A DNA stretch of 64,000 nt, from assembly GCF_900104525.1 (NCBI RefSeq), contig NZ_LT629711.1, forward strand, positions 2,480,001 through 2,544,000. The letters are read 5' to 3'. The notes beneath the pieces were generated by a model that did not search any database, was not told the origin of the DNA, and was given only the letters and a program-made list of their open reading frames with translations. Positions 1-64,000 of the stretch are shown piece by piece (positions within the stretch are counted from its first letter, which is position 1; each line of letters opens with the position of its first letter). Position numbers and translations under genes: made by a program. The DNA comes from Pedococcus dokdonensis. Its GTDB lineage: Bacteria; Actinomycetota; Actinomycetes; Actinomycetales; Dermatophilaceae.

Positions 1-166
1 AGTTGGGGGTGAGCAGGTGCAGGCTGTCCCAGCGCGCGGAGCGCCAGCTCTCGGCGACGCGACCGCGGTCGAGGACCACGTGGTCGCGCCCTTCCTTGGT
101 CAGCAGACGGCTGACGGCGAGGCCTGCGTGGCCGGCACCGATGACGACGGTGTCGATGGCGGGCAT
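1..166 (-). CDS. Flavin-dependent monooxygenase / NAD(P)-binding oxidoreductase, N-terminal part (runs off the window)
   Basis: Only the first 55 codons are present; the gene continues beyond position 1. The translation begins MPAIDTVVIGAGHAGLAVSR, a classic Rossmann dinucleotide-binding start (GAGHAG, residues 10-15) that binds FAD in flavin-containing monooxygenases. It is followed by an acidic strand end (VVLDRG) and a RVAESWRSARWDSLHLLTPN-type stretch typical of the FMO/Baeyer-Villiger group (W..R.DSL.L.TP). The ATG is the first residue of the beta strand, so the start is natural. It lies downstream of the OsmC gene on the same strand with a hairpin between them, so co-expression would need readthrough. 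The exact substrate cannot be told. Confidence 0.85.
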   Translation of the reverse strand, partial: MPAIDTVVIGAGHAGLAVSRLLTKEGRDHVVLDRGRVAESWRSARWDSLHLLTPN

Positions 167-191
167 GGTGATTCACTTTCCGGCGCGCGGC

Positions 192-221
192 CCCGCCCGG
201 GTCTCTTGTTGCCCGGGCGGG
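192..221 (-). terminator. GC-rich hairpin between OsmC gene and monooxygenase gene
   Basis: CCCGCCCGGG (192-201) and CCCGGGCGGG (212-221) form a perfect 10-bp stem with a 10-nt loop just after the OsmC stop codon. There is no T tract, so it may attenuate rather than fully terminate. Confidence 0.5.
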
Positions 222-241
222 TCGCGTGCCTGGTGGTCCGC

Positions 242-820
242 TCAGCCGGTCACGACGGAGACGGAGACGGGTGTGGGGTTGGTCAGCGCGTCGTAGACGG
301 CCGACCGGCGGCGGGACTGCTCGACGATGCCGCGGAGGGTCTCGTCGTCGGCGTCACCTTCGATGTGGAAGGTGACGCGCAGCTCCTGGTAGCCGTTGCG
401 GACCGAGCCGTCGGAGAGCCCGAGGATGCCGAGCAGGTCGATGTCACCCTCCACGGTCGAGGAGACCTTGGTGAGCTCGACTCCCCTGGCGGAGGCGATG
501 TTCGCGATGCCGGCGGTGAGGCAGGACGCGATGGCGTGGAGGAGGAACTCGACGGGCGTCGGGGCCTTGTCGGCGCCGGTGAGGACGACCGGGTGGTCGG
601 CGTCGAGCACCGTCTCGTGGGTGTGCGTCAGCTCCTGGCCGGCTCCGTAGAAGCCGTGGATGCGCGACTGGCTGTGGGTGCCGGTCTGCCAGGTGTTGGT
701 GGCGCGGAACTGGAACTTGGCGATCTCGTTCTGTCCCTTGACGGCGTCGAGGGTGGCGAAGAGGGTCGCGACGTCCACACCGTTCAGCGGGGTGCGGGTG
801 GCGTATGCCGTGTTGCTCAT
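242..820 (-). CDS. OsmC family peroxide-resistance / organic hydroperoxide reductase-like protein
   Basis: A 192-residue protein of the OsmC/Ohr fold, cytosolic peroxiredoxin-like thiol enzymes that reduce organic hydroperoxides. The hallmark helix PVEFLLHAIASCLTAGIANI carries the conserved second cysteine of the family (SCL motif). The C-terminal part (ELRVTFHIEGDADDETL) matches the last beta sheet of OsmC. I chose the ATG at 820 because GAGAGG lies about 12 nt upstream; an in-frame ATG at 838 would add six residues. Upstream is an unusual run of GACCTTCC/GGAAGGTC repeats shared with a divergent small ORF, probably its control region. The N-terminal region (about 60 residues) is longer than in E. 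coli OsmC, as in many actinobacterial members. Confidence 0.88.
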   Translation of the reverse strand: MSNTAYATRTPLNGVDVATLFATLDAVKGQNEIAKFQFRATNTWQTGTHSQSRIHGFYGAGQELTHTHETVLDADHPVVLTGADKAPTPVEFLLHAIASCLTAGIANIASARGVELTKVSSTVEGDIDLLGILGLSDGSVRNGYQELRVTFHIEGDADDETLRGIVEQSRRRSAVYDALTNPTPVSVSVVTG

Positions 821-877
821 TTCGGTGGTGCCTCTCATCAGGTGCCGGGTCAGCCGGCGTTGGTGGTTGATGAGGAG

Positions 878-971
878 GACCTTCCCGGGTCGACCTTCCG
901 GCGACCTTCCGCCTGCTCTCGTGCTGCGGAAGGCGGCCTTCCCGGGTGCGGAAGGTTCGCGGAAGGTCGCC
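878..971. promoter_or_regulatory. Array of GACCTTCC half-sites / long inverted repeat in a divergent intergenic region
   Basis: Between the OsmC gene (minus) and a small plus-strand ORF. GACCTTCC occurs at 878, 892 and 903 and GGCCTTCC at 935; the opposite orientation occurs at 928 (GGAAGGC), 950 (GGAAGGTT) and 961 (GGAAGGTC). Copies at 892/903 and 950/961 are each 11 bp apart, one helical turn. GGCGACCTTCCGC (900-912) and GCGGAAGGTCGCC (959-971) form a perfect 13-bp inverted repeat. It could be a multi-site operator or a folded 5' leader; the sequence alone does not decide. Confidence 0.5.
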
Positions 972-1032
972 GGGCGAACCTCTGTGGCACCGGGGAGAAC
1001 GGCTCCCCGGAACCCACGAGGAGAAACCTGAA

Positions 1033-1230
1033 ATGACTGAGATGACCATGTCGGTCCTGGCCGTGCACCGAGCGGTGGCGGCCGAGGCGCAGCACACGTC
1101 CCACGTGATGGCGTACGACCACGCACTCGCCAAGCGACTCGCCCGTCGGGCTCGCGCGGCTCGCTGGCGGCGCACGACCACGGGACAGGCGGCCGCGCGG
1201 CCTTCAGCCGCCATCAGCGCTGAGTGCTGA
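1033..1230 (+). CDS. Hypothetical small basic protein (65 aa)
   Basis: The ATG is preceded by a good ribosome-binding site (GAGGAG, 1018-1023) and the ORF is followed 15 nt later by a strong terminator hairpin. This makes a compact transcription unit that supports real expression. The product is 65 residues, begins MTEMTMSVLAVHRAV, and has an Arg/Ala-rich middle (RLARRARAARWRR) that could be an amphipathic basic helix. No signal peptide or known domain. It diverges from the OsmC gene across the GACCTTCC repeats, so the two may share control. I do not recognise the family. Confidence 0.5.
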   Translation: MTEMTMSVLAVHRAVAAEAQHTSHVMAYDHALAKRLARRARAARWRRTTTGQAAARPSAAISAEC

Positions 1231-1245
1231 GCAATGCCGCTCCAG

Positions 1246-1285
1246 AGGCGGGCGCGTCGGAGAGATCCGGACGCGCCCGCCTTTC
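1246..1285 (+). terminator. Intrinsic terminator
   Basis: AGGCGGGCGCGTC (1246-1258) pairs with GACGCGCCCGCCT (1270-1282), a 13-bp stem with an 11-nt loop followed by TTCTC. It ends the 65-aa ORF. From here to the tRNA at 1491 I see no gene. Confidence 0.8.
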
Positions 1286-1490
1286 TCACGTCTCCGGCTC
1301 CGGGGGGCCCGCGCGTCCCTGCGAGCTGAACGCCCGGTATCGGGTTCCAGGTCGCGGTGTCGCCCCAGTCCCCTGGTGCCGTGCGAAGCGAGTGCCGAGC
1401 CACCGGCCGCGGTCGGATACCCTGCCTGACGCAGGATCGGACCCCATCCCGGACGCCACTAGGTGCCGTGGAAACGGTCCGTCAGCCCCC

Positions 1491-1566
1491 GCCCTCGTAG
1501 CTCAGGGGATAGAGCACCGCTCTCCTAAAGCGGGTGTCGGCAGTTCGAATCTGCCCGAGGGCACCA
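1491..1566 (+). tRNA. tRNA-Arg (anticodon CCU)
   Basis: The acceptor stem GCCCTCG pairs with CGAGGGC, followed by discriminator A (1563) and an encoded CCA (1564-1566). The anticodon arm CCGCT-CTCCTAA-AGCGG has U33 before CCU, which reads the AGG arginine codon. The T arm is GGCAG-TTCGAAT-CTGCC. The 3' half of this gene is repeated in degraded form at 5951-5999 and its last 17 nt at 18160-18176, so the gene has served as an integration site. Confidence 0.95.
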
Positions 1567-1570
1567 CCAC
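1522..1570 (+). other. attL-type site: 3' half of tRNA-Arg
   Basis: This 49-bp segment (anticodon loop to just past CCA) aligns without gaps to 5951-5999 with 44 identities. It is the intact, tRNA-side copy of the duplicated attachment site that bounds the arsenic island. Confidence 0.7.
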
Positions 1571-1769
1571 AAAATCGCAGGTCAGAGCGTCACAGAGTCC
1601 GCATCGGCTCGGCTCCCTTTCACGAACCCCCGGCTGGGCCCCCGTGAGGCCAAGGCGCCGACGGCGTACGCGACGTACCTCGCCCGGAATGCCCAACGTC
1701 TTGTTCGGCGGACCCAGCCAGACTGCATTGACGTCGTAGATCTCGTCATCGACGGCAAGGCGCATCGGC

Positions 1770-1877
1770 TCAGCCCGTGACGAGGCCAGCCATCCGGGCC
1801 CCCAGGTTGTCGGCCTGCCCTGAGCTAGCCAGACCAAGCACCGCGAGTGCCACGATGACGCCCGAAACGACCTTCAT
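1770..1877 (-). CDS. Possible 35-aa secreted or membrane peptide at the end of the ars operon
   Basis: An ATG ORF too short for normal gene calling. It begins MKVVSGVIVALAVLGLASSG, a basic residue followed by a hydrophobic segment and small residues, as in a signal peptide or a single membrane anchor, and ends shortly after. It lies 48 nt downstream of the 58-aa membrane protein on the same strand. AGAGGGG lies 14 nt before the ATG, rather far for a ribosome-binding site. It could equally be a remnant of a longer gene cut by integration. Confidence 0.25.
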   Translation of the reverse strand: MKVVSGVIVALAVLGLASSGQADNLGARMAGLVTG

Positions 1878-1925
1878 TGACTTCGCGGTCGCCCCTCTGG
1901 GCGCGCACGAAGAGCTGCCTGCGCC

Positions 1926-2102
1926 CTAGATCTGACTGCTGATGACCAGCCAAACATTGGCCGCCCAGGCGATCAAGGCAGCGGGGATCCACTCCCTCTC
2001 CATCGACTGCGATCGGCGGACGCGCTGGAGACCCCGAATGAACCAAGCCACGGCTAGTGCCAGCGCCACCCAGGCGACGAGGTCGGCGATGGTCTGGGCC
2101 AT
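1926..2102 (-). CDS. Small two-helix membrane protein (58 aa) in the ars operon
   Basis: The ATG at 2102 is separated by one base from the stop codon of the preceding arsenate reductase gene (TGACATG), so it is almost certainly translated with it. The 58 residues contain two hydrophobic segments: about 8-21 (LVAWVALALAVAWF) and about 41-57 (AALIAWAANVWLVISSQ). They are joined by a basic loop (RGLQRVRRSQ), a typical helical hairpin with the loop in the cytoplasm. No cysteine or metal motif is visible. I do not recognise the family. Position suggests a role in arsenic handling or membrane assembly of the nearby aquaporin, but that is only inference. Confidence 0.55.
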   Translation of the reverse strand: MAQTIADLVAWVALALAVAWFIRGLQRVRRSQSMEREWIPAALIAWAANVWLVISSQI

Positions 2103-2103
2103 G

Positions 2104-2541
2104 TCACACCTTCAAGGGCACAGGCTCGACCCGGAGCTCCTCGAGGAGGGTCAGGACGCGCTGCTTGATTTCGTCACGGATGGGTCGAACGGAGTCCACG
2201 CCCTGCCCGGCTGGGTCCTCGAGCGTCCAGTCCTCGTAGCGCTTGCCGGGGTAGATGGGGCAGGTGTCACCGCAGCCCATCGTGATGACGACGTCGGAGG
2301 CCTGGACCGCCTCGTTGGTGAGGATCTTGGGCTTCTCCGCGGAGATGTCGATGCCCTCTTCGAGCATGGCCTCCCGAACGGCAGGGTTGATCGAGTCCGC
2401 GGGCGCGGAGCCGGCCGACCGGACCTCGACGGCGCCATCGGAAAGGTGGTGCGTGTATGCCGCGGCCATCTGGGAGCGGCCGGCGTTGTGGACGCAGACA
2501 TACAGGACGGATGGACGGCTGGTTGCCTGGTCGGAGCTCAT
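2104..2541 (-). CDS. arsC: Arsenate reductase ArsC (low-molecular-weight phosphatase type)
   Basis: A 145-residue cytosolic enzyme that reduces arsenate to arsenite. The LMW-PTP P-loop CVHNAGR (C16 to R22) followed by S23 is the CX5R arsenate-binding site. Further cysteines C90 and C94 (GCGDTCPIYPGKRYEDW) sit in the family's redox loop, and the DPAGQ motif follows. In actinobacteria these enzymes draw electrons from mycothiol/mycoredoxin or thioredoxin; which applies is not visible. I chose the ATG at 2541 (MSSDQATSRP), which places the first strand (VLYVCVH) at residue 12. It is the third gene of a minus-strand operon aquaporin, arsC', arsC, small membrane protein. Confidence 0.92.
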   Translation of the reverse strand: MSSDQATSRPSVLYVCVHNAGRSQMAAAYTHHLSDGAVEVRSAGSAPADSINPAVREAMLEEGIDISAEKPKILTNEAVQASDVVITMGCGDTCPIYPGKRYEDWTLEDPAGQGVDSVRPIRDEIKQRVLTLLEELRVEPVPLKV

Positions 2542-2564
2542 GGGGTGGCTTCCTGGTGGTGGGG

Positions 2565-3182
2565 TCAGTTGAGGATGTCGCGGAGCAGTGCAGTGACGCG
2601 AGCTTGGATGTCGTCTCGAATGTCGCGGACGACCTCGATGGGCTGTCCGGCAGGATCGGCAACGTCCCAGTCCTCGTAGCGCTTGCCAGGGAAGATCGGG
2701 CACGCGTCGCCGCACCCCATCGTGATGATGACGTCGGCCGCACCGATGACGTTGTCGGACAAAGGCTTGGGGTAAGCCGTGGTGAGCGCGACGCCTCGCT
2801 CGGCGAGCACGTCGACGACGAGCGGGTTGATGTGATCGGCCGGGGCGGACCCGGCAGAGCGGACGTGTACCCGGTGGGCAGACAGGTGCTCCGCGAGAGC
2901 TGCGGCCATCTGGGACCGTCCGGCCTTCTGCACGCACACAAACAGAAGCTCCGGGACCGCCTTGGCGATACGCCCTTCGGACTGCGCGGCCGCCATCAGC
3001 TGCTCCTTGGCGTGACGAGCCACGAGGATCGGCAGGAAGGCCTTCACCGTGGGGACGGGTTCGAGCAGGTCGCGGGCGTCGGCCACAGCGGCGGCGACGC
3101 TCTCCTTGGAGAAGACACCGTCATAGGAGTACGCCAGGTCAGTGACGATGGCGGCGTACGGATCGGTGGCGTGCACGGTCAT
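2565..3182 (-). CDS. arsC: Arsenate reductase with N-terminal three-helix domain (ArsC)
   Basis: A 205-residue protein in two parts: residues 1-75 form a helical region (ATDPYAAIVTDLAYSYDGVF, then SVAAAVADARDLL) and 78-205 are a full LMW-PTP arsenate reductase. The P-loop is CVQKAGR (C83 to R89) and the redox cysteines are C157 and C161. The helical N-terminal region is known from actinobacterial ArsC proteins such as those of Corynebacterium glutamicum, where the enzyme is mycothiol-dependent. The ATG overlaps the aquaporin stop codon (ATGA at 3182-3179), so the two are translationally coupled. The catalytic half is a clear paralogue of the next gene, giving two reductases in one operon. Confidence 0.9.
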   Translation of the reverse strand: MTVHATDPYAAIVTDLAYSYDGVFSKESVAAAVADARDLLEPVPTVKAFLPILVARHAKEQLMAAAQSEGRIAKAVPELLFVCVQKAGRSQMAAALAEHLSAHRVHVRSAGSAPADHINPLVVDVLAERGVALTTAYPKPLSDNVIGAADVIITMGCGDACPIFPGKRYEDWDVADPAGQPIEVVRDIRDDIQARVTALLRDILN

Positions 3183-3928
3183 GAGGTACTCCTGGACGTG
3201 GAGCTGGCGGGGTGGGGAACGACGACGTCGTCCGCAGAGGCGCTGACGTCGGGGTAGAGGCCGAGCGTCACGCCGACGCCGACAGCGAGGCCGACGAGCT
3301 GGGCGACGATGAACGCGACGGCGGAGCCGGGGGCGATCCCCGCGAACGTGTCGGAGAAGATGCGGCCGACGGTGACGGCGGGGTTGGCGAACGAGGTGGA
3401 GCTGGTGAACCAGTACGCGGCCCCGATGTAGGCGCCGACAGCGGGGCCGGCGATCGCGCCGCGTCCACTGCGGACGAGGGCGAAGATGAGGGCGAGCAGG
3501 AACGTTGTGGCCACGACCTCGGCGAGCAGGTGACCGCCGGTGGCGCGGTGCTTGGTGGAGATGGACATGCCGACGTCGAACATGGCGTTGGCCAGCACGG
3601 AGCCGCCGATCGCACCGAGGACCTGCGCCACCGTGTAGGCGCCGACATCGGGCAGGGTCAGGCCGTGGTCGGTGCGACGGCCGAGGAACCAGTCGGCGAG
3701 CGACACAACCGGGTTGAAGTGGGCCCCGGAGACGGGGCCGAACAGCAGGATCAGGATGGTGAGGCCGAGCACGGTTGCCGTGCTGTTCTCCAGCAGCTGC
3801 AGGCCGACGTCGTTCGGGGAGAGTTGCTGGGCGGCGATCCCGGACCCCACGACGACCGCGACGAGCAGGGCGGTGCCCAGGAACTCGGCGAGGAGGCGGC
3901 GGGGCAGCGGCGGTGCGGAAGTGCTCAC
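3179..3928 (-). CDS. Aquaporin / aquaglyceroporin family channel (arsenite exit route)
   Basis: A 249-residue MIP-family channel with six hydrophobic segments and both half-helix motifs: NPV (72-74, in GAHFNPVVS) and NPA (182-184, in SFANPAVTVGR). The first motif deviates from NPA. Aquaporins in ars operons (AqpS of Sinorhizobium meliloti is the known case) let arsenite made by ArsC leave the cell downhill. Consistently, this island has no ArsB or Acr3 pump. The gene starts with GTG at 3928, diverges from the ArsR-ArsC fusion across 45 bp, and is first in the minus-strand operon. The C-terminal tail (VVVPHPASSTSRSTS) is hydrophilic and unconserved. Function in arsenite exit is inferred from context. 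Confidence 0.9.
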   Translation of the reverse strand: MSTSAPPLPRRLLAEFLGTALLVAVVVGSGIAAQQLSPNDVGLQLLENSTATVLGLTILILLFGPVSGAHFNPVVSLADWFLGRRTDHGLTLPDVGAYTVAQVLGAIGGSVLANAMFDVGMSISTKHRATGGHLLAEVVATTFLLALIFALVRSGRGAIAGPAVGAYIGAAYWFTSSTSFANPAVTVGRIFSDTFAGIAPGSAVAFIVAQLVGLAVGVGVTLGLYPDVSASADDVVVPHPASSTSRSTS

Positions 3929-3937
3929 GAGAACATC

Positions 3938-3973
3938 TTGACGCGGCGTGACGCTTCAGTCAAACTTGAGTCA
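3938..3973. promoter_or_regulatory. Divergent ars promoter/operator
   Basis: The 45-bp gap between the aquaporin and the ArsR-ArsC fusion holds TTGACG (3938-3943, -35-like), an inverted TTGAC (3938-3942)/GTCAA (3959-3963), and the dyad TCAAACTTGA (3960-3969). AGTCAA is repeated at 3958 and 3969. With a -10 near CAAACT (3961-3966), transcription would begin at or next to the ATG at 3974, i.e. a leaderless mRNA. The overlap of operator and start suits ArsR autorepression. Confidence 0.5.
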
Positions 3974-4654
3974 ATGGACATTGAGCGAACTTCCGAGCTG
4001 GAGTCTCGGGCGAAGGCACATGCCGCCCTCGCCGATGTGACGCGCCTGCAGATCCTCGATCTGCTCACCATCGGAGATGCGTCCGCGTCCGAGATCGGTG
4101 CCGCACTCAACGTGGCGTCGAACCTGCTTGCCCACCACCTCAAGGTTCTCGAACAGGCGCACCTGGTGACGCGTCGCCGGTCCGAGGGCGACGGCCGCCG
4201 CTCGTACCTCTCCCTGGGCCCCGCCGCTCATCCGGACATCAGCGGCGGGTCGGTCCTCGGGTCGCCAGCGCGCGTGGTGTTCGTATGCACCGCGAACACG
4301 GCCCGGTCACACCTTGCGGCCGCCCTGTGGCGTCAAGCCAGCGTGATACCGGCCATCTCAGCCGGAACCCACCCGGGAGACCGGATCCACCCCGGCGCAG
4401 TCAAGGTCGCGGACCGTCACGACCTGGCTTTGCCGGACGCGGCACCGCAACTGCTCGACCGAGTGCAGCGCGGCGGGGACCTGATCATCACGGTGTGCGA
4501 CCGCGCCCACGAGGAGCTCGACGGCCTTGGCTGGGCACATTGGTCCGTCCCGGACCCCGTCCCAGCCAGCACCAAGGCGGCATTCGACGACGCGTACGGC
4601 CACCTCGCGTCTCGGGTGGCCGCGCTGGCTCCCAGGCTCGCACCAGCGTCCTGA
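3974..4654 (+). CDS. ArsR-ArsC fusion: HTH repressor fused to LMW-phosphatase arsenate reductase
   Basis: A 226-residue two-domain protein. Residues 8-80 are an ArsR-type winged helix (ALADVTRLQILDLL, recognition helix NVASNLLAHHLKVLEQAHLV, wing RRSEGDGRRSYLSL). Residues 99-222 are an LMW-PTP fold with CX5R at C105-R111 (CTANTAR) followed by S112, and a DPVP motif near residue 194 that corresponds to the family's DP loop. The sensor and an arsenate-reductase-like domain are thus one chain. The usual vicinal cysteines of ArsR are missing from the HTH part, so sensing may involve the phosphatase-like domain. The ATG at 3974 is likely leaderless. It diverges from aquaporin-arsC-arsC and ends at a terminator. 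Confidence 0.88.
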   Translation: MDIERTSELESRAKAHAALADVTRLQILDLLTIGDASASEIGAALNVASNLLAHHLKVLEQAHLVTRRRSEGDGRRSYLSLGPAAHPDISGGSVLGSPARVVFVCTANTARSHLAAALWRQASVIPAISAGTHPGDRIHPGAVKVADRHDLALPDAAPQLLDRVQRGGDLIITVCDRAHEELDGLGWAHWSVPDPVPASTKAAFDDAYGHLASRVAALAPRLAPAS

Positions 4655-4667
4655 CCCCTGTCAGGGC

Positions 4668-4708
4668 GGAGGCCCGAACCAGTACCCCTGGGGTGGTTCG
4701 GGCCTCTC
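4668..4708. terminator. Bidirectional intrinsic terminator
   Basis: GGAGGCCCGAACC (4668-4680) pairs with GGTTCGGGCCTCTCC (4694-4708) with one bulge around a 13-nt loop. It lies between the convergent ends of the ArsR-ArsC fusion and the 75-aa ORF. Confidence 0.75.
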
Positions 4709-4723
4709 CGCATGGATTTTCGC

Positions 4724-4951
4724 TCAGGCGGGGCAGCACACCGGCTGAGGTGCACAGCCAGCCACCGCAGCGGGTGCGGGCTTGGCCAGCAGGCGGACCT
4801 TGTCGGCGATCTGGGTCACGGACGCCTGCCACTGGGTGAGCCGCTGCTTCGATACTCCGCGCGCCTGCCTGACCAGCCGGTGCTGCTCGGCCTCCCGGAG
4901 CAGGTCCTCACGGTGTGCGTCGGCCATCAAGCCGGATACGAGGGGGTGCAT
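4724..4951 (-). CDS. Small cysteine-tailed protein of the arsI operon (75 aa)
   Basis: Starts with ATG at 4951 behind GAGGAG at 8 nt and begins 12 nt after the arsI stop codon, so it is cotranscribed with arsI. The body is a charged helical stretch (ADAHREDLLREAEQHRLVRQ) and the C-terminus ends GCAPQPVCCPA, with three cysteines in eight residues that could bind a soft metal or metalloid such as As(III). No known family is recognised. A metallochaperone-like role is a guess from the cysteine tail and the neighbourhood. Confidence 0.65.
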   Translation of the reverse strand: MHPLVSGLMADAHREDLLREAEQHRLVRQARGVSKQRLTQWQASVTQIADKVRLLAKPAPAAVAGCAPQPVCCPA

Positions 4952-4963
4952 GGTGGTCTCCTC

Positions 4964-5467
4964 TCAGCAGCACGCCGCGGCGGTCTGCTTCTCCTTCACG
5001 TCGGCGGGGATGTCAGTTGCAGTGGCGTCGGTCGCGCAGCACGTGCCGTCGCCGGACAGCTCAGACAGGTCGAGGCTGGTCTTGCCCTCCAGGTCGGCAC
5101 GGGCGTCGCCCTTGACCGTGTAGACCTCCCACGGCTCGCTGCCGGGTCCGGTCACCCAGACCTTGTCCTGGACGGCGTAGCAACAGGTGGTGTTGTCCTC
5201 GATCCGGGTCGCGAGTCCGGCGTCGGCGAGCCGGTTCGTCGCGGAGGCGACCAGGTCGGTGGACTCGACCTCGACACCGAGGTGGTCCATCCGGGTGTCT
5301 TCGCCGGGCTGGCCTTCGAGCAGCACCAGCTTGAGCGGCGGCTCGGCGATGGCGAAGTTGGCGTATCCGGGGCGGCGCTTGGCGGGGGCGGTGTTGAACA
5401 GGCGGGAGTAGAACTCGATCGAGCCTTCGAGGTCGGCGACGCGAAGAGCGAGCTGTACGCGGGACAC
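4964..5467 (-). CDS. arsI: ArsI-type C-As lyase / CadI family glyoxalase-fold protein
   Basis: A 167-residue vicinal-oxygen-chelate protein. ArsI cleaves the carbon-arsenic bond of trivalent organoarsenicals (e.g. methylarsenite) with Fe(II) and O2. The signature vicinal cysteines C95-C96 (DNTTCCYAVQDKVWVTGP) bind the arsenical. Q5, H62 (MDHLGVEVE) and E113 (PWEVY) are the probable metal ligands. The C-terminal tail carries two further CC pairs (GTCCATD and a final ACC). I chose GTG at 5467 because GGAG lies 6 nt upstream and the family starts SRVQLAL; a TTG at 5479 would add four residues. It diverges from arsR over two operator-like dyads. Confidence 0.9.
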   Translation of the reverse strand: MSRVQLALRVADLEGSIEFYSRLFNTAPAKRRPGYANFAIAEPPLKLVLLEGQPGEDTRMDHLGVEVESTDLVASATNRLADAGLATRIEDNTTCCYAVQDKVWVTGPGSEPWEVYTVKGDARADLEGKTSLDLSELSGDGTCCATDATATDIPADVKEKQTAAACC

Positions 5468-5482
5468 GAGGTTCTCCAATGG

Positions 5483-5554
5483 ATAGATGGATGTCTATGT
5501 GTCGCCACCTTGCCACTCAACATCGGTCCGTGTCAATATAGATGCGTGTCTAAT
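5483..5554. promoter_or_regulatory. Paired ArsR-type operators between arsI and arsR
   Basis: ATAGA-tggatg-TCTAT (5483-5498) is a perfect dyad and ATAGA-tgcgtg-TCTAA (5538-5553) a near copy, 55 bp apart. One lies beside each divergent gene. This resembles ArsR/SmtB operators (inverted repeats rich in TA). TTGCCA (5510-5515) and CAATAT (5534-5539), spaced 18 bp, could be the arsR promoter, which would start transcription at the GTG at 5546. Confidence 0.55.
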
Positions 5555-5929
5555 TACGTGATGGAGATGCCGCTGATTCCGCCCGACAGCGCGCTGGCCT
5601 GCTGCGCCCCGCTCGCCCGCGAGCCAATGACGACCGATCAGGCCGAACAGGTCTCCGGACTGCTCAAGGCCATCGCCGACCCGGTGCGGCTGCGCCTGAT
5701 GTCGATGATCCTGTCCCACCAGGGCGGCGAGGCCTGCGTCTGCGACCTCAACGACGCGTTCGACCTGTCCCAGCCGACGATCAGCCACCACCTCAAAGTG
5801 CTGCACCAGGCGGGGTTGCTCGACCGCGAGAAGCGCGGCACCTGGGTCTACTACAAAGCCAAGCCCGAGGCCTTGGCGGCAATGACAAGCCTGTTCGACG
5901 TTGTCAGCGGAGGACCTACAGGCAAGTGA
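5546..5929 (+). CDS. arsR: ArsR family As(III)-responsive repressor
   Basis: A 127-residue winged-helix repressor. The N-terminus has a CC pair (C19-C20, LACCAPL) and the helix before the HTH has CVC (C64, C66 in GGEACVCDLN). Together they make a plausible As(III) site, as described for actinobacterial ArsR such as Corynebacterium CgArsR. The recognition helix is DLSQPTISHHLKVLHQAGLL and the wing REKRGTWVYYK. I took the GTG at 5546 (leader VSNYVMEMPL fits relatives and the promoter geometry gives a leaderless mRNA); GTG 5558, ATG 5561 and ATG 5567 are alternatives. There is no Shine-Dalgarno for any of them. It is the last gene before the island's right end. Confidence 0.88.
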   Translation: MSNYVMEMPLIPPDSALACCAPLAREPMTTDQAEQVSGLLKAIADPVRLRLMSMILSHQGGEACVCDLNDAFDLSQPTISHHLKVLHQAGLLDREKRGTWVYYKAKPEALAAMTSLFDVVSGGPTGK

Positions 5930-5950
5930 CTCCGCGCGGTTCGTGACGGA

Positions 5951-5999
5951 CTCCTCAAGCGGGTGTCGGCAGGACGAACCTGCCCGAGGGCATCACCAC
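5951..5999 (+). other. attR-type site: degenerate copy of the tRNA-Arg 3' half
   Basis: 49 bp align to tRNA-Arg positions 1522-1570 with 44 identities and no gaps. The T arm is altered (GGCAG-GACGAAC-CTGCC) and the rest of the tRNA is absent, so it is not a functional tRNA. It marks the right end of the arsenic island and the left end of the next segment. Confidence 0.75.
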
Positions 6000-6020
6000 G
6001 TTGCGGAGGGTTCTTCCGCT

Positions 6021-6047
6021 GCATAATGTTAGTCACTAACATTATGC
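6021..6047. promoter_or_regulatory. Perfect 27-bp palindromic TetR operator
   Basis: GCATAATGTTAGT (6021-6033), centre C (6034), ACTAACATTATGC (6035-6047): 13 of 13 pairs match. It overlaps the first ATG (6044) of the downstream tetR. TAACAT (6037-6042) could be its -10 box. This is the expected site of autorepression. Confidence 0.8.
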
Positions 6048-6049
6048 CC

Positions 6050-6616
6050 ATGGGCAAGTCCGAGCAGACCCGTGACCGCCTCCAAGAGGTTGCCCTGGAC
6101 CTCATCGCATCCCAGGGTTTCGACTCGACGACGGTCGAGCAGATCGCACGTGCCGCTGGAGTCAGCCAGATGACCTTCTTCCGGCACTTTGCGACGAAGG
6201 ACGCGGTCGTGCTCAGCGATCCCTTCGACCCGCGGATCGCGGCCGCCGTCGCTGCGCAGCCGCCCGCCACTCCCCCGCTTGCCCGAGCATGTCGCGGGCT
6301 CCGCGAGTCGATCAACGAGCTGACTGGCTCTGACGAGCACCAGGCACGCCAGCGCGTGAGGATCGTCGCCGAGACGCCCAGCCTCGCAGCCGGGGTGTGG
6401 GCGAACACCACTGCCACGCAACAGGTGTTGTCGATGGTCCTAGCCGAGCACGCCCCGGAGCCGGATGCCCGCGTGGCCGCCGCCGCCACCATGGGCGCAC
6501 TCGTGGCCGCCCTCCTGGACTGGGGCTCTCGGGACGACGACGAGACCCTCCGGGTCCCACTCCTTCGCGCCCTCCAAGTCCTCGACCCGCCATCCGACGA
6601 TGGGGGGCGTCAATGA
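6050..6616 (+). CDS. TetR family regulator of an ABC exporter
   Basis: A 188-residue repressor. The N-terminal HTH is canonical: TRDRLQEVALDLIASQGFDS, then TTVEQIARAAGVSQMTFFRHF with FATKDAVV. The C-terminal domain (residues 60-185) is the variable ligand-binding part. ATG 6050 and ATG 6044 are both possible; neither has a ribosome-binding site. The palindrome across them and a TAACAT box suggest a leaderless start at 6050. Its stop overlaps the ATPase start (ATGA), so it is the first gene of a three-gene operon and probably controls the exporter in response to a drug-like ligand. Confidence 0.87.
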   Translation: MGKSEQTRDRLQEVALDLIASQGFDSTTVEQIARAAGVSQMTFFRHFATKDAVVLSDPFDPRIAAAVAAQPPATPPLARACRGLRESINELTGSDEHQARQRVRIVAETPSLAAGVWANTTATQQVLSMVLAEHAPEPDARVAAAATMGALVAALLDWGSRDDDETLRVPLLRALQVLDPPSDDGGRQ

Positions 6617-7344
6617 CCGGCCCTGCTCCTGCCCTCCAGTGCCGCAGCCTCGTCAAGCGATACGGCGACCTGATCGCGTTGGACCACCTCGACCTGGTCG
6701 TCCCAGCTGCCGAGGTACACGCGCTGGTCGGCTTCAACGGCGCCGGCAAGTCCACCCTGATGCGAGTCATTCTGGGTATGACCCACGCCGACACCGGCGA
6801 GGTGACCATCCTCGGCAGCGACCTCGTCCGCGGCGAGGCGGACTGGTCACGGGTTGGGCACCTCGTCGATTCGCCCTTCGGCTACCCGGAGCTCACGGTC
6901 ATCGAGAACCTGTATGCCGCCGCGCGGCTGCACGGCCTTTCTCACCGGCCCGCGCAGCAGGCAACCGGCAGGGCCATCCAACGCCTGGCCCTCGAACCGT
7001 GGGCCAGGCGCACCGCTGGCACGCTCTCCCAAGGCAACCGTCAGCGCCTGGGCCTGGCCGCCAGCGTCCTGCACCGTCCAGCACTCCTCGTGCTCGACGA
7101 GCCCACCAACGCGCTGGACCCATCGGGGGTCGTCCTGCTCCGCGACCTGGTTGCCGAGCTCTCCGCCGACGGGACGGCTGTGCTCGTCTCCAGCCACCAC
7201 CTCGACGAGGTCGCCCGGGTCGCCAACCGTGTCAGCGTCGTCCACACCGGTCGCGTCATCGGTGAGCTCGACCCGACAACGCCGGACCTCGAGCGAACCT
7301 TCTTCGCCATGGTCCACGAGGCCGACACCGAGGACGTGGCGTGA
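6613..7344 (+). CDS. ABC transporter ATP-binding protein (exporter)
   Basis: A 243-residue nucleotide-binding subunit. Walker A GFNGAGKST (about 40-48), Q-loop region VGHLVDSPFGYPELT, signature LSQGNRQRLGLA, Walker B LLVLDEPTNALDP and the H-loop SSHHLDEV are all intact. The Q-loop histidine/aspartate form and the short C-terminus match DrrA/CcmA-like exporters of antibiotics or lantibiotics. The ATG overlaps the tetR stop and the stop overlaps the permease GTG, so the three are translationally coupled. Substrate unknown. Confidence 0.9.
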   Translation: MTGPAPALQCRSLVKRYGDLIALDHLDLVVPAAEVHALVGFNGAGKSTLMRVILGMTHADTGEVTILGSDLVRGEADWSRVGHLVDSPFGYPELTVIENLYAAARLHGLSHRPAQQATGRAIQRLALEPWARRTAGTLSQGNRQRLGLAASVLHRPALLVLDEPTNALDPSGVVLLRDLVAELSADGTAVLVSSHHLDEVARVANRVSVVHTGRVIGELDPTTPDLERTFFAMVHEADTEDVA

Positions 7345-8111
7345 CGCGCGCGGCATACCGGGTCGAGCTGCTCAAGCTCCGCCGCTCACGTGTCCCTGCC
7401 GTCGCGGCCGTGGTCGTGCTCCTCGCACCCCCATTGCTCGCCTGGGCCTTCATGACGGCGGGAACGAGGGGCCAGGGGGACCCGTTGAGCGCGAAGGTCA
7501 ACGCTTTGTCGTTCGGCGAAGGTTGGTCCGGATACCTCAACGGCCTCACCCAGATCGCCGCCACGGGCGGCTTCGTGGGGATCGGGATCGTGGCGACGTG
7601 GTGCTTCGGGCGGGAGTTCGCAGACCGCCAGGTCGTGTCGCTCTACGCCTCGGCCACCTCGCGCCGCGACGTGGCCGGGGCCAAGCTCATGATCCTCATC
7701 GGCTGGTCCCTCGTCGTGGCGATCATGAGCGCTCCCGCCGCCCTCGGGATCGGTCTCCTCGCTGGGCTCGGCAACCCGGACGCCTCCACCTGGGTCAGTC
7801 TGCTGCGGCTGGTGGCCCTCCACACCCTGACCGGTTCGCTGGCCCTGACCGCAGGCCTGTTCGCGAGCGCGGGCCGCGGCTACCTTGCCGGGTTCGCGGG
7901 GCTCATCGGGCTCGTCGTGACCCCCCAGCTCGCCATCGCTGTCGGGGCCGGGAGCTGGTTCCCCTGGTCGGCACCGGGACTCTGGGCGATCGCACCGCTC
8001 AATCCCGGCTTTCCGCTCGTGCCCGGTTGGCACCTGCTCCTCGTCCCCCTGGCCGCTCTCGTCACTGCCGGACTCACGGTTGCGTGGTGGGAGACCGCTG
8101 AGCTGCGCTGA
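7341..8111 (+). CDS. ABC-2 type permease of the TetR-controlled exporter
   Basis: A 256-residue membrane protein with about six hydrophobic segments (for example residues 13-35, 74-92, 114-137, 150-170, 173-195, 228-247). It starts RVELLKLRRSRVP, the basic amphipathic start usual in ABC-2 permeases, and has the RRDVAGAKL loop between the second and third segments. The start is GTG at 7341 inside the ATPase stop (GTGA). It pairs with the preceding ATPase. There is no gene between its end and the convergent lipoprotein gene (54 bp). Confidence 0.85.
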   Translation: MTRAAYRVELLKLRRSRVPAVAAVVVLLAPPLLAWAFMTAGTRGQGDPLSAKVNALSFGEGWSGYLNGLTQIAATGGFVGIGIVATWCFGREFADRQVVSLYASATSRRDVAGAKLMILIGWSLVVAIMSAPAALGIGLLAGLGNPDASTWVSLLRLVALHTLTGSLALTAGLFASAGRGYLAGFAGLIGLVVTPQLAIAVGAGSWFPWSAPGLWAIAPLNPGFPLVPGWHLLLVPLAALVTAGLTVAWWETAELR

Positions 8112-8165
8112 CCCGACCAGCAGCGCTCCGACCCGACCGCCGCGACCCGACTGCTGGGCCGGGCG

Positions 8166-8804
8166 TCACCTCGTGGTCGCAACCTGGCTCGGCCGGCCTG
8201 ACGCCCCCGAGGCCGCCGGTCGTTCCAACAAGGACGCGTAGTCCTGCGCTGTGACGGGCGCACCGGTCAGCGCTCCACCCGGCAGCGGCAGCTCCACCGG
8301 CGACCCGTCGCTGGTCACCAGGACCATCGCCACCCCGGGCACCGACGTCACGGTCAGCACGATCTGCGCAACCGCCAGCGGCACCCGTGAAGGGGCCGGC
8401 TGCTGGTCGCCGGCCACGATGTCGACCCGTGCCACTTGGCCCTCCAGTCCTACGAGGCGGACCGTCGCGTCCGGACCCAGTGCAGTCGACAGCCCGGCGG
8501 ACCGGTCCGGCTCGGCCGGTCCGGCTGCGAGCTGCGCCAACACCTCGGTCACTGCGGCGGCCGGGTCCGAGACGTGGCTCACGGACGCCTGCACCGGGAC
8601 CAGGGCCTGATCTCGCACCAGGTAGACGTACGGCGCCGTGCCCCTGGGCGAGGGTGTGGCCGTGGCCCTGCGCTCTGGCTCCGTGAGGTTGTACGGGACC
8701 CTCGTGATGGTGACCGGCGGCCCATGGTCAGGCACACCGCAGGCCGACGCAAGAGCCACCACGGTTGTCAGGCCGATGGCCGCACCGAGCCGTTGCCAGC
8801 TCAC
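8166..8804 (-). CDS. GerMN-domain lipoprotein of a two-component operon
   Basis: 212 residues. The N-terminus is a lipoprotein signal with lipobox ASAC (residues 19-22), so the protein is anchored outside the membrane. Residues about 75-180 resemble the GerMN (sporulation/spore germination) domain seen in LpqB (SDPAAAVTEVLAQLAAGP, then VARVDIV, ending PLAVAQIVLTVTSVPGVAMVL). The GTG start overlaps the kinase stop (GTGA). Gene order response regulator, kinase, GerMN lipoprotein copies the essential actinobacterial mtrA-mtrB-lpqB order, but the lipoprotein is far shorter than LpqB (about 580 aa). A role in modulating the sensor kinase is inferred. Confidence 0.8.
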   Translation of the reverse strand: MSWQRLGAAIGLTTVVALASACGVPDHGPPVTITRVPYNLTEPERRATATPSPRGTAPYVYLVRDQALVPVQASVSHVSDPAAAVTEVLAQLAAGPAEPDRSAGLSTALGPDATVRLVGLEGQVARVDIVAGDQQPAPSRVPLAVAQIVLTVTSVPGVAMVLVTSDGSPVELPLPGGALTGAPVTAQDYASLLERPAASGASGRPSQVATTR

Positions 8805-10180
8805 GCTTGTCCCCTCGTGGTCGGATCGAGCTCGATGACCGGGAGCCGGACGGCGAACCGGGCTCCCCCGTCAGGCGATTCGCCACATCGCACGTCGCCA
8901 CCGTGCGTCCGCACCGTCTCGGACACCAGGCTCAGGCCCAGCCCGGTGCCAGGTCGCGCAGCCCGTGACCCCGACCGCGCGAACCGCTCGAAGATGCGCT
9001 GCCGCTCACCAGCAGGCACTCCTGGGCCAGCGTCGTCGACCACGACGACGGCCCACCGTCCGTCCCGCTCGAGGGACACACGCACGATCCCACCGCCATG
9101 GATGTCAGCGTTGTCGAGCAGGTTGATCACGGTGCGTCGCAGCGCTCCTTTGTCGCCCAGCACACCGATCGGGTCGCCCGGCAGCGAGAGCAGCCTCGCC
9201 GCACGGTGCGTTTGCCGCAGCGCATTCGAGAGCAGCTCGCCGAGCTCGATCGGCTGACGCTCCCGTTCGTCCACCCCGGCCTCGAGGCGGCCCAAGGCCA
9301 GGAGCTGCTCCAGGGCGTTGCCCAGCCGGTGCACCTCTCGCCGGAGCAGGGCGACGGCCTGGGCGTGCCGAGCGGGATCAGGGCTGGCTTGCTCCAACAC
9401 CCCCACGGTGGTCATCATCGCGGTCACCGGTGACCGAAGCTCGTGCGCGACGTCGGCCGCGAACCGTGCGTCCCGGTCGAGTCGTTCCTGCAAGGCCTCG
9501 ACCATGGCGTTGAACGAGCCCACGATCACGCTGAGGTCAGGGTCCCCGGTGGCCTCGAGGCGAGTCGCGACATCACCCCCGGCGATACGGGCTGTTGCCC
9601 TAGCCATGCCCTCGAGCGGCGCGATCACCTGACGGGCGGCGGCTCGGCCGATCAGGGCCCCACCCACCGTCGTGAGGGCGGCGAACGCGGTCAGGGCCCA
9701 GCCGAGCGTGGCCAGGGTCGAGGACAGCTCCCGGGCGGGGGAGATCTCGAAGAAGACAGCATCCACCGCGGTCAGCGGCGTGCCCACCGCCAGAACGGGT
9801 TCCCCTGCGAGTCGACCCCAGGTGCTCGCTGCAGAGCCACTCTCGACGATGTCACGCAGCTCGGCCGGCACCGCGTCTCGGCCCGCGCTGAGCGATGAGG
9901 AGTACCACTGACCGGACCTGCTCAGGATCAGGACGGAACCGTTGGGCGGTGACGTCGAGGCCAGGACGTCGTCCACCTGTGTCCCAGAGGTCAACAGGCC
10001 CTCACGCACGAACGACGCATCGACGAATGCCTGTCGCATGGCCGTCCGTTCCCGTTGCTCGACCAAGAAGTGACGGGCCGTGAGATAGGTCCCCAGCGCC
10101 AACGAGATCGACACCACCAACGCGAGCCCGCCGAAGACCAGCGTGACGCGACTTCGGAGTCCGATCGGCTGCAGGCGCAC
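8801..10180 (-). CDS. Sensor histidine kinase (HAMP-HisKA-HATPase)
   Basis: 459 residues. Transmembrane helices at about 11-34 and 156-178 flank an extracellular sensor domain of about 120 residues. A HAMP domain (about 179-232) leads to HisKA with the phospho-accepting H246 (AADVAHELRSPVTAM). The ATPase domain has the N box (NLLDNAD, about 353-359), DDAGPG (382-387) and GTGLGLSL (411-418). All catalytic motifs are intact. It starts with GTG two bases after the response-regulator stop. The signal is unknown. The closest functional analogy by gene order is MtrB. Confidence 0.92.
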   Translation of the reverse strand: MRLQPIGLRSRVTLVFGGLALVVSISLALGTYLTARHFLVEQRERTAMRQAFVDASFVREGLLTSGTQVDDVLASTSPPNGSVLILSRSGQWYSSSLSAGRDAVPAELRDIVESGSAASTWGRLAGEPVLAVGTPLTAVDAVFFEISPARELSSTLATLGWALTAFAALTTVGGALIGRAAARQVIAPLEGMARATARIAGGDVATRLEATGDPDLSVIVGSFNAMVEALQERLDRDARFAADVAHELRSPVTAMMTTVGVLEQASPDPARHAQAVALLRREVHRLGNALEQLLALGRLEAGVDERERQPIELGELLSNALRQTHRAARLLSLPGDPIGVLGDKGALRRTVINLLDNADIHGGGIVRVSLERDGRWAVVVVDDAGPGVPAGERQRIFERFARSGSRAARPGTGLGLSLVSETVRTHGGDVRCGESPDGGARFAVRLPVIELDPTTRGQA

Positions 10181-10182
10181 GG

Positions 10183-10884
10183 TCAGCGCCGGTCGAAACG
10201 ATAACCCAGGCCACGCACCGTGACGAGTAGTTGGGGAGTCCCCGGGTCTTCCTCGATCTTCGTGCGCAGCCGCCGGATGTGGACGTCCACGATGCGTTCG
10301 TCACCGAAGTAGTCGCGGTCCCACACCCGTTCGAGCAGCACCTGACGACTGAGCACGCGCCCGGACGGCTGGTTGAGCTCACAGAGGAGGCGAAACTCGG
10401 TGGTGGTCACGTGAAGCTCGTCGTTTCCTCGCCGGACGACCCCGGCTCCCCAGTCGAGGACCAGCGGCCCCCTGGTGCTGTCGAGGACGGAGATCTCCAT
10501 CTCGCCGACGCGGGCCACCGTGGGCGGACGCCGGCGGAGGGCGCGCAGCCGGGCCGAGACCTCCTTGACCTCGAAGGGCTTCGTCACGTAGTCGTCGGCG
10601 CCGGACTCCAAGGCTGCCACGATGTCGTGGGTGTCGGCGCGGGCGCTGATGACGATGATGGGTACGTCGCTGCGCTGGCGCACCTCGCGGACGAAGGTGA
10701 AACCGTCCATCTCTCCCAGCATCAGGTCGACCAACATGAGGTCGACGTCGAGCCGTGGCAGCTCGATCAAGGCATCCTCGGCCCGTCCGAAGCCGACCGT
10801 CGTGTAGCCCTCGCCCTCCAGGGCCAGGCACAGGGATGACCTGATGCCTTCGTCGTCCTCGAGCACGAGCAGAGTGGGTGCCAT
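10183..10884 (-). CDS. OmpR/PhoB family response regulator
   Basis: 233 residues from the ATG at 10884 (MAPTLLVLEDDEG); ATG 10893 would add three. The receiver domain has acidic pocket E9-D10-D11, phospho-acceptor D53 (LMLVDLMLGEMDG), the switch serine in VISAR and the lysine in TKPFE. The C-terminal winged helix ends with the usual RGLGYRFD. It is the first gene of the operon with kinase and GerMN lipoprotein. The divergent gap to the STAS cassette (10885-11026) holds GCAAAGAT at 10969, repeated at 12423 before the cassette's last orphan gene, possibly a shared promoter element. Confidence 0.93.
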   Translation of the reverse strand: MAPTLLVLEDDEGIRSSLCLALEGEGYTTVGFGRAEDALIELPRLDVDLMLVDLMLGEMDGFTFVREVRQRSDVPIIVISARADTHDIVAALESGADDYVTKPFEVKEVSARLRALRRRPPTVARVGEMEISVLDSTRGPLVLDWGAGVVRRGNDELHVTTTEFRLLCELNQPSGRVLSRQVLLERVWDRDYFGDERIVDVHIRRLRTKIEEDPGTPQLLVTVRGLGYRFDRR

Positions 10885-11026
10885 TGAACGCATTCTGCCA
10901 GCGTCACCATCAGCGCGACCGGGCTGAAGTGCCGCCCCGTTCATTCGTCATGCAAATGCAAAGATCTCGCACGCGCCGTTGAAACACGTGACGGGCAGGC
11001 TCTGGAGCTCCCCGAACGGAGGTGCC

Positions 11027-11335
11027 ATGGCCACCCAGGAAACATGCCAACCAGTCCGCACGACCACGTTGCACGATGCCTCCCTGACCCACGACCTCGT
11101 TGCCCTGCGGTCCACCGTGGCCGAGGTACTCCTCACCCGGAACGAGTCCGTCCTCGTGGACGTGTCGGACCTGAGCCGACCGTCATCGACGGCGGTGGCC
11201 GCCCTCCTCTGGGCCAAGCGAAGCTGCGCCCGGGCCGGCGTCCGCTTCAGGGTCCGCGGGGCGTGGCACGCCAACCGCGACGTGCTGGGGCTCTGCGGCC
11301 TCCTCACGATGTCGACCTCGGAGGACATGTCATGA
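11027..11335 (+). CDS. STAS-domain anti-anti-sigma-like protein
   Basis: 102 residues. The STAS fold is visible: TTTLHDASLTHDLVALRSTV, then ESVLVDVSDLSRPSSTAVAALL, then RFRVRGAWHANRDVLGLCGL. The serine pair in DLSRPSSTAV is at the place where anti-anti-sigma factors are phosphorylated. GGAGG precedes the ATG by 6 nt. The stop overlaps the next start (ATGA). As the first of a four-gene cassette that ends with an HATPase, it likely takes part in a partner-switching stress-response circuit. No sigma factor gene lies nearby. Confidence 0.78.
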   Translation: MATQETCQPVRTTTLHDASLTHDLVALRSTVAEVLLTRNESVLVDVSDLSRPSSTAVAALLWAKRSCARAGVRFRVRGAWHANRDVLGLCGLLTMSTSEDMS

Positions 11336-11850
11336 CGATCCAGGTGCATGGGTCGGCCGTCGTGCGAACACGTCGCGGGGTAGGTGACTGGACGGTTTGG
11401 GCGGTCGAGCAGGTCGCTGGGATCGCTCGCGTCGAGGAGCGGCACGGCCTCACCGAGGTGGTGATCGGCGACGCTCCGCGCCTGACTGATGACACGGGCG
11501 CCGGGTTCACGGCACTGGCCTGCACCGTCGACGGGACGGCGCTGGTGATCTGCCACGACGCGCCCCCCGCTCTTCTCCTCACTGCCAACGGTCTCAGGAC
11601 TGCGCCCGCCGAGCCCGGCGGCCGTGAACTGCTGGATCTGAAGCCGGACGAGCGACTGCTGCTGCTGTCCGCATCGGTGCTCGATGCTAGGCCGGAGGCA
11701 CTCTCCGAGGCCCTGTACCACCACGGTGGGGACCTCATCCGGCAGGACCCCGTCAGCCTGCTCGCCGCCCTGTTCCGCGAGGTCCACCACGGCGCAGGGG
11801 CCGTGGTGGGCCCCGCACCCGGCATGGAGCCGACTGGAGGGGGCGCGTGA
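11332..11850 (+). CDS. Uncharacterised protein of the partner-switch cassette (possible degenerate SpoIIE-like phosphatase)
   Basis: 172 residues, translationally coupled to the STAS gene before it (ATGA) and to the small gene after it (the ATG of that gene shares its last base). The C-terminal part (LDLKPDERLLLLSASVLDAR, then DLIRQDPVSLLAALFREV) resembles the end of PP2C/SpoIIE phosphatases (GDRLLLYTDG...). The metal-binding aspartates of that family are not evident and the protein is short. I would call it unknown with a weak phosphatase resemblance. Role in the partner switch is inferred from coupling. Confidence 0.6.
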   Translation: MTIQVHGSAVVRTRRGVGDWTVWAVEQVAGIARVEERHGLTEVVIGDAPRLTDDTGAGFTALACTVDGTALVICHDAPPALLLTANGLRTAPAEPGGRELLDLKPDERLLLLSASVLDARPEALSEALYHHGGDLIRQDPVSLLAALFREVHHGAGAVVGPAPGMEPTGGGA

Positions 11851-12023
11851 TGAACGCCTTCTCTTCGGCCCTGGCTGATGAGCTCGCCCTTGCTCGTGAG
11901 CGGCTGCGCAGCGCCCGGGCACGACGTGATGACGAAGGAGTCATGGATGCCAGGGAGAGGCTGCTGGACCTCACCGAGATCTCTAAGCGCGTCCGAGAAG
12001 GTCTCCTGATCCCGTCTCCGTGA
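11850..12023 (+). CDS. Small coiled-coil protein (57 aa) in the partner-switch cassette
   Basis: A 57-residue ORF too short for normal calling, with ATG at 11850 and TGA at 12021-12023 overlapping the GTG of the next gene (GTGA). The sequence is one long charged helix (ADELALARERLRSARARRDD and DARERLLDLTEISKRVREGL). Tight overlap at both ends argues strongly that it is translated. It could be an adaptor between the STAS and HATPase partners. No known family. Confidence 0.6.
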   Translation: MNAFSSALADELALARERLRSARARRDDEGVMDARERLLDLTEISKRVREGLLIPSP

Positions 12024-12397
12024 CCGACGTCGAGCACTGGCTGCTCGCACCGGATCTCACGGCGCCTCGCCATGCCCGGCGAGTGTTGCGTGAGTGGGCC
12101 GCGCGACGCGGCACAGCGATCAGCGACCCCCACACCGTGGCGCTGGTGGCGACAGAGCTGGTGACCAACGCCGTGCTGCATGCTCGAGGACCAGTCGGGC
12201 TGAGCATCTCCATCGACAACCAGAACATCACGCTGCGAGTCACCGACGCCGGAAATGGACACCTGCGACCCAGCCCCGGGGACGACGGTGCACCGACTGG
12301 TCGGGGGCTGACCATCGTCCGGGCCCTCGCGGTGGACTGGGGCGTCCACCGCCGGCCCGGCGGCAAGACCGTCTGGGCGCGGGTGCCCCTCGGCTGA
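12020..12397 (+). CDS. Anti-sigma-factor-like serine kinase (RsbW/HATPase_c_2 type)
   Basis: 125 residues. N box VALVATELVTNAVLHARGPV, G1 box VTDAGNGHLRP and G2 box GRGLTIVRALAVDWGV are the diagnostic blocks of single-domain GHKL kinases such as RsbW and SpoIIAB. Such enzymes phosphorylate a STAS partner and bind a sigma factor. The GTG start overlaps the preceding small ORF. Together with the STAS protein 600 bp upstream it makes a complete kinase/antagonist pair. A cognate sigma factor is not in the window. Confidence 0.85.
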   Translation: MTDVEHWLLAPDLTAPRHARRVLREWAARRGTAISDPHTVALVATELVTNAVLHARGPVGLSISIDNQNITLRVTDAGNGHLRPSPGDDGAPTGRGLTIVRALAVDWGVHRRPGGKTVWARVPLG

Positions 12398-12538
12398 CGG
12401 CTCGCCCGAGCGTCATGAAATCGCAAAGATACTGCCGTGATCACTGTCATCTCGGCGTCCCAGAGTGGTTGTCGAGGGCGGAATCCGACGTTGTGTTCCG
12501 CCCTCACCACACTCAATCGAACAGGTAGGAGAGCGAAA

Positions 12539-12790
12539 ATGACCAACGGTACGGTGGTCAAGATCCAGCCGGGACAACGTGTCGGGGACAGGACCTCACA
12601 CCGGATCGTCGCTGCACAGCTTCGCGGCGAGGCGAGGGCGCCGGACACCGACACCCGATCCGTGGTCCGGGCGGTGGCCAAGGAGATCGAGGACCTGGGG
12701 CTGGTGCCCGACGTGCCCGAGCTGGAGCGTAGGTACGGGCAGCCCTCGATCGTCGCACCAGCCCTCGCGGCGATGCGCGCCTCCGCCTAG
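12539..12790 (+). CDS. Hypothetical protein (83 aa)
   Basis: The ATG has a good ribosome-binding site (AGGTAGGAG, 5 nt away). The product is hydrophilic, starts MTNGTVVKIQPGQRVGD, has a helical middle (SVVRAVAKEIEDLGLVPDV) and no cysteine, signal or membrane segment. A GCAAAGATAC element at 12423, about 115 nt upstream, resembles GCAAAGATCT before the STAS gene, so both may be controlled alike. I do not recognise a family. Confidence 0.55.
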   Translation: MTNGTVVKIQPGQRVGDRTSHRIVAAQLRGEARAPDTDTRSVVRAVAKEIEDLGLVPDVPELERRYGQPSIVAPALAAMRASA

Positions 12791-12836
12791 CCAGTCGGTT
12801 CTCGTGCATACAGGCGGAGCGTGCGTCGGACACCGC

Positions 12837-13625
12837 TCACCGGAGGTCGAGTCGGCGGAACGCCCACACCGCGACTGAGCTGAGCAGGACACCTGCGATG
12901 ACGAGCGCGGCGAAGGACCCGGGCGCCAGTCCCTTCACGATCTGGTCCTGCCCCACCGACCAGTAGATGGGCGAGAGGTGGCGTAGGTCGTGCAACCAGT
13001 CAACGACCCCGGCGAGCGAGCTCATCAGGTACGACGCAGCGGCAAGCGCCGACGCGACACCGAGGGAGAGGCCGCGGCTCCCGGTCAAGCAGCCCAACGC
13101 GAGCGCCAGGACACCGAAGTCGTAGGCCAGGAGGACAACCCCGGCCGAAGCGCTCGTCAGCGGCGCGACCGCCAACCGGAGTCCAACCGTCCGCCCCGCG
13201 AGCACTGCCACGTACGTCACCCCTGCGACGGGGATCGAGACCACGGCCAGCGCGGCCTGTTTCTGGAGCATCAAGGATGTCCGTGAGACCGGGAGGGCTG
13301 CGATCAGGCCGAGATGCTCCTCCTCGTTCTGTCCGGCGACCGCGGCAGCTCCGTAACCGATCGACAGCAGCAGGGCGAACAACGGCACCACGTTGGCATA
13401 GAGGTTTGCGTTGAGCCAGCCGGCTGGGGAGGTCAGGGACCCCGACAGCCCGAAGAGGGCGGCCATCGTCGGGTTGCCCTCCGCCAGCCGGTCCAGTGAA
13501 CGGTCCCCGCGGAAGGACGGGTACAGGAGAACGATGAGCACGGCATACGCACCGAAGCCGAGGGCACAGGCCCACAGGCTGCGTCGGCGCAGCCGCAGGT
13601 CCAACCGCATCAACTCAGCTCGCAA
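12837..13625 (-). CDS. ABC-2 type exporter permease
   Basis: 262 residues with about six membrane segments (for example 17-36, 76-98, 118-140, 149-178, 183-205, 236-256). The start is basic (ELMRLDLRLRRRSLW), typical for ABC-2 permeases. I chose TTG at 13625 behind GAGGGAC; it overlaps the ATPase stop by 11 nt. An ATG at 13610 is the alternative. It forms an operon with the ATPase and a MarR regulator, all on the minus strand. Substrate unknown. Confidence 0.85.
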   Translation of the reverse strand: MRAELMRLDLRLRRRSLWACALGFGAYAVLIVLLYPSFRGDRSLDRLAEGNPTMAALFGLSGSLTSPAGWLNANLYANVVPLFALLLSIGYGAAAVAGQNEEEHLGLIAALPVSRTSLMLQKQAALAVVSIPVAGVTYVAVLAGRTVGLRLAVAPLTSASAGVVLLAYDFGVLALALGCLTGSRGLSLGVASALAAASYLMSSLAGVVDWLHDLRHLSPIYWSVGQDQIVKGLAPGSFAALVIAGVLLSSVAVWAFRRLDLR

Positions 13626-14559
13626 GGGGTCCCTCGTCCACGTCCGTCCCTCGATAGAAGGCCCGGAAGATCTCGTCCAGACCGGCCGGGCGCGCGACGA
13701 GGTCGGTGGCGCCCATGTCGCCGATGGCCCGCAGGAGCGGGGCCATTGAACCGTTGACCTCGAGGCTCACCCCGTCGCCCCGCCGGTCAATGACCCGAAC
13801 GCCGGGAATGGCCGCGAGCACTGCCTGCGCCGGCACGTGGTCGAGGTGGAGCTGCACGACCCGCGGGGCGCGTTCGCGAAGACCGCTCACGGTGTCGACG
13901 GCGACAAGTCGTCCCTCACGGATGATGGCTACCCGGTCGACGACGCGCTCCACCTCATCGAGGTCGTGCGAGGACAGGAACACCGTCGCGCCGTCGGCGA
14001 CCCGCTCGCGGATGAGCCGGGCGAACTCGTCCTGCAGCAGCGGGTCCAGCCCGGAGGTCGGCTCGTCGAGGACGAGCAGCTCGGGACGGTGCATGAACGC
14101 CAGGACGAGTCCGATCTTCTGCCGGTTGCCCTTGGACAGTGCTCGCAGGGGTCGGTCGAGCTCGGCACCGAGGCGCGCGGCGAGGCTGTCGATGTCGACG
14201 GCGGACACGCCTCCGTGGATGTGCGCCAGGCGGTCCAGCAGGTCACGGCCGGACAGGGCTGGAAACAGCCGTAGCTCACCGGGGAGGTAGCCGATCCGCC
14301 TCCGCACCGCCACCTCGCGAGGGCTGCCGCCCAACACCTGCACGGAGCCTGCGTTCGGACGCGACAGCCCCATGACCAGCCGGATGGTCGTGGACTTCCC
14401 CGCACCGTTCGGGCCGAGGAAGCCGAGCACCTCGCCTCGGGCCACCTCGAGGGTGAGGGACTCCACGCCCCGGTTGCGGCCGTAGCGCTTGGTCAGCCCG
14501 CCGAGGCGTACGGCTGGCCCTTGGCCCGCATCCGACCCCCGGCTCACGGCTCTCACCAC
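13615..14559 (-). CDS. ABC exporter ATP-binding protein
   Basis: 314 residues. Walker A GPNGAGKST, Q-loop region IGYLPGELRLFPALSG, signature LSKGNRQKIGLV, Walker B LLVLDEPTSGLDP and H-loop SSHDLDEVERV are intact. The C-terminal extension of about 90 residues is of the DUF4162 type seen in antibiotic/lipid exporters. Several GTG codons lie at the start (14559, 14556, 14547), overlapping the marR stop. It is encoded between marR and the permease, so it is probably regulated by that MarR protein. Confidence 0.9.
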   Translation of the reverse strand: MVRAVSRGSDAGQGPAVRLGGLTKRYGRNRGVESLTLEVARGEVLGFLGPNGAGKSTTIRLVMGLSRPNAGSVQVLGGSPREVAVRRRIGYLPGELRLFPALSGRDLLDRLAHIHGGVSAVDIDSLAARLGAELDRPLRALSKGNRQKIGLVLAFMHRPELLVLDEPTSGLDPLLQDEFARLIRERVADGATVFLSSHDLDEVERVVDRVAIIREGRLVAVDTVSGLRERAPRVVQLHLDHVPAQAVLAAIPGVRVIDRRGDGVSLEVNGSMAPLLRAIGDMGATDLVARPAGLDEIFRAFYRGTDVDEGPLAS

Positions 14560-15038
14560 CCCAGCGCGTTGGCCGCATCCAGAGCGGCAGTCGGTTCATC
14601 AGCGGCCTCGGCGAAGGTGCTCAGTGCTTCGACCAGTCGACGTGCCTGCTCACGAGGCATGGCCTCGACGATCACGCGGATGGCCTCGCGGCGACGTTCG
14701 GTGACGTGGTCGACCACGCGGCGGCCCCGGGGTGTCAACTCGATCACCACTTCGCGGCGGTCCTGGGTGTTCTCACGCCGCGTGACCAGGTCCGAGGCGA
14801 TCAGCCGGTCGACACTGCGCAACGCCGTCGAAGGGGTCACCCCCAGACGGTCCGCCAGACGATTCAGCCGGGTCTCACCATGGCCGCGCAGCACGACCAG
14901 CAGCCTGAACTGGGTCACCGTGACGTCGTCCTGCACCTCCGCCAGCGACCGCGCCGAAACCCCCACAAGCACCCGCGAGGCCGTCAACAGGGCCGTGACG
15001 AGATCGTCGAGATCAGATCGGTCCAGCGGCTGCGGCAT
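14553..15038 (-). CDS. MarR family regulator
   Basis: 161 residues with the MarR winged helix: TVTQFRLLVVLRGHGETRLN, then RLADRLGVTPSTALRSVDRL and wing TRRENTQDRREVVIELTPRG. The ATG at 15038 has an excellent ribosome-binding site (AAGGAGG, 6 nt). The divergent gap to the CLC gene contains a perfect palindrome with further GCA half-sites, its likely operator. It is the first gene of the exporter operon and probably also affects the CLC gene. Confidence 0.9.
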   Translation of the reverse strand: MPQPLDRSDLDDLVTALLTASRVLVGVSARSLAEVQDDVTVTQFRLLVVLRGHGETRLNRLADRLGVTPSTALRSVDRLIASDLVTRRENTQDRREVVIELTPRGRRVVDHVTERRREAIRVIVEAMPREQARRLVEALSTFAEAADEPTAALDAANALGW

Positions 15039-15081
15039 GGAAGCCTCCTTGCCCGTCGTCGATTGCATTGCTTGCACTAAT

Positions 15082-15098
15082 AATTGCATAATGCAATT
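15082..15098. promoter_or_regulatory. Palindromic MarR operator
   Basis: AATTGCAT (15082-15089), A, ATGCAATT (15091-15098): 8/8 match. Extra ATTGCA/TGCACT half-sites lie at 15062-15077. CATAAT (15087-15092) is placed to serve as -10 box for a leaderless CLC transcript starting at the ATG at 15100, so the repressor would cover the promoter. Confidence 0.65.
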
Positions 15099-15099
15099 C

Positions 15100-16866
15100 A
15101 TGACGCCAGAGGAAGCCCCTGTCCCCTCTCGTTCCCGGCGATTGGTCGGGCTGTCCGTCGGCCGTGCCGGTATCTGGCTCCGCAGCTCCAGCACGGGGTT
15201 GTTGGTGTTGTCCCTCACCGTTGGCGCCGCGGCCGCGCTCTTCGCGGTGGCATTCCGCTGGCTCATCGGCGCCTTCACCCGCCTCTTCTCCGGACACCTC
15301 GACTACGCCGCCAGCCCCGGCGCGGCGCACCCGTCCCTGCCCGGACTCGGGCGGTGGTTCGTGCTCGCCACTCCGGTGGTTGCGGGGCTCCTCTACGGTC
15401 CGCTGGTCCAGAGATTCGCCCGCGAGGCGCGCGGGCATGGGGTCCCCGAGGTCATGTATGCCGTCGCCCATCGTGGCGGACGGATCGCCCCCCAGGTGGC
15501 AGCGGTCAAGGCTCTCGCCTCGGCGTTGTGCATCGGCGGTGGGGGTTCCGTCGGGCGCGAGGGTCCGATCGTCCAGATCGGGTCCGCCCTGGGTTCGACC
15601 GCCGGACGCCTGGGCCGGCTGTCCGAACCGCGCCTTCGCGTCTTGGTCGCGTGTGGCGCGGCGGCCGGGATCAGCGCCACCTTCAACGCCCCCCTGGCGG
15701 GTGTCTTCTTCGCGATGGAGCTGATCCTCGCGGACTTCACCTCGCAGGCCTTCGGCATGGTGGTGCTCGCCTCGGTGACCTCCAGCGTCATCGGGCGCGC
15801 CGCCCTCGGCGACGTGCCCTTTCTCGAGCTCCCGGCCTTCACCGTGACAGGCCCCCACGAGTACCTCTTCTTCGCCGCCCTCGGCTTGCTGGCCGGGCTG
15901 GTGGGCGTGACCTTCACTCGGGTCCTGTACGCCGTCGAGGACGGATGCGACGCCCTGTGGCGTGGACCGGAGTGGTTGCGGCCAGCCGTGGGCGGGCTCG
16001 CTCTCGGGCTGGTCCTGCTCGTCCTCCCGCAGATGTACGGCGTCGGTTACCCGGTGCTCGGTGACGCCATCGATGGGAGGTATGCCGTGGCGTTCCTCTT
16101 GATTCTCATGGTGGGCAAGATGGTGGCCACCAGCCTGACGATCGGGATCGGGGGTTCCGGTGGCGTCTTCGCCCCCAGCCTGTTCATCGGCGCCATGCTC
16201 GGTGCGGCGTTCGGAGAAACGCTCCACCTCATTGCCCCGGGAGTCTCTGGACCTGTGGGTGCTTATGGGCTGATCGGGATGGGCGCAGTGTTCGCCGGAG
16301 CCGCCCGCGCCCCCATCACGGCCGTCGTCATGCTCTTCGAGCTCACGGGCGAGTACACCGTCATCTTGCCGCTGATGACTGCCATCGTGCTGGCGACGGG
16401 TCTGAGCCACGCCCTCACCGGCGACACGATCTACACGCTCAAGCTGCGACGTCGCGGGGTGGACCTCGGCGTCCCGAGCGAGACGGTGCAGGGCAGCCGG
16501 CGGCACGTCCGCGACGTCATGAGCGAGGTGCCGTCGGGCCTCCCCCGGCGCACCACGCTTGCCGAGGTCGCTGCCGCGCTGAGTGAAGCCCAGTTCGGGA
16601 TCCTGCCGGTGGTCGACGACTCCGGCGACTACCTCGGCGTCGTGACGGCACGGGGCGTCACGGATGCCCTCGCGGACGGACGGCACGACACCGCGGCGGC
16701 CAGCCTGGCTGCGGAAGTCCCGGTGACCATCAATGAGAGTGACCCTGTCACAGTCGCCAGCGAGACGCTGAGCCGCAGCGGGATGAGTGCCATGCCTGTC
16801 CTCAGCTCTTCTGGAGACGTCGTGGGCTGGCTCAGCTACCACGACCTCCTCGCGGCCCGGCCCTGA
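15100..16866 (+). CDS. CLC family chloride channel / proton antiporter with two CBS domains
   Basis: 588 residues. The membrane part (about 25-450) has the CLC signature blocks: GSVGREGPIVQIG (150-162) with the gating glutamate E154, then GISATFNAPLAGVFFAMEL and GSGGVFAPSLFIGAMLGAAF. The gating glutamate is present, which fits either a Cl-/H+ exchanger or a channel. Two CBS domains follow (about 468-588: DVMSEVPSGLP, EAQFGILPVVDDSGDYLGVV, MSAMPVLSSSGDVVGWLSYH), which bind adenine nucleotides in relatives. The ATG at 15100 has no Shine-Dalgarno and is probably leaderless. It is divergent from marR over a palindrome. A role in pH or anion homeostasis is the usual one. Confidence 0.92.
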   Translation: MTPEEAPVPSRSRRLVGLSVGRAGIWLRSSSTGLLVLSLTVGAAAALFAVAFRWLIGAFTRLFSGHLDYAASPGAAHPSLPGLGRWFVLATPVVAGLLYGPLVQRFAREARGHGVPEVMYAVAHRGGRIAPQVAAVKALASALCIGGGGSVGREGPIVQIGSALGSTAGRLGRLSEPRLRVLVACGAAAGISATFNAPLAGVFFAMELILADFTSQAFGMVVLASVTSSVIGRAALGDVPFLELPAFTVTGPHEYLFFAALGLLAGLVGVTFTRVLYAVEDGCDALWRGPEWLRPAVGGLALGLVLLVLPQMYGVGYPVLGDAIDGRYAVAFLLILMVGKMVATSLTIGIGGSGGVFAPSLFIGAMLGAAFGETLHLIAPGVSGPVGAYGLIGMGAVFAGAARAPITAVVMLFELTGEYTVILPLMTAIVLATGLSHALTGDTIYTLKLRRRGVDLGVPSETVQGSRRHVRDVMSEVPSGLPRRTTLAEVAAALSEAQFGILPVVDDSGDYLGVVTARGVTDALADGRHDTAAASLAAEVPVTINESDPVTVASETLSRSGMSAMPVLSSSGDVVGWLSYHDLLAARP

Positions 16867-16971
16867 ACCGTCTTGTGGTCATTGGCTGCGCGAGCCTTCG
16901 TCTGCGGGTCCACCATGAGGGAACTGGTGTCCTCAACGCTGCCGAGCACTACCCACCCGCTGGGCGAGCGC

Positions 16972-17778
16972 TCACAGGCGTCTCCGCGGCTCTCCTTCCG
17001 GCAGTTCCCCGGGCCCCGATGATGCTGCGCTCCCGTCAACATCGGGGCTCGCCATGGCGCCCGGCACTCCCTCGCGCGGCAGCAGAGGCATGACGCGGGC
17101 GTACGTGTCCCGGGTGGCGCCCTCGTAGCGGACATAGAGGTCAACGGCGCGTACACACGCCAGAGCCTTTCGAGTCAGGGCCAGCACCTCGACACGATCG
17201 TCCTTGCCGGTGCCGATCCCCGCCCCTGCCCCCAGACGACGAAGGGCAAAGTCCTCGTCCTCGACCAACCCCATGAAACCGAGTTGCGCGCGCGCATCGT
17301 CCACCGGCACCCACGACTGGGTCTCGATCTCCTTGCCTGCCGGAACCACTCGGTACTGAACGGCCTGCACGATGGCTCGTCCCCCGCCGCTGTTGTCAAT
17401 CATCACGCGCCAAGCCGACTTCTGGCCCAAGATGACGCTGGCGTCGCGGGTCGAGGACCACCCCAGGTGCGGCTCCACGGTCAGCGTCAGCTGTCGACGT
17501 GTGGCGATGAGGGCGAGGAGTCCACCAGCAAGTGCGGCTGCGGGGGCAACCTCGAGCAGCTGAAGTCGCCACGGCCAACGTCCCGTCCATGACGCCGGCA
17601 GGTTCTCACGCAGTATCGCCCATGTGAGCACCACAAGCAGTGACACCAGCAGTCGCACTGGCCACACGTCCAACGCGCTGGGACGGTAGACGAGCACGGG
17701 TCTCCCGGGCGCGGGCTTCACCGCTCCCGTGGCGAGATCGCGGCGCCTGCTCTGTCGGCCGCTGAAGGGACGCCTCAC
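16972..17778 (-). CDS. Hypothetical membrane-anchored protein (268 aa)
   Basis: Two hydrophobic segments near the N-terminus (about 42-58, VRLLVSLLVVLTWAIL, and about 72-90, LEVAPAAALAGGLLALI) are followed by a cytosolic or extracellular beta-rich domain (LTLTVEPHLGWSS, WRVMIDNSGGGRAIVQAVQY, VDLYVRYEGATRDTYARVM). This layout resembles phage/island-encoded hypothetical proteins with a membrane anchor and a C-terminal domain. I took GTG 17778; GTG 17721 with GGGAG just upstream is an alternative. It overlaps the cupin-like ORF out of frame. Family not recognised. It lies near the right end of the tRNA-bounded segment. Confidence 0.6.
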   Translation of the reverse strand: MRRPFSGRQSRRRDLATGAVKPAPGRPVLVYRPSALDVWPVRLLVSLLVVLTWAILRENLPASWTGRWPWRLQLLEVAPAAALAGGLLALIATRRQLTLTVEPHLGWSSTRDASVILGQKSAWRVMIDNSGGGRAIVQAVQYRVVPAGKEIETQSWVPVDDARAQLGFMGLVEDEDFALRRLGAGAGIGTGKDDRVEVLALTRKALACVRAVDLYVRYEGATRDTYARVMPLLPREGVPGAMASPDVDGSAASSGPGELPEGEPRRRL

Positions 17779-18016
17779 GACTAATCAGGCGGCCGCGGCT
17801 TGGGCCGGGCGTGGCGGCATTCAAAACGACACCCGAAGAACGAGCAATGACGCTGTGATGCTGGCCCGCTGGAATGATTACCTGCTGACCCCGAACAAGC
17901 TTCACGACCCCGGAGTCAGTTTCGAGGTCCGCCTCGCCAGCGACCAGAAGTGTGGAACTCTCGTCGTCGTGTCGGTGCGCGAACGACTCTCCTTCTTCCA
18001 AACTGATGTGAGCCAC
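17606..18016 (-). CDS. Cupin-domain ORF, probably truncated or decayed
   Basis: Residues 1-70 are good cupin sequence: AHISLEEGESFAHRHDDESS (HxH metal motif), LLVAGEADLETDSG, then VRGQQVIIPAGQHHSVIARS (PxG...H). The following 65 residues are low-complexity and overlap the neighbouring gene in another frame, so the natural end was probably near position 17800. In-frame codons upstream of the GTG (reading PIWDHPEVAHISL) also look cupin-like but run into a stop at about 18082, with no start. The fragment sits beside the 17-bp tRNA-tail repeat, so it may have been cut by integration. Confidence 0.4.
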   Translation of the reverse strand: MAHISLEEGESFAHRHDDESSTLLVAGEADLETDSGVVKLVRGQQVIIPAGQHHSVIARSSGVVLNAATPGPSRGRLISREASLQRPTEQAPRSRHGSGEARARETRARLPSQRVGRVASATAGVTACGAHMGDTA

Positions 18017-18159
18017 TTCTGGATGGTCCCAAATTGGCAGCCCGGCGTCGAGGGTCGGAAGCGGACCGAAGACTCGAGATCATCGAACTGCGAACCACCG
18101 ACCAAGCGCCAAGCCTCGGACGAACGAGCGTGTCGGTGAGTCCCACCCAACGAACATGG

Positions 18160-18176
18160 CTGCCCGAGGGCACCAC
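18160..18176 (+). other. Third tRNA-Arg 3'-end fragment (possible att remnant)
   Basis: CTGCCCGAGGGCACCAC is identical to tRNA-Arg positions 1551-1567 (17/17). TGTCGG and CGAA upstream (18131, 18151) echo the rest of the T arm with insertions. It coincides with the end of the accessory block. Confidence 0.5.
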
Positions 18177-18220
18177 GTGCAAACTTCCGCGCCAGCTGCA
18201 GTGGCAGCCGAGGTCGGGTG

Positions 18221-19438
18221 TCAGTCTCGAAGTTCTGCGAGCTTGCGACTTTGCTCGAGGGCGGCGAGCTCGGCTGCGTGTTCGCGAGTCGCCGACAACA
18301 CTTCGTACTCGCTTGCCGTCTTCAGGAGGTCGAGCTGGGTCTTGGCCCGCTCCTGTGCCACGCGCTCCGCGCTCGGGCGTTCCGCGAAGGACTTGTAGGC
18401 CGATGACGACGCGTCCACCAGCTCACCCAGCGCAGGTCCTACGGTGCCGAGCGCCGAGTCGGACCCGATGCCAAAGGTCTTCACCGACTGGTCCCCGTAG
18501 AACGACAGCTTGACGCTTCGTGAGCGACCGCCGCGCTGGTTCACGCTCACCGGCTGGTAGTGGCTGAACTCATCGACGACGTCGAGGTGCACCACGGACG
18601 AGTCGTCGAGGACCCATTGGTCCTCAGCACTCCGCGTGTACACCCCGATCGTGACCGGGCGGCCGACCCGGATGATCAGTACGTCCGTGTGGACTGCTTC
18701 CGGAGGCGTCTCGAACTTGTCCCGATCAGGGTCGCTGAGGGCCAGGAGCACGCCGAAGTCGTCGGCCGCAGCCCGTTGTGCCTCGGGAACCGCAGGCGAA
18801 GTGAGGCTTTCAGGCAGTCCGTCCCTGAGTCGAAGAAGCTGCCGGGGACTCAGCACCCACGTGGCCGTCGAGTCCGGGGCGCTGCTGGCGCGCGAGGCGA
18901 TCCACGCACGTCGCGCTTCGCTGATCGTGGCGAGCTGGCTCTGACAGGTCGTGAGCGCCGTCCCGGCGAGAGCCGTGTCCTGGGGAGAGGTCTCGGGGTC
19001 CGCCACGACTTCGAGCAAGTCCTCCACCTTTCGGACCAACTCCTCCCTCCGCACCGAGAGGCCAGGATGTGCGCGAGCCCAGTCCTCCTCGAGACTTGGC
19101 GGCCTCTGCGCCAGGAAGACGGTGGCCGCAAGACCGACCACCTTCGAGGCGAGCGAGATGACGTTGGACATGGCCGACGAGGTTTGCCCGTTGATGGCCT
19201 GGATGACGCCGTTCTCGTCGAGGTCGACCTCGACCGAGACGTTCTCCAACATTCCCTCGTGGATGTGGAGCGCCTGGCGTCGCTCCCTGTCGGGCTGCAC
19301 CGACGGGACAACCGAAACGGAGACGTGGGGCTCGAGGGAACTGCCGAGCTCGGACGTGACAACACGTCGCTCCAGGCTGGCTCTGAGAACGAATTCGGTT
19401 CGGGGCAACCAGTAACCAAGACCTAGCGGCTCGTCCAT
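18221..19438 (-). CDS. Orphan protein of 405 aa with C-terminal coiled coil
   Basis: ATG at 19438 gives 405 residues; the open frame extends farther upstream but loses coding character. Visible parts: an N-terminal region (LGYWLPRTEFVLRASLERRV), a conserved-looking beta hairpin (HEGMLENVSVEVDLDENGVI), a weak hydrophobic stretch (SLASKVVGLAATVFLAQ), a helical region with WVLSPRQLLRLRD, then a C-terminal coiled coil (about 355-405: RVAQERAKTQLDLLKTASEY and HAAELAALEQSRKLAEL). No enzyme motif. It lies just outside the third tRNA fragment. Not recognised; a structural or phage-defence-type role cannot be judged. Confidence 0.6.
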   Translation of the reverse strand: MDEPLGLGYWLPRTEFVLRASLERRVVTSELGSSLEPHVSVSVVPSVQPDRERRQALHIHEGMLENVSVEVDLDENGVIQAINGQTSSAMSNVISLASKVVGLAATVFLAQRPPSLEEDWARAHPGLSVRREELVRKVEDLLEVVADPETSPQDTALAGTALTTCQSQLATISEARRAWIASRASSAPDSTATWVLSPRQLLRLRDGLPESLTSPAVPEAQRAAADDFGVLLALSDPDRDKFETPPEAVHTDVLIIRVGRPVTIGVYTRSAEDQWVLDDSSVVHLDVVDEFSHYQPVSVNQRGGRSRSVKLSFYGDQSVKTFGIGSDSALGTVGPALGELVDASSSAYKSFAERPSAERVAQERAKTQLDLLKTASEYEVLSATREHAAELAALEQSRKLAELRD

Positions 19439-19669
19439 TGCACATCCCCTTCCAACGCGAGGTGTCTTACCTGTGCGCTCCTCCCAGGCATTCCTCCCGG
19501 GCGATCGTCCCACCATCAGGAGACGCGGGGAAGGCGCCCGAGGTGGCGGGAACCCGTGGGAGCCGGCATGCAGACGCTGCTTCCAGCACGCGACCCGCGC
19601 CAAGCGTTCACCTTCCGGACACCGAGACGTCGCCGACTTGTCGTGGCCACATTCAGATCGCGTGGCGAG

Positions 19670-19695
19670 GGTGGCGATCGACACCAGTCGCCACC
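19670..19695 (+). promoter_or_regulatory. Hairpin/dyad upstream of the PhoX-like gene
   Basis: GGTGGCGA (19670-19677) and TCGCCACC (19688-19695), an 8-bp perfect inverted repeat ending 21 nt before the ATG and just ahead of the ribosome-binding site (TGGAGG). It could be an operator or an RNA hairpin. The rest of the 278-bp gap shows no gene. Confidence 0.35.
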
Positions 19696-19716
19696 TGACC
19701 ACGTCCTGGAGGACCC

Positions 19717-21210
19717 ATGCCCATCGCTCGTCGTTCAGTCCTGTCCGGAAGCGCCGCTGCGGGGGTGGGGCTCGTCGTCGCCGGCGCCACACCGACCCTT
19801 GCTGAGGCCGCGCCAGCCACCGCACCCGCGTCCGGCGGTCGCCAGCACGGCGGCATACCGAAGTCGCGCCCGTTCCCGCCCCTGGTGGACGACCCGAACG
19901 GCATCCTCGCCCTGCCTCCGGGCTTCCGCTACACGGTCGTCACCCGGGCCGGTCAGACCCAGCTCGACGACGGCCAGGGCCCCACCCCGTCCAACCACGA
20001 CGGCATGGCGGTCTTCAAGGCGGCCAGGAACCGCCTGCGCCTGATCCAGAACCACGAGCTCCCGGCCGGGTCCGCCCTCGGCGTCCCCCACGTCGAGGGC
20101 ACCGTCTACGACCCCACCGCCCTGAACGGCGGTGGCTGCACGATCATCGAGACCGACGACCGCGGCCGCAACCACGGCGAGTGGGTCGGCATCTCCGGCA
20201 CCCTCACGAACTGCGCGGGCGGGCACACCCCGTGGGGCACCTGGCTCACCTGCGAGGAGACCGAGACCAAGGCCGGCGCCAAGTGGAGCGGCAACGGCCA
20301 GAGCGGCACCTACTCCAAGGACCACGGCTACGTCTTCGAGGTCTTCGCCGACGGCCGGACCAACCCCGAGCCGATCAAGGCGTTCGGTCGCTACGCCCAC
20401 GAGGCGCTGGCGATCGACCCGACCCGCACCCAGGTCTACCTCTCCGAGGACGCCAGCAACCCCAACGGTCTCTTCTACCGCTGGACCGCCCCGAAGGGTG
20501 TGCGCCTCGGTGACGGCATCGCCGCCAAGCTCGGCCCCACCGAGGGCAAGCTCGAGGCACTCGCGATCATCATGGACGACGGATCGGTCCTGCCGGACGT
20601 CGCCTACCTGACCTCCGCCCAGCTCGGCCGCCCCTTCCCGGTCCGCTGGGTCGAGGTGCCCGAGCGCGACGGGCAGACCACGTCGGTGCGAAAGCAGTTC
20701 ACCACCGAGATCACCCGCGGCAAGAAGTTCGAGGGCGTCTACGGCATCGACTCCGGCGTCTACGTCGTCAACAGCTTCGCCTTCAACAGCGCCGACCTGC
20801 CGGCCGACGCGGTCAAGCACGACGGCATGGTGTGGTTCTACTCCTACAAGGACCAGACCATCACGCTGGTGACCTACTTCCCCCACCAGACCAGCTCGGA
20901 GACCGGCGCGTCGCCCAAGTACTCGGACATGGTTTTCGACGGGCCCGACAACGTGACCGTCACCCCGTGGGGCACCTTGGTCCTCGCCGAGGACGGCGTC
21001 GGCGCCTCCCACGTGCTGAGCTCGGTCCCGGGTGGCCCGACCTACGCGATCGCCCGCAACCAGCTCAACATCGGCACCGCGGACGCCCCGGAGTACTCCG
21101 AGTTCACCGGACCCGCGTTCAGCTCCGACGGCAAGGTGCTGTTCGTCAACATCCAGACGCCGGGGCTCACCCTGGCCATCACCGGCCCCTGGGACAAGTA
21201 CCTCGGCTGA
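19717..21210 (+). CDS. PhoX/DUF839-type alkaline phosphatase-like secreted protein
   Basis: 497 residues. The start ARRSVLSGSAAAGVGLVVAG is a Tat-type signal peptide (RRS plus hydrophobic stretch), cleaved near ALA/EAAP. The mature part has PhoX/DUF839 hallmarks: PSNHDGMAVF, RLIQNHELP, GGCTIIE, NCAGGHTPWGTWLTCEET (conserved in PhoX-like proteins), YVFEV, GRYAHEALAIDP, YLSEDASNPNGLFYRW and DNVTVTPWGTLVLAEDG. PhoX enzymes are Ca/Fe-dependent phosphatases; many DUF839 relatives are untested. The ATG has TGGAGG upstream. It stands alone, followed by a terminator. A phosphate-scavenging role is likely but no Pho box is evident. Confidence 0.85.
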   Translation: MPIARRSVLSGSAAAGVGLVVAGATPTLAEAAPATAPASGGRQHGGIPKSRPFPPLVDDPNGILALPPGFRYTVVTRAGQTQLDDGQGPTPSNHDGMAVFKAARNRLRLIQNHELPAGSALGVPHVEGTVYDPTALNGGGCTIIETDDRGRNHGEWVGISGTLTNCAGGHTPWGTWLTCEETETKAGAKWSGNGQSGTYSKDHGYVFEVFADGRTNPEPIKAFGRYAHEALAIDPTRTQVYLSEDASNPNGLFYRWTAPKGVRLGDGIAAKLGPTEGKLEALAIIMDDGSVLPDVAYLTSAQLGRPFPVRWVEVPERDGQTTSVRKQFTTEITRGKKFEGVYGIDSGVYVVNSFAFNSADLPADAVKHDGMVWFYSYKDQTITLVTYFPHQTSSETGASPKYSDMVFDGPDNVTVTPWGTLVLAEDGVGASHVLSSVPGGPTYAIARNQLNIGTADAPEYSEFTGPAFSSDGKVLFVNIQTPGLTLAITGPWDKYLG

Positions 21211-21249
21211 CGCCCGCCAGACCGCACGAGCGGTCGCCACAGGGAAGGG

Positions 21250-21275
21250 CCGGACGCCTCGCGTCCGGTCCTTTC
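21250..21275 (+). terminator. Intrinsic terminator after the PhoX-like gene
   Basis: CCGGACGC (21250-21257), loop CTC, GCGTCCGG (21261-21268), followed by TCCTTTCC. Confidence 0.75.
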
Positions 21276-21367
21276 CCATGCCTGGTATGTCGCCTGGCCG
21301 GTCTGGGTGCGCGGAGTGACCGACGACCCCCCACCGTTCGTGGGCTCCCTCCAGTCGGGTGCCACCG

Positions 21368-21664
21368 TCACTGCGAAGTCCGGGGTCCCTGCTTCGCTGC
21401 GCGCAGCCGCGCGTTCTCGACCTCCAGGTCGAGGACCATGCCGATCCCGGCCAGGTTCAGGCCGGCGCCCAGCAGGTCGCCGATCCGGCGCAGCCGGGCC
21501 AGGTCGTTCGCGCTGTAACGACGCGTGCCGCCGTCGGTGCGCACCGGTTCGAGCAGCCCGCGGGCCTCGTACAGGCGCAGGTTCTGCACCCCCATCCCCA
21601 CGAGCTCGGCAGCCACCGAGATGCCGTAGACGCCGCGTTCAGCGTCAGGTGCGGCGGGTGCCAT
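21368..21664 (-). CDS. MerR family regulator, HspR-like
   Basis: 98 residues from the ATG at 21664, which has GGAGG 7 nt upstream. The MerR HTH is clear: [55 protein letters not shown]. The GIS.AAELVGM start is typical of HspR/heat-shock MerR repressors. The C-terminus is a short helix that ends without a metal-binding loop. It diverges from hsp20, the usual target, over an inverted TCTTG/CAAGA repeat. Confidence 0.85.
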
Positions 21665-21697
21665 GGTGCGTCCTCCAACCAAGGGTGCCTACAGGGG

Positions 21698-21729
21698 TCT
21701 TGAAATATTGTGCACGTGGTGCTACAAGA
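21698..21729. promoter_or_regulatory. HAIR-like heat-shock operator between merR and hsp20
   Basis: TCTTG (21698-21702) and CAAGA (21725-21729) form an inverted pair resembling the ends of the HspR box (CTTGAGT-N7-ACTCAAG) but with wider spacing. TTGAAA (21700-21705) within it could be the -35 element of hsp20. Confidence 0.4.
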
Positions 21730-21812
21730 AATCTATAGCCGCCACCACAGACTCTGAGCTGGTGGAGGCACCCGGTAAGAGCATTGGCAATGACGCAACG
21801 GAGGTGAAGACG

Positions 21813-22235
21813 ATGCTGATGCGCACCGACCCTTTCCGTGAGCTGGACCGACTCACCCAGCAGGCGCTGGGCACCCCGGCACGTCCCTCGGCCATGCCGA
21901 TGGACGCGTTCCGCGACGGCGACGTGTTCCTCGTCGAGCTCGACATCCCGGGCGTGAGCCCGGACGCCATCGACATCGACGTGGAGCGGAACGTGGTCAC
22001 CGTGAAGGCCGAACGGCCGGCCCGGGCCAGCGACGCTGAGCTGATCGCCGCGGAACGCCCCCGGGGCGTGTTCAGCCGCCAGATGGTGCTCGGCGACACC
22101 CTGGAGACCGACCGCATCGAGGCCAGCTACGACGCCGGGGTCCTCACGCTGAGGATTCCCGTCGCCGAGAAGGCCAAGCCACGCAAGGTGGAGATCATGA
22201 GCAGGAACGAGGGTCGCCAGGCGATCAGCGCCTGA
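21813..22235 (+). CDS. Hsp20/alpha-crystallin family small heat-shock protein
   Basis: 140 residues. The N-terminal [20 protein letters not shown] is the usual amphipathic arm. The alpha-crystallin domain (about 30-125) contains [20 protein letters not shown] and ends with [16 protein letters not shown], the diagnostic A-x-x-x-G-V-L motif. The basic tail PRKVEIM follows. ATG 21813 has ACGGAGG 8 nt upstream. ATP-independent holdase of unfolded proteins in the cytoplasm. Control by the divergent MerR/HspR-like gene is likely. Confidence 0.93.
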
Positions 22236-22252
22236 CCTCGGGGGTGATCCCG

Positions 22253-22537
22253 ATGACCACCAGTTCCACCCTCACCGGGACGGCGCGCACCGTGGAGGAG
22301 GAGTTCCTCGACCTGGTCTGCGCGGACGACGAGTTCGTCCGCGCCGAGTTCGACGCACTGGTTGCCGAGGTGTGGTCGAGTCGTCCACCTCCGGCGGATC
22401 CGTCGCCGGCAGCCCGGGGCGCCGGTCCTGAGCAGCAGGGTGGCCCGGCACCGTCCCCCACCCGCCTCCTCGGTCCTCGACCGAGGCGCCCCGGTGCCGG
22501 AGGGTGGCGCCGGCAGCGCTCGCCCCCGCGAGCCTGA
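22253..22537 (+). CDS. Small actinobacterial hypothetical protein (94 aa)
   Basis: ATG 22253 with a GGGGGTG ribosome-binding site, 17 nt after hsp20, so probably in the same operon. Residues 1-45 look conserved (TARTVEEEFLDLVCADDEFV, RAEFDALVAEVW), an acidic helix; the rest is Pro/Arg/Gly-rich and may be unstructured. Function unknown. Confidence 0.55.
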   Translation: MTTSSTLTGTARTVEEEFLDLVCADDEFVRAEFDALVAEVWSSRPPPADPSPAARGAGPEQQGGPAPSPTRLLGPRPRRPGAGGWRRQRSPPRA

Positions 22538-22637
22538 CGACCTGACAAACCAAAGTCACGACCGTGAGTTCGAGAAAGGTGGGTGGTCGCCCCGGCATGA
22601 CACATCACGACCAACGAGACCGACAACCCCACTGACG

Positions 22638-22726
22638 CTCGCCCGGGCCGCGTTCGAGTCACGCGCCCGACGCATCACGCGCGACGCCCACGCCTTGACG
22701 GCGTATCCGTTCGCGGCCCGGGCGAG
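22638..22726. repeat. Long inverted repeat (15-bp arms, 59-bp loop)
   Basis: CTCGCCCGGGCCGCG (22638-22652) and CGCGGCCCGGGCGAG (22712-22726) are perfectly complementary. They lie in the 248-bp gap before the FBP gene, which otherwise holds no gene. TAATGT (22756-22761) may be the -10 box of that gene. Confidence 0.5.
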
Positions 22727-22785
22727 TTACAAGCTCTGGCCAGTAGTGATTTGCCTAATGTCCGTAGTTTTTGCAGACTGGCCCC

Positions 22786-23277
22786 ATGGACAGCCTCACC
22801 GAGACCCAGGTCCGGGCCTCTTTCGTCAACGCCACCAAGGGCGAGGTCGCGCGCCTGCACGTCCCCCGTGACCTCGGCGACCAGCCGTGGGCCGACCTCG
22901 ACCTGCTCGGCTGGACGGACCCCAAGTCCCCGCTGCGCGGCTACCTCGTCGTGCCCGTTCCCGACCGTGGTCCGGTCGGCGTGCAGCTCGCCCGCGTCCA
23001 GGGTGGGTCCCGACGAGCCAGGATGTGTTCGCTGTGCGCCACCACTCACCCCAGCGGCGGTGTCGCCCTGATGGTTGCCCCGCGCGCCGGACGGTCGGGC
23101 CGCGACGGCAACACGGTCGGACTCGAGATGTGCACGTCCTTGGCGTGCTCGGCCTACGCCCGTGGCAGGCTGAAGTCACCCAGCCCGCACCTCGCCCAGG
23201 AGACCCTCTCTGTCGAGGAACGCGTGGGTCGACTTAGCCGCAACGCGATCGCCTTCGTCGAGCGAGTCCTGAAGTGA
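22786..23277 (+). CDS. FBP-domain protein (FusB/FusC-like EF-G-binding, treble-clef zinc finger)
   Basis: 163 residues from the ATG at 22786 (MDSLTETQVRASFVNATKGE). The C-terminal half has a four-cysteine treble clef: CSLCATTH and then CTSLACSAYARG. In FusB/FusC proteins this zinc finger binds elongation factor G and frees it from stalled or fusidic-acid-locked ribosomes. Actinobacterial members usually lack the full FusB N-terminal domain, as here. No clear Shine-Dalgarno; a short-leader transcript is possible. It is followed 19 nt later by a TetR gene. Confidence 0.85.
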   Translation: MDSLTETQVRASFVNATKGEVARLHVPRDLGDQPWADLDLLGWTDPKSPLRGYLVVPVPDRGPVGVQLARVQGGSRRARMCSLCATTHPSGGVALMVAPRAGRSGRDGNTVGLEMCTSLACSAYARGRLKSPSPHLAQETLSVEERVGRLSRNAIAFVERVLK

Positions 23278-23296
23278 CGACCGAAGGTATGCCTCA

Positions 23297-23869
23297 GTGC
23301 CGCGCGCAGGCCTGACCACCGACGTCCTGACCCGGGCCGCGGCCGAGCTCGCCGACGAGGAAGGCCTCGGCGGCGTGACCTTGGCGGCGCTCGCCCGCCG
23401 CTTCGGCGTCAAGGCGCCCAGCCTTTACGCGCACGTCGCCGGAGAGCGAGACCTCAAGCAGCGCATCGCGGTGCTGGCGCTGGCCGAGCTCGCCGACCTG
23501 GTGAGAGACGCGATCGCCGGACGCAGCGGTCGCGAGGCCATCGACGCCCTCGGGCGAGCGCATCGCGACTATGCCGTCGCGCACCCTGGGCGCCATGCCG
23601 CCACGACGTTGCCGCTGGACGACGACGCCGCAGCAGCCAGCGCTGCGCCACACCACGCTGCGTTGTCGCGTGCGGTTCTGCGCTCCTACGGCCTGTCCGA
23701 GCCGGATGAGACCCATGCCGTCCGGCTGCTCGGTGCGACGGTGCGCGGCTGGACCGACCTCCAGCTGGCGGGTGGTTTCGCACGCAGCCGACCCAGCGCC
23801 GAGCGTTCGTGGCGGCGCGCCGTCGACGGACTCGACCAGGTCTTCACCGCCTGGGGGTCCCCGGTCTGA
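23297..23869 (+). CDS. TetR family regulator (WHG-domain type)
   Basis: 190 residues, GTG start at 23297. HTH: LTRAAAELADEEGLGGVTLA, ALARRFGVKAPSLYAHVAGE. The C-terminal part (residues 75-185) ends with VRGWTDLQLAGGFARSR, the W-x-G-like motif of the TetR_C_33/WHG group. No target gene is evident; it lies between the FBP gene and a DivIVA-like gene on the same strand. Ligand unknown. Confidence 0.88.
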   Translation: MPRAGLTTDVLTRAAAELADEEGLGGVTLAALARRFGVKAPSLYAHVAGERDLKQRIAVLALAELADLVRDAIAGRSGREAIDALGRAHRDYAVAHPGRHAATTLPLDDDAAAASAAPHHAALSRAVLRSYGLSEPDETHAVRLLGATVRGWTDLQLAGGFARSRPSAERSWRRAVDGLDQVFTAWGSPV

Positions 23870-24032
23870 CCGTCGGGTGACCGAACCTCAGCATGACCGG
23901 AGGCCAGCCGCTGGGCGGCAGACGCTGACGGCGACCACGCGGCATACACCGTTTGGGTGGCGCGGGGTCATCTGTTGGGCAGTTCGACCGAGATGTCCGG
24001 ATGACGCCCGGTCCGTGGCGCATGATGGACGC

Positions 24033-24257
24033 ATGCTGACCTCGAAGGACGTGACGCGCCAGAGCTTCACGACGACGACCATGCGTCGGGGGTACGACGA
24101 ACGCGAGGTCGACGACTTCCTCGACCGCGTGATCGACACCCTGCGCTACTACGAGCAGGGTGGGCGGCCAGGTCCCCAGGAGCCGGATGCACCACACGAC
24201 TCTGCGGGACTCGCGCAACGAGCCTCGCGGTGGCTGCGCGGAGACCCCGAGCCGTGA
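24033..24257 (+). CDS. DivIVA-domain small protein
   Basis: 74 residues. MLTSKDVTRQSFTTTTMRRG YDEREVDDFLDRVIDTLRYYE is a DivIVA N-terminal domain (the pattern F-x-x-x-x-R-G-Y-x-x-x-x-V-D-x-F-L-D), which in DivIVA/Wag31 binds curved membrane and starts the coiled coil. The long coiled coil is missing, so this is a mini-DivIVA of the kind common in actinobacteria. A polar or septal adaptor role is inferred from the family. Confidence 0.8.
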   Translation: MLTSKDVTRQSFTTTTMRRGYDEREVDDFLDRVIDTLRYYEQGGRPGPQEPDAPHDSAGLAQRASRWLRGDPEP

Positions 24258-24270
24258 GTCCCCACTCCTG

Positions 24271-24314
24271 CGTCCTGACCACGTCCTAACGACGTCCTGA
24301 CGAGGTCCTGACGA
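24271..24314. repeat. Four tandem 11-bp repeats
   Basis: CGTCCTGACCA, CGTCCTAACGA, CGTCCTGACGA, GGTCCTGACGA: consecutive 11-bp units, one helical turn each, between convergent genes (DivIVA-like and response regulator). They could be a protein-binding array or chance slippage. Confidence 0.5.
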
Positions 24315-24349
24315 GTTGCTCGAGCCCCGGACCTCGCGGGTGGCCGGGG

Positions 24350-25003
24350 TCAGCCACTGCGCCGGATGAAGCCGGTCTGGTATCCCCGCACGACCGCCTG
24401 GACGCGGTCCCGGATGCCGAGCTTGGCGAGGATTCGCGCCACGTGCGTCTTGACCGTGGTCTCGGCGACCACCATCTCAGCTGCGATCTCGGCGTTCGAC
24501 AGGCCGCGGCCGATCAGCCGCAGCACGTCGAGCTCACGCTCGGTGAGCTGCGCCAGCTCCGCCGGGATACCCGGCGTGACAGTCGGCTCGGCGAAGCTCT
24601 CGACGAGCCGTCGCGTGATGGACGGCTCGATCAGGGAGTCACCGGTTGCAGCCGCACGGACCGCGGCGACCAACCGCGACGAGGGGGCGTCCTTGAGGAG
24701 AAAGCCCGCCGCCCCGGCCCGAAGCGCCCGGTAGACGTACTCGTTCTGGTCGAAGGTCGTCAGCACCACGATGGTCGGCGGGTCGGGCTGGCGCTGGATC
24801 TGCTCGGTGGCCGCCAGTCCGTCGAGCTCCGGCATCCGGATGTCCATCAGCACCACCGCGGGCTTGAGCAGCGCGGCCTGGCGGACTGCCTCGTGACCGT
24901 TCACGGCCTCGGCCACCACCTCGATGTCGCCCTCCGACTCGAGGATCACCCGGAAGCCGGTGCGCACCAGCTCCTGGTCGTCGGCGATGAGGACGCGGAT
25001 CAC
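24350..25003 (-). CDS. NarL/LuxR family response regulator
   Basis: 217 residues, GTG start. Receiver: D8-D9 acidic pair, phospho-acceptor D54 (VLMDIRMPELDG), K in LLKDAPSS. C-terminal LuxR HTH: LTERELDVLRLIGRGLSNAE, IAAEMVVAETTVKTHVARIL, AKLGIRDRVQAVVRGYQTGF. The divergent plus-strand genes encode a membrane sensor domain, a degenerate kinase and an intact HisKA_3 kinase, the probable partner. It likely controls this cluster or efflux genes elsewhere. Confidence 0.93.
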   Translation of the reverse strand: MIRVLIADDQELVRTGFRVILESEGDIEVVAEAVNGHEAVRQAALLKPAVVLMDIRMPELDGLAATEQIQRQPDPPTIVVLTTFDQNEYVYRALRAGAAGFLLKDAPSSRLVAAVRAAATGDSLIEPSITRRLVESFAEPTVTPGIPAELAQLTERELDVLRLIGRGLSNAEIAAEMVVAETTVKTHVARILAKLGIRDRVQAVVRGYQTGFIRRSG

Positions 25004-25157
25004 CTCGCCATTGTGTCGATCGCGAGCCGCCCGCGGGTCCTCCTCAGGGATGACGCGCGACGCCGAGATCGTCCGTGGTGCCGACGCGGGCCACGACGGC
25101 GGGACCGGAAGGTGGTGCCAACGGGGTCACCCAGACGCCGGATCGAAAGGAACTGAG

Positions 25158-25697
25158 ATGGACATCCTCAAGGGCATCCGGCCCCTCGACTACGTGTTGG
25201 CGGCCGTCATGGTCACGGCGGCAGCGCTGATCGGTTGGGCGAACGTCGGCGCCGGCGCCGACGCCGACGTGGCCCACGCCCTCGACTCGCACTCCGCGCT
25301 GATGATCCCGGTCTTCGCCCTCGCCGCTCTCCCCATCCTCTGGCGGCGGCGAGCCATCCTCGGCGCCGTCGGCGCCTCGTTCGTGATCATGGCCGCGAGC
25401 CTGCCGGCCTTCGGGTGGGTCAGCCGTTGCGGCTTCGCGCTGCCCCTCTCGTTCGCCTTCGCGTATGCCGTGGCTCGGTTCGCGGGGAACCGGCAGAACC
25501 ACGTCGTGGGCCTGGTCGGCATCCTCGCCCTCCAGATCGCCGCCCTCGTGAAGGACTCCTCCACCGGTGGCCTGGGCGCCTTCCCCTATGCGGTGGTGGG
25601 GGCGGCGGTGTTCTACGGCATCGGCCTCGTCGTGCAGAAGAGGGCCACTGGGCCGGTCACCGCGCCTACGCTGAGCCCTGAGCACGTCAGCGCCTGA
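25158..25697 (+). CDS. Stand-alone membrane sensor domain (paralogue of the next gene's N-terminus)
   Basis: 179 residues with five or so membrane helices and no cytosolic domain. The N-terminal half (GIRPLDYVLAAVMVTAAALI, DADVAHALDSHSALMIPVFA, LPILWRRRAILGA) lines up with residues 11-80 of the next protein (GLRPVDWALASALTALGATL, DADVARAIAEGT, WAMVPLFAVATVTVLWWRRG), and FGWVSRCGFALPLSFAFAYA matches FGWVTRCGAGLPLAFVLAYL. So this is a kinase input module without a kinase. ATG 25158 has GAAAGGAAC upstream. It may be a decoy or co-sensor in the two-component group. Confidence 0.75.
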   Translation: MDILKGIRPLDYVLAAVMVTAAALIGWANVGAGADADVAHALDSHSALMIPVFALAALPILWRRRAILGAVGASFVIMAASLPAFGWVSRCGFALPLSFAFAYAVARFAGNRQNHVVGLVGILALQIAALVKDSSTGGLGAFPYAVVGAAVFYGIGLVVQKRATGPVTAPTLSPEHVSA

Positions 25698-25708
25698 GGG
25701 GTCGAACC

Positions 25709-26878
25709 ATGAGTGAGCGCCAGAGCACGCTGTTCCAGGGGCTGCGTCCCGTGGACTGGGCGCTCGCGTCCGCCCTCACCGCACTGGGCGCCACCCTGAT
25801 GGTCGAGAACCTCCTGTTCTCCGACGCCGACGTGGCGCGGGCCATCGCCGAGGGCACCATGGTCCACGAGCTGACCTCACGCTCGTGGGCCATGGTGCCG
25901 CTGTTCGCCGTGGCGACCGTGACGGTGCTGTGGTGGCGCCGCGGGATCATCGCCGTCATCTCCACGGGGATCGTGGTGATGGCACTCCACGACCTGCTCT
26001 TCGGCTGGGTCACCCGATGTGGGGCAGGTCTGCCACTGGCGTTCGTGCTGGCCTACCTCGCCGCGGTGAGCCTGGACCGACGACGCGCCTGGATCGCCCT
26101 CGGCCTCAGCACCGTCCTCACCGCCGCGGTGCTCGTGCGCGACGCGACGACCGGGTTCGAGCCGTTCGCGCTCGGCGTGCCGATCCTGTTGATCGTCTTC
26201 GCGATCGGGCGAGCCGTCCGGCACCGCACGGCCATGAGCGCCGAGCTCCGGGCGCGGACGGTCGAGCTGCGACAGCTGCGCGACGAGCGCGTCGCGCTCG
26301 AGCTCGCGGACGACCGGGTCCGGCTCTCCGGCCAGCTGGACGGCTTGTTGCAGCGGCGGCTCGGCCAGCTGACGACCGCCGCCGAGGCCGGGCAGCACCT
26401 CGACCCGGCCGGAGCCAGGGCCCTCTTCGAATCCATCGAGGACGAGAGCCGCGCCACCCTCGACGGCATGCGCGAGCTCCTCGGCCTGCTGCGCGGCGAG
26501 GAGGGCGCGCTGGCCCCGGCTCCGACGGTCGCGCACCTCGACACCCTGCTGGCTCGGCATACCGGCGCCGGTACGCGGTTGACGGTGACCGGCGATCCGC
26601 GATCACTGACGGCGGCAGTCGAGCTCTCGGCATACCGGATCGTCGAGCACCTGGTGAATGTCCTTGCGGACCAGCCAGACTCGCGCATCGACGTCTCGAT
26701 GCGGTTCGACGAGGAGGCGCTCGAGATCCGGGTCAACGGTCCGGTGCGGCGTTCCGCGGACCTCAAGAACGCAGTGGCGCGGGCGCGCGAGCGGGCCAAG
26801 GTCCTGGGTGGCTCGCTGGACGTGAAGGTCAGCCGGGGCTACGCCACTGCCGTGGCCCAGCTGCCGGTGTCGGGTTAG
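25709..26878 (+). CDS. Degenerate HisKA_3-type sensor kinase lacking the phospho-accepting histidine
   Basis: 389 residues. Residues 11-170 form the membrane sensor domain shared with the previous gene. A coiled-coil linker (about 175-200) leads to DDRVRLSGQLDGLLQRRLGQ, which aligns to HERARIASELHDIVGHAISV of the next kinase; D211 stands where H180 is there. The ATPase-like C-terminal domain has AYRIVEHLVNVLADQPDSRI at the N box, with no D-x-G-x-G or G-x-G motif recognisable. It is probably a pseudokinase that heterodimerises or scaffolds. Intact reading frame and good spacing (11 nt after the previous gene) argue against decay. Confidence 0.82.
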   Translation: MSERQSTLFQGLRPVDWALASALTALGATLMVENLLFSDADVARAIAEGTMVHELTSRSWAMVPLFAVATVTVLWWRRGIIAVISTGIVVMALHDLLFGWVTRCGAGLPLAFVLAYLAAVSLDRRRAWIALGLSTVLTAAVLVRDATTGFEPFALGVPILLIVFAIGRAVRHRTAMSAELRARTVELRQLRDERVALELADDRVRLSGQLDGLLQRRLGQLTTAAEAGQHLDPAGARALFESIEDESRATLDGMRELLGLLRGEEGALAPAPTVAHLDTLLARHTGAGTRLTVTGDPRSLTAAVELSAYRIVEHLVNVLADQPDSRIDVSMRFDEEALEIRVNGPVRRSADLKNAVARARERAKVLGGSLDVKVSRGYATAVAQLPVSG

Positions 26879-26887
26879 CTGCGACCG

Positions 26888-28003
26888 ATGCGGGTGCTCG
26901 AGCGGATCGGCATCGCCCTGGCAGTGCTCCTGCTGGTGGTGCTGCCCACCGCGCTCCACGGGTGGCCGACGACGGTCCGCGGCAACCTCCTCACCCTCCT
27001 CGTGACCGCCGGTGGACTCGCGCTGCTGTGGTGGCGCAGCCAGCCGCGCGTCGCCGCCGTCGTGGCCATCGGCCTCTTCCTGTCGGGGTTGGCGCTCGGT
27101 GACGGCTGGTTCCCCGACACCGGGGTCGCGCTGTTCGCAGTGGCGTATGCCGTGCTGGCCCTCGGCTGGTCCGGCCGCGCAGCGTGGCTGGTGGCCGCGT
27201 GCGCACTGGCCTCGCTGGTGCCGCTCTACTACCTCGCGCAGATCAACAGCTGGGTCGCCGTGTTGATGTTCACGGTGCCTCCGTATGCCGCCGGGACCGC
27301 TCTGCGGCTGCGACAGGAGACCGCGGACCAGTTGGCCCTGCGGGCCCAGGAGCTCGAGGACGAGCGCGAGCTCTTCTCCGCCATCGCGCTGCGCCACGAG
27401 CGCGCGCGGATCGCCAGCGAGCTGCACGACATCGTCGGGCACGCGATCAGCGTGATGGTGGTGCAAGCGGCCGCCGGCCAACGGCTGGTGGATGCCGATC
27501 CCGATCGGGCCAGACAGGCCTTCGTGGCGATCTCGGAGTCGGCCCGGCAGGGGACCAAGGACCTCGAGCGGCTCGTCGAGCTGCTCGGCGGGACCCCTGA
27601 CGACCACGTGGTCGGACCCGACCTCGCGCTGGTCGACGAGGTGGTCAGCCGCGCCGAGCGCAGTGGTCTCGACGTCACCTGCCGCTTCGAGGGCGATCGC
27701 GACCGCATCCCCCGCCCAGTCGCCCACCTCGCCTTCCGGGTGGTGCAGGAGAGCCTGACCAACGCGCTCCGCTATGCACCCGGTGCGGAGGTCCGCATCG
27801 TCATCACGGTCGACGAGATGGGGCGGGGCCTTGCCGTGCGCGTCGAGAACGACAGTGCGGCCGGACCCGGTGCCTCCGTGGTCGGCACCGGTCGCGGACT
27901 CCTGGGTCTGCGTGAGAGGGTCCACCGACTCGGAGGCAACCTCACTGCCGGCGCCAGCTCCACGGGTGGATGGGTCGTCGAAGCGCGCCTACCCGGTCCC
28001 TGA
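26888..28003 (+). CDS. NarL-type sensor histidine kinase (HisKA_3)
   Basis: 371 residues. Five to six membrane segments in residues 5-135, then a coiled-coil linker, then HisKA_3 with the phospho-acceptor H180 (RHERARIASELHDIVGHAIS). The HATPase domain has the N box FRVVQESLTNALRYAP and the G box GTGRGLLGLRERVHRLGGNL. All motifs are intact. It starts 9 nt after the pseudokinase gene. The response regulator at 24350-25003 is its likely partner. Such systems in actinobacteria often control stress or efflux genes; the signal is unknown. Confidence 0.92.
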   Translation: MRVLERIGIALAVLLLVVLPTALHGWPTTVRGNLLTLLVTAGGLALLWWRSQPRVAAVVAIGLFLSGLALGDGWFPDTGVALFAVAYAVLALGWSGRAAWLVAACALASLVPLYYLAQINSWVAVLMFTVPPYAAGTALRLRQETADQLALRAQELEDERELFSAIALRHERARIASELHDIVGHAISVMVVQAAAGQRLVDADPDRARQAFVAISESARQGTKDLERLVELLGGTPDDHVVGPDLALVDEVVSRAERSGLDVTCRFEGDRDRIPRPVAHLAFRVVQESLTNALRYAPGAEVRIVITVDEMGRGLAVRVENDSAAGPGASVVGTGRGLLGLRERVHRLGGNLTAGASSTGGWVVEARLPGP

Positions 28004-28112
28004 GCGACCGCCAGCAGATCGCCGGCCGAGCAAGGGCTCGCTAGCGTGGGCGGGGTGCGCGCGCACCCCGCCGCACACCATACCCGTCCTCGACGCCAAG
28101 GTGGCTTCCCCC

Positions 28113-30467
28113 GTGTCCGAACGACTCAGCGTCCCCGGCAACCCGATCGCGCACGATGACGCGACGATCACCGGTGAGCACTGGCGAATCACCGTCCTCA
28201 CCCCCGGCCTGCTGCGGATGGAGTGGTCGGAGTCGGGCGAGTTCGAGGACCGCGCGAGCACATTCGCGGTCAACCGTGCGCTCCCCGTGCCCGAGGTCGA
28301 CGTGCAGCGGCACGGCGAGCGCGTCGAGCTGACGACGGACTGCCTGCACCTCGCCTACGACGGCGCGGAGTTCAGCCCCAGCGGTCTCGTGGTGACGGCG
28401 ACGTCGCCCATGTCGGGGACGCACACCAGCGAGTGGCGGTTCGGCGAGCCGGCCGACGGGCTCGGCGGCACCGCGCGCACCCTCGACGACATCGACGGAG
28501 CCGTGCCTCTCGGGCCCGGAGTGGTGTCCCGCACCGGGATCGCCGTCATCGACGACTCCGACTCGTTCCTCATCGAAGGTGGCGCCGCCGCCGTCCGCCG
28601 CGAGGGCACCAAGGACCTCTACGTGTTCGCACGTGGTCACGACTTCCGGGCCGCCGTCGCCGACCTGTATGCCGTGTCCGGCCCCGTGCCGATGCTGCCG
28701 CGGTGGGCGCTGGGCAACTGGTGGAGCCGTTACCACCCCTACTCCGCCGACGAGTACCTGGAGCTGCTCGACACGTTCGAGGCCGAACACGTGCCGTTGT
28801 CGGTCGCGGTGCTCGACATGGACTGGCACTGGGTCGACATCGACAAGAAGTACGGGACCGGCTGGACCGGCTACTCGTGGAACCGCGACCTCTTCCCCGA
28901 CCCGCCGGCACTCCTGGCCGAGCTGCACCGGCGTGGGCTCGCGGTCACCCTCAACGTCCACCCCGCCGACGGGGTGCGCGCGTTCGAGGACGCCTATCCG
29001 AAGGTGGCCGAGGACATGGGGGTCGACCCGGGTTCGGAGCGGCCGATTCCCTTCGACCCCACCGACTCCCGCTTCATGGACTCCTACTTCTCGCGGCTGC
29101 ACCACCCGCTCGAGGACGAAGGCGTCGACTTCTGGTGGCTCGACTGGCAGCAGGGGGCGTTCAGCCGCACCGCCGGCGTCGACCCGTTGTGGATCCTCAA
29201 CATCGAGCACTTCAACGACTCGGCCCGGCGCGGGCAGCTGCCGATCACGTTCTCGCGTTATGCCGGGCCGGGCAGCCACCGCTACCCGGTGGGGTTCTCG
29301 GGGGATGCCCACATCACCTGGGACTCGCTGGCCTTCCAGCCCTACTTCACGGCGAGCGCCTCCAACATCGGCTACGGCTGGTGGAGCCACGACATCGGCG
29401 GCCACTGGTACGGCAGCCGCGACGACGACCTCACGGTGCGGTGGGTGCAGCTCGGCGTCTTCTCGCCGATCATGCGGCTGCACTCGACGCTGCACCCGTT
29501 CATCCGCAAGGAGCCGTGGACCTTCCCGGCGCAGGCGCGCGCGATCATCGACGCCCAGCTGCGGTTGCGCCACCGGCTGGTCCCCTACCTGCACACCATG
29601 AACGCCAGGGCGGCTCGTGACGGCGCACCCTTGGTCGAGCCGATGTACTGGGGCGACCCGGAGGCGTGGGACGCCTACGGTGTGCCCACCCAGTTCCGGT
29701 TCGGCACCGAGCTCGTCGTCGCACCCATCACCGCACCACAGGCCGAGGTGCTCGGGCTGGGCAGCGTGCAGGCCTGGCTGCCCGACGGCGAATGGACCGA
29801 CCTCTTCACCGGCACGCGCTACCGGGGCGGACGCCACGTGCGTCTGCACCGGGCGATGGAGACGCTGCCGGTGCTCCTGTGTGCGGGCGGGCTGCTGCCG
29901 CTGGCCGGGACCAACGACGAGTCGGTCGGCACCGAGCTGCCGGCGCACGTCGAGGTGGTGCTGGCGCCGGGAGCCGACGGCGCCTTCGAGCTGGTCGAGG
30001 ACGACGGCGCGACGTCTCCCCGGACCGCCACCACGCGGATCGCGTGGGACGACGCCTCGGGGACCCTGACGGTCGAGGCGGCGACAGGGGACGCCGACGT
30101 GCTGCCCGCCCAGCGCTCCTGGGCGGTGCTACTGCTGGGCGCCCGGGCCCAGGCGACTGTCGGAGGTGCGGAGGTCGACGGTGAGGCGACGACCGCCGGC
30201 ACGCGGTTCGCCATCGGCGGGTGCGCTCCCTCCTCCTCCGTCTCCGTGACGTTGCACGAGATCCGGCCGTTCGACTGGACCAGGACGGTGGAGCAGGTGC
30301 GCCAGCTCCTCGACCGGGCGCGGATCGACTACAACCTCAAGCTCGCCGCCCATGACGTCGTGCGCCGGGCCGACGGACCCGTGGACGCCGCGGCTCGGCT
30401 GCGCGGGCTCGAGCTGGACCACGAGGTCGAGGCGGCCCTGCTCGAGCTCGTCCTCGCCAGCTACTAG
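28113..30467 (+). CDS. GH31 family alpha-glucosidase / alpha-xylosidase
   Basis: 784 residues from GTG 28113 (AAGGTGG 8 nt upstream; GTG 28101 would add four). GH31 barrel: PRWALGNWWSRYHPYSADEY, VAVLDMDWHWVDIDKKYGTG, catalytic nucleophile D344 in FWWLDWQQGAF, acid/base D398 in GFSGDAH. The N-terminal beta-sandwich (about 10-210) and the C-terminal domains (about 560-720) are normal for the family. A C-terminal extension (EIRPFDWTRTVEQVRQLLDR and on) is helical and unusual. No signal peptide: cytosolic. Hydrolyses alpha-linked glucosides; linkage not predictable. Confidence 0.9.
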   Translation: MSERLSVPGNPIAHDDATITGEHWRITVLTPGLLRMEWSESGEFEDRASTFAVNRALPVPEVDVQRHGERVELTTDCLHLAYDGAEFSPSGLVVTATSPMSGTHTSEWRFGEPADGLGGTARTLDDIDGAVPLGPGVVSRTGIAVIDDSDSFLIEGGAAAVRREGTKDLYVFARGHDFRAAVADLYAVSGPVPMLPRWALGNWWSRYHPYSADEYLELLDTFEAEHVPLSVAVLDMDWHWVDIDKKYGTGWTGYSWNRDLFPDPPALLAELHRRGLAVTLNVHPADGVRAFEDAYPKVAEDMGVDPGSERPIPFDPTDSRFMDSYFSRLHHPLEDEGVDFWWLDWQQGAFSRTAGVDPLWILNIEHFNDSARRGQLPITFSRYAGPGSHRYPVGFSGDAHITWDSLAFQPYFTASASNIGYGWWSHDIGGHWYGSRDDDLTVRWVQLGVFSPIMRLHSTLHPFIRKEPWTFPAQARAIIDAQLRLRHRLVPYLHTMNARAARDGAPLVEPMYWGDPEAWDAYGVPTQFRFGTELVVAPITAPQAEVLGLGSVQAWLPDGEWTDLFTGTRYRGGRHVRLHRAMETLPVLLCAGGLLPLAGTNDESVGTELPAHVEVVLAPGADGAFELVEDDGATSPRTATTRIAWDDASGTLTVEAATGDADVLPAQRSWAVLLLGARAQATVGGAEVDGEATTAGTRFAIGGCAPSSSVSVTLHEIRPFDWTRTVEQVRQLLDRARIDYNLKLAAHDVVRRADGPVDAAARLRGLELDHEVEAALLELVLASY

Positions 30468-30659
30468 GAGTCCTCGCCAGCGCCGGGGACACGACGCGTT
30501 CACCGACCGGCCGCAGCCCGCACCAACTCGGGTGAACGGCCATGAATGCTGTGAAAGTCGGTCCAAAGCACCCATCCGGTGGTTCCAGGCAGTACCTTCG
30601 CCCCACCCCCCGCCGCACCACCCTCCCCCCGACGGGGCACGGCTCAGCAAGGACTCGGC

Positions 30660-31979
30660 ATGACCACACGCGCGCGCACCCTCCTGACCACCACCGCCGT
30701 CGCCAGCCTGGCCGCGACCGCGCTCGTCGCACCCACCGCGACGGCCGCGCCGTCAGCGCTGGCGCCGGTCAAGGCGGCGAGCAGCACGGCCGCCGCGGTC
30801 GCGCCGAGCCTCGCCACGGCATACGAGCCCAGCTCGGCCGACGCCCGGATCGTCAGCAAGCTCACCGCCAGGGTGACCACGGCCCGCTTCGGCACGCAGT
30901 TCAGCGGCGCCGTGATGGACGCCCGCACGGGCAAGCTGCTGTGGAGCAAGAACGGCAACACCGCGCTCAAGCCGGCCTCCACGATCAAGTTCGTCGCGGC
31001 GACCAACGCGCTGCGCGTCTTCGGACCCACCTACCGTTTCACCACCACCGTGCGACGGGGCACCCAGGCCGACCAGGTGGTGCTGATCGGTTCGGGCGAC
31101 CCCGCGCTGTCGTCCACCCAGCTGGTCGCCCTCGCCAAGCAGACCGCTGCGGCCATGAAGGCCAAGGGACAGCTGCGGGTGCGGCTGTATGCCGACGACA
31201 CCCTGTTCGCCGCGCCCACGCTCGCGACGGGCTGGCCCTCCACCTACGTCCCGGACGAGACGCCCTGGCTGCGCGCGCTGGTCGTCGACGGCCGGCAGGT
31301 CAGCGACACCACGATCGACGCGGCGAAGATCTTCGCGGCCAAGCTGAAGACCTACGGCATCACGGTCGCCAGCGTCACCCGCGGCAAGGCGTCGACGGCC
31401 AACCCGGTCCTCGCCACGTCAGCCGGCCAGACGATCGACCAGATCGTGACCCGGATGATGATGGAGTCGGACAACGAGCACGCCGAGGCCCTGCACCGGC
31501 TCGTGGGGATCAAGAAGGGGAAGGGCAACACCTGGACGGCGGCCCGGACCGCGGCCCAGAGCGGCCTCACCTACGAAGGGCTGGCCGCCACCGCGATCTA
31601 CGACGGGTCCGGGCTGTCCCGCAGCGACCGGCTGACCAGCATCCAGCTCGCCAAGATGGTGAAGAACACCTTCGAGCCCCTGAACAAGGTGCCGTTCCGG
31701 ATCCTGCGCTCCAGCCCCGGACTGCCGCAGGCGGGCAGGACCGGCACGCTGCGGGCGTCGTACGACCGGTTCACCGCCAGCACCTCGAAGTGCGCCGCCG
31801 GCAAGGTCTACGCGAAGACCGGGACCTTGAAGGACGCCGTCGCGCTGGCCGGGTGGACGGTGGGCAAGGACGGCCGCATCAAGGCCTTCGCGTTCATCAT
31901 CAACGGCAACCCCACCTCGGTCACGGCGATGCGGCAGAACATCGACATGCTCGCGGCGACCGTCAACGGCTGCTACTGA
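30660..31979 (+). CDS. dacB: D-alanyl-D-alanine carboxypeptidase/endopeptidase, PBP4 (S13) family
   Basis: 439 residues. Signal peptide (LLTTTAVASLAATALVAPTA, cleavage after ATAA or TATA), so the enzyme is exported to the cell wall. Penicillin-binding motifs: SxxK at S107-K110 (KPASTIKFV), SxN at S270-N272 (MESDNEHAEAL), KTG at 386-388 (YAKTGTL). It trims or cleaves peptidoglycan peptides. The domain insertion between SxxK and SxN is present but short. It stands alone, with a 190-bp upstream gap in which I see no gene. Confidence 0.92.
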   Translation: MTTRARTLLTTTAVASLAATALVAPTATAAPSALAPVKAASSTAAAVAPSLATAYEPSSADARIVSKLTARVTTARFGTQFSGAVMDARTGKLLWSKNGNTALKPASTIKFVAATNALRVFGPTYRFTTTVRRGTQADQVVLIGSGDPALSSTQLVALAKQTAAAMKAKGQLRVRLYADDTLFAAPTLATGWPSTYVPDETPWLRALVVDGRQVSDTTIDAAKIFAAKLKTYGITVASVTRGKASTANPVLATSAGQTIDQIVTRMMMESDNEHAEALHRLVGIKKGKGNTWTAARTAAQSGLTYEGLAATAIYDGSGLSRSDRLTSIQLAKMVKNTFEPLNKVPFRILRSSPGLPQAGRTGTLRASYDRFTASTSKCAAGKVYAKTGTLKDAVALAGWTVGKDGRIKAFAFIINGNPTSVTAMRQNIDMLAATVNGCY

Positions 31980-32036
31980 CCCCCGCGCGAGCTGCCTGGG
32001 CAGCCACGGCCGCCACCTTGGCCGAGGGTGGACCGG

Positions 32037-32255
32037 TCAGAGGCTCCCGCCACCGCCGTCGACGTCGCCACCGAACCCGGGCGTGAGCTTGAAGGTGCCC
32101 GGCGCCATGTCGCCGTACTCGTCGGCGCGGCGCTCTTCGGGAGTGCGCTTGTCACGGATCCTCCCGGCCACCGCGACGGCCAGCAGGAGCACGACTGCTG
32201 CCGCGCCGATCGCGAAGAGCCCGATCAGCACGACCGCGAACACGGAGACGTTCAC
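32037..32255 (-). CDS. Small single-pass membrane protein (72 aa)
   Basis: GTG 32255 with a strong ribosome-binding site (GAAGGGGGAAG, 4 nt away). The hydrophobic segment VFAVVLIGLFAIGAAAVVLL (residues 5-24) is followed by AVAVAGRIRDKRTPEERRAD, a cytosolic basic/acidic stretch, and a Gly/Asp-rich tail. N-out or N-in topology unresolved. Conserved in many actinobacteria as a hypothetical protein; function unknown. The longer open frame on this strand that continues to 35675 is antisense to real genes. Confidence 0.65.
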   Translation of the reverse strand: MNVSVFAVVLIGLFAIGAAAVVLLLAVAVAGRIRDKRTPEERRADEYGDMAPGTFKLTPGFGGDVDGGGGSL

Positions 32256-32344
32256 GGCTTCCCCCTTCGTCTTGGTGGGTTGATCGTCCGCTCTCCGGCT
32301 GCCCCGGTCAACCGGATCGGAAAAGCTCGTCCAAATCCTTGACC

Positions 32345-32362
32345 TTCGAACAGGTGTTCGAA
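32345..32362. promoter_or_regulatory. LexA (SOS) box
   Basis: TTCGAACA-GG-TGTTCGAA is an 18-bp perfect palindrome that contains TCGAAC-N4-GTTCGA, the actinobacterial LexA consensus. It ends 10 bp before the ATG of the DUF222-HNH gene. 13E12-repeat (DUF222) genes of Mycobacterium tuberculosis are known LexA targets. Confidence 0.85.
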
Positions 32363-32372
32363 AGACTTGGCC

Positions 32373-33710
32373 ATGGCCGTCGCACTGCTCGCATCGCCGC
32401 CCCTGGCGGCGGCTGACGCAGTGCGTCAGGTGCACGGCGTCCTCGATCGTTGTGCTCCCGTCGACGACCTCGACGGGTATGCCGCGTCGCACCTCCTCGG
32501 CGACGTCCAGCGGGCGAGGACGCGGCTGGAGGCGATGGAGCTCGCGCTCGTGGCGACGGTCGACAAGTCGCCGGTGGCCACCGATGCCGGCATGACCGGC
32601 ACCGCGGCGTGGCTGGCCGCCCGGTCCCGGCGAGACAATGCCTCCGCGGCGCGGGCGGTCTCGCTGGCGAACGCGCTCGACGACGGGCTGACCGCCACGA
32701 AGGACGCGTTGGGCGACGGCGAGCTGACGACCGAGCACGCCCGGGTGATCGCGACCGCTGCCCAGCAGCTGCCCGCGGGACTCGCTCACGCTGAGCGAGC
32801 CGCGATCGAGGAGTCTCTCGTGTCGGTGGCCAAGCGGGTCGACCCCACCGCGTTGCGGCGCAAGGCCCGACGGGCCCTCGAGGCGGCCCAGCGCTCGCAG
32901 GCCGAGGTCGACGCCCACGAGGACGCCGTGCTGCGCGGGGAGGAGGAGCGGGCCCTCGCTGCGACCAGGCTGACGCTGCACGACAACCGCGACGGCACCA
33001 CCACCGGGCACTTCACGGTGCCCACGCTGGCGGCCACCATCCTCAAGAAGGTCGTGCAGCAGATGGCGTCGCCGCGCCGGTTCGCGCAGCAGGCGGCGCG
33101 ACGGGCCCGAGCCGAGGCGTCCGCCGGCGACACGTCGCTGAGCGCCGAGCAGGTGACCGAGGCGACGTGGGACGCGTTCAGGGCCGAGGACCTCGACTGG
33201 TCGCAGAAGTACGGTCGGGCGTTCGTCGAGCTGCTCGAGCACCTGCCCACCGACCACCTGTCCGGCAAGGTGAACGCGACGGTCCTCGTCACCGTCGAGC
33301 ACGACAAGCTGAGAGCGTCGCTCGGGGCGGCCCACCTCGACACCGGCCACGACCTGTCGGCGTCGGAGGCGCGCCGGTTGGCGTGCGGCGCCGGCGTGTT
33401 GCCAGGAGTGCTGGGGGGCGAGTCGCAGGTGCTCGACCTGGGTCGGACCAACCGGTTCTTCTCCGAGGCGCAGCGGGTGGCACTCGTGACGAAGTACGAC
33501 ACCTGCGCCGCGGACGACTGCGACCGCCCCTATGCGTGGACCGAGCTCCATCACGAAGATCCGTGGGCGACCGGCGGGCAGACCGACCTCGAGCTGGCCG
33601 TGCCGTTGTGCGGGTTCCATCACCGGCGGCTGCACCAGCCCGGGTTCCGGCACCTGATCAGCCGCGACCGCGGTGGTCGCAAGAACGTCACCATCCATCG
33701 GCGGACCTGA
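32373..33710 (+). CDS. DUF222-HNH endonuclease family protein (13E12-repeat type), SOS-controlled
   Basis: 445 residues. The DUF222 helical domain occupies about 10-300 (ASHLLGDVQRARTRLEAMEL, GELTTEHARVIATAAQQLPA). The C-terminal HNH motif reads CAADDCDRPYAWTELHHEDP, then LAVPLCGFHHRRLHQPGF, with two cysteine pairs for zinc and the catalytic histidine. ATG 32373 preferred to TTG 32367. These proteins are multi-copy in actinobacteria, probably DNA-damage or mobile-element related; the biochemical role is unproven. A perfect LexA box lies directly upstream. Confidence 0.9.
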   Translation: MAVALLASPPLAAADAVRQVHGVLDRCAPVDDLDGYAASHLLGDVQRARTRLEAMELALVATVDKSPVATDAGMTGTAAWLAARSRRDNASAARAVSLANALDDGLTATKDALGDGELTTEHARVIATAAQQLPAGLAHAERAAIEESLVSVAKRVDPTALRRKARRALEAAQRSQAEVDAHEDAVLRGEEERALAATRLTLHDNRDGTTTGHFTVPTLAATILKKVVQQMASPRRFAQQAARRARAEASAGDTSLSAEQVTEATWDAFRAEDLDWSQKYGRAFVELLEHLPTDHLSGKVNATVLVTVEHDKLRASLGAAHLDTGHDLSASEARRLACGAGVLPGVLGGESQVLDLGRTNRFFSEAQRVALVTKYDTCAADDCDRPYAWTELHHEDPWATGGQTDLELAVPLCGFHHRRLHQPGFRHLISRDRGGRKNVTIHRRT

Positions 33711-33815
33711 GCGCACCTGGTTGCACCAACTCCCGTGCGCGGGGCGCACGCTCGGACGACATCTGCTCGCAAGACGCGGTTGCCGCGCGGTCGGCTGCTC
33801 GGAAGACTCTCGCGC

Positions 33816-35534
33816 ATGACCGATGACCAGTGGTTCCGCGAAGCTGTCGTCTACCAGATCTACCCGCGCAGCTTCCAGGACTCCGACGGCGACGGCATCG
33901 GCGACGTGCCTGGAATCATCCGGCGGCTCGACTACCTGCAGCAGCTCGGTGTCGACGTCCTCTGGCTGTCCCCGATCTACACCAGCCCGCAGGACGACAA
34001 CGGCTACGACATCGCCGACTACCAGGACATCGACCCCACGTTCGGCACCTTGGCCGACGTGGACGAGCTGGTCGAGCAGGCGCACGCCCGCGGCATACGG
34101 ATCGTCATGGACCTCGTGGTCAACCACACCTCCGACGAGCACCCGTGGTTCGTCGAGTCGCGGTCGAGCAAGGACAACCCCAAGCGCGACTGGTACTGGT
34201 GGCGCCCCGCGCGCGACGGCTACACCGCCGGCGAGGTCGGCGCCGAGCCGACCAACTGGGAGTCGTTCTTCAGCGGTCCCGCCTGGGAGCTCGACGAGAA
34301 GACCGGCGACTACTACCTGCACCTGTTCAGCCGCAAGCAGCCCGACCTCAACTGGGAGAACCCGGAGGTGCGCGAGGCCGTCTACGAGATGATGCGTTGG
34401 TGGCTCGACCGGGGGGTCGACGGCTTCCGGATGGACGTCATCAACATGATCTCCAAGGTCACCTCGCTGCCCGACGGGGAGCCGCTGCCCGCCACCCCGC
34501 AGCTCGGCGACGGCACGCCGCACTTCCTCAACGGGCCACGGATCCACGAGTTCCTCCAGGAGATGCACCGCGCGGTGTTCGAGGGTCGGCCCGAGAAGCT
34601 GCTGACCGTCGGCGAGATGCCCGGCGTCACCGTGGAGGACGCGATCCTCTACACCGACCCCGAGCGCCACGAGGTCGACATGGTGTTCCAGTTCGAGCAC
34701 GTGGGCCTCGACATCGGCGCGCACAAGTGGGACCGCAGCCGGGTCGACCTGCGCGACCTCAAGGCCTCGCTCGGGCGCTGGCAGGAGGCGCTGGCCGAGG
34801 TCGGCTGGAACTCGCTCTACTGGAACAACCACGACCAGCCACGCGCGGTGTCGCGCTTCGGGTCCGACGCCCCGGAGCACCGGGTCGCCTCGGCCAAGCT
34901 GCTCGGCACGGTGCTGCACCTGCACCGCGGCACCCCCTACGTCTACCAGGGCGAGGAGCTGGGGATGACGAACGTGCCGTTCGCGACGGCCGACGACTTC
35001 CTCGACATCGAGTCGGTGAACTACTACCGGCTGGCGTCCGGCGCAGGCGGCAACGTCGAGGAGATCCTGGCCAACCTGCGGCTCGGCAGCCGCGACAACG
35101 CCCGCTCCCCCATGCAGTGGGACGACAGCGCGAACGCCGGCTTCACCACCGGGCAGCCCTGGGCGCCGGCCAACCCGAACTACCCGGAGATCAACGCCGC
35201 CGCTGCCGTGGCCGACGACGACTCGGTCTTCCACCACTACCGGCGGCTCATCGAGCTGCGGCACACCGAGCCGGCGGTCGCGCACGGTGACTTCCGGCTG
35301 CTGGCGCCGGACCACCGGGCGCTCTACGCGTTCACCCGGTCGCACGACGGCACCGACCTGCTCGTGCTCGCGAACTTCGGGACCGACGAGCTCGACCTCA
35401 CTGGTCCCGAGCTCGCTGACGCGATCGACGTGACCGGATGGGACTCGTCGACCCTGCTGCTCGGCAACCTCGACGACCCCGCGTCGCCGACTGCGCCGCT
35501 GCGCGCATGGGAGGCCCGCATCCTGCGGCGTTGA
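33816..35534 (+). CDS. GH13 alpha-glucosidase / oligo-1,6-glucosidase type
   Basis: 572 residues. GH13 conserved regions: DVLWLSPIYTSPQDDNGYDI, DLVVNHTS (region I), nucleophile D207 in DGFRMDVIN, acid/base E267 in GEMPG, transition-state stabiliser D340 in NNHDQPR. QPDLNWENPEVR precedes the nucleophile, as usual in oligo-1,6-glucosidase/alpha-glucosidase subfamilies (GH13_17/23/31). Cytosolic, no signal. It hydrolyses short alpha-glucosides. It is alone with 105 bp upstream and no visible operator. Trehalose or sucrose specificity cannot be excluded. Confidence 0.92.
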   Translation: MTDDQWFREAVVYQIYPRSFQDSDGDGIGDVPGIIRRLDYLQQLGVDVLWLSPIYTSPQDDNGYDIADYQDIDPTFGTLADVDELVEQAHARGIRIVMDLVVNHTSDEHPWFVESRSSKDNPKRDWYWWRPARDGYTAGEVGAEPTNWESFFSGPAWELDEKTGDYYLHLFSRKQPDLNWENPEVREAVYEMMRWWLDRGVDGFRMDVINMISKVTSLPDGEPLPATPQLGDGTPHFLNGPRIHEFLQEMHRAVFEGRPEKLLTVGEMPGVTVEDAILYTDPERHEVDMVFQFEHVGLDIGAHKWDRSRVDLRDLKASLGRWQEALAEVGWNSLYWNNHDQPRAVSRFGSDAPEHRVASAKLLGTVLHLHRGTPYVYQGEELGMTNVPFATADDFLDIESVNYYRLASGAGGNVEEILANLRLGSRDNARSPMQWDDSANAGFTTGQPWAPANPNYPEINAAAAVADDDSVFHHYRRLIELRHTEPAVAHGDFRLLAPDHRALYAFTRSHDGTDLLVLANFGTDELDLTGPELADAIDVTGWDSSTLLLGNLDDPASPTAPLRAWEARILRR

Positions 35535-35684
35535 GGTGTGCCGCCGTGCCGTCTCGGTGCGGCAGACCGCAGGTTTCGTTCCGAAGGGGTGACGAACCTG
35601 CGGGGCGGGCGCTCTCTCCTGCAGAAGGGTGAGATCTGCCCGATTCGCCCCCCTGCCCGGGACGCGCTGTGCCACGATCTGCGC

Positions 35685-36146
35685 GTGATTCGAGCAGAAC
35701 TCGGGGTGGGGATCCTGACCACGGCGGTGTGGGTCTACTGCCTCTTCGACGTGATCATGACCGACGAGTCGCGGATCAGGAACCTGCCCAAGGTGACCTG
35801 GATCTTCATCGTGCTCTTCACCTCGGTCGTGGGGGCGGTGGCCTGGCTCATCGCCGGGCGGCCGGAGAGCGCGCCGCGGAGCATGCCCTACAAGGGAAAC
35901 ACCGGCCGCGCCGGCACCTACCCGGAGTACGACCGGCCGGGACGTTTCGTGCCGACCAACCCCGACGACGACGCCGAGTTCCTGCGGAAGGTGCGCGAGC
36001 GCGCCGAGGCGCAGACCGCGGAGGCCAAGCGGCAGCGGCTCGAGCGGGAGCGGTTGGAAGCCGAGCAGATCGAGCGGGAGCGCGAGCGCCGCCGCCAGCG
36101 CAGCCAGGACCCCGACCCCGGGGCCACGGACGACACCGCCCGCTAG
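35685..36146 (+). CDS. PLDc_N-domain membrane protein with coiled-coil tail
   Basis: 153 residues, GTG 35685. Residues 1-65 are the PLDc_N (phospholipase D nuclease N-terminal) module: two membrane segments (VGILTTAVWVYCLFDVIMTD and KVTWIFIVLFTSVVGAVAWL) ending in IAGRPES. The tail has a charged coiled coil (KVRERAEAQTAEAKRQRLER). No nuclease domain follows; stand-alone PLDc_N proteins are very common in actinobacteria, role unknown. Its stop overlaps the convergent DUF1028 gene by 4 bp. Confidence 0.82.
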   Translation: MIRAELGVGILTTAVWVYCLFDVIMTDESRIRNLPKVTWIFIVLFTSVVGAVAWLIAGRPESAPRSMPYKGNTGRAGTYPEYDRPGRFVPTNPDDDAEFLRKVRERAEAQTAEAKRQRLERERLEAEQIERERERRRQRSQDPDPGATDDTAR

Positions 36147-36970
36147 GCGTCCGGGGTGGCGTCGCGCAGCGCCGCGAGCACCTTGGCGTCGATGCCGTCG
36201 GGAGCCATCCGCATCTCGTAGTTGGCCTCACCTGCCCACGCCCCCAAGGCGTCGGTCAGTGTCCCGGAGTAGCCGAGGTGGGCGAGCCGCACCGCGACCT
36301 CGTCGGCAAGGTCGCCGGCCAGCGGGCTGACGTCCTCGGGTCCGCCGAAGACGAGGTCGTTGATCCGCAGCAGCCGGGCCAGCTCCTGCGGCGCGTCGTC
36401 GTGGTCGTCGACCCGCAGGTCGGCGAGGACACCGCAGTGGTCGTACCCGGCGCCGGGCTGCACGGCATACAGGGCAGCGCCCTGGCGACCACGGGAGTCG
36501 CCGCCGGCAGCGTCGCCGGCGAGCAGGGTCGCGACCAGGCGGTCGGTGAGCGAGCTCCCGACGGACGCCAGCCACGCGGCCTCCATCTCCGACACGACGT
36601 CGGAGCCGGTGAGGATGTTGCCCTGGATGGCATAGCCACCGGTCTCGTCGCGGCCGCTCACGCCACCAGCCCAGTCCATGCAGGCCCCGCCGGTCCAGGT
36701 CGCCTGCGAGTCGAGGCCGACGACGCCGAGCTGGCGGTGCGCGCGGTCGGGGTCCGGCGCGGTGCAGGCGGCGACCGCGTCGTCAGCGCCCGCCCCGCTG
36801 GCGAGTGAGTCGAGTGCGACCGAGCGGTAGGCGACGCGCGCCATCGCCTGCGTCGCCACGGCCCCCACCCCGAGCCGCACCTGCGGCACGACCGCGCCGA
36901 CGAACGGGAACTTGCTCGCGACGGCGACACCGAAGGCGTCACCGACCTGGCCGACGATCGAAAAGGTCAT
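36143..36970 (-). CDS. DUF1028 family protein (Ntn-hydrolase-like)
   Basis: 275 residues. Start MTFSIVGQVGDAFGVAVASK FPFVGAVVPQVRLGVGAVATQ is the DUF1028 signature; further blocks are GGYAIQGNILTG and RVDDHDDAPQELARLL (the family's conserved VDDH). The N-terminal T2/S4 region resembles Ntn hydrolases, which would require processing of the initiator methionine. Sometimes fused to peptidoglycan-binding domains; not here. Function unproven. Confidence 0.88.
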   Translation of the reverse strand: MTFSIVGQVGDAFGVAVASKFPFVGAVVPQVRLGVGAVATQAMARVAYRSVALDSLASGAGADDAVAACTAPDPDRAHRQLGVVGLDSQATWTGGACMDWAGGVSGRDETGGYAIQGNILTGSDVVSEMEAAWLASVGSSLTDRLVATLLAGDAAGGDSRGRQGAALYAVQPGAGYDHCGVLADLRVDDHDDAPQELARLLRINDLVFGGPEDVSPLAGDLADEVAVRLAHLGYSGTLTDALGAWAGEANYEMRMAPDGIDAKVLAALRDATPDA

Positions 36971-37040
36971 GGCCCGACCGTAGCCACCGCGGCGTCGGTG
37001 AGCGATTGGGAGCCCATCGGCTCACCTGCGAGGATGGGGC

Positions 37041-38195
37041 GTGGCCGCGAAAACGACCAGGACCGAGTCCAACCGCACCGATCCGTCCGGCAGCGCCCTG
37101 CGCACGAACCTCCTGTCCTGGACGGCCCTCGCACCGCTCGTCGCCATCGTGGCGCTGGTGCTCACCTGGGGACGGCACCTCGGCACGCTGCCGGTGATCA
37201 TCGTGGCGGTGGCGCTCGCCGCGGCCGTGCTGGCGGCCGTGCACCACGCGGAGGTCGTGGCCCACCGGGTCGGGGAGCCGTTCGGTTCGCTGGTGCTGGC
37301 TGTCGCCGTGACGATCATCGAGGTGGCCCTGATCGTGACGCTGATGATCAGCGGCGGGAAGGACACCGCGTCGCTGGCGCGGGACACCGTGTTCGCGGCA
37401 GTGATGATCACCTGCAACGGGATCGTCGGTCTGTCGCTGTTCGTCGGGGCGGTGCGCTTCCGGTTGATCTCGTTCAACGCGGAGGGCACCGGGGCCGCGC
37501 TGGCGACGGTGACGACACTGGCCGTGATGACGATGGTGGTGCCCACGTTCACGACCAGCGCGCCCGGCCCGGAGTTCTCCAGCTCGCAGCTGGCGTTCGC
37601 GGCGGTGGTGTCGTTGGCGCTCTACGGGATGTTCGTGTCGACCCAGACGCGGCGGCACCGTGACTTCTTCCTGCCGGTCGCCCAGGACGGGCAGCCGCTC
37701 GACGACGAGGACGGCGACGAGCACGCCGACCCGCCCACGAACCGCGAGACCTACCTCAGCCTCGGCCTGCTGCTGCTCTCGCTGGTCGCCGTGGTGGGCT
37801 TGGCCAAGGTCGAGTCCCCGGCCATCGAGTCGGGTGTCGCGGCAGCGGGGTTCCCGCAGTCGTTCGTCGGTGTCGTCATCGCGCTGCTGGTGCTCCTGCC
37901 GGAGACGCTGGCGGCCGCGCGGGCCGCCCGGGGCAACCGGATCCAGACCAGCCTCAACCTCGCGCTCGGGTCGGCGATGGCCAGCATCGGCCTCACCATC
38001 CCGGCGATCGCGATCGCCTCGATCTGGCTCGACGGGCCGCTGTTGCTGGGGCTCGGCCCGGTGCAGATGGTGCTGCTCGCGCTGACCGTGGTGGTCAGCG
38101 TGCTGACCGTGGTGCCGGGGCGGGCCACGCGGCTGCAGGGCGGCGTGCACCTCGTGCTGCTGGCGGCGTTCGTGTTCCTCGCCGTCAACCCCTGA
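37041..38195 (+). CDS. Ca2+/H+ (cation/proton) antiporter, CaCA family, ChaA-like
   Basis: 384 residues, GTG 37041. About eleven membrane segments. The two alpha-repeats hold the ion-binding signatures: LAVAVTIIEVALIVTLMISG (EV.LI) in the first half and ALLVLLPETLAAARAARGNR with NLALGSAMASIGLTIPAIA in the second. The acidic loop (DGQPLDDEDGDEHADPP) between halves is usual. It exchanges Ca2+ or Na+/K+ for protons at the membrane. No neighbours in operon. Confidence 0.9.
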   Translation: MAAKTTRTESNRTDPSGSALRTNLLSWTALAPLVAIVALVLTWGRHLGTLPVIIVAVALAAAVLAAVHHAEVVAHRVGEPFGSLVLAVAVTIIEVALIVTLMISGGKDTASLARDTVFAAVMITCNGIVGLSLFVGAVRFRLISFNAEGTGAALATVTTLAVMTMVVPTFTTSAPGPEFSSSQLAFAAVVSLALYGMFVSTQTRRHRDFFLPVAQDGQPLDDEDGDEHADPPTNRETYLSLGLLLLSLVAVVGLAKVESPAIESGVAAAGFPQSFVGVVIALLVLLPETLAAARAARGNRIQTSLNLALGSAMASIGLTIPAIAIASIWLDGPLLLGLGPVQMVLLALTVVVSVLTVVPGRATRLQGGVHLVLLAAFVFLAVNP

Positions 38196-38220
38196 CGGCT
38201 GGCGCCGCACTCCTGGCCCC

Positions 38221-38328
38221 CCGCGGGTCGTGGGGGCAGCACCCACCTGGGTAGGTCGGCGCGCCGCGGTGCGTCCGCGGGTCGTGGGGGCAGCACCCAC
38301 CTGGGTAGGCCGCCGCGCCGCGGTGCGC
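38221..38328. repeat. Two tandem 54-bp repeats between convergent genes
   Basis: Units 38221-38274 and 38275-38328 differ at a few positions; each contains GGGTCGTGGGGGCAGCACCC and ACCTGGGTAGG. They fill the gap between the antiporter (+) and the DsbA-like gene (-) and may work as a bidirectional terminator. Confidence 0.75.
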
Positions 38329-38352
38329 CCGCGACATACCGTGGGTTGCTGG

Positions 38353-39066
38353 TCAGGCGCCGGCGCTCATCGCCTCGTGGTCGTCGTTCGTGGCCGCCTC
38401 GATCAGCTGGAGGAGGGTCTCGACGGGGTGCGCCCCGGACAGTGCCACGCGCCGGTTCGCGACGAAGAACGGCACCCCGGTGACACCGATGTCGCGCGCG
38501 GCGATCTCGTCGGCGCGCACGTGGTCGGCGAACTCGTCGCCCGCGAGCACCGCGGACACCCGGCGACCGTCGAGACCTGCCTCGGCGCCGAGGCGCTGGA
38601 GCGACTCGACGTCGTCGATCGCCTTGCCCTCGGAGAAGTGCGCGCTGTAGAGACGCTCGAGGACAGCCGCCTGGAGCGCGGGGCCACCCTGCGCCAGACC
38701 CAGCGCGACGAGGCGGTGGGCGTCGAACGAGTTGGCCCGCAGCTGCTTGTCCACGTCGATGTGGACCCCGTCGGGGCGGCCCATCACGGCGGGGCGCTCG
38801 GCGATCTCGCGGGCGCCGGCGAGATCGGTGCCGTAGCGCTGCGCCAGCCAGGCGAGCACGGTCTCGCCGGTGCTGTGTGCGGCCTTCGGGTCGAGCTGGA
38901 AGGCGTGGTAGGTCACGGTGACCTCCGCCGGGTGCGCGCTCTCGGCGATCGCCAGCTCGAGGCGCCGCTTGCCGAGGTAGCACCACGGGCACACCACGTC
39001 GGCCCAGACGTCGATCTCGACGGTGTGGTCGTCAGGTCGCGAGTTGGTCGGTCGTTCCACGCTCAT
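38353..39066 (-). CDS. DsbA/FrnE family thiol oxidoreductase
   Basis: 237 residues from ATG 39066. Thioredoxin-fold active site CPWC at C26-C29 (WADVVCPWCYLGKRRLELAI), helical insertion, then the cis-proline loop GVTGVPFFVANRRVALSGAH. No signal peptide, so cytosolic like FrnE/polyketide-associated isomerases rather than periplasmic DsbA. FrnE-like proteins link to oxidative or metal stress. Downstream of the NlpC gene but separated by a terminator. Confidence 0.92.
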   Translation of the reverse strand: MSVERPTNSRPDDHTVEIDVWADVVCPWCYLGKRRLELAIAESAHPAEVTVTYHAFQLDPKAAHSTGETVLAWLAQRYGTDLAGAREIAERPAVMGRPDGVHIDVDKQLRANSFDAHRLVALGLAQGGPALQAAVLERLYSAHFSEGKAIDDVESLQRLGAEAGLDGRRVSAVLAGDEFADHVRADEIAARDIGVTGVPFFVANRRVALSGAHPVETLLQLIEAATNDDHEAMSAGA

Positions 39067-39099
39067 CCCGCCATCCTCACACGGGACGGCCCGACACGC

Positions 39100-39136
39100 C
39101 GCAGGCCCCCGGCCGCCGAAGCGGTGGGGGCCTGCG
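39100..39136 (-). terminator. Intrinsic terminator of the NlpC/P60 gene
   Basis: CGCAGGCCCCC (39100-39110) and GGGGGCCTGCG (39126-39136) make an 11-bp stem with a 15-nt loop, 64 bp after the NlpC stop codon. Confidence 0.75.
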
Positions 39137-39200
39137 ATGCGTGGCCTGCGGTGCGTGCGGGCTGAGCCTGCGCTCAGGGCCGGACCGGGTGGCGCGTGGG

Positions 39201-39944
39201 TCAGGGACGCCCGTAGGTGACGTTCGAGGACCAGATCGAGCGGAGCGCGACGGCCTTGCCGCTGCGCGGGGAGTCCCACATCATGCCGTTCCCGGCGTAG
39301 ATGCCCACGTGGTAGGCGGGGCTGCCGAAGAAGACCAGGTCGCCCGGCTGCGGGTTGGAGACCCGGTCGGTGACCTGCTTCTGCTCCTCGGCGGTGCGCG
39401 GGAGGCTGATGCCGACCTTGCCGAAGACGTACTGGGTGAAGCCCGAGCAGTCGAACCCCGTGGACGGGCTGGTGCCGCCGTAGGAGTACATCAGGCCCTC
39501 GTACTGGGCCGCGATGGCCAGCACGCCGCCGGCGGCGGGCTTGAGGCTGGTGTAGTCCTTGCGGGCGGTGGACCGGCTGGCCGTCGACGCGCTGCTGCGG
39601 CCGGTGGTGGCCACGTGGTGCACGACCGGCTTGGGCTTCGGCTTGGCGGTCGCCGTGAAGCCGATGACGCCGAACGCGCTCGAGGCCGCGGGAGCCGCGG
39701 TCTCGGGGGCCCGCACGGCGACGGGGGCGACGGTCGCGGCCGTGCGCTTCGCGGCGGCCGGAGCCGGGCTGGCGCTGGCGGCCGAGGCCGGGAGAGCGAA
39801 CGAGGCGACGAGACCACCGGAAGCGGCGATGACCGCTGAGGTCTTGACGGCCGGCTGCGCGGCGCTGGCCACGATGCCGGAGAGCTCTGAGACGGGGTTG
39901 AAACGGCCCGGCGCGCGGTGGCGGCCAGTGCTGTGTGAAGCCAC
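39201..39944 (-). CDS. NlpC/P60 cell-wall endopeptidase under c-di-AMP riboswitch control
   Basis: 247 residues from GTG 39944 (GGAGG 10 nt upstream). Hydrophobic export segment about 31-55 (AVIAASGGLVASFALPASAA), Ala/Pro-rich linker, then the NlpC/P60 domain 130-247. Catalytic C166 (GFDCSGFTQYVFGK) and H212 (AYHVGIYAGNGM); the third residue is probably in the following strand. It cleaves peptidoglycan peptides (gamma-D-Glu-mDAP) during growth. The 5' leader carries a ydaO-type c-di-AMP riboswitch, so it should be off when c-di-AMP is high. No LysM or SH3 domain. Confidence 0.93.
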   Translation of the reverse strand: MASHSTGRHRAPGRFNPVSELSGIVASAAQPAVKTSAVIAASGGLVASFALPASAASASPAPAAAKRTAATVAPVAVRAPETAAPAASSAFGVIGFTATAKPKPKPVVHHVATTGRSSASTASRSTARKDYTSLKPAAGGVLAIAAQYEGLMYSYGGTSPSTGFDCSGFTQYVFGKVGISLPRTAEEQKQVTDRVSNPQPGDLVFFGSPAYHVGIYAGNGMMWDSPRSGKAVALRSIWSSNVTYGRP

Positions 39945-39960
39945 GATGGATGAACCTCCA

Positions 39961-40140
39961 GCGCCTACGAGGTGAGCTGTCGGGTTCGGGTGGAGGTAGT
40001 CACCCGGCCGCCACGGTTGCCACCCGACCTTGCGGGTGCGCGCGTGAAGACTTAACCCCAAGGACCTGTCGCGGTGACCAGGCCCGAAGTTGGGTCCCCC
40101 GCTCCTGCCAAGCGGTTTGTGCTGAGTGACTCGGGCGTGG
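39961..40140 (-). ncRNA. c-di-AMP riboswitch (ydaO-yuaA class)
   Basis: Read on the minus strand, the leader contains GCGGGGGACCCAACTTC near 40100, GGGGTTAAGTC near 40055, and ends ACCCGAACCCGACAGCTCAC CTCGTAGGCG, the diagnostic 3' part of the ydaO aptamer (CCGAA...CAGCTAACCTCGTAGGCG). It stops about 16 nt before the NlpC GTG with the ribosome-binding site in between. This class commonly controls cell-wall hydrolases in actinobacteria. Exact ends are estimated. Confidence 0.9.
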
Positions 40141-40442
40141 TGACAGGACTAGGCGATCCACATCGAGCCGACCCTCCCAGGGGGCGAAAGGGCCGCCGCC
40201 ACCGTACACAAGCCCCCTGGGAAAGTCACGTTGAGGTCACGACCCGCCCAAGAAAGACCAAGGTGATGTCTCGCACAGTCCAGCCGTCGTGCTCAAAACC
40301 GCAGGTCAGCGGCCTGATGCAGGTTCCGGAGGCGCTCAGATGAGCGGGCAGGACGCGCCGAAAGGACTAGTTGCGGGCATTGGCCGACCGGCGGACGGTC
40401 AGTGCCACAGCCGCGGTCGCGCCGCCAGCCGTCGGTCACACC

Positions 40443-40533
40443 CGTCAGACCGACGGCGGTCGCGCCGACAGCCGTCGGTCAGACCCGTCGGACCGGTCAA
40501 ACCAGTCAGACCAGTCGGACCGGTCAGACCAGT
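40443..40533. repeat. GACCGGTC/CAGTC-rich short repeat cluster after the DtxR gene
   Basis: Repeated RACCRGTC words: CGTCAGACCGACGG, GCCGTCGGTCAGACC, GGACCGGTCAAACC, AGTCAGACCAGTCGG, ACCGGTCAGACCAGT. The palindrome GACCGGTC occurs twice (40491, 40519). It lies at the 3' end of the DtxR gene. Bases 40150-40442 otherwise show no gene. Confidence 0.5.
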
Positions 40534-41222
40534 GCGCCGAACACGTGCTGGGCCACCTCGTCGGGCAGCGACACCCCGGTGGACTCCGGCGCGCCCTCGC
40601 GCACCGCGACCACGCGGCCCTCGGCCCGGTGCACCCGGACCCGCTCGCCGGGCAGCAGCCTGGCGACGGTGAGCAGGCTCAACGCCTCGTGGTCGACCTG
40701 CACCGGCTCGCCGATCCGGCGGACCAGCACGGTCTCGGGCGCCTCGCCGGCCAGCTCGGTCAGCGTCTGCAGGCCGGTGCGGAAGCCCTCCATCGGTTCC
40801 TCCTCGCCGAGCTCGTCGAGCCCGGGGATCGGGTTGCCGTAGGGCGAGTCGTGGTGGTCCTTGAGCATGGCGAGGATCTTGCGCTCCACCCGCTCGGACA
40901 TGACGTGCTCCCAGCGGCAGGCCTCGTCGTGGACGTACTCCCACTCCAGGCCGATGACGTCGACGAGCAGGCGCTCGGCCAGGCGGTGCTTGCGCATGAC
41001 CCGGGTGGCGAGCAGGCGGCCGTGGTCGGACAGCTCGAGGTGACGGTCGCCCGCGAGGGACAGCAGGCCGTCGCGCTCCATGCGGGCCACGGTCTGGGAG
41101 ACGGTGGGGCCGGAGTGGCCGAGCCGCTCGGCGATGCGCGCGCGCAGCGGCGTGATGCCCTCTTCCTCGAGCTCGAAGATCGTCTTGAGGTACATCTCGG
41201 TGGTGTCGATCAGGTCCGTCAC
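40524..41222 (-). CDS. DtxR/MntR family metal-dependent transcriptional regulator
   Basis: 232 residues, GTG 41222. N-terminal HTH TEMYLKTIFELEEEGITPLR, ARIAERLGHSGPTVSQTVAR; dimerisation domain with metal ligands (ERLLVDVIGLEWEYVHDEAC RWEH, the conserved C/E-x-x-x-H pattern: C, E, H). C-terminal SH3-like FeoA domain (about 150-230). The full three-domain length fits IdeR/DtxR iron repressors rather than the short MntR. It controls iron (or manganese) uptake genes elsewhere. Confidence 0.92.
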   Translation of the reverse strand: MTDLIDTTEMYLKTIFELEEEGITPLRARIAERLGHSGPTVSQTVARMERDGLLSLAGDRHLELSDHGRLLATRVMRKHRLAERLLVDVIGLEWEYVHDEACRWEHVMSERVERKILAMLKDHHDSPYGNPIPGLDELGEEEPMEGFRTGLQTLTELAGEAPETVLVRRIGEPVQVDHEALSLLTVARLLPGERVRVHRAEGRVVAVREGAPESTGVSLPDEVAQHVFGALV

Positions 41223-41329
41223 GGGGACAGCCTCTCATTCCGGGCGGACAGCAGGTCCACGTCACCAGGATCGTCGCACGTCAGCGGGTGACGCCGCTGT
41301 GCCCGGAGGTCAACGCGACAGGGACGGAG

Positions 41330-42577
41330 CTACTTCCCGAGGGACGCCCGACGGGGGTCGAAGCGCGGCACCCAGTAGCCGAGCCAGCCCGACCCCAGGA
41401 GCGTGAGGCAACCCATCGTGACGCAGGCGGCGGCCAGTCCGGGGCCGGCCGTGACGAGGCTGATCAGCGCCGGGGCCCCGCTGCCACCGAGCACGGACAC
41501 GAACCGCCAGCCACCGAGGAACTGCGAGCGGCCCCGCTCGGGGGCACTGTCGGCCCCGAGGGTCATCACGATCCCGGAGCCGAGGCCGTTGCCGACGGCC
41601 CCCACCACGGCGACGAGCAGGACGGTGGTCGTCGAGGAGGTGAGCGGCAGCAGCAGGGCCGCCGCGGCGAGCAGCCCGACGCAGGGCAGCGCCACCCAGG
41701 TGCGTCCGTAGCGGTCCATCACCGAGCCGGCGGGGTAGAACAGCGCGACCTCGATCGCCGCGGCGATGCCGACGATCACGGAGGTGGCGACGGCCGAGAG
41801 GCCGAGGTGGGCGGCCCACAGGGGCACCAGGACGACCCGCGCCGACCGTGCGCCACCGATGACCATGATCCCGAGACCGAGGGTGAGGTAGGTGCGGCGG
41901 TGGGCTCGCAGCACGTCGAGGGTGCGGCTGGGCTGCTCGGTCGCGGTGGCCGCCTCGTGCTCGGCGGTGAGGTCACGCGAGCCCCACACCAGCGCGGCCG
42001 CCGCGACCCCGGCCGCTGCCGCCACCGCGAACCCACCGCGGGGGCCGGCCAGGTGGATCACCGGCACCCCGACGAACGGCCCGACGACCATCCCGATCCG
42101 GTGCACCCCGCCGAGGGTGGACAGCGCCCGGGCCCGCATGCCGAACGGCACCGCGTCGATGAGGTAGGCCTGCCGCGCGACGAGGAACACCGACCCGGTG
42201 AACCCCAGGGCGAAGACCGCGACCATCAGCACGGCCAGCGAACCGGCGAAGAACGCGGCGAGACAGCCGACCGCATCGACCGCGCAGGCCCAGGTGAGCG
42301 CACGCCGCTCGCCGATCCGGTGGACGACGGCGCCGGCGGGCACGGCGAAGAACAGCTCGGCGATCAGGGCCAGGCCGACGGTCAGGGCAGCGACCGAGGG
42401 TGACGCACCGAGGTCGATCGCGGTGAGGGCGACGACCGGCGTGACGGCCCCGGTGCCGACGGCCGCGAGTATGGTGGGCCCATAGGCCGGGACCGCGATG
42501 CCGCGCAGGCTGAACGCGGCCTCGGGGCTGGTGGCGCCACCCTCGCCGAGGGCGTCGCGTGCGTCGGGTTGCTGCAT
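41330..42577 (-). CDS. MFS transporter
   Basis: 415 residues from ATG 42577; GTG 42580 is possible. Twelve hydrophobic segments; the loop-2 motif AGAVVHRIGERRALTWACAV resembles G-x-x-x-D-R-x-G-R-R, and a second copy AGSVMDRYGRTWVALPC appears in the second half. Small-molecule or drug efflux is the default guess. No regulator alongside. Confidence 0.85.
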   Translation of the reverse strand: MQQPDARDALGEGGATSPEAAFSLRGIAVPAYGPTILAAVGTGAVTPVVALTAIDLGASPSVAALTVGLALIAELFFAVPAGAVVHRIGERRALTWACAVDAVGCLAAFFAGSLAVLMVAVFALGFTGSVFLVARQAYLIDAVPFGMRARALSTLGGVHRIGMVVGPFVGVPVIHLAGPRGGFAVAAAAGVAAAALVWGSRDLTAEHEAATATEQPSRTLDVLRAHRRTYLTLGLGIMVIGGARSARVVLVPLWAAHLGLSAVATSVIVGIAAAIEVALFYPAGSVMDRYGRTWVALPCVGLLAAAALLLPLTSSTTTVLLVAVVGAVGNGLGSGIVMTLGADSAPERGRSQFLGGWRFVSVLGGSGAPALISLVTAGPGLAAACVTMGCLTLLGSGWLGYWVPRFDPRRASLGK

Positions 42578-42650
42578 CACCACCCATTCTGGCTCGCCGG
42601 TCCGACGGGCGCCCCGCGGGTCCGCTTCCGGGGCGCAGTAGGTTCCACCC

Positions 42651-43385
42651 ATGGGCTTCCTCGTGCCGTCGCGCTTCTGTGGTCCGCCGGAGTCAGGCAA
42701 CGGTGGCTGGGTGAGCGGCCACGTCGCCGCGCTGCTGCAGCCCGGGGGCGACGAGTCGGTCACCGTGCGGCTGCGGACGCCTCCCCCGCTCGACCGGGAG
42801 CTCCAGGTCTCGGTGGCCGAGGTCGGGGGTCACCGGACCGCCGAGGTCGCCGACGGCCCGCACCCCGTCGCGCAGGCGACGACCGGCACCGCCCTGCAGC
42901 CGACCGGCATACCGGCGTCGGTGTCGTTCGCGGCGGCCGTCGCGGCAGGCGAGGGGTACGAGGGACTGGACGGCCACCCCTTCCCCACGTGCTTCTCGTG
43001 CGGCACCGCACGGGAGCCGGGTGACGGGCTGGGCCTGCGTCCGGGGCGGGTCGCCGGTGGCGACGGGGAGTATGCCGCCGCGTGGGTGCCCGATGGGGAC
43101 GTCGACGTCGAGACGGTGTGGGCGGCACTGGACTGTCCCGGCGGCTGGGCGTCCGGCATCGCGGGACGGCCGATGGTGCTCGGGACGATGACGGCGACCG
43201 TCACCGACCTGCCGGTCGCCGGCGAGGAGCACGTCGTGATGGCGTGGCCGCGCGGCGGCGAAGGCCGCAAGTACTTCAGTGCGACGGCGTTGTATGCCGC
43301 CGACGGTCGCCTCCTCGGGCAGGCCCAGGCGACCTGGATCGCCATCGACCCGACCGCGGTCCGACCCGCAGGAGGCAGCGCATGA
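42651..43385 (+). CDS. Hotdog-fold thioesterase-like protein
   Basis: 244 residues. The start GFLVPSRFCGPPESGNGGWV SG is characteristic of an actinobacterial hotdog-fold family (N-x-G-W-V-S-G helix start); C-terminal half has WAALDCPGGWAS and ALYAADGRLLGQAQATWIAI, typical of the thioesterase strand. The mid-sequence PTCFSCGTAREPGDGLGL carries a CxxC pair that may bind zinc or be structural. Coupled by ATGA overlap to a short-chain dehydrogenase. Substrate unknown, probably acyl-CoA. Confidence 0.75.
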   Translation: MGFLVPSRFCGPPESGNGGWVSGHVAALLQPGGDESVTVRLRTPPPLDRELQVSVAEVGGHRTAEVADGPHPVAQATTGTALQPTGIPASVSFAAAVAAGEGYEGLDGHPFPTCFSCGTAREPGDGLGLRPGRVAGGDGEYAAAWVPDGDVDVETVWAALDCPGGWASGIAGRPMVLGTMTATVTDLPVAGEEHVVMAWPRGGEGRKYFSATALYAADGRLLGQAQATWIAIDPTAVRPAGGSA

Positions 43386-44122
43386 GCAAGCTCGCAGTGG
43401 TGACCGGTGCCAGCAGCGGGATCGGCGAGGCGACCGCACGCCGGCTCGCGGCAGACGGCTTCGAGGTGGTCTGCGCGGCCCGGCGGGCCGAGCGGATCGA
43501 GGCGGTTGCAGCCGAGATCGGCGGCCGGGCCGTGGTCTGCGACGTCACGTCGGCGGATGACGTCGCGCGACTCGCCACCGAAGTGGGCGACCGGCTCGAC
43601 GTGCTGGTGAACAACGCGGGTGGCGCGCTCGGTCTGGCGCCGGCCGCCGAGACCGACGTGGCGCACTGGCGCGGCATGTTCGAGTCCAACGTCGTCGGCA
43701 CGCTCCAGGTCACCCAGGCGCTGCTGCCCGCGCTCGTCGCGTCGGGTGCCGGCACGATCGTCAACGTGGGGTCGATCGCGGGGCGGGTCGCCTACGAGGG
43801 CGGGTCCGGCTACGTCGCCGCCAAGCACGCGGTCGCCGCCCTGACCGAGACGCTGCGGCTCGAGCTCGTGGACCAGCCGGTGCGGGTCGAGGAGATCGCG
43901 CCGGGGATGGTGCGCACCGAGGAGTTCGCGCTGACCCGGTTCGGTGGCGACCAGGAACGGGCCGACAACGTCTATGCCGGCGTCGCCGAGCCGTTGGTGG
44001 CGCAGGACATCGCCGACGCGATCGGTTGGATGGTGTCGCGGCCGGCGCACGTCAACATCGACCTGCTGGTCATCAAGCCCCGGGTGCAGGCCGCTCCCCA
44101 CAAGGTCCACCGCGACGCCTGA
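43382..44122 (+). CDS. Short-chain dehydrogenase/reductase (SDR)
   Basis: 246 residues. TGASSGIG (8-15) cofactor motif, NNAG (about 78-81), catalytic serine in VGSIAG, Y-x-x-x-K as YVAAKHA; the adenine-end ARR (33-35) favours NADP(H). The TGMxR-type region is GMVRTEEFALTRF. Resembles the YdfG/serine dehydrogenase group (ends HVNIDLLVIKPR). Translationally coupled to the hotdog protein. Probably reduces or oxidises a small 3-hydroxy acid or alcohol. Confidence 0.92.
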   Translation: MSKLAVVTGASSGIGEATARRLAADGFEVVCAARRAERIEAVAAEIGGRAVVCDVTSADDVARLATEVGDRLDVLVNNAGGALGLAPAAETDVAHWRGMFESNVVGTLQVTQALLPALVASGAGTIVNVGSIAGRVAYEGGSGYVAAKHAVAALTETLRLELVDQPVRVEEIAPGMVRTEEFALTRFGGDQERADNVYAGVAEPLVAQDIADAIGWMVSRPAHVNIDLLVIKPRVQAAPHKVHRDA

Positions 44123-44149
44123 CGCCCCACTCCCGACGCCCGATCCCCC

Positions 44150-44333
44150 GGCGCTATCCCATGCAAAAGGCGAGTTAGCGCCGCCCCAGGCGACCACTCC
44201 CCGGCGCTATCCCATGCAAAAGGCGAGTTAGCGCCGCCCCAGGTGACCATTCCCCGGCGCTATCCCATGCAAAAGGCGAGTTAGCGCCGTCCCAGTGACA
44301 CTTCCTGCGGCGCTAACTCGCCTTTTGCATGAG
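44150..44333. repeat. Three 53-bp direct repeats plus an inverted copy
   Basis: Units start at 44150, 44203 and 44256, each GGCGCTATCCCATGCAAAAG then GCGAGTTAGCGCC, i.e. an imperfect hairpin GGCGCTA...TAGCGCC. At 44309 the order inverts: CGGCGCTAACTCGCC then TTTTGCAT. Unit 3 (ATGCAAAAGGCGAGTTAGCG onward) and the inverted copy make a 23-bp perfect stem with a 17-nt loop. The block fills the gap between convergent genes (SDR and GH35), suiting a strong bidirectional terminator or a REP-like element. There are no unique spacers as in CRISPR. Confidence 0.85.
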
Positions 44334-44352
44334 TCAGCGACGGACGATCGGG

Positions 44353-46707
44353 TCAGGCGGGGGTGATGCGCACCGTCCGGCCGGGCGGCGCCGTGACGGT
44401 CTGACGTTCGCCGTCCCGCTGGACGAGTCCGCCTTCGACCCCCACGTCGGGGGCGCCGTGCAGCACCACGGTCGTGCCGTCCCCGAGCGGCGGCCCGAAC
44501 TCCAGGGCGTCGTCGGCGATGGCGGTGAGCTCTGCGTTGGCCCACTCGACCCGCCCCACGGGAGTGTCGAGGCCGAGAGCGAGGAAGGCACTGGTCCGCG
44601 GCGGCACGACCAGCGGCTCGTCGGCGCCGATCGGCCGTCCGTCGAGGGAGAGCCGCACGGGATTGTGGTGCCCGGTGATGTTGGTCAGGTGCAGCATCCG
44701 CTCGCCGTCGGGCGTGCTGGTCGTTGTGGCGAAGATCCCGGGCACCTCGGCCGAGAGCTCGAGGCCGGGGCTGACGCCGAGCCGGCGCAGCGCCCGGCCG
44801 AAGAGGGCGACGTCGGAGGGCAGCTCGGCGGCGATCAGCACCGCACGCCCGGTGCCGACCTCGACGTCCACGCCGCACACGGCGCCGTCGACGTCGTGCA
44901 GCACCGCGTCGCCGCGCTCGTGCTCCAGGGCCTGGAACCAGCCGACCCGCGTCTCCGGCCACGGCGCCGCCCACCCGCTCGCGACCACCGACGGGTAGTA
45001 GTGGTCGCGAGCCCAGGTGAGCTCCGCGCCGGACACCCCGAGGGCGTCCGCGAGCACCGTGCAAGGACGGCCCTCGAGGTCGCGGTCGGGGAGCCGGCCG
45101 AGCAGGAGCAGGCCTCCACCACGGGTGAGGTGGTCGACCAGCCCCTGCTGCACCTCGGGTGAGAGGTGTCGTCCGGTGGCGAGCGCGACCACTCCGGTCG
45201 GCTCGTCGCGTTGGAGGTGCACGGCCCCGAACCGGTAGCCGCCCAGCAGCATGGACCGCACGAGTGCGCGACGCGGTCCGGCACCACGGTGCCGCACCAG
45301 GTCGTCGACCACCTCGGTCATCACCGCGCTGTCGGGGTGGTGGTACTCGGTGGCGTAGGAGTCGAGCACCAGCCCCAGCTGCACGTCGTCGTGGTCCTCC
45401 ACCATCCGCGAGAGCCAGCGCTCGTGCAGCCGCACGGCGTGCACGGTCCGGGCCGTCGCGGCATACGTCATGCCCTTCTGGCCCTCGGGGCCGACGGGCG
45501 CGGCAGTGCCGTGCCGCTCGCCGGTGAAGCTGATCCGGTCGTTGCCGTCGCCCACCGCCTCCTCGAGCGGAGGGTTGATCCCCCCGGCGAAGAGGTAGTA
45601 GTTGATCATCCGGTTGCCCTGCGCCAGGGAGCGGCGGGTCTTGAGCTCGACCGTGGACGGGTCGTACTGGTTGTCGACGCCGCCGCCGTAGTCGCCGGAG
45701 CCGGCCTCGAACTCCAGCGAGGTGGTCGGCTGTCCGGGCCCGTTGACGGCGGCCATGAAGGCGTTGATGACGTAGAGGTCGGTGGTGGTGTTGAGGGTCA
45801 TGTCGCCCATGTAGTGGTCGGACCCGCCGAGCATCCCGGGCACCGCGGCATACGTCTCGACCAGCTGGCTGATGCCGATCGGGAACGGCTCGCCGCTGCC
45901 GCCCTCGGTGCCGTGGATGTTGATCAGGAACGGCACGTCGACGACGCCCTGCGCCTCGGCCATCGCCCGCAGCGCCTCGACGTAGCGGCGGAACCGGTCG
46001 CGCATGAAGACCGCGAGGTCCTGCCGGATCGGTCCGGCCCACTCCTCCTTGGGCGAGCGGATCGCCTCTGGTGTCAACGGATACGGCACCGTTCCGGCTC
46101 GCGAGGCCTGCGCCCAGCCGAGGAAGTCGTCGACGAGGTGGTCGGTCAGGTCGGGGCTGTTGGTCACCCAGGCGAGCATGCCGATCTCGTTGTCGAGCTG
46201 GACCGCGATGACGTTGCCGCCATGGGGCTGGAGGCGGTCGGCGATGATCGGCAGGATCGCCCCGAACCAGCGCTCGCACTCGGCCAGGTAGGCGGGCGCG
46301 AGGTAGTCCACCGTGCGGCTGGGAGCGGGTCTGCCGTCCCAGCCGGTCGGCACGATCTCGGCGTGCTCGGTGTAGAGCCGGAACGGCAGCCCCTCGTTCT
46401 TCAGCTCCGCCATGATGAACGGGCCGGGTCGCGCGATGAACCACAGCCCGTGCTGGGCACACAGGTCGATGAACACGGCGACGTCTCGCTCCGGCCGGGT
46501 GGCGCCGGTGACGTCGATGCTGCCGTCGGGCAGCTCGTGCCACAGCCACGGGATGTAGGAGGCGACGGCGTTGCAGCCGGCCTCCTTGAGCAGCAGGATC
46601 CGCTGCTCCCACTCGTCGCGCGCGACCCGGAAGTAGTGGACCTCGCCGGCCATCACCACCCTCGGCTGGCCGTCGACGAGGATCTGGTCGTCCTGGATCT
46701 GGATCAT
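44353..46707 (-). CDS. GH35 family glycoside hydrolase (beta-galactosidase fold)
   Basis: 784 residues from ATG 46707, 5 nt after the GH3 stop. GH35 barrel signatures: MAGEVHYFRVARDEWEQRIL, SYIPWLWHE, FIARPGPFIMAELKNEGLPF RL, acid/base in AVQLDNEIGMLAWV, nucleophile in TSLEFEAGSGDYGGG. The C-terminal half (about 380-784) holds beta-rich domains with GGGLLLLGRLPDRDLEGRPC, a GATase/A-beta-gal-like part. No signal: cytosolic. The family's usual activity is beta-galactosidase, but in this GH94/GH3 setting a beta-1,2-glucan-acting GH35, as known from Ignavibacterium, is a serious alternative. Confidence 0.9.
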   Translation of the reverse strand: MIQIQDDQILVDGQPRVVMAGEVHYFRVARDEWEQRILLLKEAGCNAVASYIPWLWHELPDGSIDVTGATRPERDVAVFIDLCAQHGLWFIARPGPFIMAELKNEGLPFRLYTEHAEIVPTGWDGRPAPSRTVDYLAPAYLAECERWFGAILPIIADRLQPHGGNVIAVQLDNEIGMLAWVTNSPDLTDHLVDDFLGWAQASRAGTVPYPLTPEAIRSPKEEWAGPIRQDLAVFMRDRFRRYVEALRAMAEAQGVVDVPFLINIHGTEGGSGEPFPIGISQLVETYAAVPGMLGGSDHYMGDMTLNTTTDLYVINAFMAAVNGPGQPTTSLEFEAGSGDYGGGVDNQYDPSTVELKTRRSLAQGNRMINYYLFAGGINPPLEEAVGDGNDRISFTGERHGTAAPVGPEGQKGMTYAATARTVHAVRLHERWLSRMVEDHDDVQLGLVLDSYATEYHHPDSAVMTEVVDDLVRHRGAGPRRALVRSMLLGGYRFGAVHLQRDEPTGVVALATGRHLSPEVQQGLVDHLTRGGGLLLLGRLPDRDLEGRPCTVLADALGVSGAELTWARDHYYPSVVASGWAAPWPETRVGWFQALEHERGDAVLHDVDGAVCGVDVEVGTGRAVLIAAELPSDVALFGRALRRLGVSPGLELSAEVPGIFATTTSTPDGERMLHLTNITGHHNPVRLSLDGRPIGADEPLVVPPRTSAFLALGLDTPVGRVEWANAELTAIADDALEFGPPLGDGTTVVLHGAPDVGVEGGLVQRDGERQTVTAPPGRTVRITPA

Positions 46708-46712
46708 GGTCC

Positions 46713-48923
46713 TCAGGGGTTGGTGGTGGTGGTCGGGGTGATGGTGATCGACAGTGAGCTGCCGTGCAGGGCGTCCGGTCCGGCAGTCAGGCGGATCTCG
46801 CCGGGGTCGACCCGCAGGACGTTGTCAGCTCCGTAGTAGGCGAACTGGTCGGCTCGCACGGTGAAGGTGGCGGTGCCCTGCTCGCCCGGCCCCAGGTCGA
46901 GGGCGACCCAGTCGACGAGCTCGGTGAGCGGCCGGGTCACCTGGGCGACCGGGTCGCGGAACGACAGCTGCACCACCTCGCGCCCGGCCCGGGGACCGGT
47001 GTTGGTGACGTCCACCTCGACGTCGAGCGACCCGTCGCGGCCGAGCTCGAGCGAGCCGGTGGTGCGGAGCTCGCCGTAGTCGAAGGTCGTGTAGGTCAGT
47101 CCGTGCCCGAACGGCAGCCGCGGATACACCTGGTCGTCGAGGTAGCGGCCCTGGGTGCCCTCCTCGTGCAGCTCGACGAGCCGCCCGGTGGGCCGCTGGT
47201 GGGTGCTGGTCGGGATGTGGCCGGTGGTGCGGGGGAAGGTCATCGGCAGCCGACCGTGCGGTCCGACGTCGCCGAACACGATGTCGGCCAGCGCCGGTCC
47301 TGCCTCGACCCCCGGGTGCCAGACGACCAGCACCGCGTCGGCGAGGTCGAGCACGTCGCCGAGGTCGAGGGGACGGCCGGTGTAGACGACCACGACCAGC
47401 GGCTTGCCGAGGCGGGCGAGCTGGCGCAGGTGGTCGAGCTGTCCCGCCGGCAGCCCGATGTCGGTGACGGAGTTGGCCTCCCCAGAGCGCCACGGGTGCT
47501 CACCCACCACCGCGACGGTGACTTCGGCGTTGCGCACCTGCTGGACGGCGCGGTCGCTGAACCGGCCGTCGCTGACGACCAGTCGGTCGCCCAGCCGCTC
47601 ACCGAAGGCGGTCGCGGGGCTGACGACGTCCTCGCCACGGCCGTCGAGCGTCCAGGTGCCCAGCAGCTCCTCGCCCGCCTCCGCGAAGGGGCCGCTGAGG
47701 TGCACGGTGCCCACCTCGGCCGTGAGCGGAAGGACACCGTTGTTCGAGACGAGCACGTGGGCGCCGTGAGCGGCTCGGCGGGCCACCGCGCGCGTGGCGG
47801 CGGTCGGCGCGTTGGTGCGGCCGGGGTCGCCGACGTATGGCGTCTCGAAGAGCCCCAGCCGGAGCTTGAGGGTCAGCAGCCGGCGCACCGCGTCGTCGAC
47901 CAGCTCGACGTCGACCTCACCGGACTCGACCAGGTCGGCGAGGTGGGCGGCGTAGGAACCCGAGCACATGTCGAGGTCGACCCCGGCCTCGATGGCCAAC
48001 CGCGCGGCGTCGCGGAGGTCGGCCGCGACTCCTTGGTGGACGAGCTGGCCGATGCCGTTCCAGTCGGCGACGACGACGCCGTCGAACCCCCACTCTCCCT
48101 TGAGCACGTCGCGCAGGAGGTGGCGGTGCGCGTGCATCGGCGTGCCGTCGACGTCGTTGAACGCCGCCATCACGGTGCAGACGCCCGCGTCCACCGCGGT
48201 CCGGAACGGTCGCAGGTGCAGGTTTCGCAGGGTGTTCTCGCCGACTGACACGGTGTCGTAGTCACGACCACCGGCCGACAGTCCGTAGCCGGCGAAGTGC
48301 TTGGCGCAGGCCGCGATCCGGTCGCGGTCGGACACGTCGGCGCCCGTGACACCGGTGCCCTGGAAGCCGCGCACCATCGCGGCGGCGAGCCGTCCGCTGA
48401 GGACGGGTGTCTCGCCCAACGACTCGGCGACGCGCCCCCAGCGGGGCTCCTCGGACAGGTCGACCATCGGCGCGAAGGTCCACGCCACCCCGTCGACGAC
48501 CGCCTCCGAGGCCGCGACCGCAGCCAGCTGCTCGACGAGCGACTCGTCGAACGAGGCTGCCAGTCCCAGCGGGATGGGTCCCACGGTGCGGTGGCCGTGG
48601 ATCACGTCACGGCCGAAGAGCACCGGTATGCCGAGTCGGCTCGCCTCGACCGCGTGGCGCTGGGCGGCGTCGATGTTGGCGGCGAGGACGCCCTCGTCGC
48701 GCTCGTTGCCACCGGTCGCGCCGCTCGCGAAGAGGCTCGACCCGATGGCACCAGAGGCCAGCTGGTCCGCGTCGTCGTGGGGGTGGATGTTGGCGACCTG
48801 GTGGGTCTGGCCGACCTTCTCCTGCAAGGTCATCCGGGCCAGCAGGAGCTCCACCCGCTCTGGGACCGGCAAGGAGGAGTCGAGCCAGGGCCGGTCGGCC
48901 GAGTCGATGACGCCGCCGGTCAC
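46713..48923 (-). CDS. GH3 family beta-glucosidase
   Basis: 736 residues, GTG 48923 overlapping the stop of the GH94 gene (GTGA). GH3 blocks: LLARMTLQEKVGQTHQVANI, GIPVLFGRDVIHGHRTVGPI, CAKHFAGYGLSAGGRDYDTV, nucleophile aspartate in VVVADWNGIGQLVHQGVAAD. The C-terminal (alpha/beta)6 domain follows (VAVVGEHPWRSGEANSVTDI), then a fibronectin-III-like domain (DVEVDVTNTGPRAGREVVQL). No signal peptide, so it acts on imported oligosaccharides. In Listeria the orthologous position is held by Lin1840, a sophorose-preferring beta-glucosidase. Confidence 0.93.
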   Translation of the reverse strand: MTGGVIDSADRPWLDSSLPVPERVELLLARMTLQEKVGQTHQVANIHPHDDADQLASGAIGSSLFASGATGGNERDEGVLAANIDAAQRHAVEASRLGIPVLFGRDVIHGHRTVGPIPLGLAASFDESLVEQLAAVAASEAVVDGVAWTFAPMVDLSEEPRWGRVAESLGETPVLSGRLAAAMVRGFQGTGVTGADVSDRDRIAACAKHFAGYGLSAGGRDYDTVSVGENTLRNLHLRPFRTAVDAGVCTVMAAFNDVDGTPMHAHRHLLRDVLKGEWGFDGVVVADWNGIGQLVHQGVAADLRDAARLAIEAGVDLDMCSGSYAAHLADLVESGEVDVELVDDAVRRLLTLKLRLGLFETPYVGDPGRTNAPTAATRAVARRAAHGAHVLVSNNGVLPLTAEVGTVHLSGPFAEAGEELLGTWTLDGRGEDVVSPATAFGERLGDRLVVSDGRFSDRAVQQVRNAEVTVAVVGEHPWRSGEANSVTDIGLPAGQLDHLRQLARLGKPLVVVVYTGRPLDLGDVLDLADAVLVVWHPGVEAGPALADIVFGDVGPHGRLPMTFPRTTGHIPTSTHQRPTGRLVELHEEGTQGRYLDDQVYPRLPFGHGLTYTTFDYGELRTTGSLELGRDGSLDVEVDVTNTGPRAGREVVQLSFRDPVAQVTRPLTELVDWVALDLGPGEQGTATFTVRADQFAYYGADNVLRVDPGEIRLTAGPDALHGSSLSITITPTTTTNP

Positions 48924-51900
48924 AGGGTCTCCACGGTGAGCTCGACCTCGCCGCCCACGGCCGCAGCCAGGAGGTCGGCCCGCCGCACACTGACGCCGGC
49001 CGATCGGTAGGGGTTGGCGAGCGGCGTGGTCTCGAGCTCTCGTCCGCGCGCGACGACTCGCACCACCCCCGAGCCTGCCGAACCCACGCGGTAGGTGACC
49101 CGAAGCCCCTTGTCTCCCAAGGGGATTCGGGCATTCAGGCCGTCGAGACCAGGTGCGAGCACCGGGTCGATCTCGATCAGTGCGCCGCGCGACCGGACGC
49201 CCAGTAGGCTCTCGGCGAGCAGCCGCAGGTAGAGCCCGGGACCCGAGGAGTAGACCCGCCACCCGCCTTCCAGGTCGACATCGCCGGCCATCAGCGCGGC
49301 ATACCGCTCGCTGGCGTCGAGCCGGTCGTCGAACGCGCCGTCCGACGAGGAGTAGTAGGTGGTGGACTGTCGCGGCCGCGCCCGCGGCACCCGCTCGGTC
49401 ACCCCGATCGGGTTGGCCTGGCAGAGCGCGGCGAAGAGCTGCTCCGCGTCGCCGACGCGGGCCAGCGCCTCGGCGTAGCGCAGGTGGGCATGCATGTACA
49501 TGAGCCCGATCTCGCGCCCCCAGAAGGTGCTCGCCTCGGCCCGCTGGAACACCTTCATCGGCCCACCGCTGTAGGCCACCGGCCGGTCGAACAGCCGCGC
49601 GCCGTCGGGTCCGAGCAGGTGCTGGTCGATGAGGTCGAGGTGGTGGCGCGCCTGCTCGGCGCTGAGCAGGTCGGCGGAGATGGCGTGGATCCACGGCAGC
49701 ACGCCGTGGGTCAGGCCGGTGCGGGTGTCGCGGGGGTGCACCAGCGGCTCGGACCCTCCGTCGTCGTCGAGCAGCACGTAACCGGGCAGCACCCCGTCGA
49801 CGACCAGGTCGTCGGTGAGGGCGGTGTGCGCGGCGTCGGCGGCCTCTCGGGCCCGGGTGACGAGGTCGGGGGCGGCGTCGCAGGACTCCAGGCCATCGGC
49901 GAGTGAGCGCAGCGCGGTGACCAGCAGCACCGTGGTCCAGGTGGACACGAGGCGCGCGGCGAGGTGCGGGTCGGCCGGCTGGAGGGAGTCGTTCCAGTCG
50001 CCGTGGCCGTAGGCGGGCAGGGAGGTGCCGGGCACGCGGACCTCGGCAACCCGGTCGAGCGCGCGCCGCAGGTGGTCCTCGACGGACGCCGGCGGGGTGA
50101 GCGCGTCGTCGCCGACGAAGGGAAGTCCCTCGCTGAGCAACGAGGCATCGCCCGTCGACCGCAGGTAGTCCCCGACCGCCAACACGGGCCAGTACAGGAC
50201 GTCGCCGTGGGCGTCCTGCTGACCGGCCTCGGCCAGCGGAGGGAGGAAGTCGAAGGCCTGCGGCCAGTCGCCGCGTGCGTTCTGCGCCCGGAAGAGCCGC
50301 AGCAGCACGTCACGCTGGTCGGCGTCGCGCCCCAGCGCGGTCAGCAGGCCCACCGGGCCCTGACACACGTCACGGGTGCCCCAGGCGCCGCCGGAGAACT
50401 GCTCGAGACCACGCGGTGAGAGGTAGTGGACGAGGGCGTTCTGGGTGAACCACGGGAGCGCCGTGTCGATCGCGGCGACCTCGGCGGCGAGTGCCGGGTC
50501 CGAGGCCCCCGCGGTGAGCCGTAGCGCGCCCACCGTCCGCGTCCAGTCGGCACCCAGGCGCTGTTCGGGTGTCGGGCGCACCTCCTGGTCGCCGTCGGCG
50601 CTCGTCACGGAGAGGGTGAGGGCGAACCGGCTGCGGGGCGCGACCTCGAGCGTGACCCAGGAGGTGCCCCGCTCCTCGCCGTCGGTGAAGAGCGGCCCGT
50701 CGGCCGCGACCGACACCGCGCCGGCAGGCCAGCCGAGGTGCAGCGAGGTCGAGCCGGCGCCGATGTCGGCACCGTCGTCACGCACCGCCACGTCGTGTGC
50801 GGCGGGGCCGAGGCCGTCGTCGCCGTCCACCGCGATGTTGAGGGCCACGAGCAACCGGCGCGGGGCGCCGGACAACCAGCGGACAGACCACCCCAGCTCG
50901 TGGGCGTCGCTCGGTGCCGTCGAGCTCACCTCCAGGGCGAGGTCGTCGCGGGCGTACCACCACGTGGCGCGGTCGGTGCGCAGCGCCCAGGCGCTGGGGG
51001 TCTCGAGGAGGGCCCAGCCTCCCTCGGCCGACGGCTCCTCGACGAACACCCTGAGGCCGTGCGCCCGCTGGACACCCAGGTAGCCACGCCGGGTCGAGAG
51101 CAGGCGCCCCCGGCCGACGTGGCCACGGGTGAGCTGGGAGTGGAAGCCGCCGGTCATCCACAGCGTCGACGTGAGCGTGCCGGTGTCGGGCACCAGGGCG
51201 TCACCGGTGCGCAGGACGTGTCCGTGGGGGCGCAGGACGAGTCGTTCCTTGGCCGCCGTGACGACGTGCGAGCCCTCGCTGCCGAACCACGAGAGCAACC
51301 GTCCCTCGGCGTCGGTCTCGAGGTGCCGCGGGTCGGGGTCACCGGTCAGCTCGGCCAGGGTGTCGGCGTCGAGGTCGTCGACGGCCAGTGGCGGCGCAGT
51401 GCTGAAGATCGAACGGGGGGCCGCGAGGGAGTGGGTGGTGTCGTCGGTCCCGGGCTGCGTCGGTGGCCGCGCCTCGGCCTGGGACAGGGCACGCTCGTGC
51501 CAGGCCGCGTCGGCGTCGGAGGTGGCTTCCGGGTGGTCGGGACTGACGATGCCGTAGAACCCGGTGACGTGCCGCCCCCCGCTGGCGAGCCGGACGGGGG
51601 TGTCCTGGAGGACGGCCAGGGCGTGCTCGTGCTGGAGCCGGTGCGAGGGCAGGTCAGCGGCCGACAGCGCCACCGGGGCGCCCGGGCGGGCGGCTCCCCG
51701 GACGAGCTGGAGGGTGTCGGTGGCCCACCCGCGACCCTCGACCAGCGAACCGAGGAGCATCCACGGGACGGACTGACCCGGCATGTTCTGGCGGACGGCG
51801 AGGGCCGTGCCGTTCTCGGTCGCGACCGGCGTGAGGTCGAGGTACTGGCTGACGTAGAACTCGTTGACGCGGAGGCCGTCGTAGGGCGCGAGCCCGGGGT

Positions 51901-52324
51901 CGTGCGCCAGCACGACGTCCACCTCGACCTCGGCTCCGCCGGTGTTCTCCACCTCGACGTGCCAGAACCATGCGGGGGCGGCGTCGGCGAGCCGGAACCA
52001 CACGGCATACCGCAGGCCCTGCCACTCGCCGCGGGCGACGGGGCCGGCCTCCGACCACGTGACCACACTGCGGCTGCTCGGCCCCAGGAGGGGCACCCAC
52101 GCGACGTCACGGCTCGCACCGTCCGTCGTGCCTGCGCCGTCGAGGAGGCGGAGGTAGAGATTGGCCGGACCGGACTCGTGGGCACTCGCCGGGTACATGA
52201 GCAGCGAGGTCGGGCCCGCGTCGAGGCGGGCGAGGCTGCCGTGGTCCGTGAACACCGCCCGCAGCCCGGAGGCGCTGGAGAGCTCGTGGTGGCCGCGCGT
52301 CATTGCGTTCGTACGAGAAGGCAC
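48920..52324 (-). CDS. GH94 family oligosaccharide phosphorylase, probably 1,2-beta-oligoglucan phosphorylase
   Basis: 1134 residues, about the length of Lin1839 (SOGP). N-terminal beta-sandwich domains (1-600), then the (alpha/alpha)6 barrel: PWFTQNALVHYLSPRGLEQF SGGAWGTRDVCQGPVGLL, catalytic acid in PAYGHGDWNDSLQPADPHLA (GH94 motif G-D-W-N/D-D), GVLPWIHAISADLLSAEQAR. The LQPAD wording fits SOGP better than cellobiose phosphorylase. It would convert oligoglucan plus phosphate into glucose-1-phosphate and a shorter chain. Start taken as GTG 52324, 6 nt downstream of a TATACA box (leaderless); ATG 52303 is the alternative. Confidence 0.82.
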   Translation of the reverse strand: MPSRTNAMTRGHHELSSASGLRAVFTDHGSLARLDAGPTSLLMYPASAHESGPANLYLRLLDGAGTTDGASRDVAWVPLLGPSSRSVVTWSEAGPVARGEWQGLRYAVWFRLADAAPAWFWHVEVENTGGAEVEVDVVLAHDPGLAPYDGLRVNEFYVSQYLDLTPVATENGTALAVRQNMPGQSVPWMLLGSLVEGRGWATDTLQLVRGAARPGAPVALSAADLPSHRLQHEHALAVLQDTPVRLASGGRHVTGFYGIVSPDHPEATSDADAAWHERALSQAEARPPTQPGTDDTTHSLAAPRSIFSTAPPLAVDDLDADTLAELTGDPDPRHLETDAEGRLLSWFGSEGSHVVTAAKERLVLRPHGHVLRTGDALVPDTGTLTSTLWMTGGFHSQLTRGHVGRGRLLSTRRGYLGVQRAHGLRVFVEEPSAEGGWALLETPSAWALRTDRATWWYARDDLALEVSSTAPSDAHELGWSVRWLSGAPRRLLVALNIAVDGDDGLGPAAHDVAVRDDGADIGAGSTSLHLGWPAGAVSVAADGPLFTDGEERGTSWVTLEVAPRSRFALTLSVTSADGDQEVRPTPEQRLGADWTRTVGALRLTAGASDPALAAEVAAIDTALPWFTQNALVHYLSPRGLEQFSGGAWGTRDVCQGPVGLLTALGRDADQRDVLLRLFRAQNARGDWPQAFDFLPPLAEAGQQDAHGDVLYWPVLAVGDYLRSTGDASLLSEGLPFVGDDALTPPASVEDHLRRALDRVAEVRVPGTSLPAYGHGDWNDSLQPADPHLAARLVSTWTTVLLVTALRSLADGLESCDAAPDLVTRAREAADAAHTALTDDLVVDGVLPGYVLLDDDGGSEPLVHPRDTRTGLTHGVLPWIHAISADLLSAEQARHHLDLIDQHLLGPDGARLFDRPVAYSGGPMKVFQRAEASTFWGREIGLMYMHAHLRYAEALARVGDAEQLFAALCQANPIGVTERVPRARPRQSTTYYSSSDGAFDDRLDASERYAALMAGDVDLEGGWRVYSSGPGLYLRLLAESLLGVRSRGALIEIDPVLAPGLDGLNARIPLGDKGLRVTYRVGSAGSGVVRVVARGRELETTPLANPYRSAGVSVRRADLLAAAVGGEVELTVETL

Positions 52325-52414
52325 CCCTTGTGTATAGCAGCGGTCACCTCACAGAGGACAAGCCGAAATCCGTTGTAAATAAATGAAAACCGATTGCTGA
52401 GCACGGCCGAAGGT

Positions 52415-52432
52415 CATGAAAGTACTTTCATG
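52415..52432. promoter_or_regulatory. 18-bp perfect palindrome, probable LacI-family operator
   Basis: CATGAAAGTACTTTCATG lies midway between the divergent GH94 and binding-protein genes. The core TGAAAGTACTTTCA has the length and symmetry of LacI/GalR operators. TTGACA (52443-52448) follows 11 bp later and may be the -35 of the transporter operon. The LacI gene at the end of that operon is the likely ligand. A further AAACCGATTGC (52387-52397) may be a half-site. Confidence 0.7.
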
Positions 52433-52501
52433 CCAATAATCGTTGACAGGCGACCTCCGCCCCTCTCAGGGTGAAAAGACATCCCCACTGGAGGTCAGTC
52501 A

Positions 52502-54199
52502 ATGGCGACGGCAATCACCCGAAAGACTAAAACCGTTGTGGCTCTTGCATTCTGCGGAGCCCTTGGCCTGTCGGCGTGTGCCGGCGGCGGAGCCTCCGGG
52601 GGTGGTGGAGCCGGTGGTGGCGGCGGGATGATCGCGCAGCTGACCTTCCCCAGCGACGCACCAGCGGCCATGGGTGGACTGGTCGACTACAACCCCTATG
52701 CGGTGAACGCGCTCACCAAGACCTGGCTCTACGAGCCGCTCATGGTGCGTAACGGCATCACCTGCCAGATCACCCCGTGGCTGGCCACCGACTACAAGTG
52801 GAGCAGCGACGCAGCCACTCTGGAGTTCACGATCCGCGACGGAGTGAAGTGGAGCGACGGCCAGCCGCTCACGGCCAAGGACGTCGCCTTCACCCTCAAC
52901 CTCGCCAAGACCTACCCGGCCATCGACCGGGCCGCGATCTGGAAGCCGATCTTCGGCGCACCGGCCACGTCGGTGACCGCGAACGCCAACAAGGTGCGGA
53001 TCGCATTCGGGGGCAACGCCGCTCCCAAGTTCGACGAGCTGATCAAGCTGCAGATCCTGCCCGAGCACGTGTACTCCAAGGTCGGGGACGTCACCAAGTA
53101 CATCGACAAGGCCCCGGTCGGCTCCGGCCCGTTCAAGGTCGGCAACTACAACGGCCGCCGCCTCGAGCTCGTCCGTCGCGCCGACTACTGGCAGGCCGAC
53201 AAGATCAAGGTGCAGAAGCTGATCCTGGAGGGCAACTACGACGCCTCCCAGGCCGCCCTCAAGCTCCGCTCGGGCCAGCTCGACGCCTACTGGGGTGAGA
53301 TCCCCAACCCCGAGCGCTCGTTCGTCGGTGCCGACAAGAAGACCAACCACTTCTGGTTCGCCCCCAACGGCGCGACGGTGCTGAGCCCCAACGTGCAGAA
53401 GGTTCCCTTCGACGACGTGAAGTTCCGCGAGGCCATCGCCCCGGCGCTCAACCGTGAGGAGATGTCGCAGAAGGCGACCTACGGGATCATGAAGCCGGCC
53501 AGCCAGACCGGTCTCAAGCTGCCCGCGGCGGCCAAGCTGCTGCCCGAGAAGTACGCCGCGAACGACGGTGCCGACACGGTCATCAAGTTCGACGCGGCCA
53601 AGGCCGCGCAGCTGCTGGACGCGGCCGGCTACGCCAAGGGCCCCGACGGCAAGCGCAAGGGCAAGGACGGCCAGCCGCTCAACCTGACCTTCACCGTCCA
53701 GGCCGGCTACATCGACTACCAGTCGATGGCCGAGGTCGTCGTCCGCAACCTCAACTCCATTGGCGTGACGACCAAGCTGAACACCACGGCACCCGAGAGC
53801 GTCGATGCACAGAAGAAGTCCGGTGACTTCCAGCTGATGTTCGAGTACATCAACGGCGGCTGCGACAACGCCAAGAACTTCGGCGGCAAGCTCTCCTCGG
53901 ACCAGATCCCGACGAAGACCGAGATCCTGCCCAACGTCGAGCGCTGGAACGACCCCGCGACCGACGCGACGGTCAAGGAGCTCAGCGCGACCACCGACGA
54001 GGCGAAACAGAAGGAGCTCGTCGGGACGCTGGTCGACACGATGATGACGCAGTACCCGGTGACGCCGCTGATCTACGCCCCGGCGCGGATCCTCTACCGC
54101 ACCGACAAGGCGGTCGGCTGGCCGAGCGAGTCGGACCCGTACGCGCAGCCGGCGGACGACCGCCTGCTCATCATGACCCACCTGAAGCCCGCCAAGTGA
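52502..54199 (+). CDS. Family-5 (Opp-type) extracellular solute-binding lipoprotein
   Basis: 565 residues, ATG with CTGGAGG upstream. Lipoprotein signal (TVVALAFCGALGLSAC, lipobox LSAC at 23-26) then a Gly-rich linker. SBP_bac_5 blocks: LTKTWLYEPLMV, TIRDGVKWSDGQPLTAKDVA FTL, IDKAPVGSGPFKVGNY, KFREAIAPALNREEM. Formally a peptide-binding family, but in Thermotoga and others Opp-type proteins import cellobiose, mannan and beta-glucan oligosaccharides; with GH94, GH3 and GH35 divergent, an oligosaccharide is the likely ligand. Confidence 0.92.
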   Translation: MATAITRKTKTVVALAFCGALGLSACAGGGASGGGGAGGGGGMIAQLTFPSDAPAAMGGLVDYNPYAVNALTKTWLYEPLMVRNGITCQITPWLATDYKWSSDAATLEFTIRDGVKWSDGQPLTAKDVAFTLNLAKTYPAIDRAAIWKPIFGAPATSVTANANKVRIAFGGNAAPKFDELIKLQILPEHVYSKVGDVTKYIDKAPVGSGPFKVGNYNGRRLELVRRADYWQADKIKVQKLILEGNYDASQAALKLRSGQLDAYWGEIPNPERSFVGADKKTNHFWFAPNGATVLSPNVQKVPFDDVKFREAIAPALNREEMSQKATYGIMKPASQTGLKLPAAAKLLPEKYAANDGADTVIKFDAAKAAQLLDAAGYAKGPDGKRKGKDGQPLNLTFTVQAGYIDYQSMAEVVVRNLNSIGVTTKLNTTAPESVDAQKKSGDFQLMFEYINGGCDNAKNFGGKLSSDQIPTKTEILPNVERWNDPATDATVKELSATTDEAKQKELVGTLVDTMMTQYPVTPLIYAPARILYRTDKAVGWPSESDPYAQPADDRLLIMTHLKPAK

Positions 54200-54263
54200 C
54201 CACGGCCCACCCGGGCCGGGAGCAGTCCCGGCCCGGGGAGCCCCCGTCGGAGGTGACCGCAGC

Positions 54264-55253
54264 GTGAGGTACTTCGCTCGCAAGATCGCGTTCTTCCTCG
54301 CCACCCTGTGGGCCGCGATCACGCTGAACTTCGTGATCCCGCGGCTCCAGCCCGGCGACCCCGCCGAGGTGATGGTGCAGAAGCTCGCCGGCAAGGACGC
54401 CCAACTCAACCCCGCAGCCGTGGAGGCCATGCGAGCCATGCTGGGCGCCCCGGACGGGAGCCTCTTCCACCAGTACGTGGAGTACCTGAAGGCGCTGGCC
54501 CACGGCGACTTCGGCCTCTCCTACACGTACTACCCCTACCCCGTCACCGAGGTGATCGGGCAAGCCCTGCCGTGGACCCTGGTCCTCGTGGGCGTCACCC
54601 AGGTGCTCGCCTTCGTCATCGGGATCACCCTCGGGGCGTTCGCAGCCTGGCGACGCAACTCGCGGTTCGACGGCATCGTCACGCTCGGCTCGACCTTCGT
54701 CGGGACGTTGCCGGGGTTCTGGATCGCGTTGCTGCTGCTGTTCATCTTCGGCTACACGATGGGCTGGTTCCCGACCGGAGGTGGCTACTCGGCCACGACG
54801 CCCGGCCTGAACGCGGCGTTCCTCGGCGACGCGGCATACCACTCCATCCTGCCCGCACTGTCGCTGCTGGTCACTGCCCCGATCGGGTGGATCCTCGGCA
54901 TGCGCAACACGATGGTGATGAACCTGGGCGAGGACTACATCCGGCTCGCCAAGGCCAAGGGCCTGCCCGACAAGGTCGTGGCGCTCCGGTATGCCGCGCG
55001 GAACGCGTTGCTGCCCAGCGTCACCGGGTTCGCGATCGCCTTGGGCGGGGTGCTCGGTGGCTCGATCCTCGTGGAGCAGATCTACGACTACCCGGGGATG
55101 GGGCGGCTGATGGCCGAGGCGATCGGCAACCGCGACTTCCCGCTGCTGCAGACGCTGCTGCTCTTCATCATCATCGGGGTCCTGCTGGCGAACCTCGTCG
55201 CAGACCTGCTCTACGGCGTGCTCGACCCGCGCGCGAGGAGGTCGCAGTCATGA
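54264..55253 (+). CDS. ABC transporter permease (OppB/DppB type)
   Basis: 329 residues, GTG 54264. N-terminal RYFARKIAFFLATLWAAITL NFVIPRLQPGDP is typical of DppB/OppB permeases. Six membrane segments and the EAA loop (NLGEDYIRLAKAKGLPDKVV ALRYAARNALLPSV) are present. Partner of the following permease. The stop overlaps the next ATG (ATGA). Confidence 0.92.
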   Translation: MRYFARKIAFFLATLWAAITLNFVIPRLQPGDPAEVMVQKLAGKDAQLNPAAVEAMRAMLGAPDGSLFHQYVEYLKALAHGDFGLSYTYYPYPVTEVIGQALPWTLVLVGVTQVLAFVIGITLGAFAAWRRNSRFDGIVTLGSTFVGTLPGFWIALLLLFIFGYTMGWFPTGGGYSATTPGLNAAFLGDAAYHSILPALSLLVTAPIGWILGMRNTMVMNLGEDYIRLAKAKGLPDKVVALRYAARNALLPSVTGFAIALGGVLGGSILVEQIYDYPGMGRLMAEAIGNRDFPLLQTLLLFIIIGVLLANLVADLLYGVLDPRARRSQS

Positions 55254-56179
55254 CCGCAGGTGTGGTCCAGACCGGTGCGGACGAACGCCCCGGTGACGGC
55301 ACGGACAACCAGGCGCCGATCGGTGCCGGCTACACCCAGCAGCGCTGGTGGCAGCTGATCTGGGGCAACGGCAAGGCGCGGGTCGGCATCTTCCTGCTGC
55401 TCGGCTTCGTCCTCGTGGCGGTCCTCGCGCCGCTGATCGCCCCCTACGAGGGCACCCGCTCCGACTTCGAGGCGCTGCTGCCGCCCGGCGGGGACCACTG
55501 GCTGGGCACCACGACCCAGGGCGGCGACATCTTCTCGCAGCTGGTCTACGGCAGCCGGATCTCGTTGGTCGTGGGGCTGTTCGGCGGGCTCGTGTCGACC
55601 GCCATCGCCCTGGTGATCGGGATGTGGTCGGGCTACAAGGAAGGCACCGTCGTCGACGACATCCTGTCGTTCTTCACGAACGTCGCGATCGTCGTGCCGG
55701 TGCTCCCCCTGATGATCGTCCTGATCGCCTACAGCGAGGTGCGTGGCATCCCGCTCATCGTCTTCGTCATCGGCATCACCTCGTGGGCCGGCCACGCTCG
55801 GGCCAAGCGGTCGCAGATCATCACGCTGCGCAACCGCGACTTCGTGACCGCGGCCAAGTTCGCCGGCGAGGGCTCCGGACGGATCATCTTCCGCGAGATC
55901 ATGCCGAGCATGACGTCCCTCGTGGCGGCCGGCTTCGTCGGCGCGTCGACCGGGGCGATCGGCGCAGAGGCCGGGCTGTCCTTCCTGGGTCTCGGCGACC
56001 CCAACACGGTCTCGTGGGGCACGATGCTCTACCAGGCCAACGAGCAGGGCGCCGTCGGCCAGGGCCTCTGGCTCTGGGTGCTGGCTCCCGGTCTCGTGCT
56101 GGCGCTGCTCATCACCTCGCTGACGTTCATCAACTTCGGGGTCGACCTGCTGTCCAACCCCCACCTCAGGGAGGACTGA
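55250..56179 (+). CDS. ABC transporter permease (OppC/DppC type)
   Basis: 309 residues. An N-terminal cytosolic region (about 35 residues) precedes the first membrane helix (ARVGIFLLLGFVLVAVLAPL). The OppC motif HWLGTTTQGGDIFSQLVYGS RISL and the EAA loop (ITLRNRDFVTAAKFAGEGSG RIIFREIMPS) are clear. One base separates it from the ATPase gene. Six membrane segments in total. Confidence 0.92.
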   Translation: MTAGVVQTGADERPGDGTDNQAPIGAGYTQQRWWQLIWGNGKARVGIFLLLGFVLVAVLAPLIAPYEGTRSDFEALLPPGGDHWLGTTTQGGDIFSQLVYGSRISLVVGLFGGLVSTAIALVIGMWSGYKEGTVVDDILSFFTNVAIVVPVLPLMIVLIAYSEVRGIPLIVFVIGITSWAGHARAKRSQIITLRNRDFVTAAKFAGEGSGRIIFREIMPSMTSLVAAGFVGASTGAIGAEAGLSFLGLGDPNTVSWGTMLYQANEQGAVGQGLWLWVLAPGLVLALLITSLTFINFGVDLLSNPHLRED

Positions 56180-56180
56180 C

Positions 56181-58139
56181 ATGGCTGCCGCCAACGAGAC
56201 CACGACCACCGAGACCACGACCACCGAGGCCACCGACTCGACCGCACCCGGCGCCGGCACCCCGCTCCTGCGGGTCCGTGACCTCAGCGTCCGGTTCGAG
56301 CCCAAGACGTCACCCGCGCTCACCGCCGTCGACCAGGTCAGCTTCGACCTGGCCGAGGGCGAGTTCGTCGGGCTGATCGGCGAGTCCGGCAGCGGCAAGT
56401 CGACCCTCGCGATGGCGCTCCTGAGCCTGCTCGAGAAGCCGGGCAGGGTCAGCGGCGGGACGATCGAGTTCGACGGCGAAGACCTGGCGTCGCTGTCGCC
56501 GGAGGAGCTGAGGTCGCGCCGCTGGCGGGACATCGCCACGGTCTTCCAGAGCAGCATGAACTCGCTCAACCCGGTGATGCGCGTCGCGGCACAGTTCCGC
56601 GACGTCATCGAGGAGCACAGCGACCTGCGGGGTGACGCAGTGACGGAGCGGGTCCGCGACCTCTTCGAGATGGTCATGATCGACCCGAAGTTCATGAGCG
56701 CCTATCCGCACGAGCTCTCGGGCGGCATGAAGCAGCGCGTCAACCTCGCGCTCGCCCTCGCCAACCGGCCGCGCTTCGTCCTGCTCGACGAGCCCACCAC
56801 CGGACTCGACGTGGTGGTGCAGCGCTCGATCCTCGAGGCGGTGCGCCGGCTCCAGAAGGAGCAGGGCTTCGCGGTGCTCTTCATCAGCCACGACATCGGC
56901 ACCGTCATGGAGCTGTCCGACCGGATCTTCGTCATGTATGCCGGGCGCCTGGTCGAGCAGCAGCCCGCCGCCACCCTCGTGGCCGACCCGCTGCACCCCT
57001 ACTCCAAGGGCCTGCTGGGCTCCTACAGCAACCCGCGGGCCGACACGGTCCGGGTGACCTACATCCCGGGTCGGCCGCCGGACCTGACCCGCCGGGTCGA
57101 GGGCTGCCGGTTCGCCGCCCGCTGCCCCGAGGCGATCGAACGCTGCGCCACGGACGACCCGGCCCTGCTGCCGCTCGCCGCCGGACGGGTCGCGTGCCAC
57201 GTGGCGCACCTGCAGCGCGGCCCCGCGCAGGACCGTCCGGTCGACCTCCCCGAGCCGACCCTGCACTTCGACGGACCGGAGTTCGTCAAGACCGCGGAGG
57301 ACAGCGCGCGCGCCCGGCGCGGCGACGTCTTCCTCCAGGTCGACGGCGTGACCAAGGTCTTCGAGCGGCGCAAGGGCTTCACCCGGCAGCGGATGACCGC
57401 GGTCGACGACGTGTCGTTCCAGCTGCGCAAGGGCGAGGTCACCGCCCTGGTGGGTCAGAGCGGGAGCGGCAAGACGACGCTGGCCCGCATGATCACCGGT
57501 GTCGACAAGCCGACGAGCGGCACCATCCACTTCAGCGGGTCGGACGGCGAGATCGCCGTGGAACGGCTGCGCTCGCGCCAGCTGCGCGGCTACCGCAAGC
57601 ACGTGCAGATGGTGTTCCAGGACCCCTACAGCTCGCTGAACCCGGCCCTGACGTTGCGCTACACGCTGTCGCGCCCACTGCGGAACCACCGCGGCCTCGG
57701 CGCCAAGGAGGCCGAGGCGGTGGCCGGTGAGCTGCTGGAGACGGTGGCGCTGACCCCGAGCGACCGGTTCCTCGACCGCTACCCGTACGAGCTGTCGGGC
57801 GGCCAGCGCCAGCGCGTCGTCATCGCGCGGGCGCTCGCCGCCAACCCGGAGCTGATCGTCGCCGACGAGCCGATCTCGAGCCTCGACGTGTCGATCCGAG
57901 CCGAGATCCTCGAGCTGCTCCAGGAGCTCGTGACGGGCCACGACATCGGCGTCCTCTACATCACCCACGACCTGCTCAGCGCCCGGCTGCTGGCCGACGA
58001 GATCCTGGTGCTCTCCGAGGGCCGGGTCGTCGAGCAGGGGCCGGCGCTCGAGGTGATCCGCAACCCCGGTGACGCCTACACGCAGCGGCTGCTGGACGCC
58101 ATACCCAACCCGTTCGAGCAGGCGGCCACCGCCGGCTGA
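56181..58139 (+). CDS. Fused double ABC ATPase (OppD-OppF type)
   Basis: 652 residues with two complete nucleotide-binding domains: Walker A GESGSGKST at 67-75 and GQSGSGKTT at about 424-432; signatures ELSGGMKQRVNLAL and ELSGGQRQRVVIAR; Walker B FVLLDEPTTGLDV and LIVADEPISSLDV. The OppD-type cysteine cluster (CRFAARCPEAIERC, about 312-325) closes the first half. The N-terminus has a Thr/Glu repeat (ETTTTETTTTEAT) from a duplicated 15-bp unit. Powers the two permeases. The fusion of D and F in one chain is common in actinobacterial Opp-type importers. Confidence 0.93.
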   Translation: MAAANETTTTETTTTEATDSTAPGAGTPLLRVRDLSVRFEPKTSPALTAVDQVSFDLAEGEFVGLIGESGSGKSTLAMALLSLLEKPGRVSGGTIEFDGEDLASLSPEELRSRRWRDIATVFQSSMNSLNPVMRVAAQFRDVIEEHSDLRGDAVTERVRDLFEMVMIDPKFMSAYPHELSGGMKQRVNLALALANRPRFVLLDEPTTGLDVVVQRSILEAVRRLQKEQGFAVLFISHDIGTVMELSDRIFVMYAGRLVEQQPAATLVADPLHPYSKGLLGSYSNPRADTVRVTYIPGRPPDLTRRVEGCRFAARCPEAIERCATDDPALLPLAAGRVACHVAHLQRGPAQDRPVDLPEPTLHFDGPEFVKTAEDSARARRGDVFLQVDGVTKVFERRKGFTRQRMTAVDDVSFQLRKGEVTALVGQSGSGKTTLARMITGVDKPTSGTIHFSGSDGEIAVERLRSRQLRGYRKHVQMVFQDPYSSLNPALTLRYTLSRPLRNHRGLGAKEAEAVAGELLETVALTPSDRFLDRYPYELSGGQRQRVVIARALAANPELIVADEPISSLDVSIRAEILELLQELVTGHDIGVLYITHDLLSARLLADEILVLSEGRVVEQGPALEVIRNPGDAYTQRLLDAIPNPFEQAATAG

Positions 58140-58158
58140 CGAGCGCGGGCGAGCCCTC

Positions 58159-58182
58159 GGCCACCGCCACGGCCACCGCCAC
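58159..58182. repeat. Tandem 12-bp repeat before lacI
   Basis: GGCCACCGCCAC occurs twice in direct succession, followed by a related GGCAACGGCC. A hairpin GGCCCG-atgttgtc-CGGGCC (58210-58229) lies between it and the LacI start, possibly a terminator or operator in the 115-bp gap after the ATPase gene. Confidence 0.5.
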
Positions 58183-58254
58183 GGCAACGGCCGGCGGCTT
58201 GCCTACGCGGGCCCGATGTTGTCCGGGCCGTGGGTGACGGCAAGGATGCTCCCC

Positions 58255-59286
58255 ATGGATCCCGACCGCCCGGTGACGATCTACACCGTCGCCGAGCGGG
58301 CCGGGGTCAGCATCGCCACCGTGTCGCGGGTGCTGCAGGGGTCGGCGCGGTCGTCGCCGGTCACCCGCCAGAAGGTGCTGCGGGCGGTGGAGGACCTCGA
58401 CTACGTGCCGCTGCGCGCCGCGCGCACGCTCGACGTCAAGCGGCACGAGGCGCACGGCCTGGTGCTGCCCGGGCTGACCGGCCCCTACTTCGCCGAGCTG
58501 CTCGCGGGCTACGAGTCGACGGCGGCACAGTACGGCCAGTCCGTCGTGGTGGTGGTGAGCGCCGGGGTGACCGACCTCGACACGACGCTGCGCACGCTGC
58601 TGGCGCGGGTCGACGGGCTCGTCCTCACGCACGGGACAGCGGGCGACGCGATCATCCGCACGCTGGCGCGCAGCACCCCGGCCGTGGTCCTCGCCCACGC
58701 GCCGATCGAGGGTTGTGACACGGTCACCGTCGAGAACTCCGAGAGCGCCGCGGAGCTCACCGCGCACCTGCTGGGGCACGGCCGGCGCCGGCTCGTCTTC
58801 GCGGGTGACCCCGAGACGTCGTACGACATCCGGGAGCGGTATGCCGGGTTCGCAGCCGCCCTGGCCGACGCGGGCCTGTCCGAGGCGCTGCCGCCGCTGC
58901 GCGTGTGGTTCGAGGAGTCGTCGGCCCCCGAGATCGTCGAGGCCCTGGTGGCGGCAGGCGATGCCGTCGACGGCGTCGTGTGCGCGAACGACGAGCTGGC
59001 GCTGGCGACGATGACCCTGCTCGCCCGGCGGGGGGTGCGGATCCCCGACGACCTGGCCATCGTGGGGTTCGACGACATCATGGCCTCGCGCTACGTCGAT
59101 CCCGGCCTCACGACGGTGAAGCAGCCGACCCACGAGCTGGGGCGCTGGGCGGCGATCCGGCTGCACGAGCGGATCCAGGGCCGCACCCGCGACGTGCAGC
59201 CGCAGATCCTGCCCACCCGGGTGGTGGTGCGGGGGTCGTGCGGGTGCCCGTGGAGCGGCCCGGAGTTCGGTGCCCAGCGGTCCTGA
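58255..59286 (+). CDS. LacI family transcriptional regulator of the oligosaccharide locus
   Basis: 343 residues from ATG 58255 (AAGG upstream; ATG 58246 would add three). HTH: TIYTVAERAGVSIATVSRVL, hinge helix SSPVTRQKVLRAVEDLDYVP. The periplasmic-binding-like sensor domain follows (GLVLPGLTGPYFAELLAGYE), ending ILPTRVVVRGSCGCP. The last gene of the transporter operon; the usual role is repression of GH and transporter genes until the sugar is present. The palindrome at 52415-52432 is the best candidate operator. Confidence 0.92.
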   Translation: MDPDRPVTIYTVAERAGVSIATVSRVLQGSARSSPVTRQKVLRAVEDLDYVPLRAARTLDVKRHEAHGLVLPGLTGPYFAELLAGYESTAAQYGQSVVVVVSAGVTDLDTTLRTLLARVDGLVLTHGTAGDAIIRTLARSTPAVVLAHAPIEGCDTVTVENSESAAELTAHLLGHGRRRLVFAGDPETSYDIRERYAGFAAALADAGLSEALPPLRVWFEESSAPEIVEALVAAGDAVDGVVCANDELALATMTLLARRGVRIPDDLAIVGFDDIMASRYVDPGLTTVKQPTHELGRWAAIRLHERIQGRTRDVQPQILPTRVVVRGSCGCPWSGPEFGAQRS

Positions 59287-59292
59287 CCTGCG

Positions 59293-59323
59293 ACTTCTTG
59301 GTTGGGGAATGCAACAAAGAAGT
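59293..59323. promoter_or_regulatory. 31-bp dyad upstream of the nitroreductase gene
   Basis: ACTTCTTGGTTG (59293-59304) and CAACAAAGAAGT (59312-59323) are complementary at 11 of 12 positions with a 7-nt centre. It ends 17 bp before the ATG. TTCAAT (59330-59335) may be a -10 box for a leaderless or short-leader mRNA. Possibly a MarR/HxlR-type redox operator. Confidence 0.6.
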
Positions 59324-59340
59324 TGACTGTTCAATGACCT

Positions 59341-59982
59341 ATGACCCAGACCCACGACTCCCTGACCGACTTCGAGGCCCAGTTCGCTGACCACCTCGAG
59401 CTCTCCCCCGAGGCTCAGGACCTGCTCTTCCGTGCGGCCCGCACCGCCAACGCCTTCACCGACGAACCGGTGTCCGAGGAGCAGGTGCGCGCCATCTACG
59501 ACCTGGTCAAGTGGGCGCCGACCTCGATGAACAACCAGCCGCTGCGGATCGTCCTGGTGCGCAGCCCCGAGGCCCGCGGCCGGCTGGTCGAGCAGATGAG
59601 CGGCAACAACAAGGCCAAGACCTCGACCGCCCCGCTGGTCGCCGTCCTCGCCGCCGACACCGACTTCCACGACGAGCTCGGCAAGGTGTTCCCGCACTTC
59701 GAGGGCGCCCGCGACCTGTTCGCGGGCAACGACGAGATGCGTGAGGGCTCGGCCCTGCTCAACGCCACCCTGCAGGTCGCCTACTTCATCCTCGGGGTCC
59801 GCGCCGCCGGGCTGGCCGCCGGCCCGATGACCGGGTTCGACGCCGCCGGGGTCGACCGCGAGTTCTTCCCCGACGGTGCGCACCGCACCATCGCCGTGGT
59901 CAACATCGGCCGCCCCGCCGAGGGCGCCTGGATGGACCGGCTCCCCCGCCTGGACTACGACGAGGTCGTCACCGCCGTCTGA
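59341..59982 (+). CDS. Nitroreductase family protein, malonic semialdehyde reductase (RutE/HadB)-like
   Basis: 213 residues. FMN-binding nitroreductase fold: LFRAARTANAFTDEPVSEEQ, LVKWAPTSMNNQPLRIVLVR, then NATLQVAYFILGVRAAGLAA GPMTGFDAAGVDREFFPD, which is the RutE/HadB-type wording. NAD(P)H-dependent reduction of malonic semialdehyde or of quinones/nitro compounds. The ATG has no Shine-Dalgarno; a large dyad lies just upstream, so redox-sensitive regulation is plausible. Confidence 0.9.
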   Translation: MTQTHDSLTDFEAQFADHLELSPEAQDLLFRAARTANAFTDEPVSEEQVRAIYDLVKWAPTSMNNQPLRIVLVRSPEARGRLVEQMSGNNKAKTSTAPLVAVLAADTDFHDELGKVFPHFEGARDLFAGNDEMREGSALLNATLQVAYFILGVRAAGLAAGPMTGFDAAGVDREFFPDGAHRTIAVVNIGRPAEGAWMDRLPRLDYDEVVTAV

Positions 59983-60019
59983 CCGGCGCTCTCGCGGGAC
60001 CGGGATTTCTGGAAATCTG

Positions 60020-60048
60020 TTGCACAGGGCGACCTTCCCGACTTAGCG
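60020..60048 (+). promoter_or_regulatory. Possible promoter of the structured RNA / mini-ORF
   Basis: TTGCAC (60020-60025), 17 bp, TTAGCG (60043-60048). The -35 is good, the -10 weak. Transcription would begin near 60055, about 10 nt ahead of the ribosome-binding site of the mini-ORF. Confidence 0.35.
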
Positions 60049-60054
60049 TCGAGC

Positions 60055-60300
60055 TACACGGAAGGGAGGTGGTCCAAGAAGTGATTTCTATTTGGACGCG
60101 TGAGGTGACTGCGCGCTAGCGCCCCTCGACTGCTCGAGGTGCGTCATCCGGCGCAATCCCAAGCAGTTAACCGCAGCCCGTGGGCCGCGCAGGTCGTCCC
60201 CTGCGCACGCCGAGCCGCTTGATCGCGGCCCGGAAGGCCCACGGGCTGTTCCATGCCCGGACGGCAGCAAGTCGCCCCTCACGCGACTCGCTGCCGTCCG
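60055..60300 (+). ncRNA. Candidate structured RNA with internal mini-ORF and strong 3' hairpin
   Basis: No protein gene explains 59983-60382. Elements in order: ribosome-binding site and 12-codon ORF (60064-60119); hairpin CCTCGA-CTGC-TCGAGG (60124-60139); a three-way junction with a perfect 13-bp closing stem CAGCCCGTGGGCC (60174-60186)/GGCCCACGGGCTG (60236-60248) that encloses GCGCAGG-N6-CCTGCGC (60187-60206) and GCCGC-N6-GCGGC (60214-60229); and a terminator-like hairpin CGGACGGCAGC (60258-60268)/GCTGCCGTCCG (60290-60300) with inner AGTCGC/GCGACT. The last hairpin could also terminate eda from the other strand. Function unknown; ends estimated. Confidence 0.5.
60081..60119 (+). CDS. Mini-ORF (12 aa) at the head of the structured RNA
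   Basis: GTG 60081 preceded by GGGAGGT at 10 nt; the peptide reads MISIWTREVTAR and stops at TAG 60117-60119. An upstream in-frame GTG at 60069 would add four residues. Strong ribosome-binding site plus immediate RNA structure is the layout of a leader peptide or uORF. No downstream gene on this strand follows, which is the odd part. Confidence 0.45.
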   Translation: MISIWTREVTAR

Positions 60301-60382
60301 TCTCCGCTACTCCCTGGCTCGGGGTGAAGGAGGGCGCGATGCGCTCCCTGATACCCCGCACGGGCGGGAGCAAGCATGAGCC

Positions 60383-61120
60383 TCAGCGCAGGGCAGCCGC
60401 CGCAGCGGCCAGCGCCTCGATCCGGGCCCAGTCTCCCTGCGCCACCGCGTCCTTCGGCGTCAGCCACGAGCCGCCGACACACCCCACGTTCGGGAGCGCC
60501 AGCCAGGCCGCCGCCGTCTCGGGCGTGATCCCACCGGTGGGGCAGAACCGCAGCTGCGGACACGGTCCCGCGACCGCAGACAGGTAAGGACGCCCGCCAC
60601 TGGCCTCGGCGGGGAAGAACTTCATCGCCTCCAGCCCGGCCTCGGCCAGCGTCAGCATCTCGGTCAGGGTGCCGGCCCCGGCGAGCAGCGGCAGGCCGCT
60701 CGCCAGGGCCGCGTCGAGCAGTCGCGGCGGCGAGCCCGGCGTGACGACGAACTGCGCGCCGGCGTCCTTGACCTGCTGCACCTGGGCTGGGGTGACGACG
60801 GTGCCGGCACCGACGACCATGCCGTCGACCTGCGCGGCCACCGCCTCGATCGCGCCGAGCCCGGCCGCACTGCGCAGCGTGATCTCGATGACCGGTATGC
60901 CGCCGCGCACCAGGGCGCGGGCCAGCGGCACGGCCTGCTCGACCGAGTCGACGACGACGACCGGGATCACCGGGGCGAGGTCGAGCACGTCCGCGCCGTC
61001 GCGAAGCACGGGCAGCTCGGCCGGGGTCGAGTCGGTGGCCACGGAGCTCGTCCCCGTCACCGCAGGTTGGGTTCCGTTCGGGTGGAGAACCTGCGTCGGG
61101 GGGTGGGACAGGCTGCTCAT
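60383..61120 (-). CDS. eda: 2-keto-3-deoxy-6-phosphogluconate (KDPG) aldolase
   Basis: 245 residues. Eda barrel: [37 protein letters not shown] (catalytic Glu in EITLR), [27 protein letters not shown], Schiff-base lysine in [29 protein letters not shown]. An extra ~45-residue N-terminal extension precedes the fold. It splits KDPG into pyruvate and glyceraldehyde-3-phosphate. The ATG overlaps the edd stop (ATGA), so both enzymes of the Entner-Doudoroff pathway are coupled. Confidence 0.95.
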
Positions 61121-63033
61121 CGGGTCTCCTCGGGGGTCAGGATCGGTGCGGCCGTCGCGTTCTCCCAGAGCCGGCCCAGGTTGCCGAAGACGTGGGCGCC
61201 CTCGTCGGCCCGGCCGACCACCCCACGCATCGCGGCGAACAGCTCGCGGCCGGTGCCGATGCCCTCCTCGCTGACCCGCGGCGACGGCAGCCGCGCCGCG
61301 AACTCCTCCTCGTCGACCAGGACGTCGAGACGCCCGGTCAGCGAGTCGACCCGCACCACGTCACCGTCCTGGAGCTTCGAGATCGGGCCGGCGTGGACCG
61401 ACTCCGGCGTCACGTGGATGGCCGCTGGGATCGCGCCGGACGCGCCACTCATCCGGCCGTCGGTGACGAGCGCCACGGCATACCCGCGCTTCTGGAGCAC
61501 CCCGAGAGAGGGGGTCAGGGCGTGCAGCTCGGGCATGCCGTTGGCCGACGGGCCCTGCTCACGGATGACGACGACGACGTCGCGGTCGAGCTCCCTGCGC
61601 GAGAAGGCCTGGAGGAACCCGACCTGGTCGGTGAAGACGCGCGCTGGGGCCTCGACCACGCGGTGCTCGGCCGCGACGGCCGAGACCTTGATGACCGCGT
61701 GCCCGAGCGTGCCGCCGAGGACGCGCAGCCCGCCGTCGACGGTGAACGGGTCGTCGGCCGGGCGCAGGACGTCGGAGTCGCCGGATTCCGTTGCGGCGTC
61801 GACGAACTCGAGCCGGCCGTCGACCAGCACTGGGCGCTGCGTGTAGCGCCGCAGGCCGGGTCCGGCCAGCGTCAGGACGTCCTCGTGGAGGAGGCCGTGG
61901 TCGAGCAGGGTGCGCACCAGGAAGGCCGTGCCGCCCGCCGCGTGGAAGTGGTTCACGTCGGCGGAGCCGTTGGGGTAGATCCGCGCGACGGACGGGACCG
62001 CAGTGGAGAGGTCGTCGAAGTCCTCCCACGTCAGGTCGATCCCTGCCGCGGCGGCCATCGAGATGAGGTGCATCGTGTGGTTGGTCGACCCGCCGGTCGC
62101 GAGCAGGGCGACGACGCCGTTGACGACCGCTTTCTCGTCGACGACGCGGCCGATGCCGTAGGGCGCGTCCGACGCCGCGACCTCGGCGACGCGCGCGGTC
62201 GTCGCCGCCGTGAGCGCGTCGCGCAACGGGTCGTCGGGGTGGACGAACGCGGCCCCTGGCAGGTGCAGCCCCATGACGTCCATCAGCATCTGGTTGGAGT
62301 TGGCGGTGCCGTAGAACGTGCAGGTGCCCGGCGAGTGGTAGGACGCGACCTCGCTCTCGAGCAGCTCGTCGCGACCCACCTCGCCCGCGGCATACGCCTT
62401 GCGGGTCTCGGCCTTCTCGGCGTTGGAGCGGCCCGACGCCATCGGCCCGGCGGGCACCAGCGCGGTCGGCAGGTGGCCGAACGCGAGCGCCCCGGCCACC
62501 AGGCCGGGCACGATCTTGTCGCAGACGCCGAGCATGAGGACGCCGTCGAAGACGTCGTGGCTGAGCGCGATCGCGGCCGACATCGCGATGACGTCGCGGC
62601 TGAACAGGCTGAGCTCCATGCCGGCCCGGCCCTGCGTGATGCCGTCGCACATCGCCGGCACGCCGCCGGCCACCCGCGCCACGGCGCCGACCTCGCGGGC
62701 GGTCGCCTTGATCTGCTGCGGGTAGTGCTCGAAGGGTGCGTGCGCGCTGAGCATGTCGTTGTAGGACGTGATGATGCCGAGGCTCACCCCGGTGTCGGCG
62801 GCCATCGTCGCCCGGTCGCTGCCGCCGCACGCGGCGACGGCGTGGGCGAGGTTGGAGCAACCGAGGTCGGTGCGGGCCGGGCGCAGGCTGAGCTCGGAGG
62901 CCGCCCGCGAGATGCGCTGCAGGTATGCCGCGCGGCTGGCCCGGCTGCGGTCGGTCACCCTCGCGGTGACGTCGGCCACGACCGGGTGCAGGGTCGGCGG
63001 GGTCGGGACGGCAGTGGTGTCGGTGGGCGCCAT
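61117..63033 (-). CDS. edd: 6-phosphogluconate dehydratase
   Basis: 638 residues from ATG 63033 (CGAGGAG, 5 nt upstream). IlvD/Edd family: [120 protein letters not shown]. The cysteines in [13 protein letters not shown] and GTC probably hold the Fe-S cluster. It dehydrates 6-phosphogluconate to KDPG. The Entner-Doudoroff route is uncommon in actinobacteria. The divergent gap to the PsiE gene holds hairpins. Confidence 0.95.
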
Positions 63034-63186
63034 GCAGGCTCCTCGGATTCGGGCGGTCGGGACGGGGACCGCGCGAACGGCGACACTGACGCGCGCGTGT
63101 GACTCAGGCCACAAGTCTGGAGGCAGCTCGGTCGGTCCCTGCCGACCGTTCCGGGATACGGACGGGTAGCGTCCGCCGGCTCCCCC

Positions 63187-63238
63187 GAGTCCTTGCGGGA
63201 TCCGACGTGCCCTGGTCCGCCGGATCCCGCAAGGACTC
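63187..63238 (+). repeat. 18-bp-arm hairpin upstream of the PsiE gene
   Basis: GAGTCCTTGCGGGATCCG (63187-63204) and CGGATCCCGCAAGGACTC (63221-63238) are perfectly complementary with a 16-nt loop, in the gap between the divergent edd and PsiE genes. A terminator is not expected here, so it may be part of the 5' leader or an operator. A smaller CGGTCGG-N6-CCGACCG lies at 63129-63148 on the edd side. Confidence 0.6.
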
Positions 63239-63285
63239 GTGCCGGGCGGGTGACGGATCGGCGCAGGTCAGACAGGATGTCCGCC

Positions 63286-63780
63286 ATGACGGACTGGATC
63301 GAGGACACCATCGAGCGGGTCGAGAACGTCGTCTACCTCGCCGTGGCGGTGATCCTCTTCGCGGTCGCCGCGGTCGTCATCGTCAAGACGGTCCTCACCT
63401 TCGGCGACCTGGGGAGCGGCAGCGTCACCGACGTGGCGGCCAACATCCTCGACCTGCTGCTGCTCGTCTTCATCGTGGTCGAGCTGCTCTTCGCGGTGCG
63501 GACCACGCTGGCGCGTCGCGAGCTCGTGGCCGAGCCGTTCCTGCTCGTCGGCATCATCGCCTCGATCAAGGAGATCGTCGTGCTGTCGGTGAAGGCACCC
63601 GACCTGGTGGGCAAGCCCGAGTTCGCCGACAACCTGCGGCTGATGGCCCTGCTCACCGGCACGATCATCCTGCTGGCGCTCTCGTCCTTCATGCTGCGGC
63701 GCAAGGAGCGCGAGCCGAGCGAGGGCACCAACTCCGGTCACGGCGCCGACGAGGAGGCCCAGACCTCCGGTTCGAGGTGA
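63286..63780 (+). CDS. PsiE family phosphate-starvation-inducible membrane protein
   Basis: 164 residues from ATG 63286; ATG 63277 is possible. Four membrane helices: VYLAVAVILFAVAAVVIVKT, NILDLLLLVFIVVELLFAV, EPFLLVGIIASIKEIVVLSV, LALLTGTIILLALSSFML-like segment. The RTTLARRELVAEPFLLVGII ASIKEIV stretch is the PsiE signature. Acidic/basic C-terminal tail. E. coli PsiE is induced by phosphate starvation; function unknown. The stop codon lies inside a 20-bp-arm terminator hairpin. Confidence 0.88.
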   Translation: MTDWIEDTIERVENVVYLAVAVILFAVAAVVIVKTVLTFGDLGSGSVTDVAANILDLLLLVFIVVELLFAVRTTLARRELVAEPFLLVGIIASIKEIVVLSVKAPDLVGKPEFADNLRLMALLTGTIILLALSSFMLRRKEREPSEGTNSGHGADEEAQTSGSR

Positions 63781-63819
63781 TATCCCTCCGGATTCCGGTG
63801 GGATATCACCTCGAACCGG
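63767..63819. terminator. Bidirectional terminator between PsiE gene and pdxH
   Basis: CCGGTTCGAGGTGATATCCC (63767-63786) and GGGATATCACCTCGAACCGG (63800-63819) are perfectly complementary, 20-bp arms and a 13-nt loop. The left arm includes the last codons and stop of the PsiE gene. It separates convergent genes. Confidence 0.85.
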
Positions 63820-63828
63820 GAAGCGGGG

Positions 63829-64000
63829 TCAGGGCTGGCGGCGGCTCAGGGTCCAGGCGTCGGCCTCGTCCAGCGGGCCCGGCGCGACGCGGCTGAAGAC
63901 CAGCCGGTCGTGCAGCCGGTTGCGCCGACCACCCCAGAACTCGACCTCGTCGCAGACCACCCGGTAGCCACCCCAGAAGTCGGGGACCGGCACGTCGGCG
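63829..64000 (-). CDS. pdxH: Pyridoxamine/pyridoxine 5'-phosphate oxidase, C-terminal part (runs off the window)
   Basis: The last 56 codons plus stop (TGA at 63831-63829) are present. The translation reads ...[35 protein letters not shown]..., the C-terminal signature of PdxH (W-G-G-Y-R, E-F-W-x-G-R-x-x-R-L-H-D-R), which binds FMN and substrate phosphate. Last step of pyridoxal-phosphate synthesis and salvage. It ends WTLSRRQP; the W and the R-L-x-P end are close to the family's. Confidence 0.92.

Follow-up and report, generated by a model that had tools for sequence, protein, structure and literature searches.

The stretch of DNA analysed here (the window, 64,000 nt, positions 2480001-2544000 of the 3.94 Mb single-contig genome of Pedococcus dokdonensis, G000) raises the question of why the 3' part of a tRNA-Arg(CCU) gene recurs twice downstream of that gene, with arsenic genes before the first copy and regulators and exporters before the second. 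A tyrosine integrase that targets a tRNA gene recombines the 3' half carried by the element with the gene, which stays whole, and the old 3' half moves outward. Under this mechanism, repeated integration would place tRNA, insert, tail, insert and tail in this order, and the insert closest to the gene would be the youngest. We consider the locus to be probably a stack of layered, integrase-less relics of site-specific elements targeting tRNA-Arg(CCU). The original prediction, tandem integration at this tRNA, gained support from the hotspot, the tandem tails and the integrase family found in relatives; not supported by the analysis were 18176 as the right edge, any assignment of copies 2 and 3 to that integrase-bearing element family, and the use of divergence as a clock. 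The features of the locus are listed in Table 1.

Table 1 Features of the tRNA-Arg(CCU) locus of P. dokdonensis (window positions)
Feature	Positions	Strand	Basis or remark
tRNA-Arg(CCU), attachment gene	1491-1566	+	ARAGORN and whole-genome BLAST
tRNA tail (att core, gene positions 32-80)	1522-1570	+	Alignment
Int-side end motif (..TCGCAGGTCAGAG)	1571-1587	+	Putative scar of a pSAM2-like element; HMM score weak, E 0.71
Possible remnant of an integrase gene 3' end (like the int end of G001)	1588-1651	-	Weak
LMWP-family protein, arsenate reductase-like (ArsC1)	2104-2541	-	Pfam PF01451
LMWP-family arsenate reductase with N-terminal domain (ArsC2)	2565-3182	-	Pfam PF01451, PF21234
MIP/aquaporin-family channel	3179-3928	-	Pfam PF00230
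ArsR-LMWP fusion	3974-4654	+	Pfam PF01022 + PF01451
CadI/ArsI-like glyoxalase-fold protein	4964-5467	-	Pfam PF00903
ArsR regulator	5561-5929	+	Pfam PF01022; stops 21 bases before copy 2
Copy 2 of tRNA tail, relic att site	5951-5999	+	44/49
TetR regulator, ABC ATPase, ABC permease	6050-8111	+	Pfam
Movable block: GerMN lipoprotein, histidine kinase, response regulator, STAS, HATPase, ABC exporter, MarR, CLC channel	8166-16866	.	Pfam and genome comparison
Two ORFs without Pfam match	16972-17700; 17855-18139	-; +	
Copy 3, last 17 bp of tail, probable older relic att site	18160-18176	+	Exact
Gene right of copy 3	18221-19438	-	No Pfam match
PhoX, first stretch right of the segments common to a relative at the locus	19600-21273	+	G005, 84% DNA identity

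Both recurrences of the tail were recovered where the original prediction had placed them. In an ungapped alignment, copy 2 agrees with the tail at 44 of 49 positions, and BLAST of the whole genome with the tRNA returned it at E 2e-12 (query 32-80), starting at the first base of the anticodon loop (gene position 32). Copy 2 is real beyond doubt. Over the 3.94 Mb, the same search reported 19 matches with E values of 10 or less. Besides the related tRNA-Arg genes (two others were returned, and the CCU gene was the sole one among the matches scanned), copy 2 was the only long match, so the tail is not a frequent genomic repeat.

Copy 3 is an exact 17-mer on the same strand as the tRNA and corresponds to tRNA bases 61-77. 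As it keeps only 17 of the 49 bp, it could be a chance GC-rich 17-mer, which would leave a single relic (the arsenic genes and copy 2) followed by resident DNA. This view is favoured by a further exact tRNA 17-mer in the genome (2699243), which lies more than 1.5 kb from any tRNA, and by a gene next to copy 3 that is not common to other genomes; among the remaining matches were a 16-mer and three 15-mers, the others being short or inexact. Nevertheless, only 2.5e-4 tail 17-mers are expected in the 12.2 kb interval under an order-5 Markov model, copy 3 contains the tRNA 3' terminus exactly, and upstream of it there is a weak gapped continuation of the match. In addition, control sequence was scanned with each genome's own tail as the query. 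It comprised about 396 kb of downstream minus strand (ten relatives and the window) and both strands of about 271 kb upstream (five genomes), and it contained four exact 13-bp matches but none of 14 bp or longer. Downstream matches on the plus strand that reached at least 15 bp corresponded to the detached tails and to copies 2 and 3. A chance origin is quite improbable, copy 3 is very probably real, and it would then represent a relic att site.

Support for integration comes from the same tRNA gene in relatives. The search for the tRNA covered 58 genomes, comprising our own and 10 more from its genus, a further 25 from the family and 22 from other families. With the tRNA of the window as the query, detached same-strand tails were found up to 36 kb downstream on the same contig in at least 9 of the 36 family genomes (G000, G001, G003, G004, G005, G007, G025, G034 and G035 at least), and in none of the 22 genomes of other families among the matches listed. 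An ungapped scan of the ten same-genus relatives (threshold 33/49; 1.1 kb covered in G006) detected tails in five of them, the weakest being that of G004 (33/49), and in G009 a tail in decayed, gapped form is located some 130 bases after the tRNA. Five of the six same-genus tails start at gene position 32, the exception being that of G005 (position 38). Copy 2 shares this start with the tails of G001, G003, G004, G007 and G025, while positions 31 and 43 are used in G035 and G034, respectively. Tandem tails are present in G007 and in G176, which belongs to another genus. Thus, tRNA-Arg(CCU) is an integration hotspot in the genus.

Several relatives still carry the presumed agent of integration. 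Four of them have a convergent tyrosine integrase less than 1 kb behind the tRNA, which is intact in G007 and G004 (91% identity between the two), broken in G001 and reduced to a piece in G005; integrase pieces are also found 17.4 kb away from the tRNA in G009. More distant integrases (30-46% identity) follow the tRNA in G017 (1.6 kb off), G023 and G035. At the same tRNA, G176 harbors an integrase with 78% identity to that of G007, together with a small HTH_17 protein at the place of an excisionase, RepSA (E 2.8e-153), FtsK/SpoIIIE, GntR and NUDIX proteins, and it carries tails 13.7 kb and 24.3 kb from the tRNA. We take this gene set to be that of pSAM2-like AICEs, pSAM2-type AICEs being actinomycete integrative and conjugative elements.

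No integrase was found at the locus in G002, G003, G006, G008, G010 or the window. In the window, the claim that none is left holds at the protein level: a search of the genome with Phage_integrase (PF00589) gave no match at the locus at E 0.01, a small HMM of the integrase family, run on 600-base pieces in six frames, gave nothing outstanding and placed none of its 15 best matches at 1571-2104, and eight proteins of the G176 element, including int, xis, RepSA and Tra, gave no tblastn match at E 0.1 in positions 1-30000. With regard to an integrase pseudogene, for which the original prediction had proposed to look, the outcome is mixed. No protein remnant was detected by tblastn or HMM, the best match listed for the G007 integrase at 1571-2104 being at 1849-1640 with E 1.4. 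At the DNA level, the stretch 1588-1651 resembles the integrase end of G001 (score 40, rank 1 of 119 windows; not the top window for G007, G004 and G005), which weakly suggests a decayed integrase 3' end.

A motif (..YCGCAGGTCAGAG) lies between the tRNA and the integrase in G001, G004, G007 and G176, and before the integrase piece in G005. When joined to the tRNA end, its pattern was recovered without mismatch from 8 of the 186 family genomes (G000, G001, G002, G004, G005, G007, G010 and G176), always at tRNA-Arg(CCU), and a reversed control pattern gave one match. G095 carries the motif at tRNA-Arg(CCU) with one mismatch; the one-mismatch search returned 18 places in 15 genomes in all, nine of which, not counting that of G095, were not linked to tRNA-Arg(CCU). 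The motif is missing directly behind the tRNA in G003, G006, G008 and G009. It is also missing on the far side of the detached tails of G001 and G005. In G176, most of it follows the first tail, as would be the case had a second element previously lain there. The motif is therefore best read, from these comparisons, as element-borne. A plain native tRNA trailer is disfavoured by the far sides of the tails in G001 and G005 and by the four genomes without the motif, although the motif could be native in some lineages, as G002, G010 and G095 carry it with neither integrase nor tail in the stretch covered. Within the genus, an integrase is found at the tRNA in four of six genomes with the motif vs none of four without it (p 0.07). 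Since the motif is kept at 1571-1587, it suggests that the last occupant of the site in the window belonged to the pSAM2-like family of the relatives and would since have been deleted.

The outer end of these elements can be recognized as well. An arm, comprising the 80 bases before a detached tail, is conserved in 7 of the 11 tails scored in relatives (G001, G003, G004, G005, both of G007 and the first of G176), each of which exceeds 400 of 400 random windows. It was not seen at the tails of G009, G025, G035 or at the second tail of G176. At copy 2, 48-69% of random windows score as high, and at copy 3, 8-35%, the ranges reflecting the choice of edge and reference set. An HMM built from the seven arms, which recovers the same seven by construction, found nothing better than E 7.2 in the window. 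The idea that copy 2 stems from the relatives' AICE family was dropped on the basis of this arm profile, the arm being absent before copy 2. Neither copy 2 nor copy 3 is followed by the end motif. Given the tails in G009, G025, G035 and G176 (second tail) that lack the arm, as copies 2 and 3 do, more than one kind of element uses tRNA-Arg(CCU). The elements behind copies 2 and 3 would be either of another kind or have lost the arm.

The borders of the stack are less well defined than its att sites. The original prediction had set the right edge at 18176/18177, and this edge was not borne out. The next gene (18221-19438) had no match in 57 other genomes and was found in our own genome only among the 58, and common DNA begins only at 19600, with PhoX. 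Therefore, 18176 is not established as a junction with the old chromosome, and accessory DNA could extend to about 19.6 kb or beyond. After PhoX, a DivIVA-like gene at 24012 and a GH31 gene at 28110 are common to G008, and continuous synteny starts at 28.1-33.8 kb, depending on the relative. On the left side of the tRNA, synteny with G001, G005, G008 and G010 reaches 0.2-0.5 kb before the window start, and that with G008 resumes and extends up to 1284. Between the tRNA and the core block lie 8.2 kb in G010, compared with about 18-28 kb in G001, G002, G004, G005 and G008.

Among the ten same-genus relatives, in nine of which 37 kb downstream of the tRNA was covered (1.1 kb in G006, owing to a contig end), no DNA match of at least 150 bases to 2104-19438 was found at the locus. 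Protein comparison at the locus returned only paralogues of 27-44% identity, ArsR being judged by DNA alone. The case that would have spoken against tandem integration, namely 6000-18176 in place in all close relatives, was thus not encountered, since none of the ten has segment DNA at the locus. Nor did any of the ten show a clean empty site (G006 being covered for 1.1 kb only) or a tRNA joined directly to 18177 and beyond, the arrangement that the original prediction had proposed to look for. G008 has neither tail nor integrase at the tRNA, yet a different gene comes next.

These observations raise the alternative of a hypervariable junction, in which homologous and illegitimate recombination account for most of the reshuffling between tRNA-Arg and the core at 28-34 kb. 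Copy 2 would then be the sole genuine att relic, and neither 5999 nor 18176 would be an element border. The extent of the variable stretch well beyond 18176 fits this model, as do the lack of an arm at copies 2 and 3, the spread of parts of the arsenic segment through the family (107 of 186 genomes) and the presence of the segment 2 block beyond tRNA-Ala, with a different internal order, in G001 and G010. It does not account for the correct orientation of both copies, for the start of copy 2 at the same base as tails elsewhere, or for the control sequence, which is devoid of comparable exact matches; moreover, further tails at tRNA-Arg(CCU) likewise lack the arm. We therefore regard a reshuffled junction as rather unlikely and retain the reading of layered integration relics.

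The first segment has the gene content that had been predicted, as Pfam identified two ArsC-like LMWP proteins, a MIP channel, an ArsR-LMWP protein, a CadI-like protein and an ArsR regulator between the tRNA and copy 2; the name CadI for the glyoxalase-fold protein is our assumption. Parts of this segment have matches in the 107 family genomes mentioned above (own included, E 1e-80 or better). A second copy of 2123-4915, with 84% identity, is located in our own genome at about 3362447-3365235 and runs into a truncated tyrosine recombinase. Homology with four relatives stops at 5897-5910, just short of copy 2. ArsC, aquaporin, ArsR-LMWP and CadI-ArsR parts occur elsewhere on family chromosomes, whereas the set in the window is packed between the tRNA and a relic att site. 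The arsenic genes would have travelled as cargo. The G+C content of the segments (66-69%) is only slightly lower than that of the core (71%), and composition was dropped as a criterion of foreign origin, such differences being too small to use.

The second segment also agrees with its predicted content of regulators, exporters and orphan genes, with TetR, MarR, ABC and kinase genes and two ORFs without Pfam match. Homologues of its central block, lacking TetR-ABC and HATPase and differing in internal order, occur in G001 and G010. There they are situated beyond tRNA-Ala(CGC), at 31-50 kb upstream of tRNA-Arg. The tRNA-Ala of G010 is accompanied by an integrase of its own and by a 44/44 tail, just past which the block is located; no tail of this type was found in G001. 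As the block sits beyond tRNA-Ala(CGC) in two relatives, it changes place within the genus. Its position at -31 to -50 kb could alternatively mean that segment 2 is old chromosome of the genus, the GerMN-HK-RR-CLC block having been nearby ancestrally and moved by inversion or transposition. Such an origin seems improbable, given that 7 of the 10 same-genus relatives show no DNA match to 6000-19600 at E 1e-60 (G006 shows a partial match), that pieces of the block are 69-76% identical to G001 and G010, whereas 28 of 34 core pieces of both exceed 74%, and that the block lies beyond another tRNA in these two genomes.

Taken as a stack of relics, the locus could have arisen as follows, the order of events being our reconstruction. 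Copy 3 would be the far end of an older segment and copy 2 the far end of the arsenic segment, left by elements without the arm or with the arm lost. Integrases and transfer genes would then have been lost, leaving att-flanked, non-autonomous segments resembling CIMEs. Segment 1 would have needed a functional copy 2 on arrival, so the T-loop changes in copy 2 would have come later. The graded decay of the copies had been proposed to indicate accretion. The pattern fits, but it does not date the insertions: in G007, the tail closer to the tRNA has diverged further (40/49) than the distant one (48/49) and has a compensated T-stem, so that allele exchange contributes as well as decay.

Besides the chromosomal ars cassettes of the family, two known systems offer the closest parallels. 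Like pSAM2-type AICEs, the locus has a tRNA attachment gene, which is followed by a convergent tyrosine integrase in relatives and by a complete member in G176; the window keeps the int-side end motif, and its att repeat is the tRNA 3' part (copy 2). Unlike these AICEs, the window has no int, xis, rep (RepSA) or tra genes, and its copies 2 and 3 lack the arm of the elements at tRNA-Arg(CCU). CIMEs and site-specific accretion are known from the ICESt1 family of Streptococcus thermophilus. The window shares with CIMEs the att-flanked segments in tandem on one attachment gene, in which no integration or conjugation module of their own was detected, with the tail and copy 2 flanking 1571-5950 and copy 3 reduced to 17 bp. 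It differs in that no mobilising element was found at the locus in the window and the att copies are degraded. Possible partner elements are present at the same tRNA in relatives, with an arm unlike copies 2 and 3.

What the locus illustrates well is an established process, not a novel one, and it is ordinary in kind. More speculatively, and with little confidence, tRNA-Arg(CCU) might be viewed as a recording site, on which pSAM2-like and other elements land repeatedly and rewrite the 3' half with an allele of their own, deletions destroy them and leave motif scars, and ars-like blocks become fixed between att sites, from where a later integrase could move them. The stages of decay can be seen side by side: a complete element in G176, a broken integrase in G001 and G005, tails without integrase in G003 and the window, and the motif only in G002 and G010. 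This little-studied actinobacterial genus and its relatives thereby provide a natural series for element decay and for the retention of cargo such as arsenic genes.

The genome of P. dokdonensis contains a second ars cassette, which shows 84% identity to window 2123-4915 and whose right end continues into an N-terminally truncated tyrosine recombinase. In copy 2, the detached copy of the 49-bp 3' part (tail) of tRNA-Arg(CCU) that bounds the arsenic segment, all five substitutions were found at positions unpaired in the tRNA (37, 54, 55, 60 and 74), a placement noted post hoc and expected by chance with a probability of 0.04. The same genome carries a further exact 17-mer of the tRNA end; no tRNA was found within 1.5 kb of it, and an integrase is located approximately 16 kb away. 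A tRNA-Arg(ACG) called by ARAGORN is most likely a false positive, lying within a GH31 reading frame supported by a Pfam match.

Coordinates of the features discussed
Feature	Location
Second ars cassette	G000:C1:3362428-3366123
Copy 2	5951-5999
Further 17-mer	G000:C1:2699243-2699259
Integrase near 17-mer	G000:C1:2682084-2683154
tRNA-Arg(ACG) call	29641-29720
GH31 reading frame	28110-30260
Compensated tail, G007 (oriented locus)	18140
Near-identical tail, G007	23057
tRNA-Ala(CGC), G010	G010:C1:112587-112661

In the same-genus relative G010, tRNA-Ala(CGC) constitutes a second integration site, with an adjoining integrase and a 44/44 tail situated approximately 31.2 kb upstream of tRNA-Arg. No such tail was found in the stretches scanned of four other genomes.

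At tRNA-Arg(CCU) itself, G176, from another genus of the family, harbors a complete pSAM2-like element and two tandem tails, the second of which lacks the conserved arm (80 bases preceding seven tails of relatives). Within the genus, G007 exhibits a detached tail whose T-stem is fully compensated (GCCGG/CCGGC), which apparently derives from another tRNA allele; the other tail of G007, which is near-identical, is farther from the tRNA. The tRNA locus of G009 is another stacked site: a decayed tail lies approximately 130 bases behind the tRNA, the sequence after this tail weakly matches the integrase-side end motif, and pieces of an integrase are located 17.4 kb downstream.
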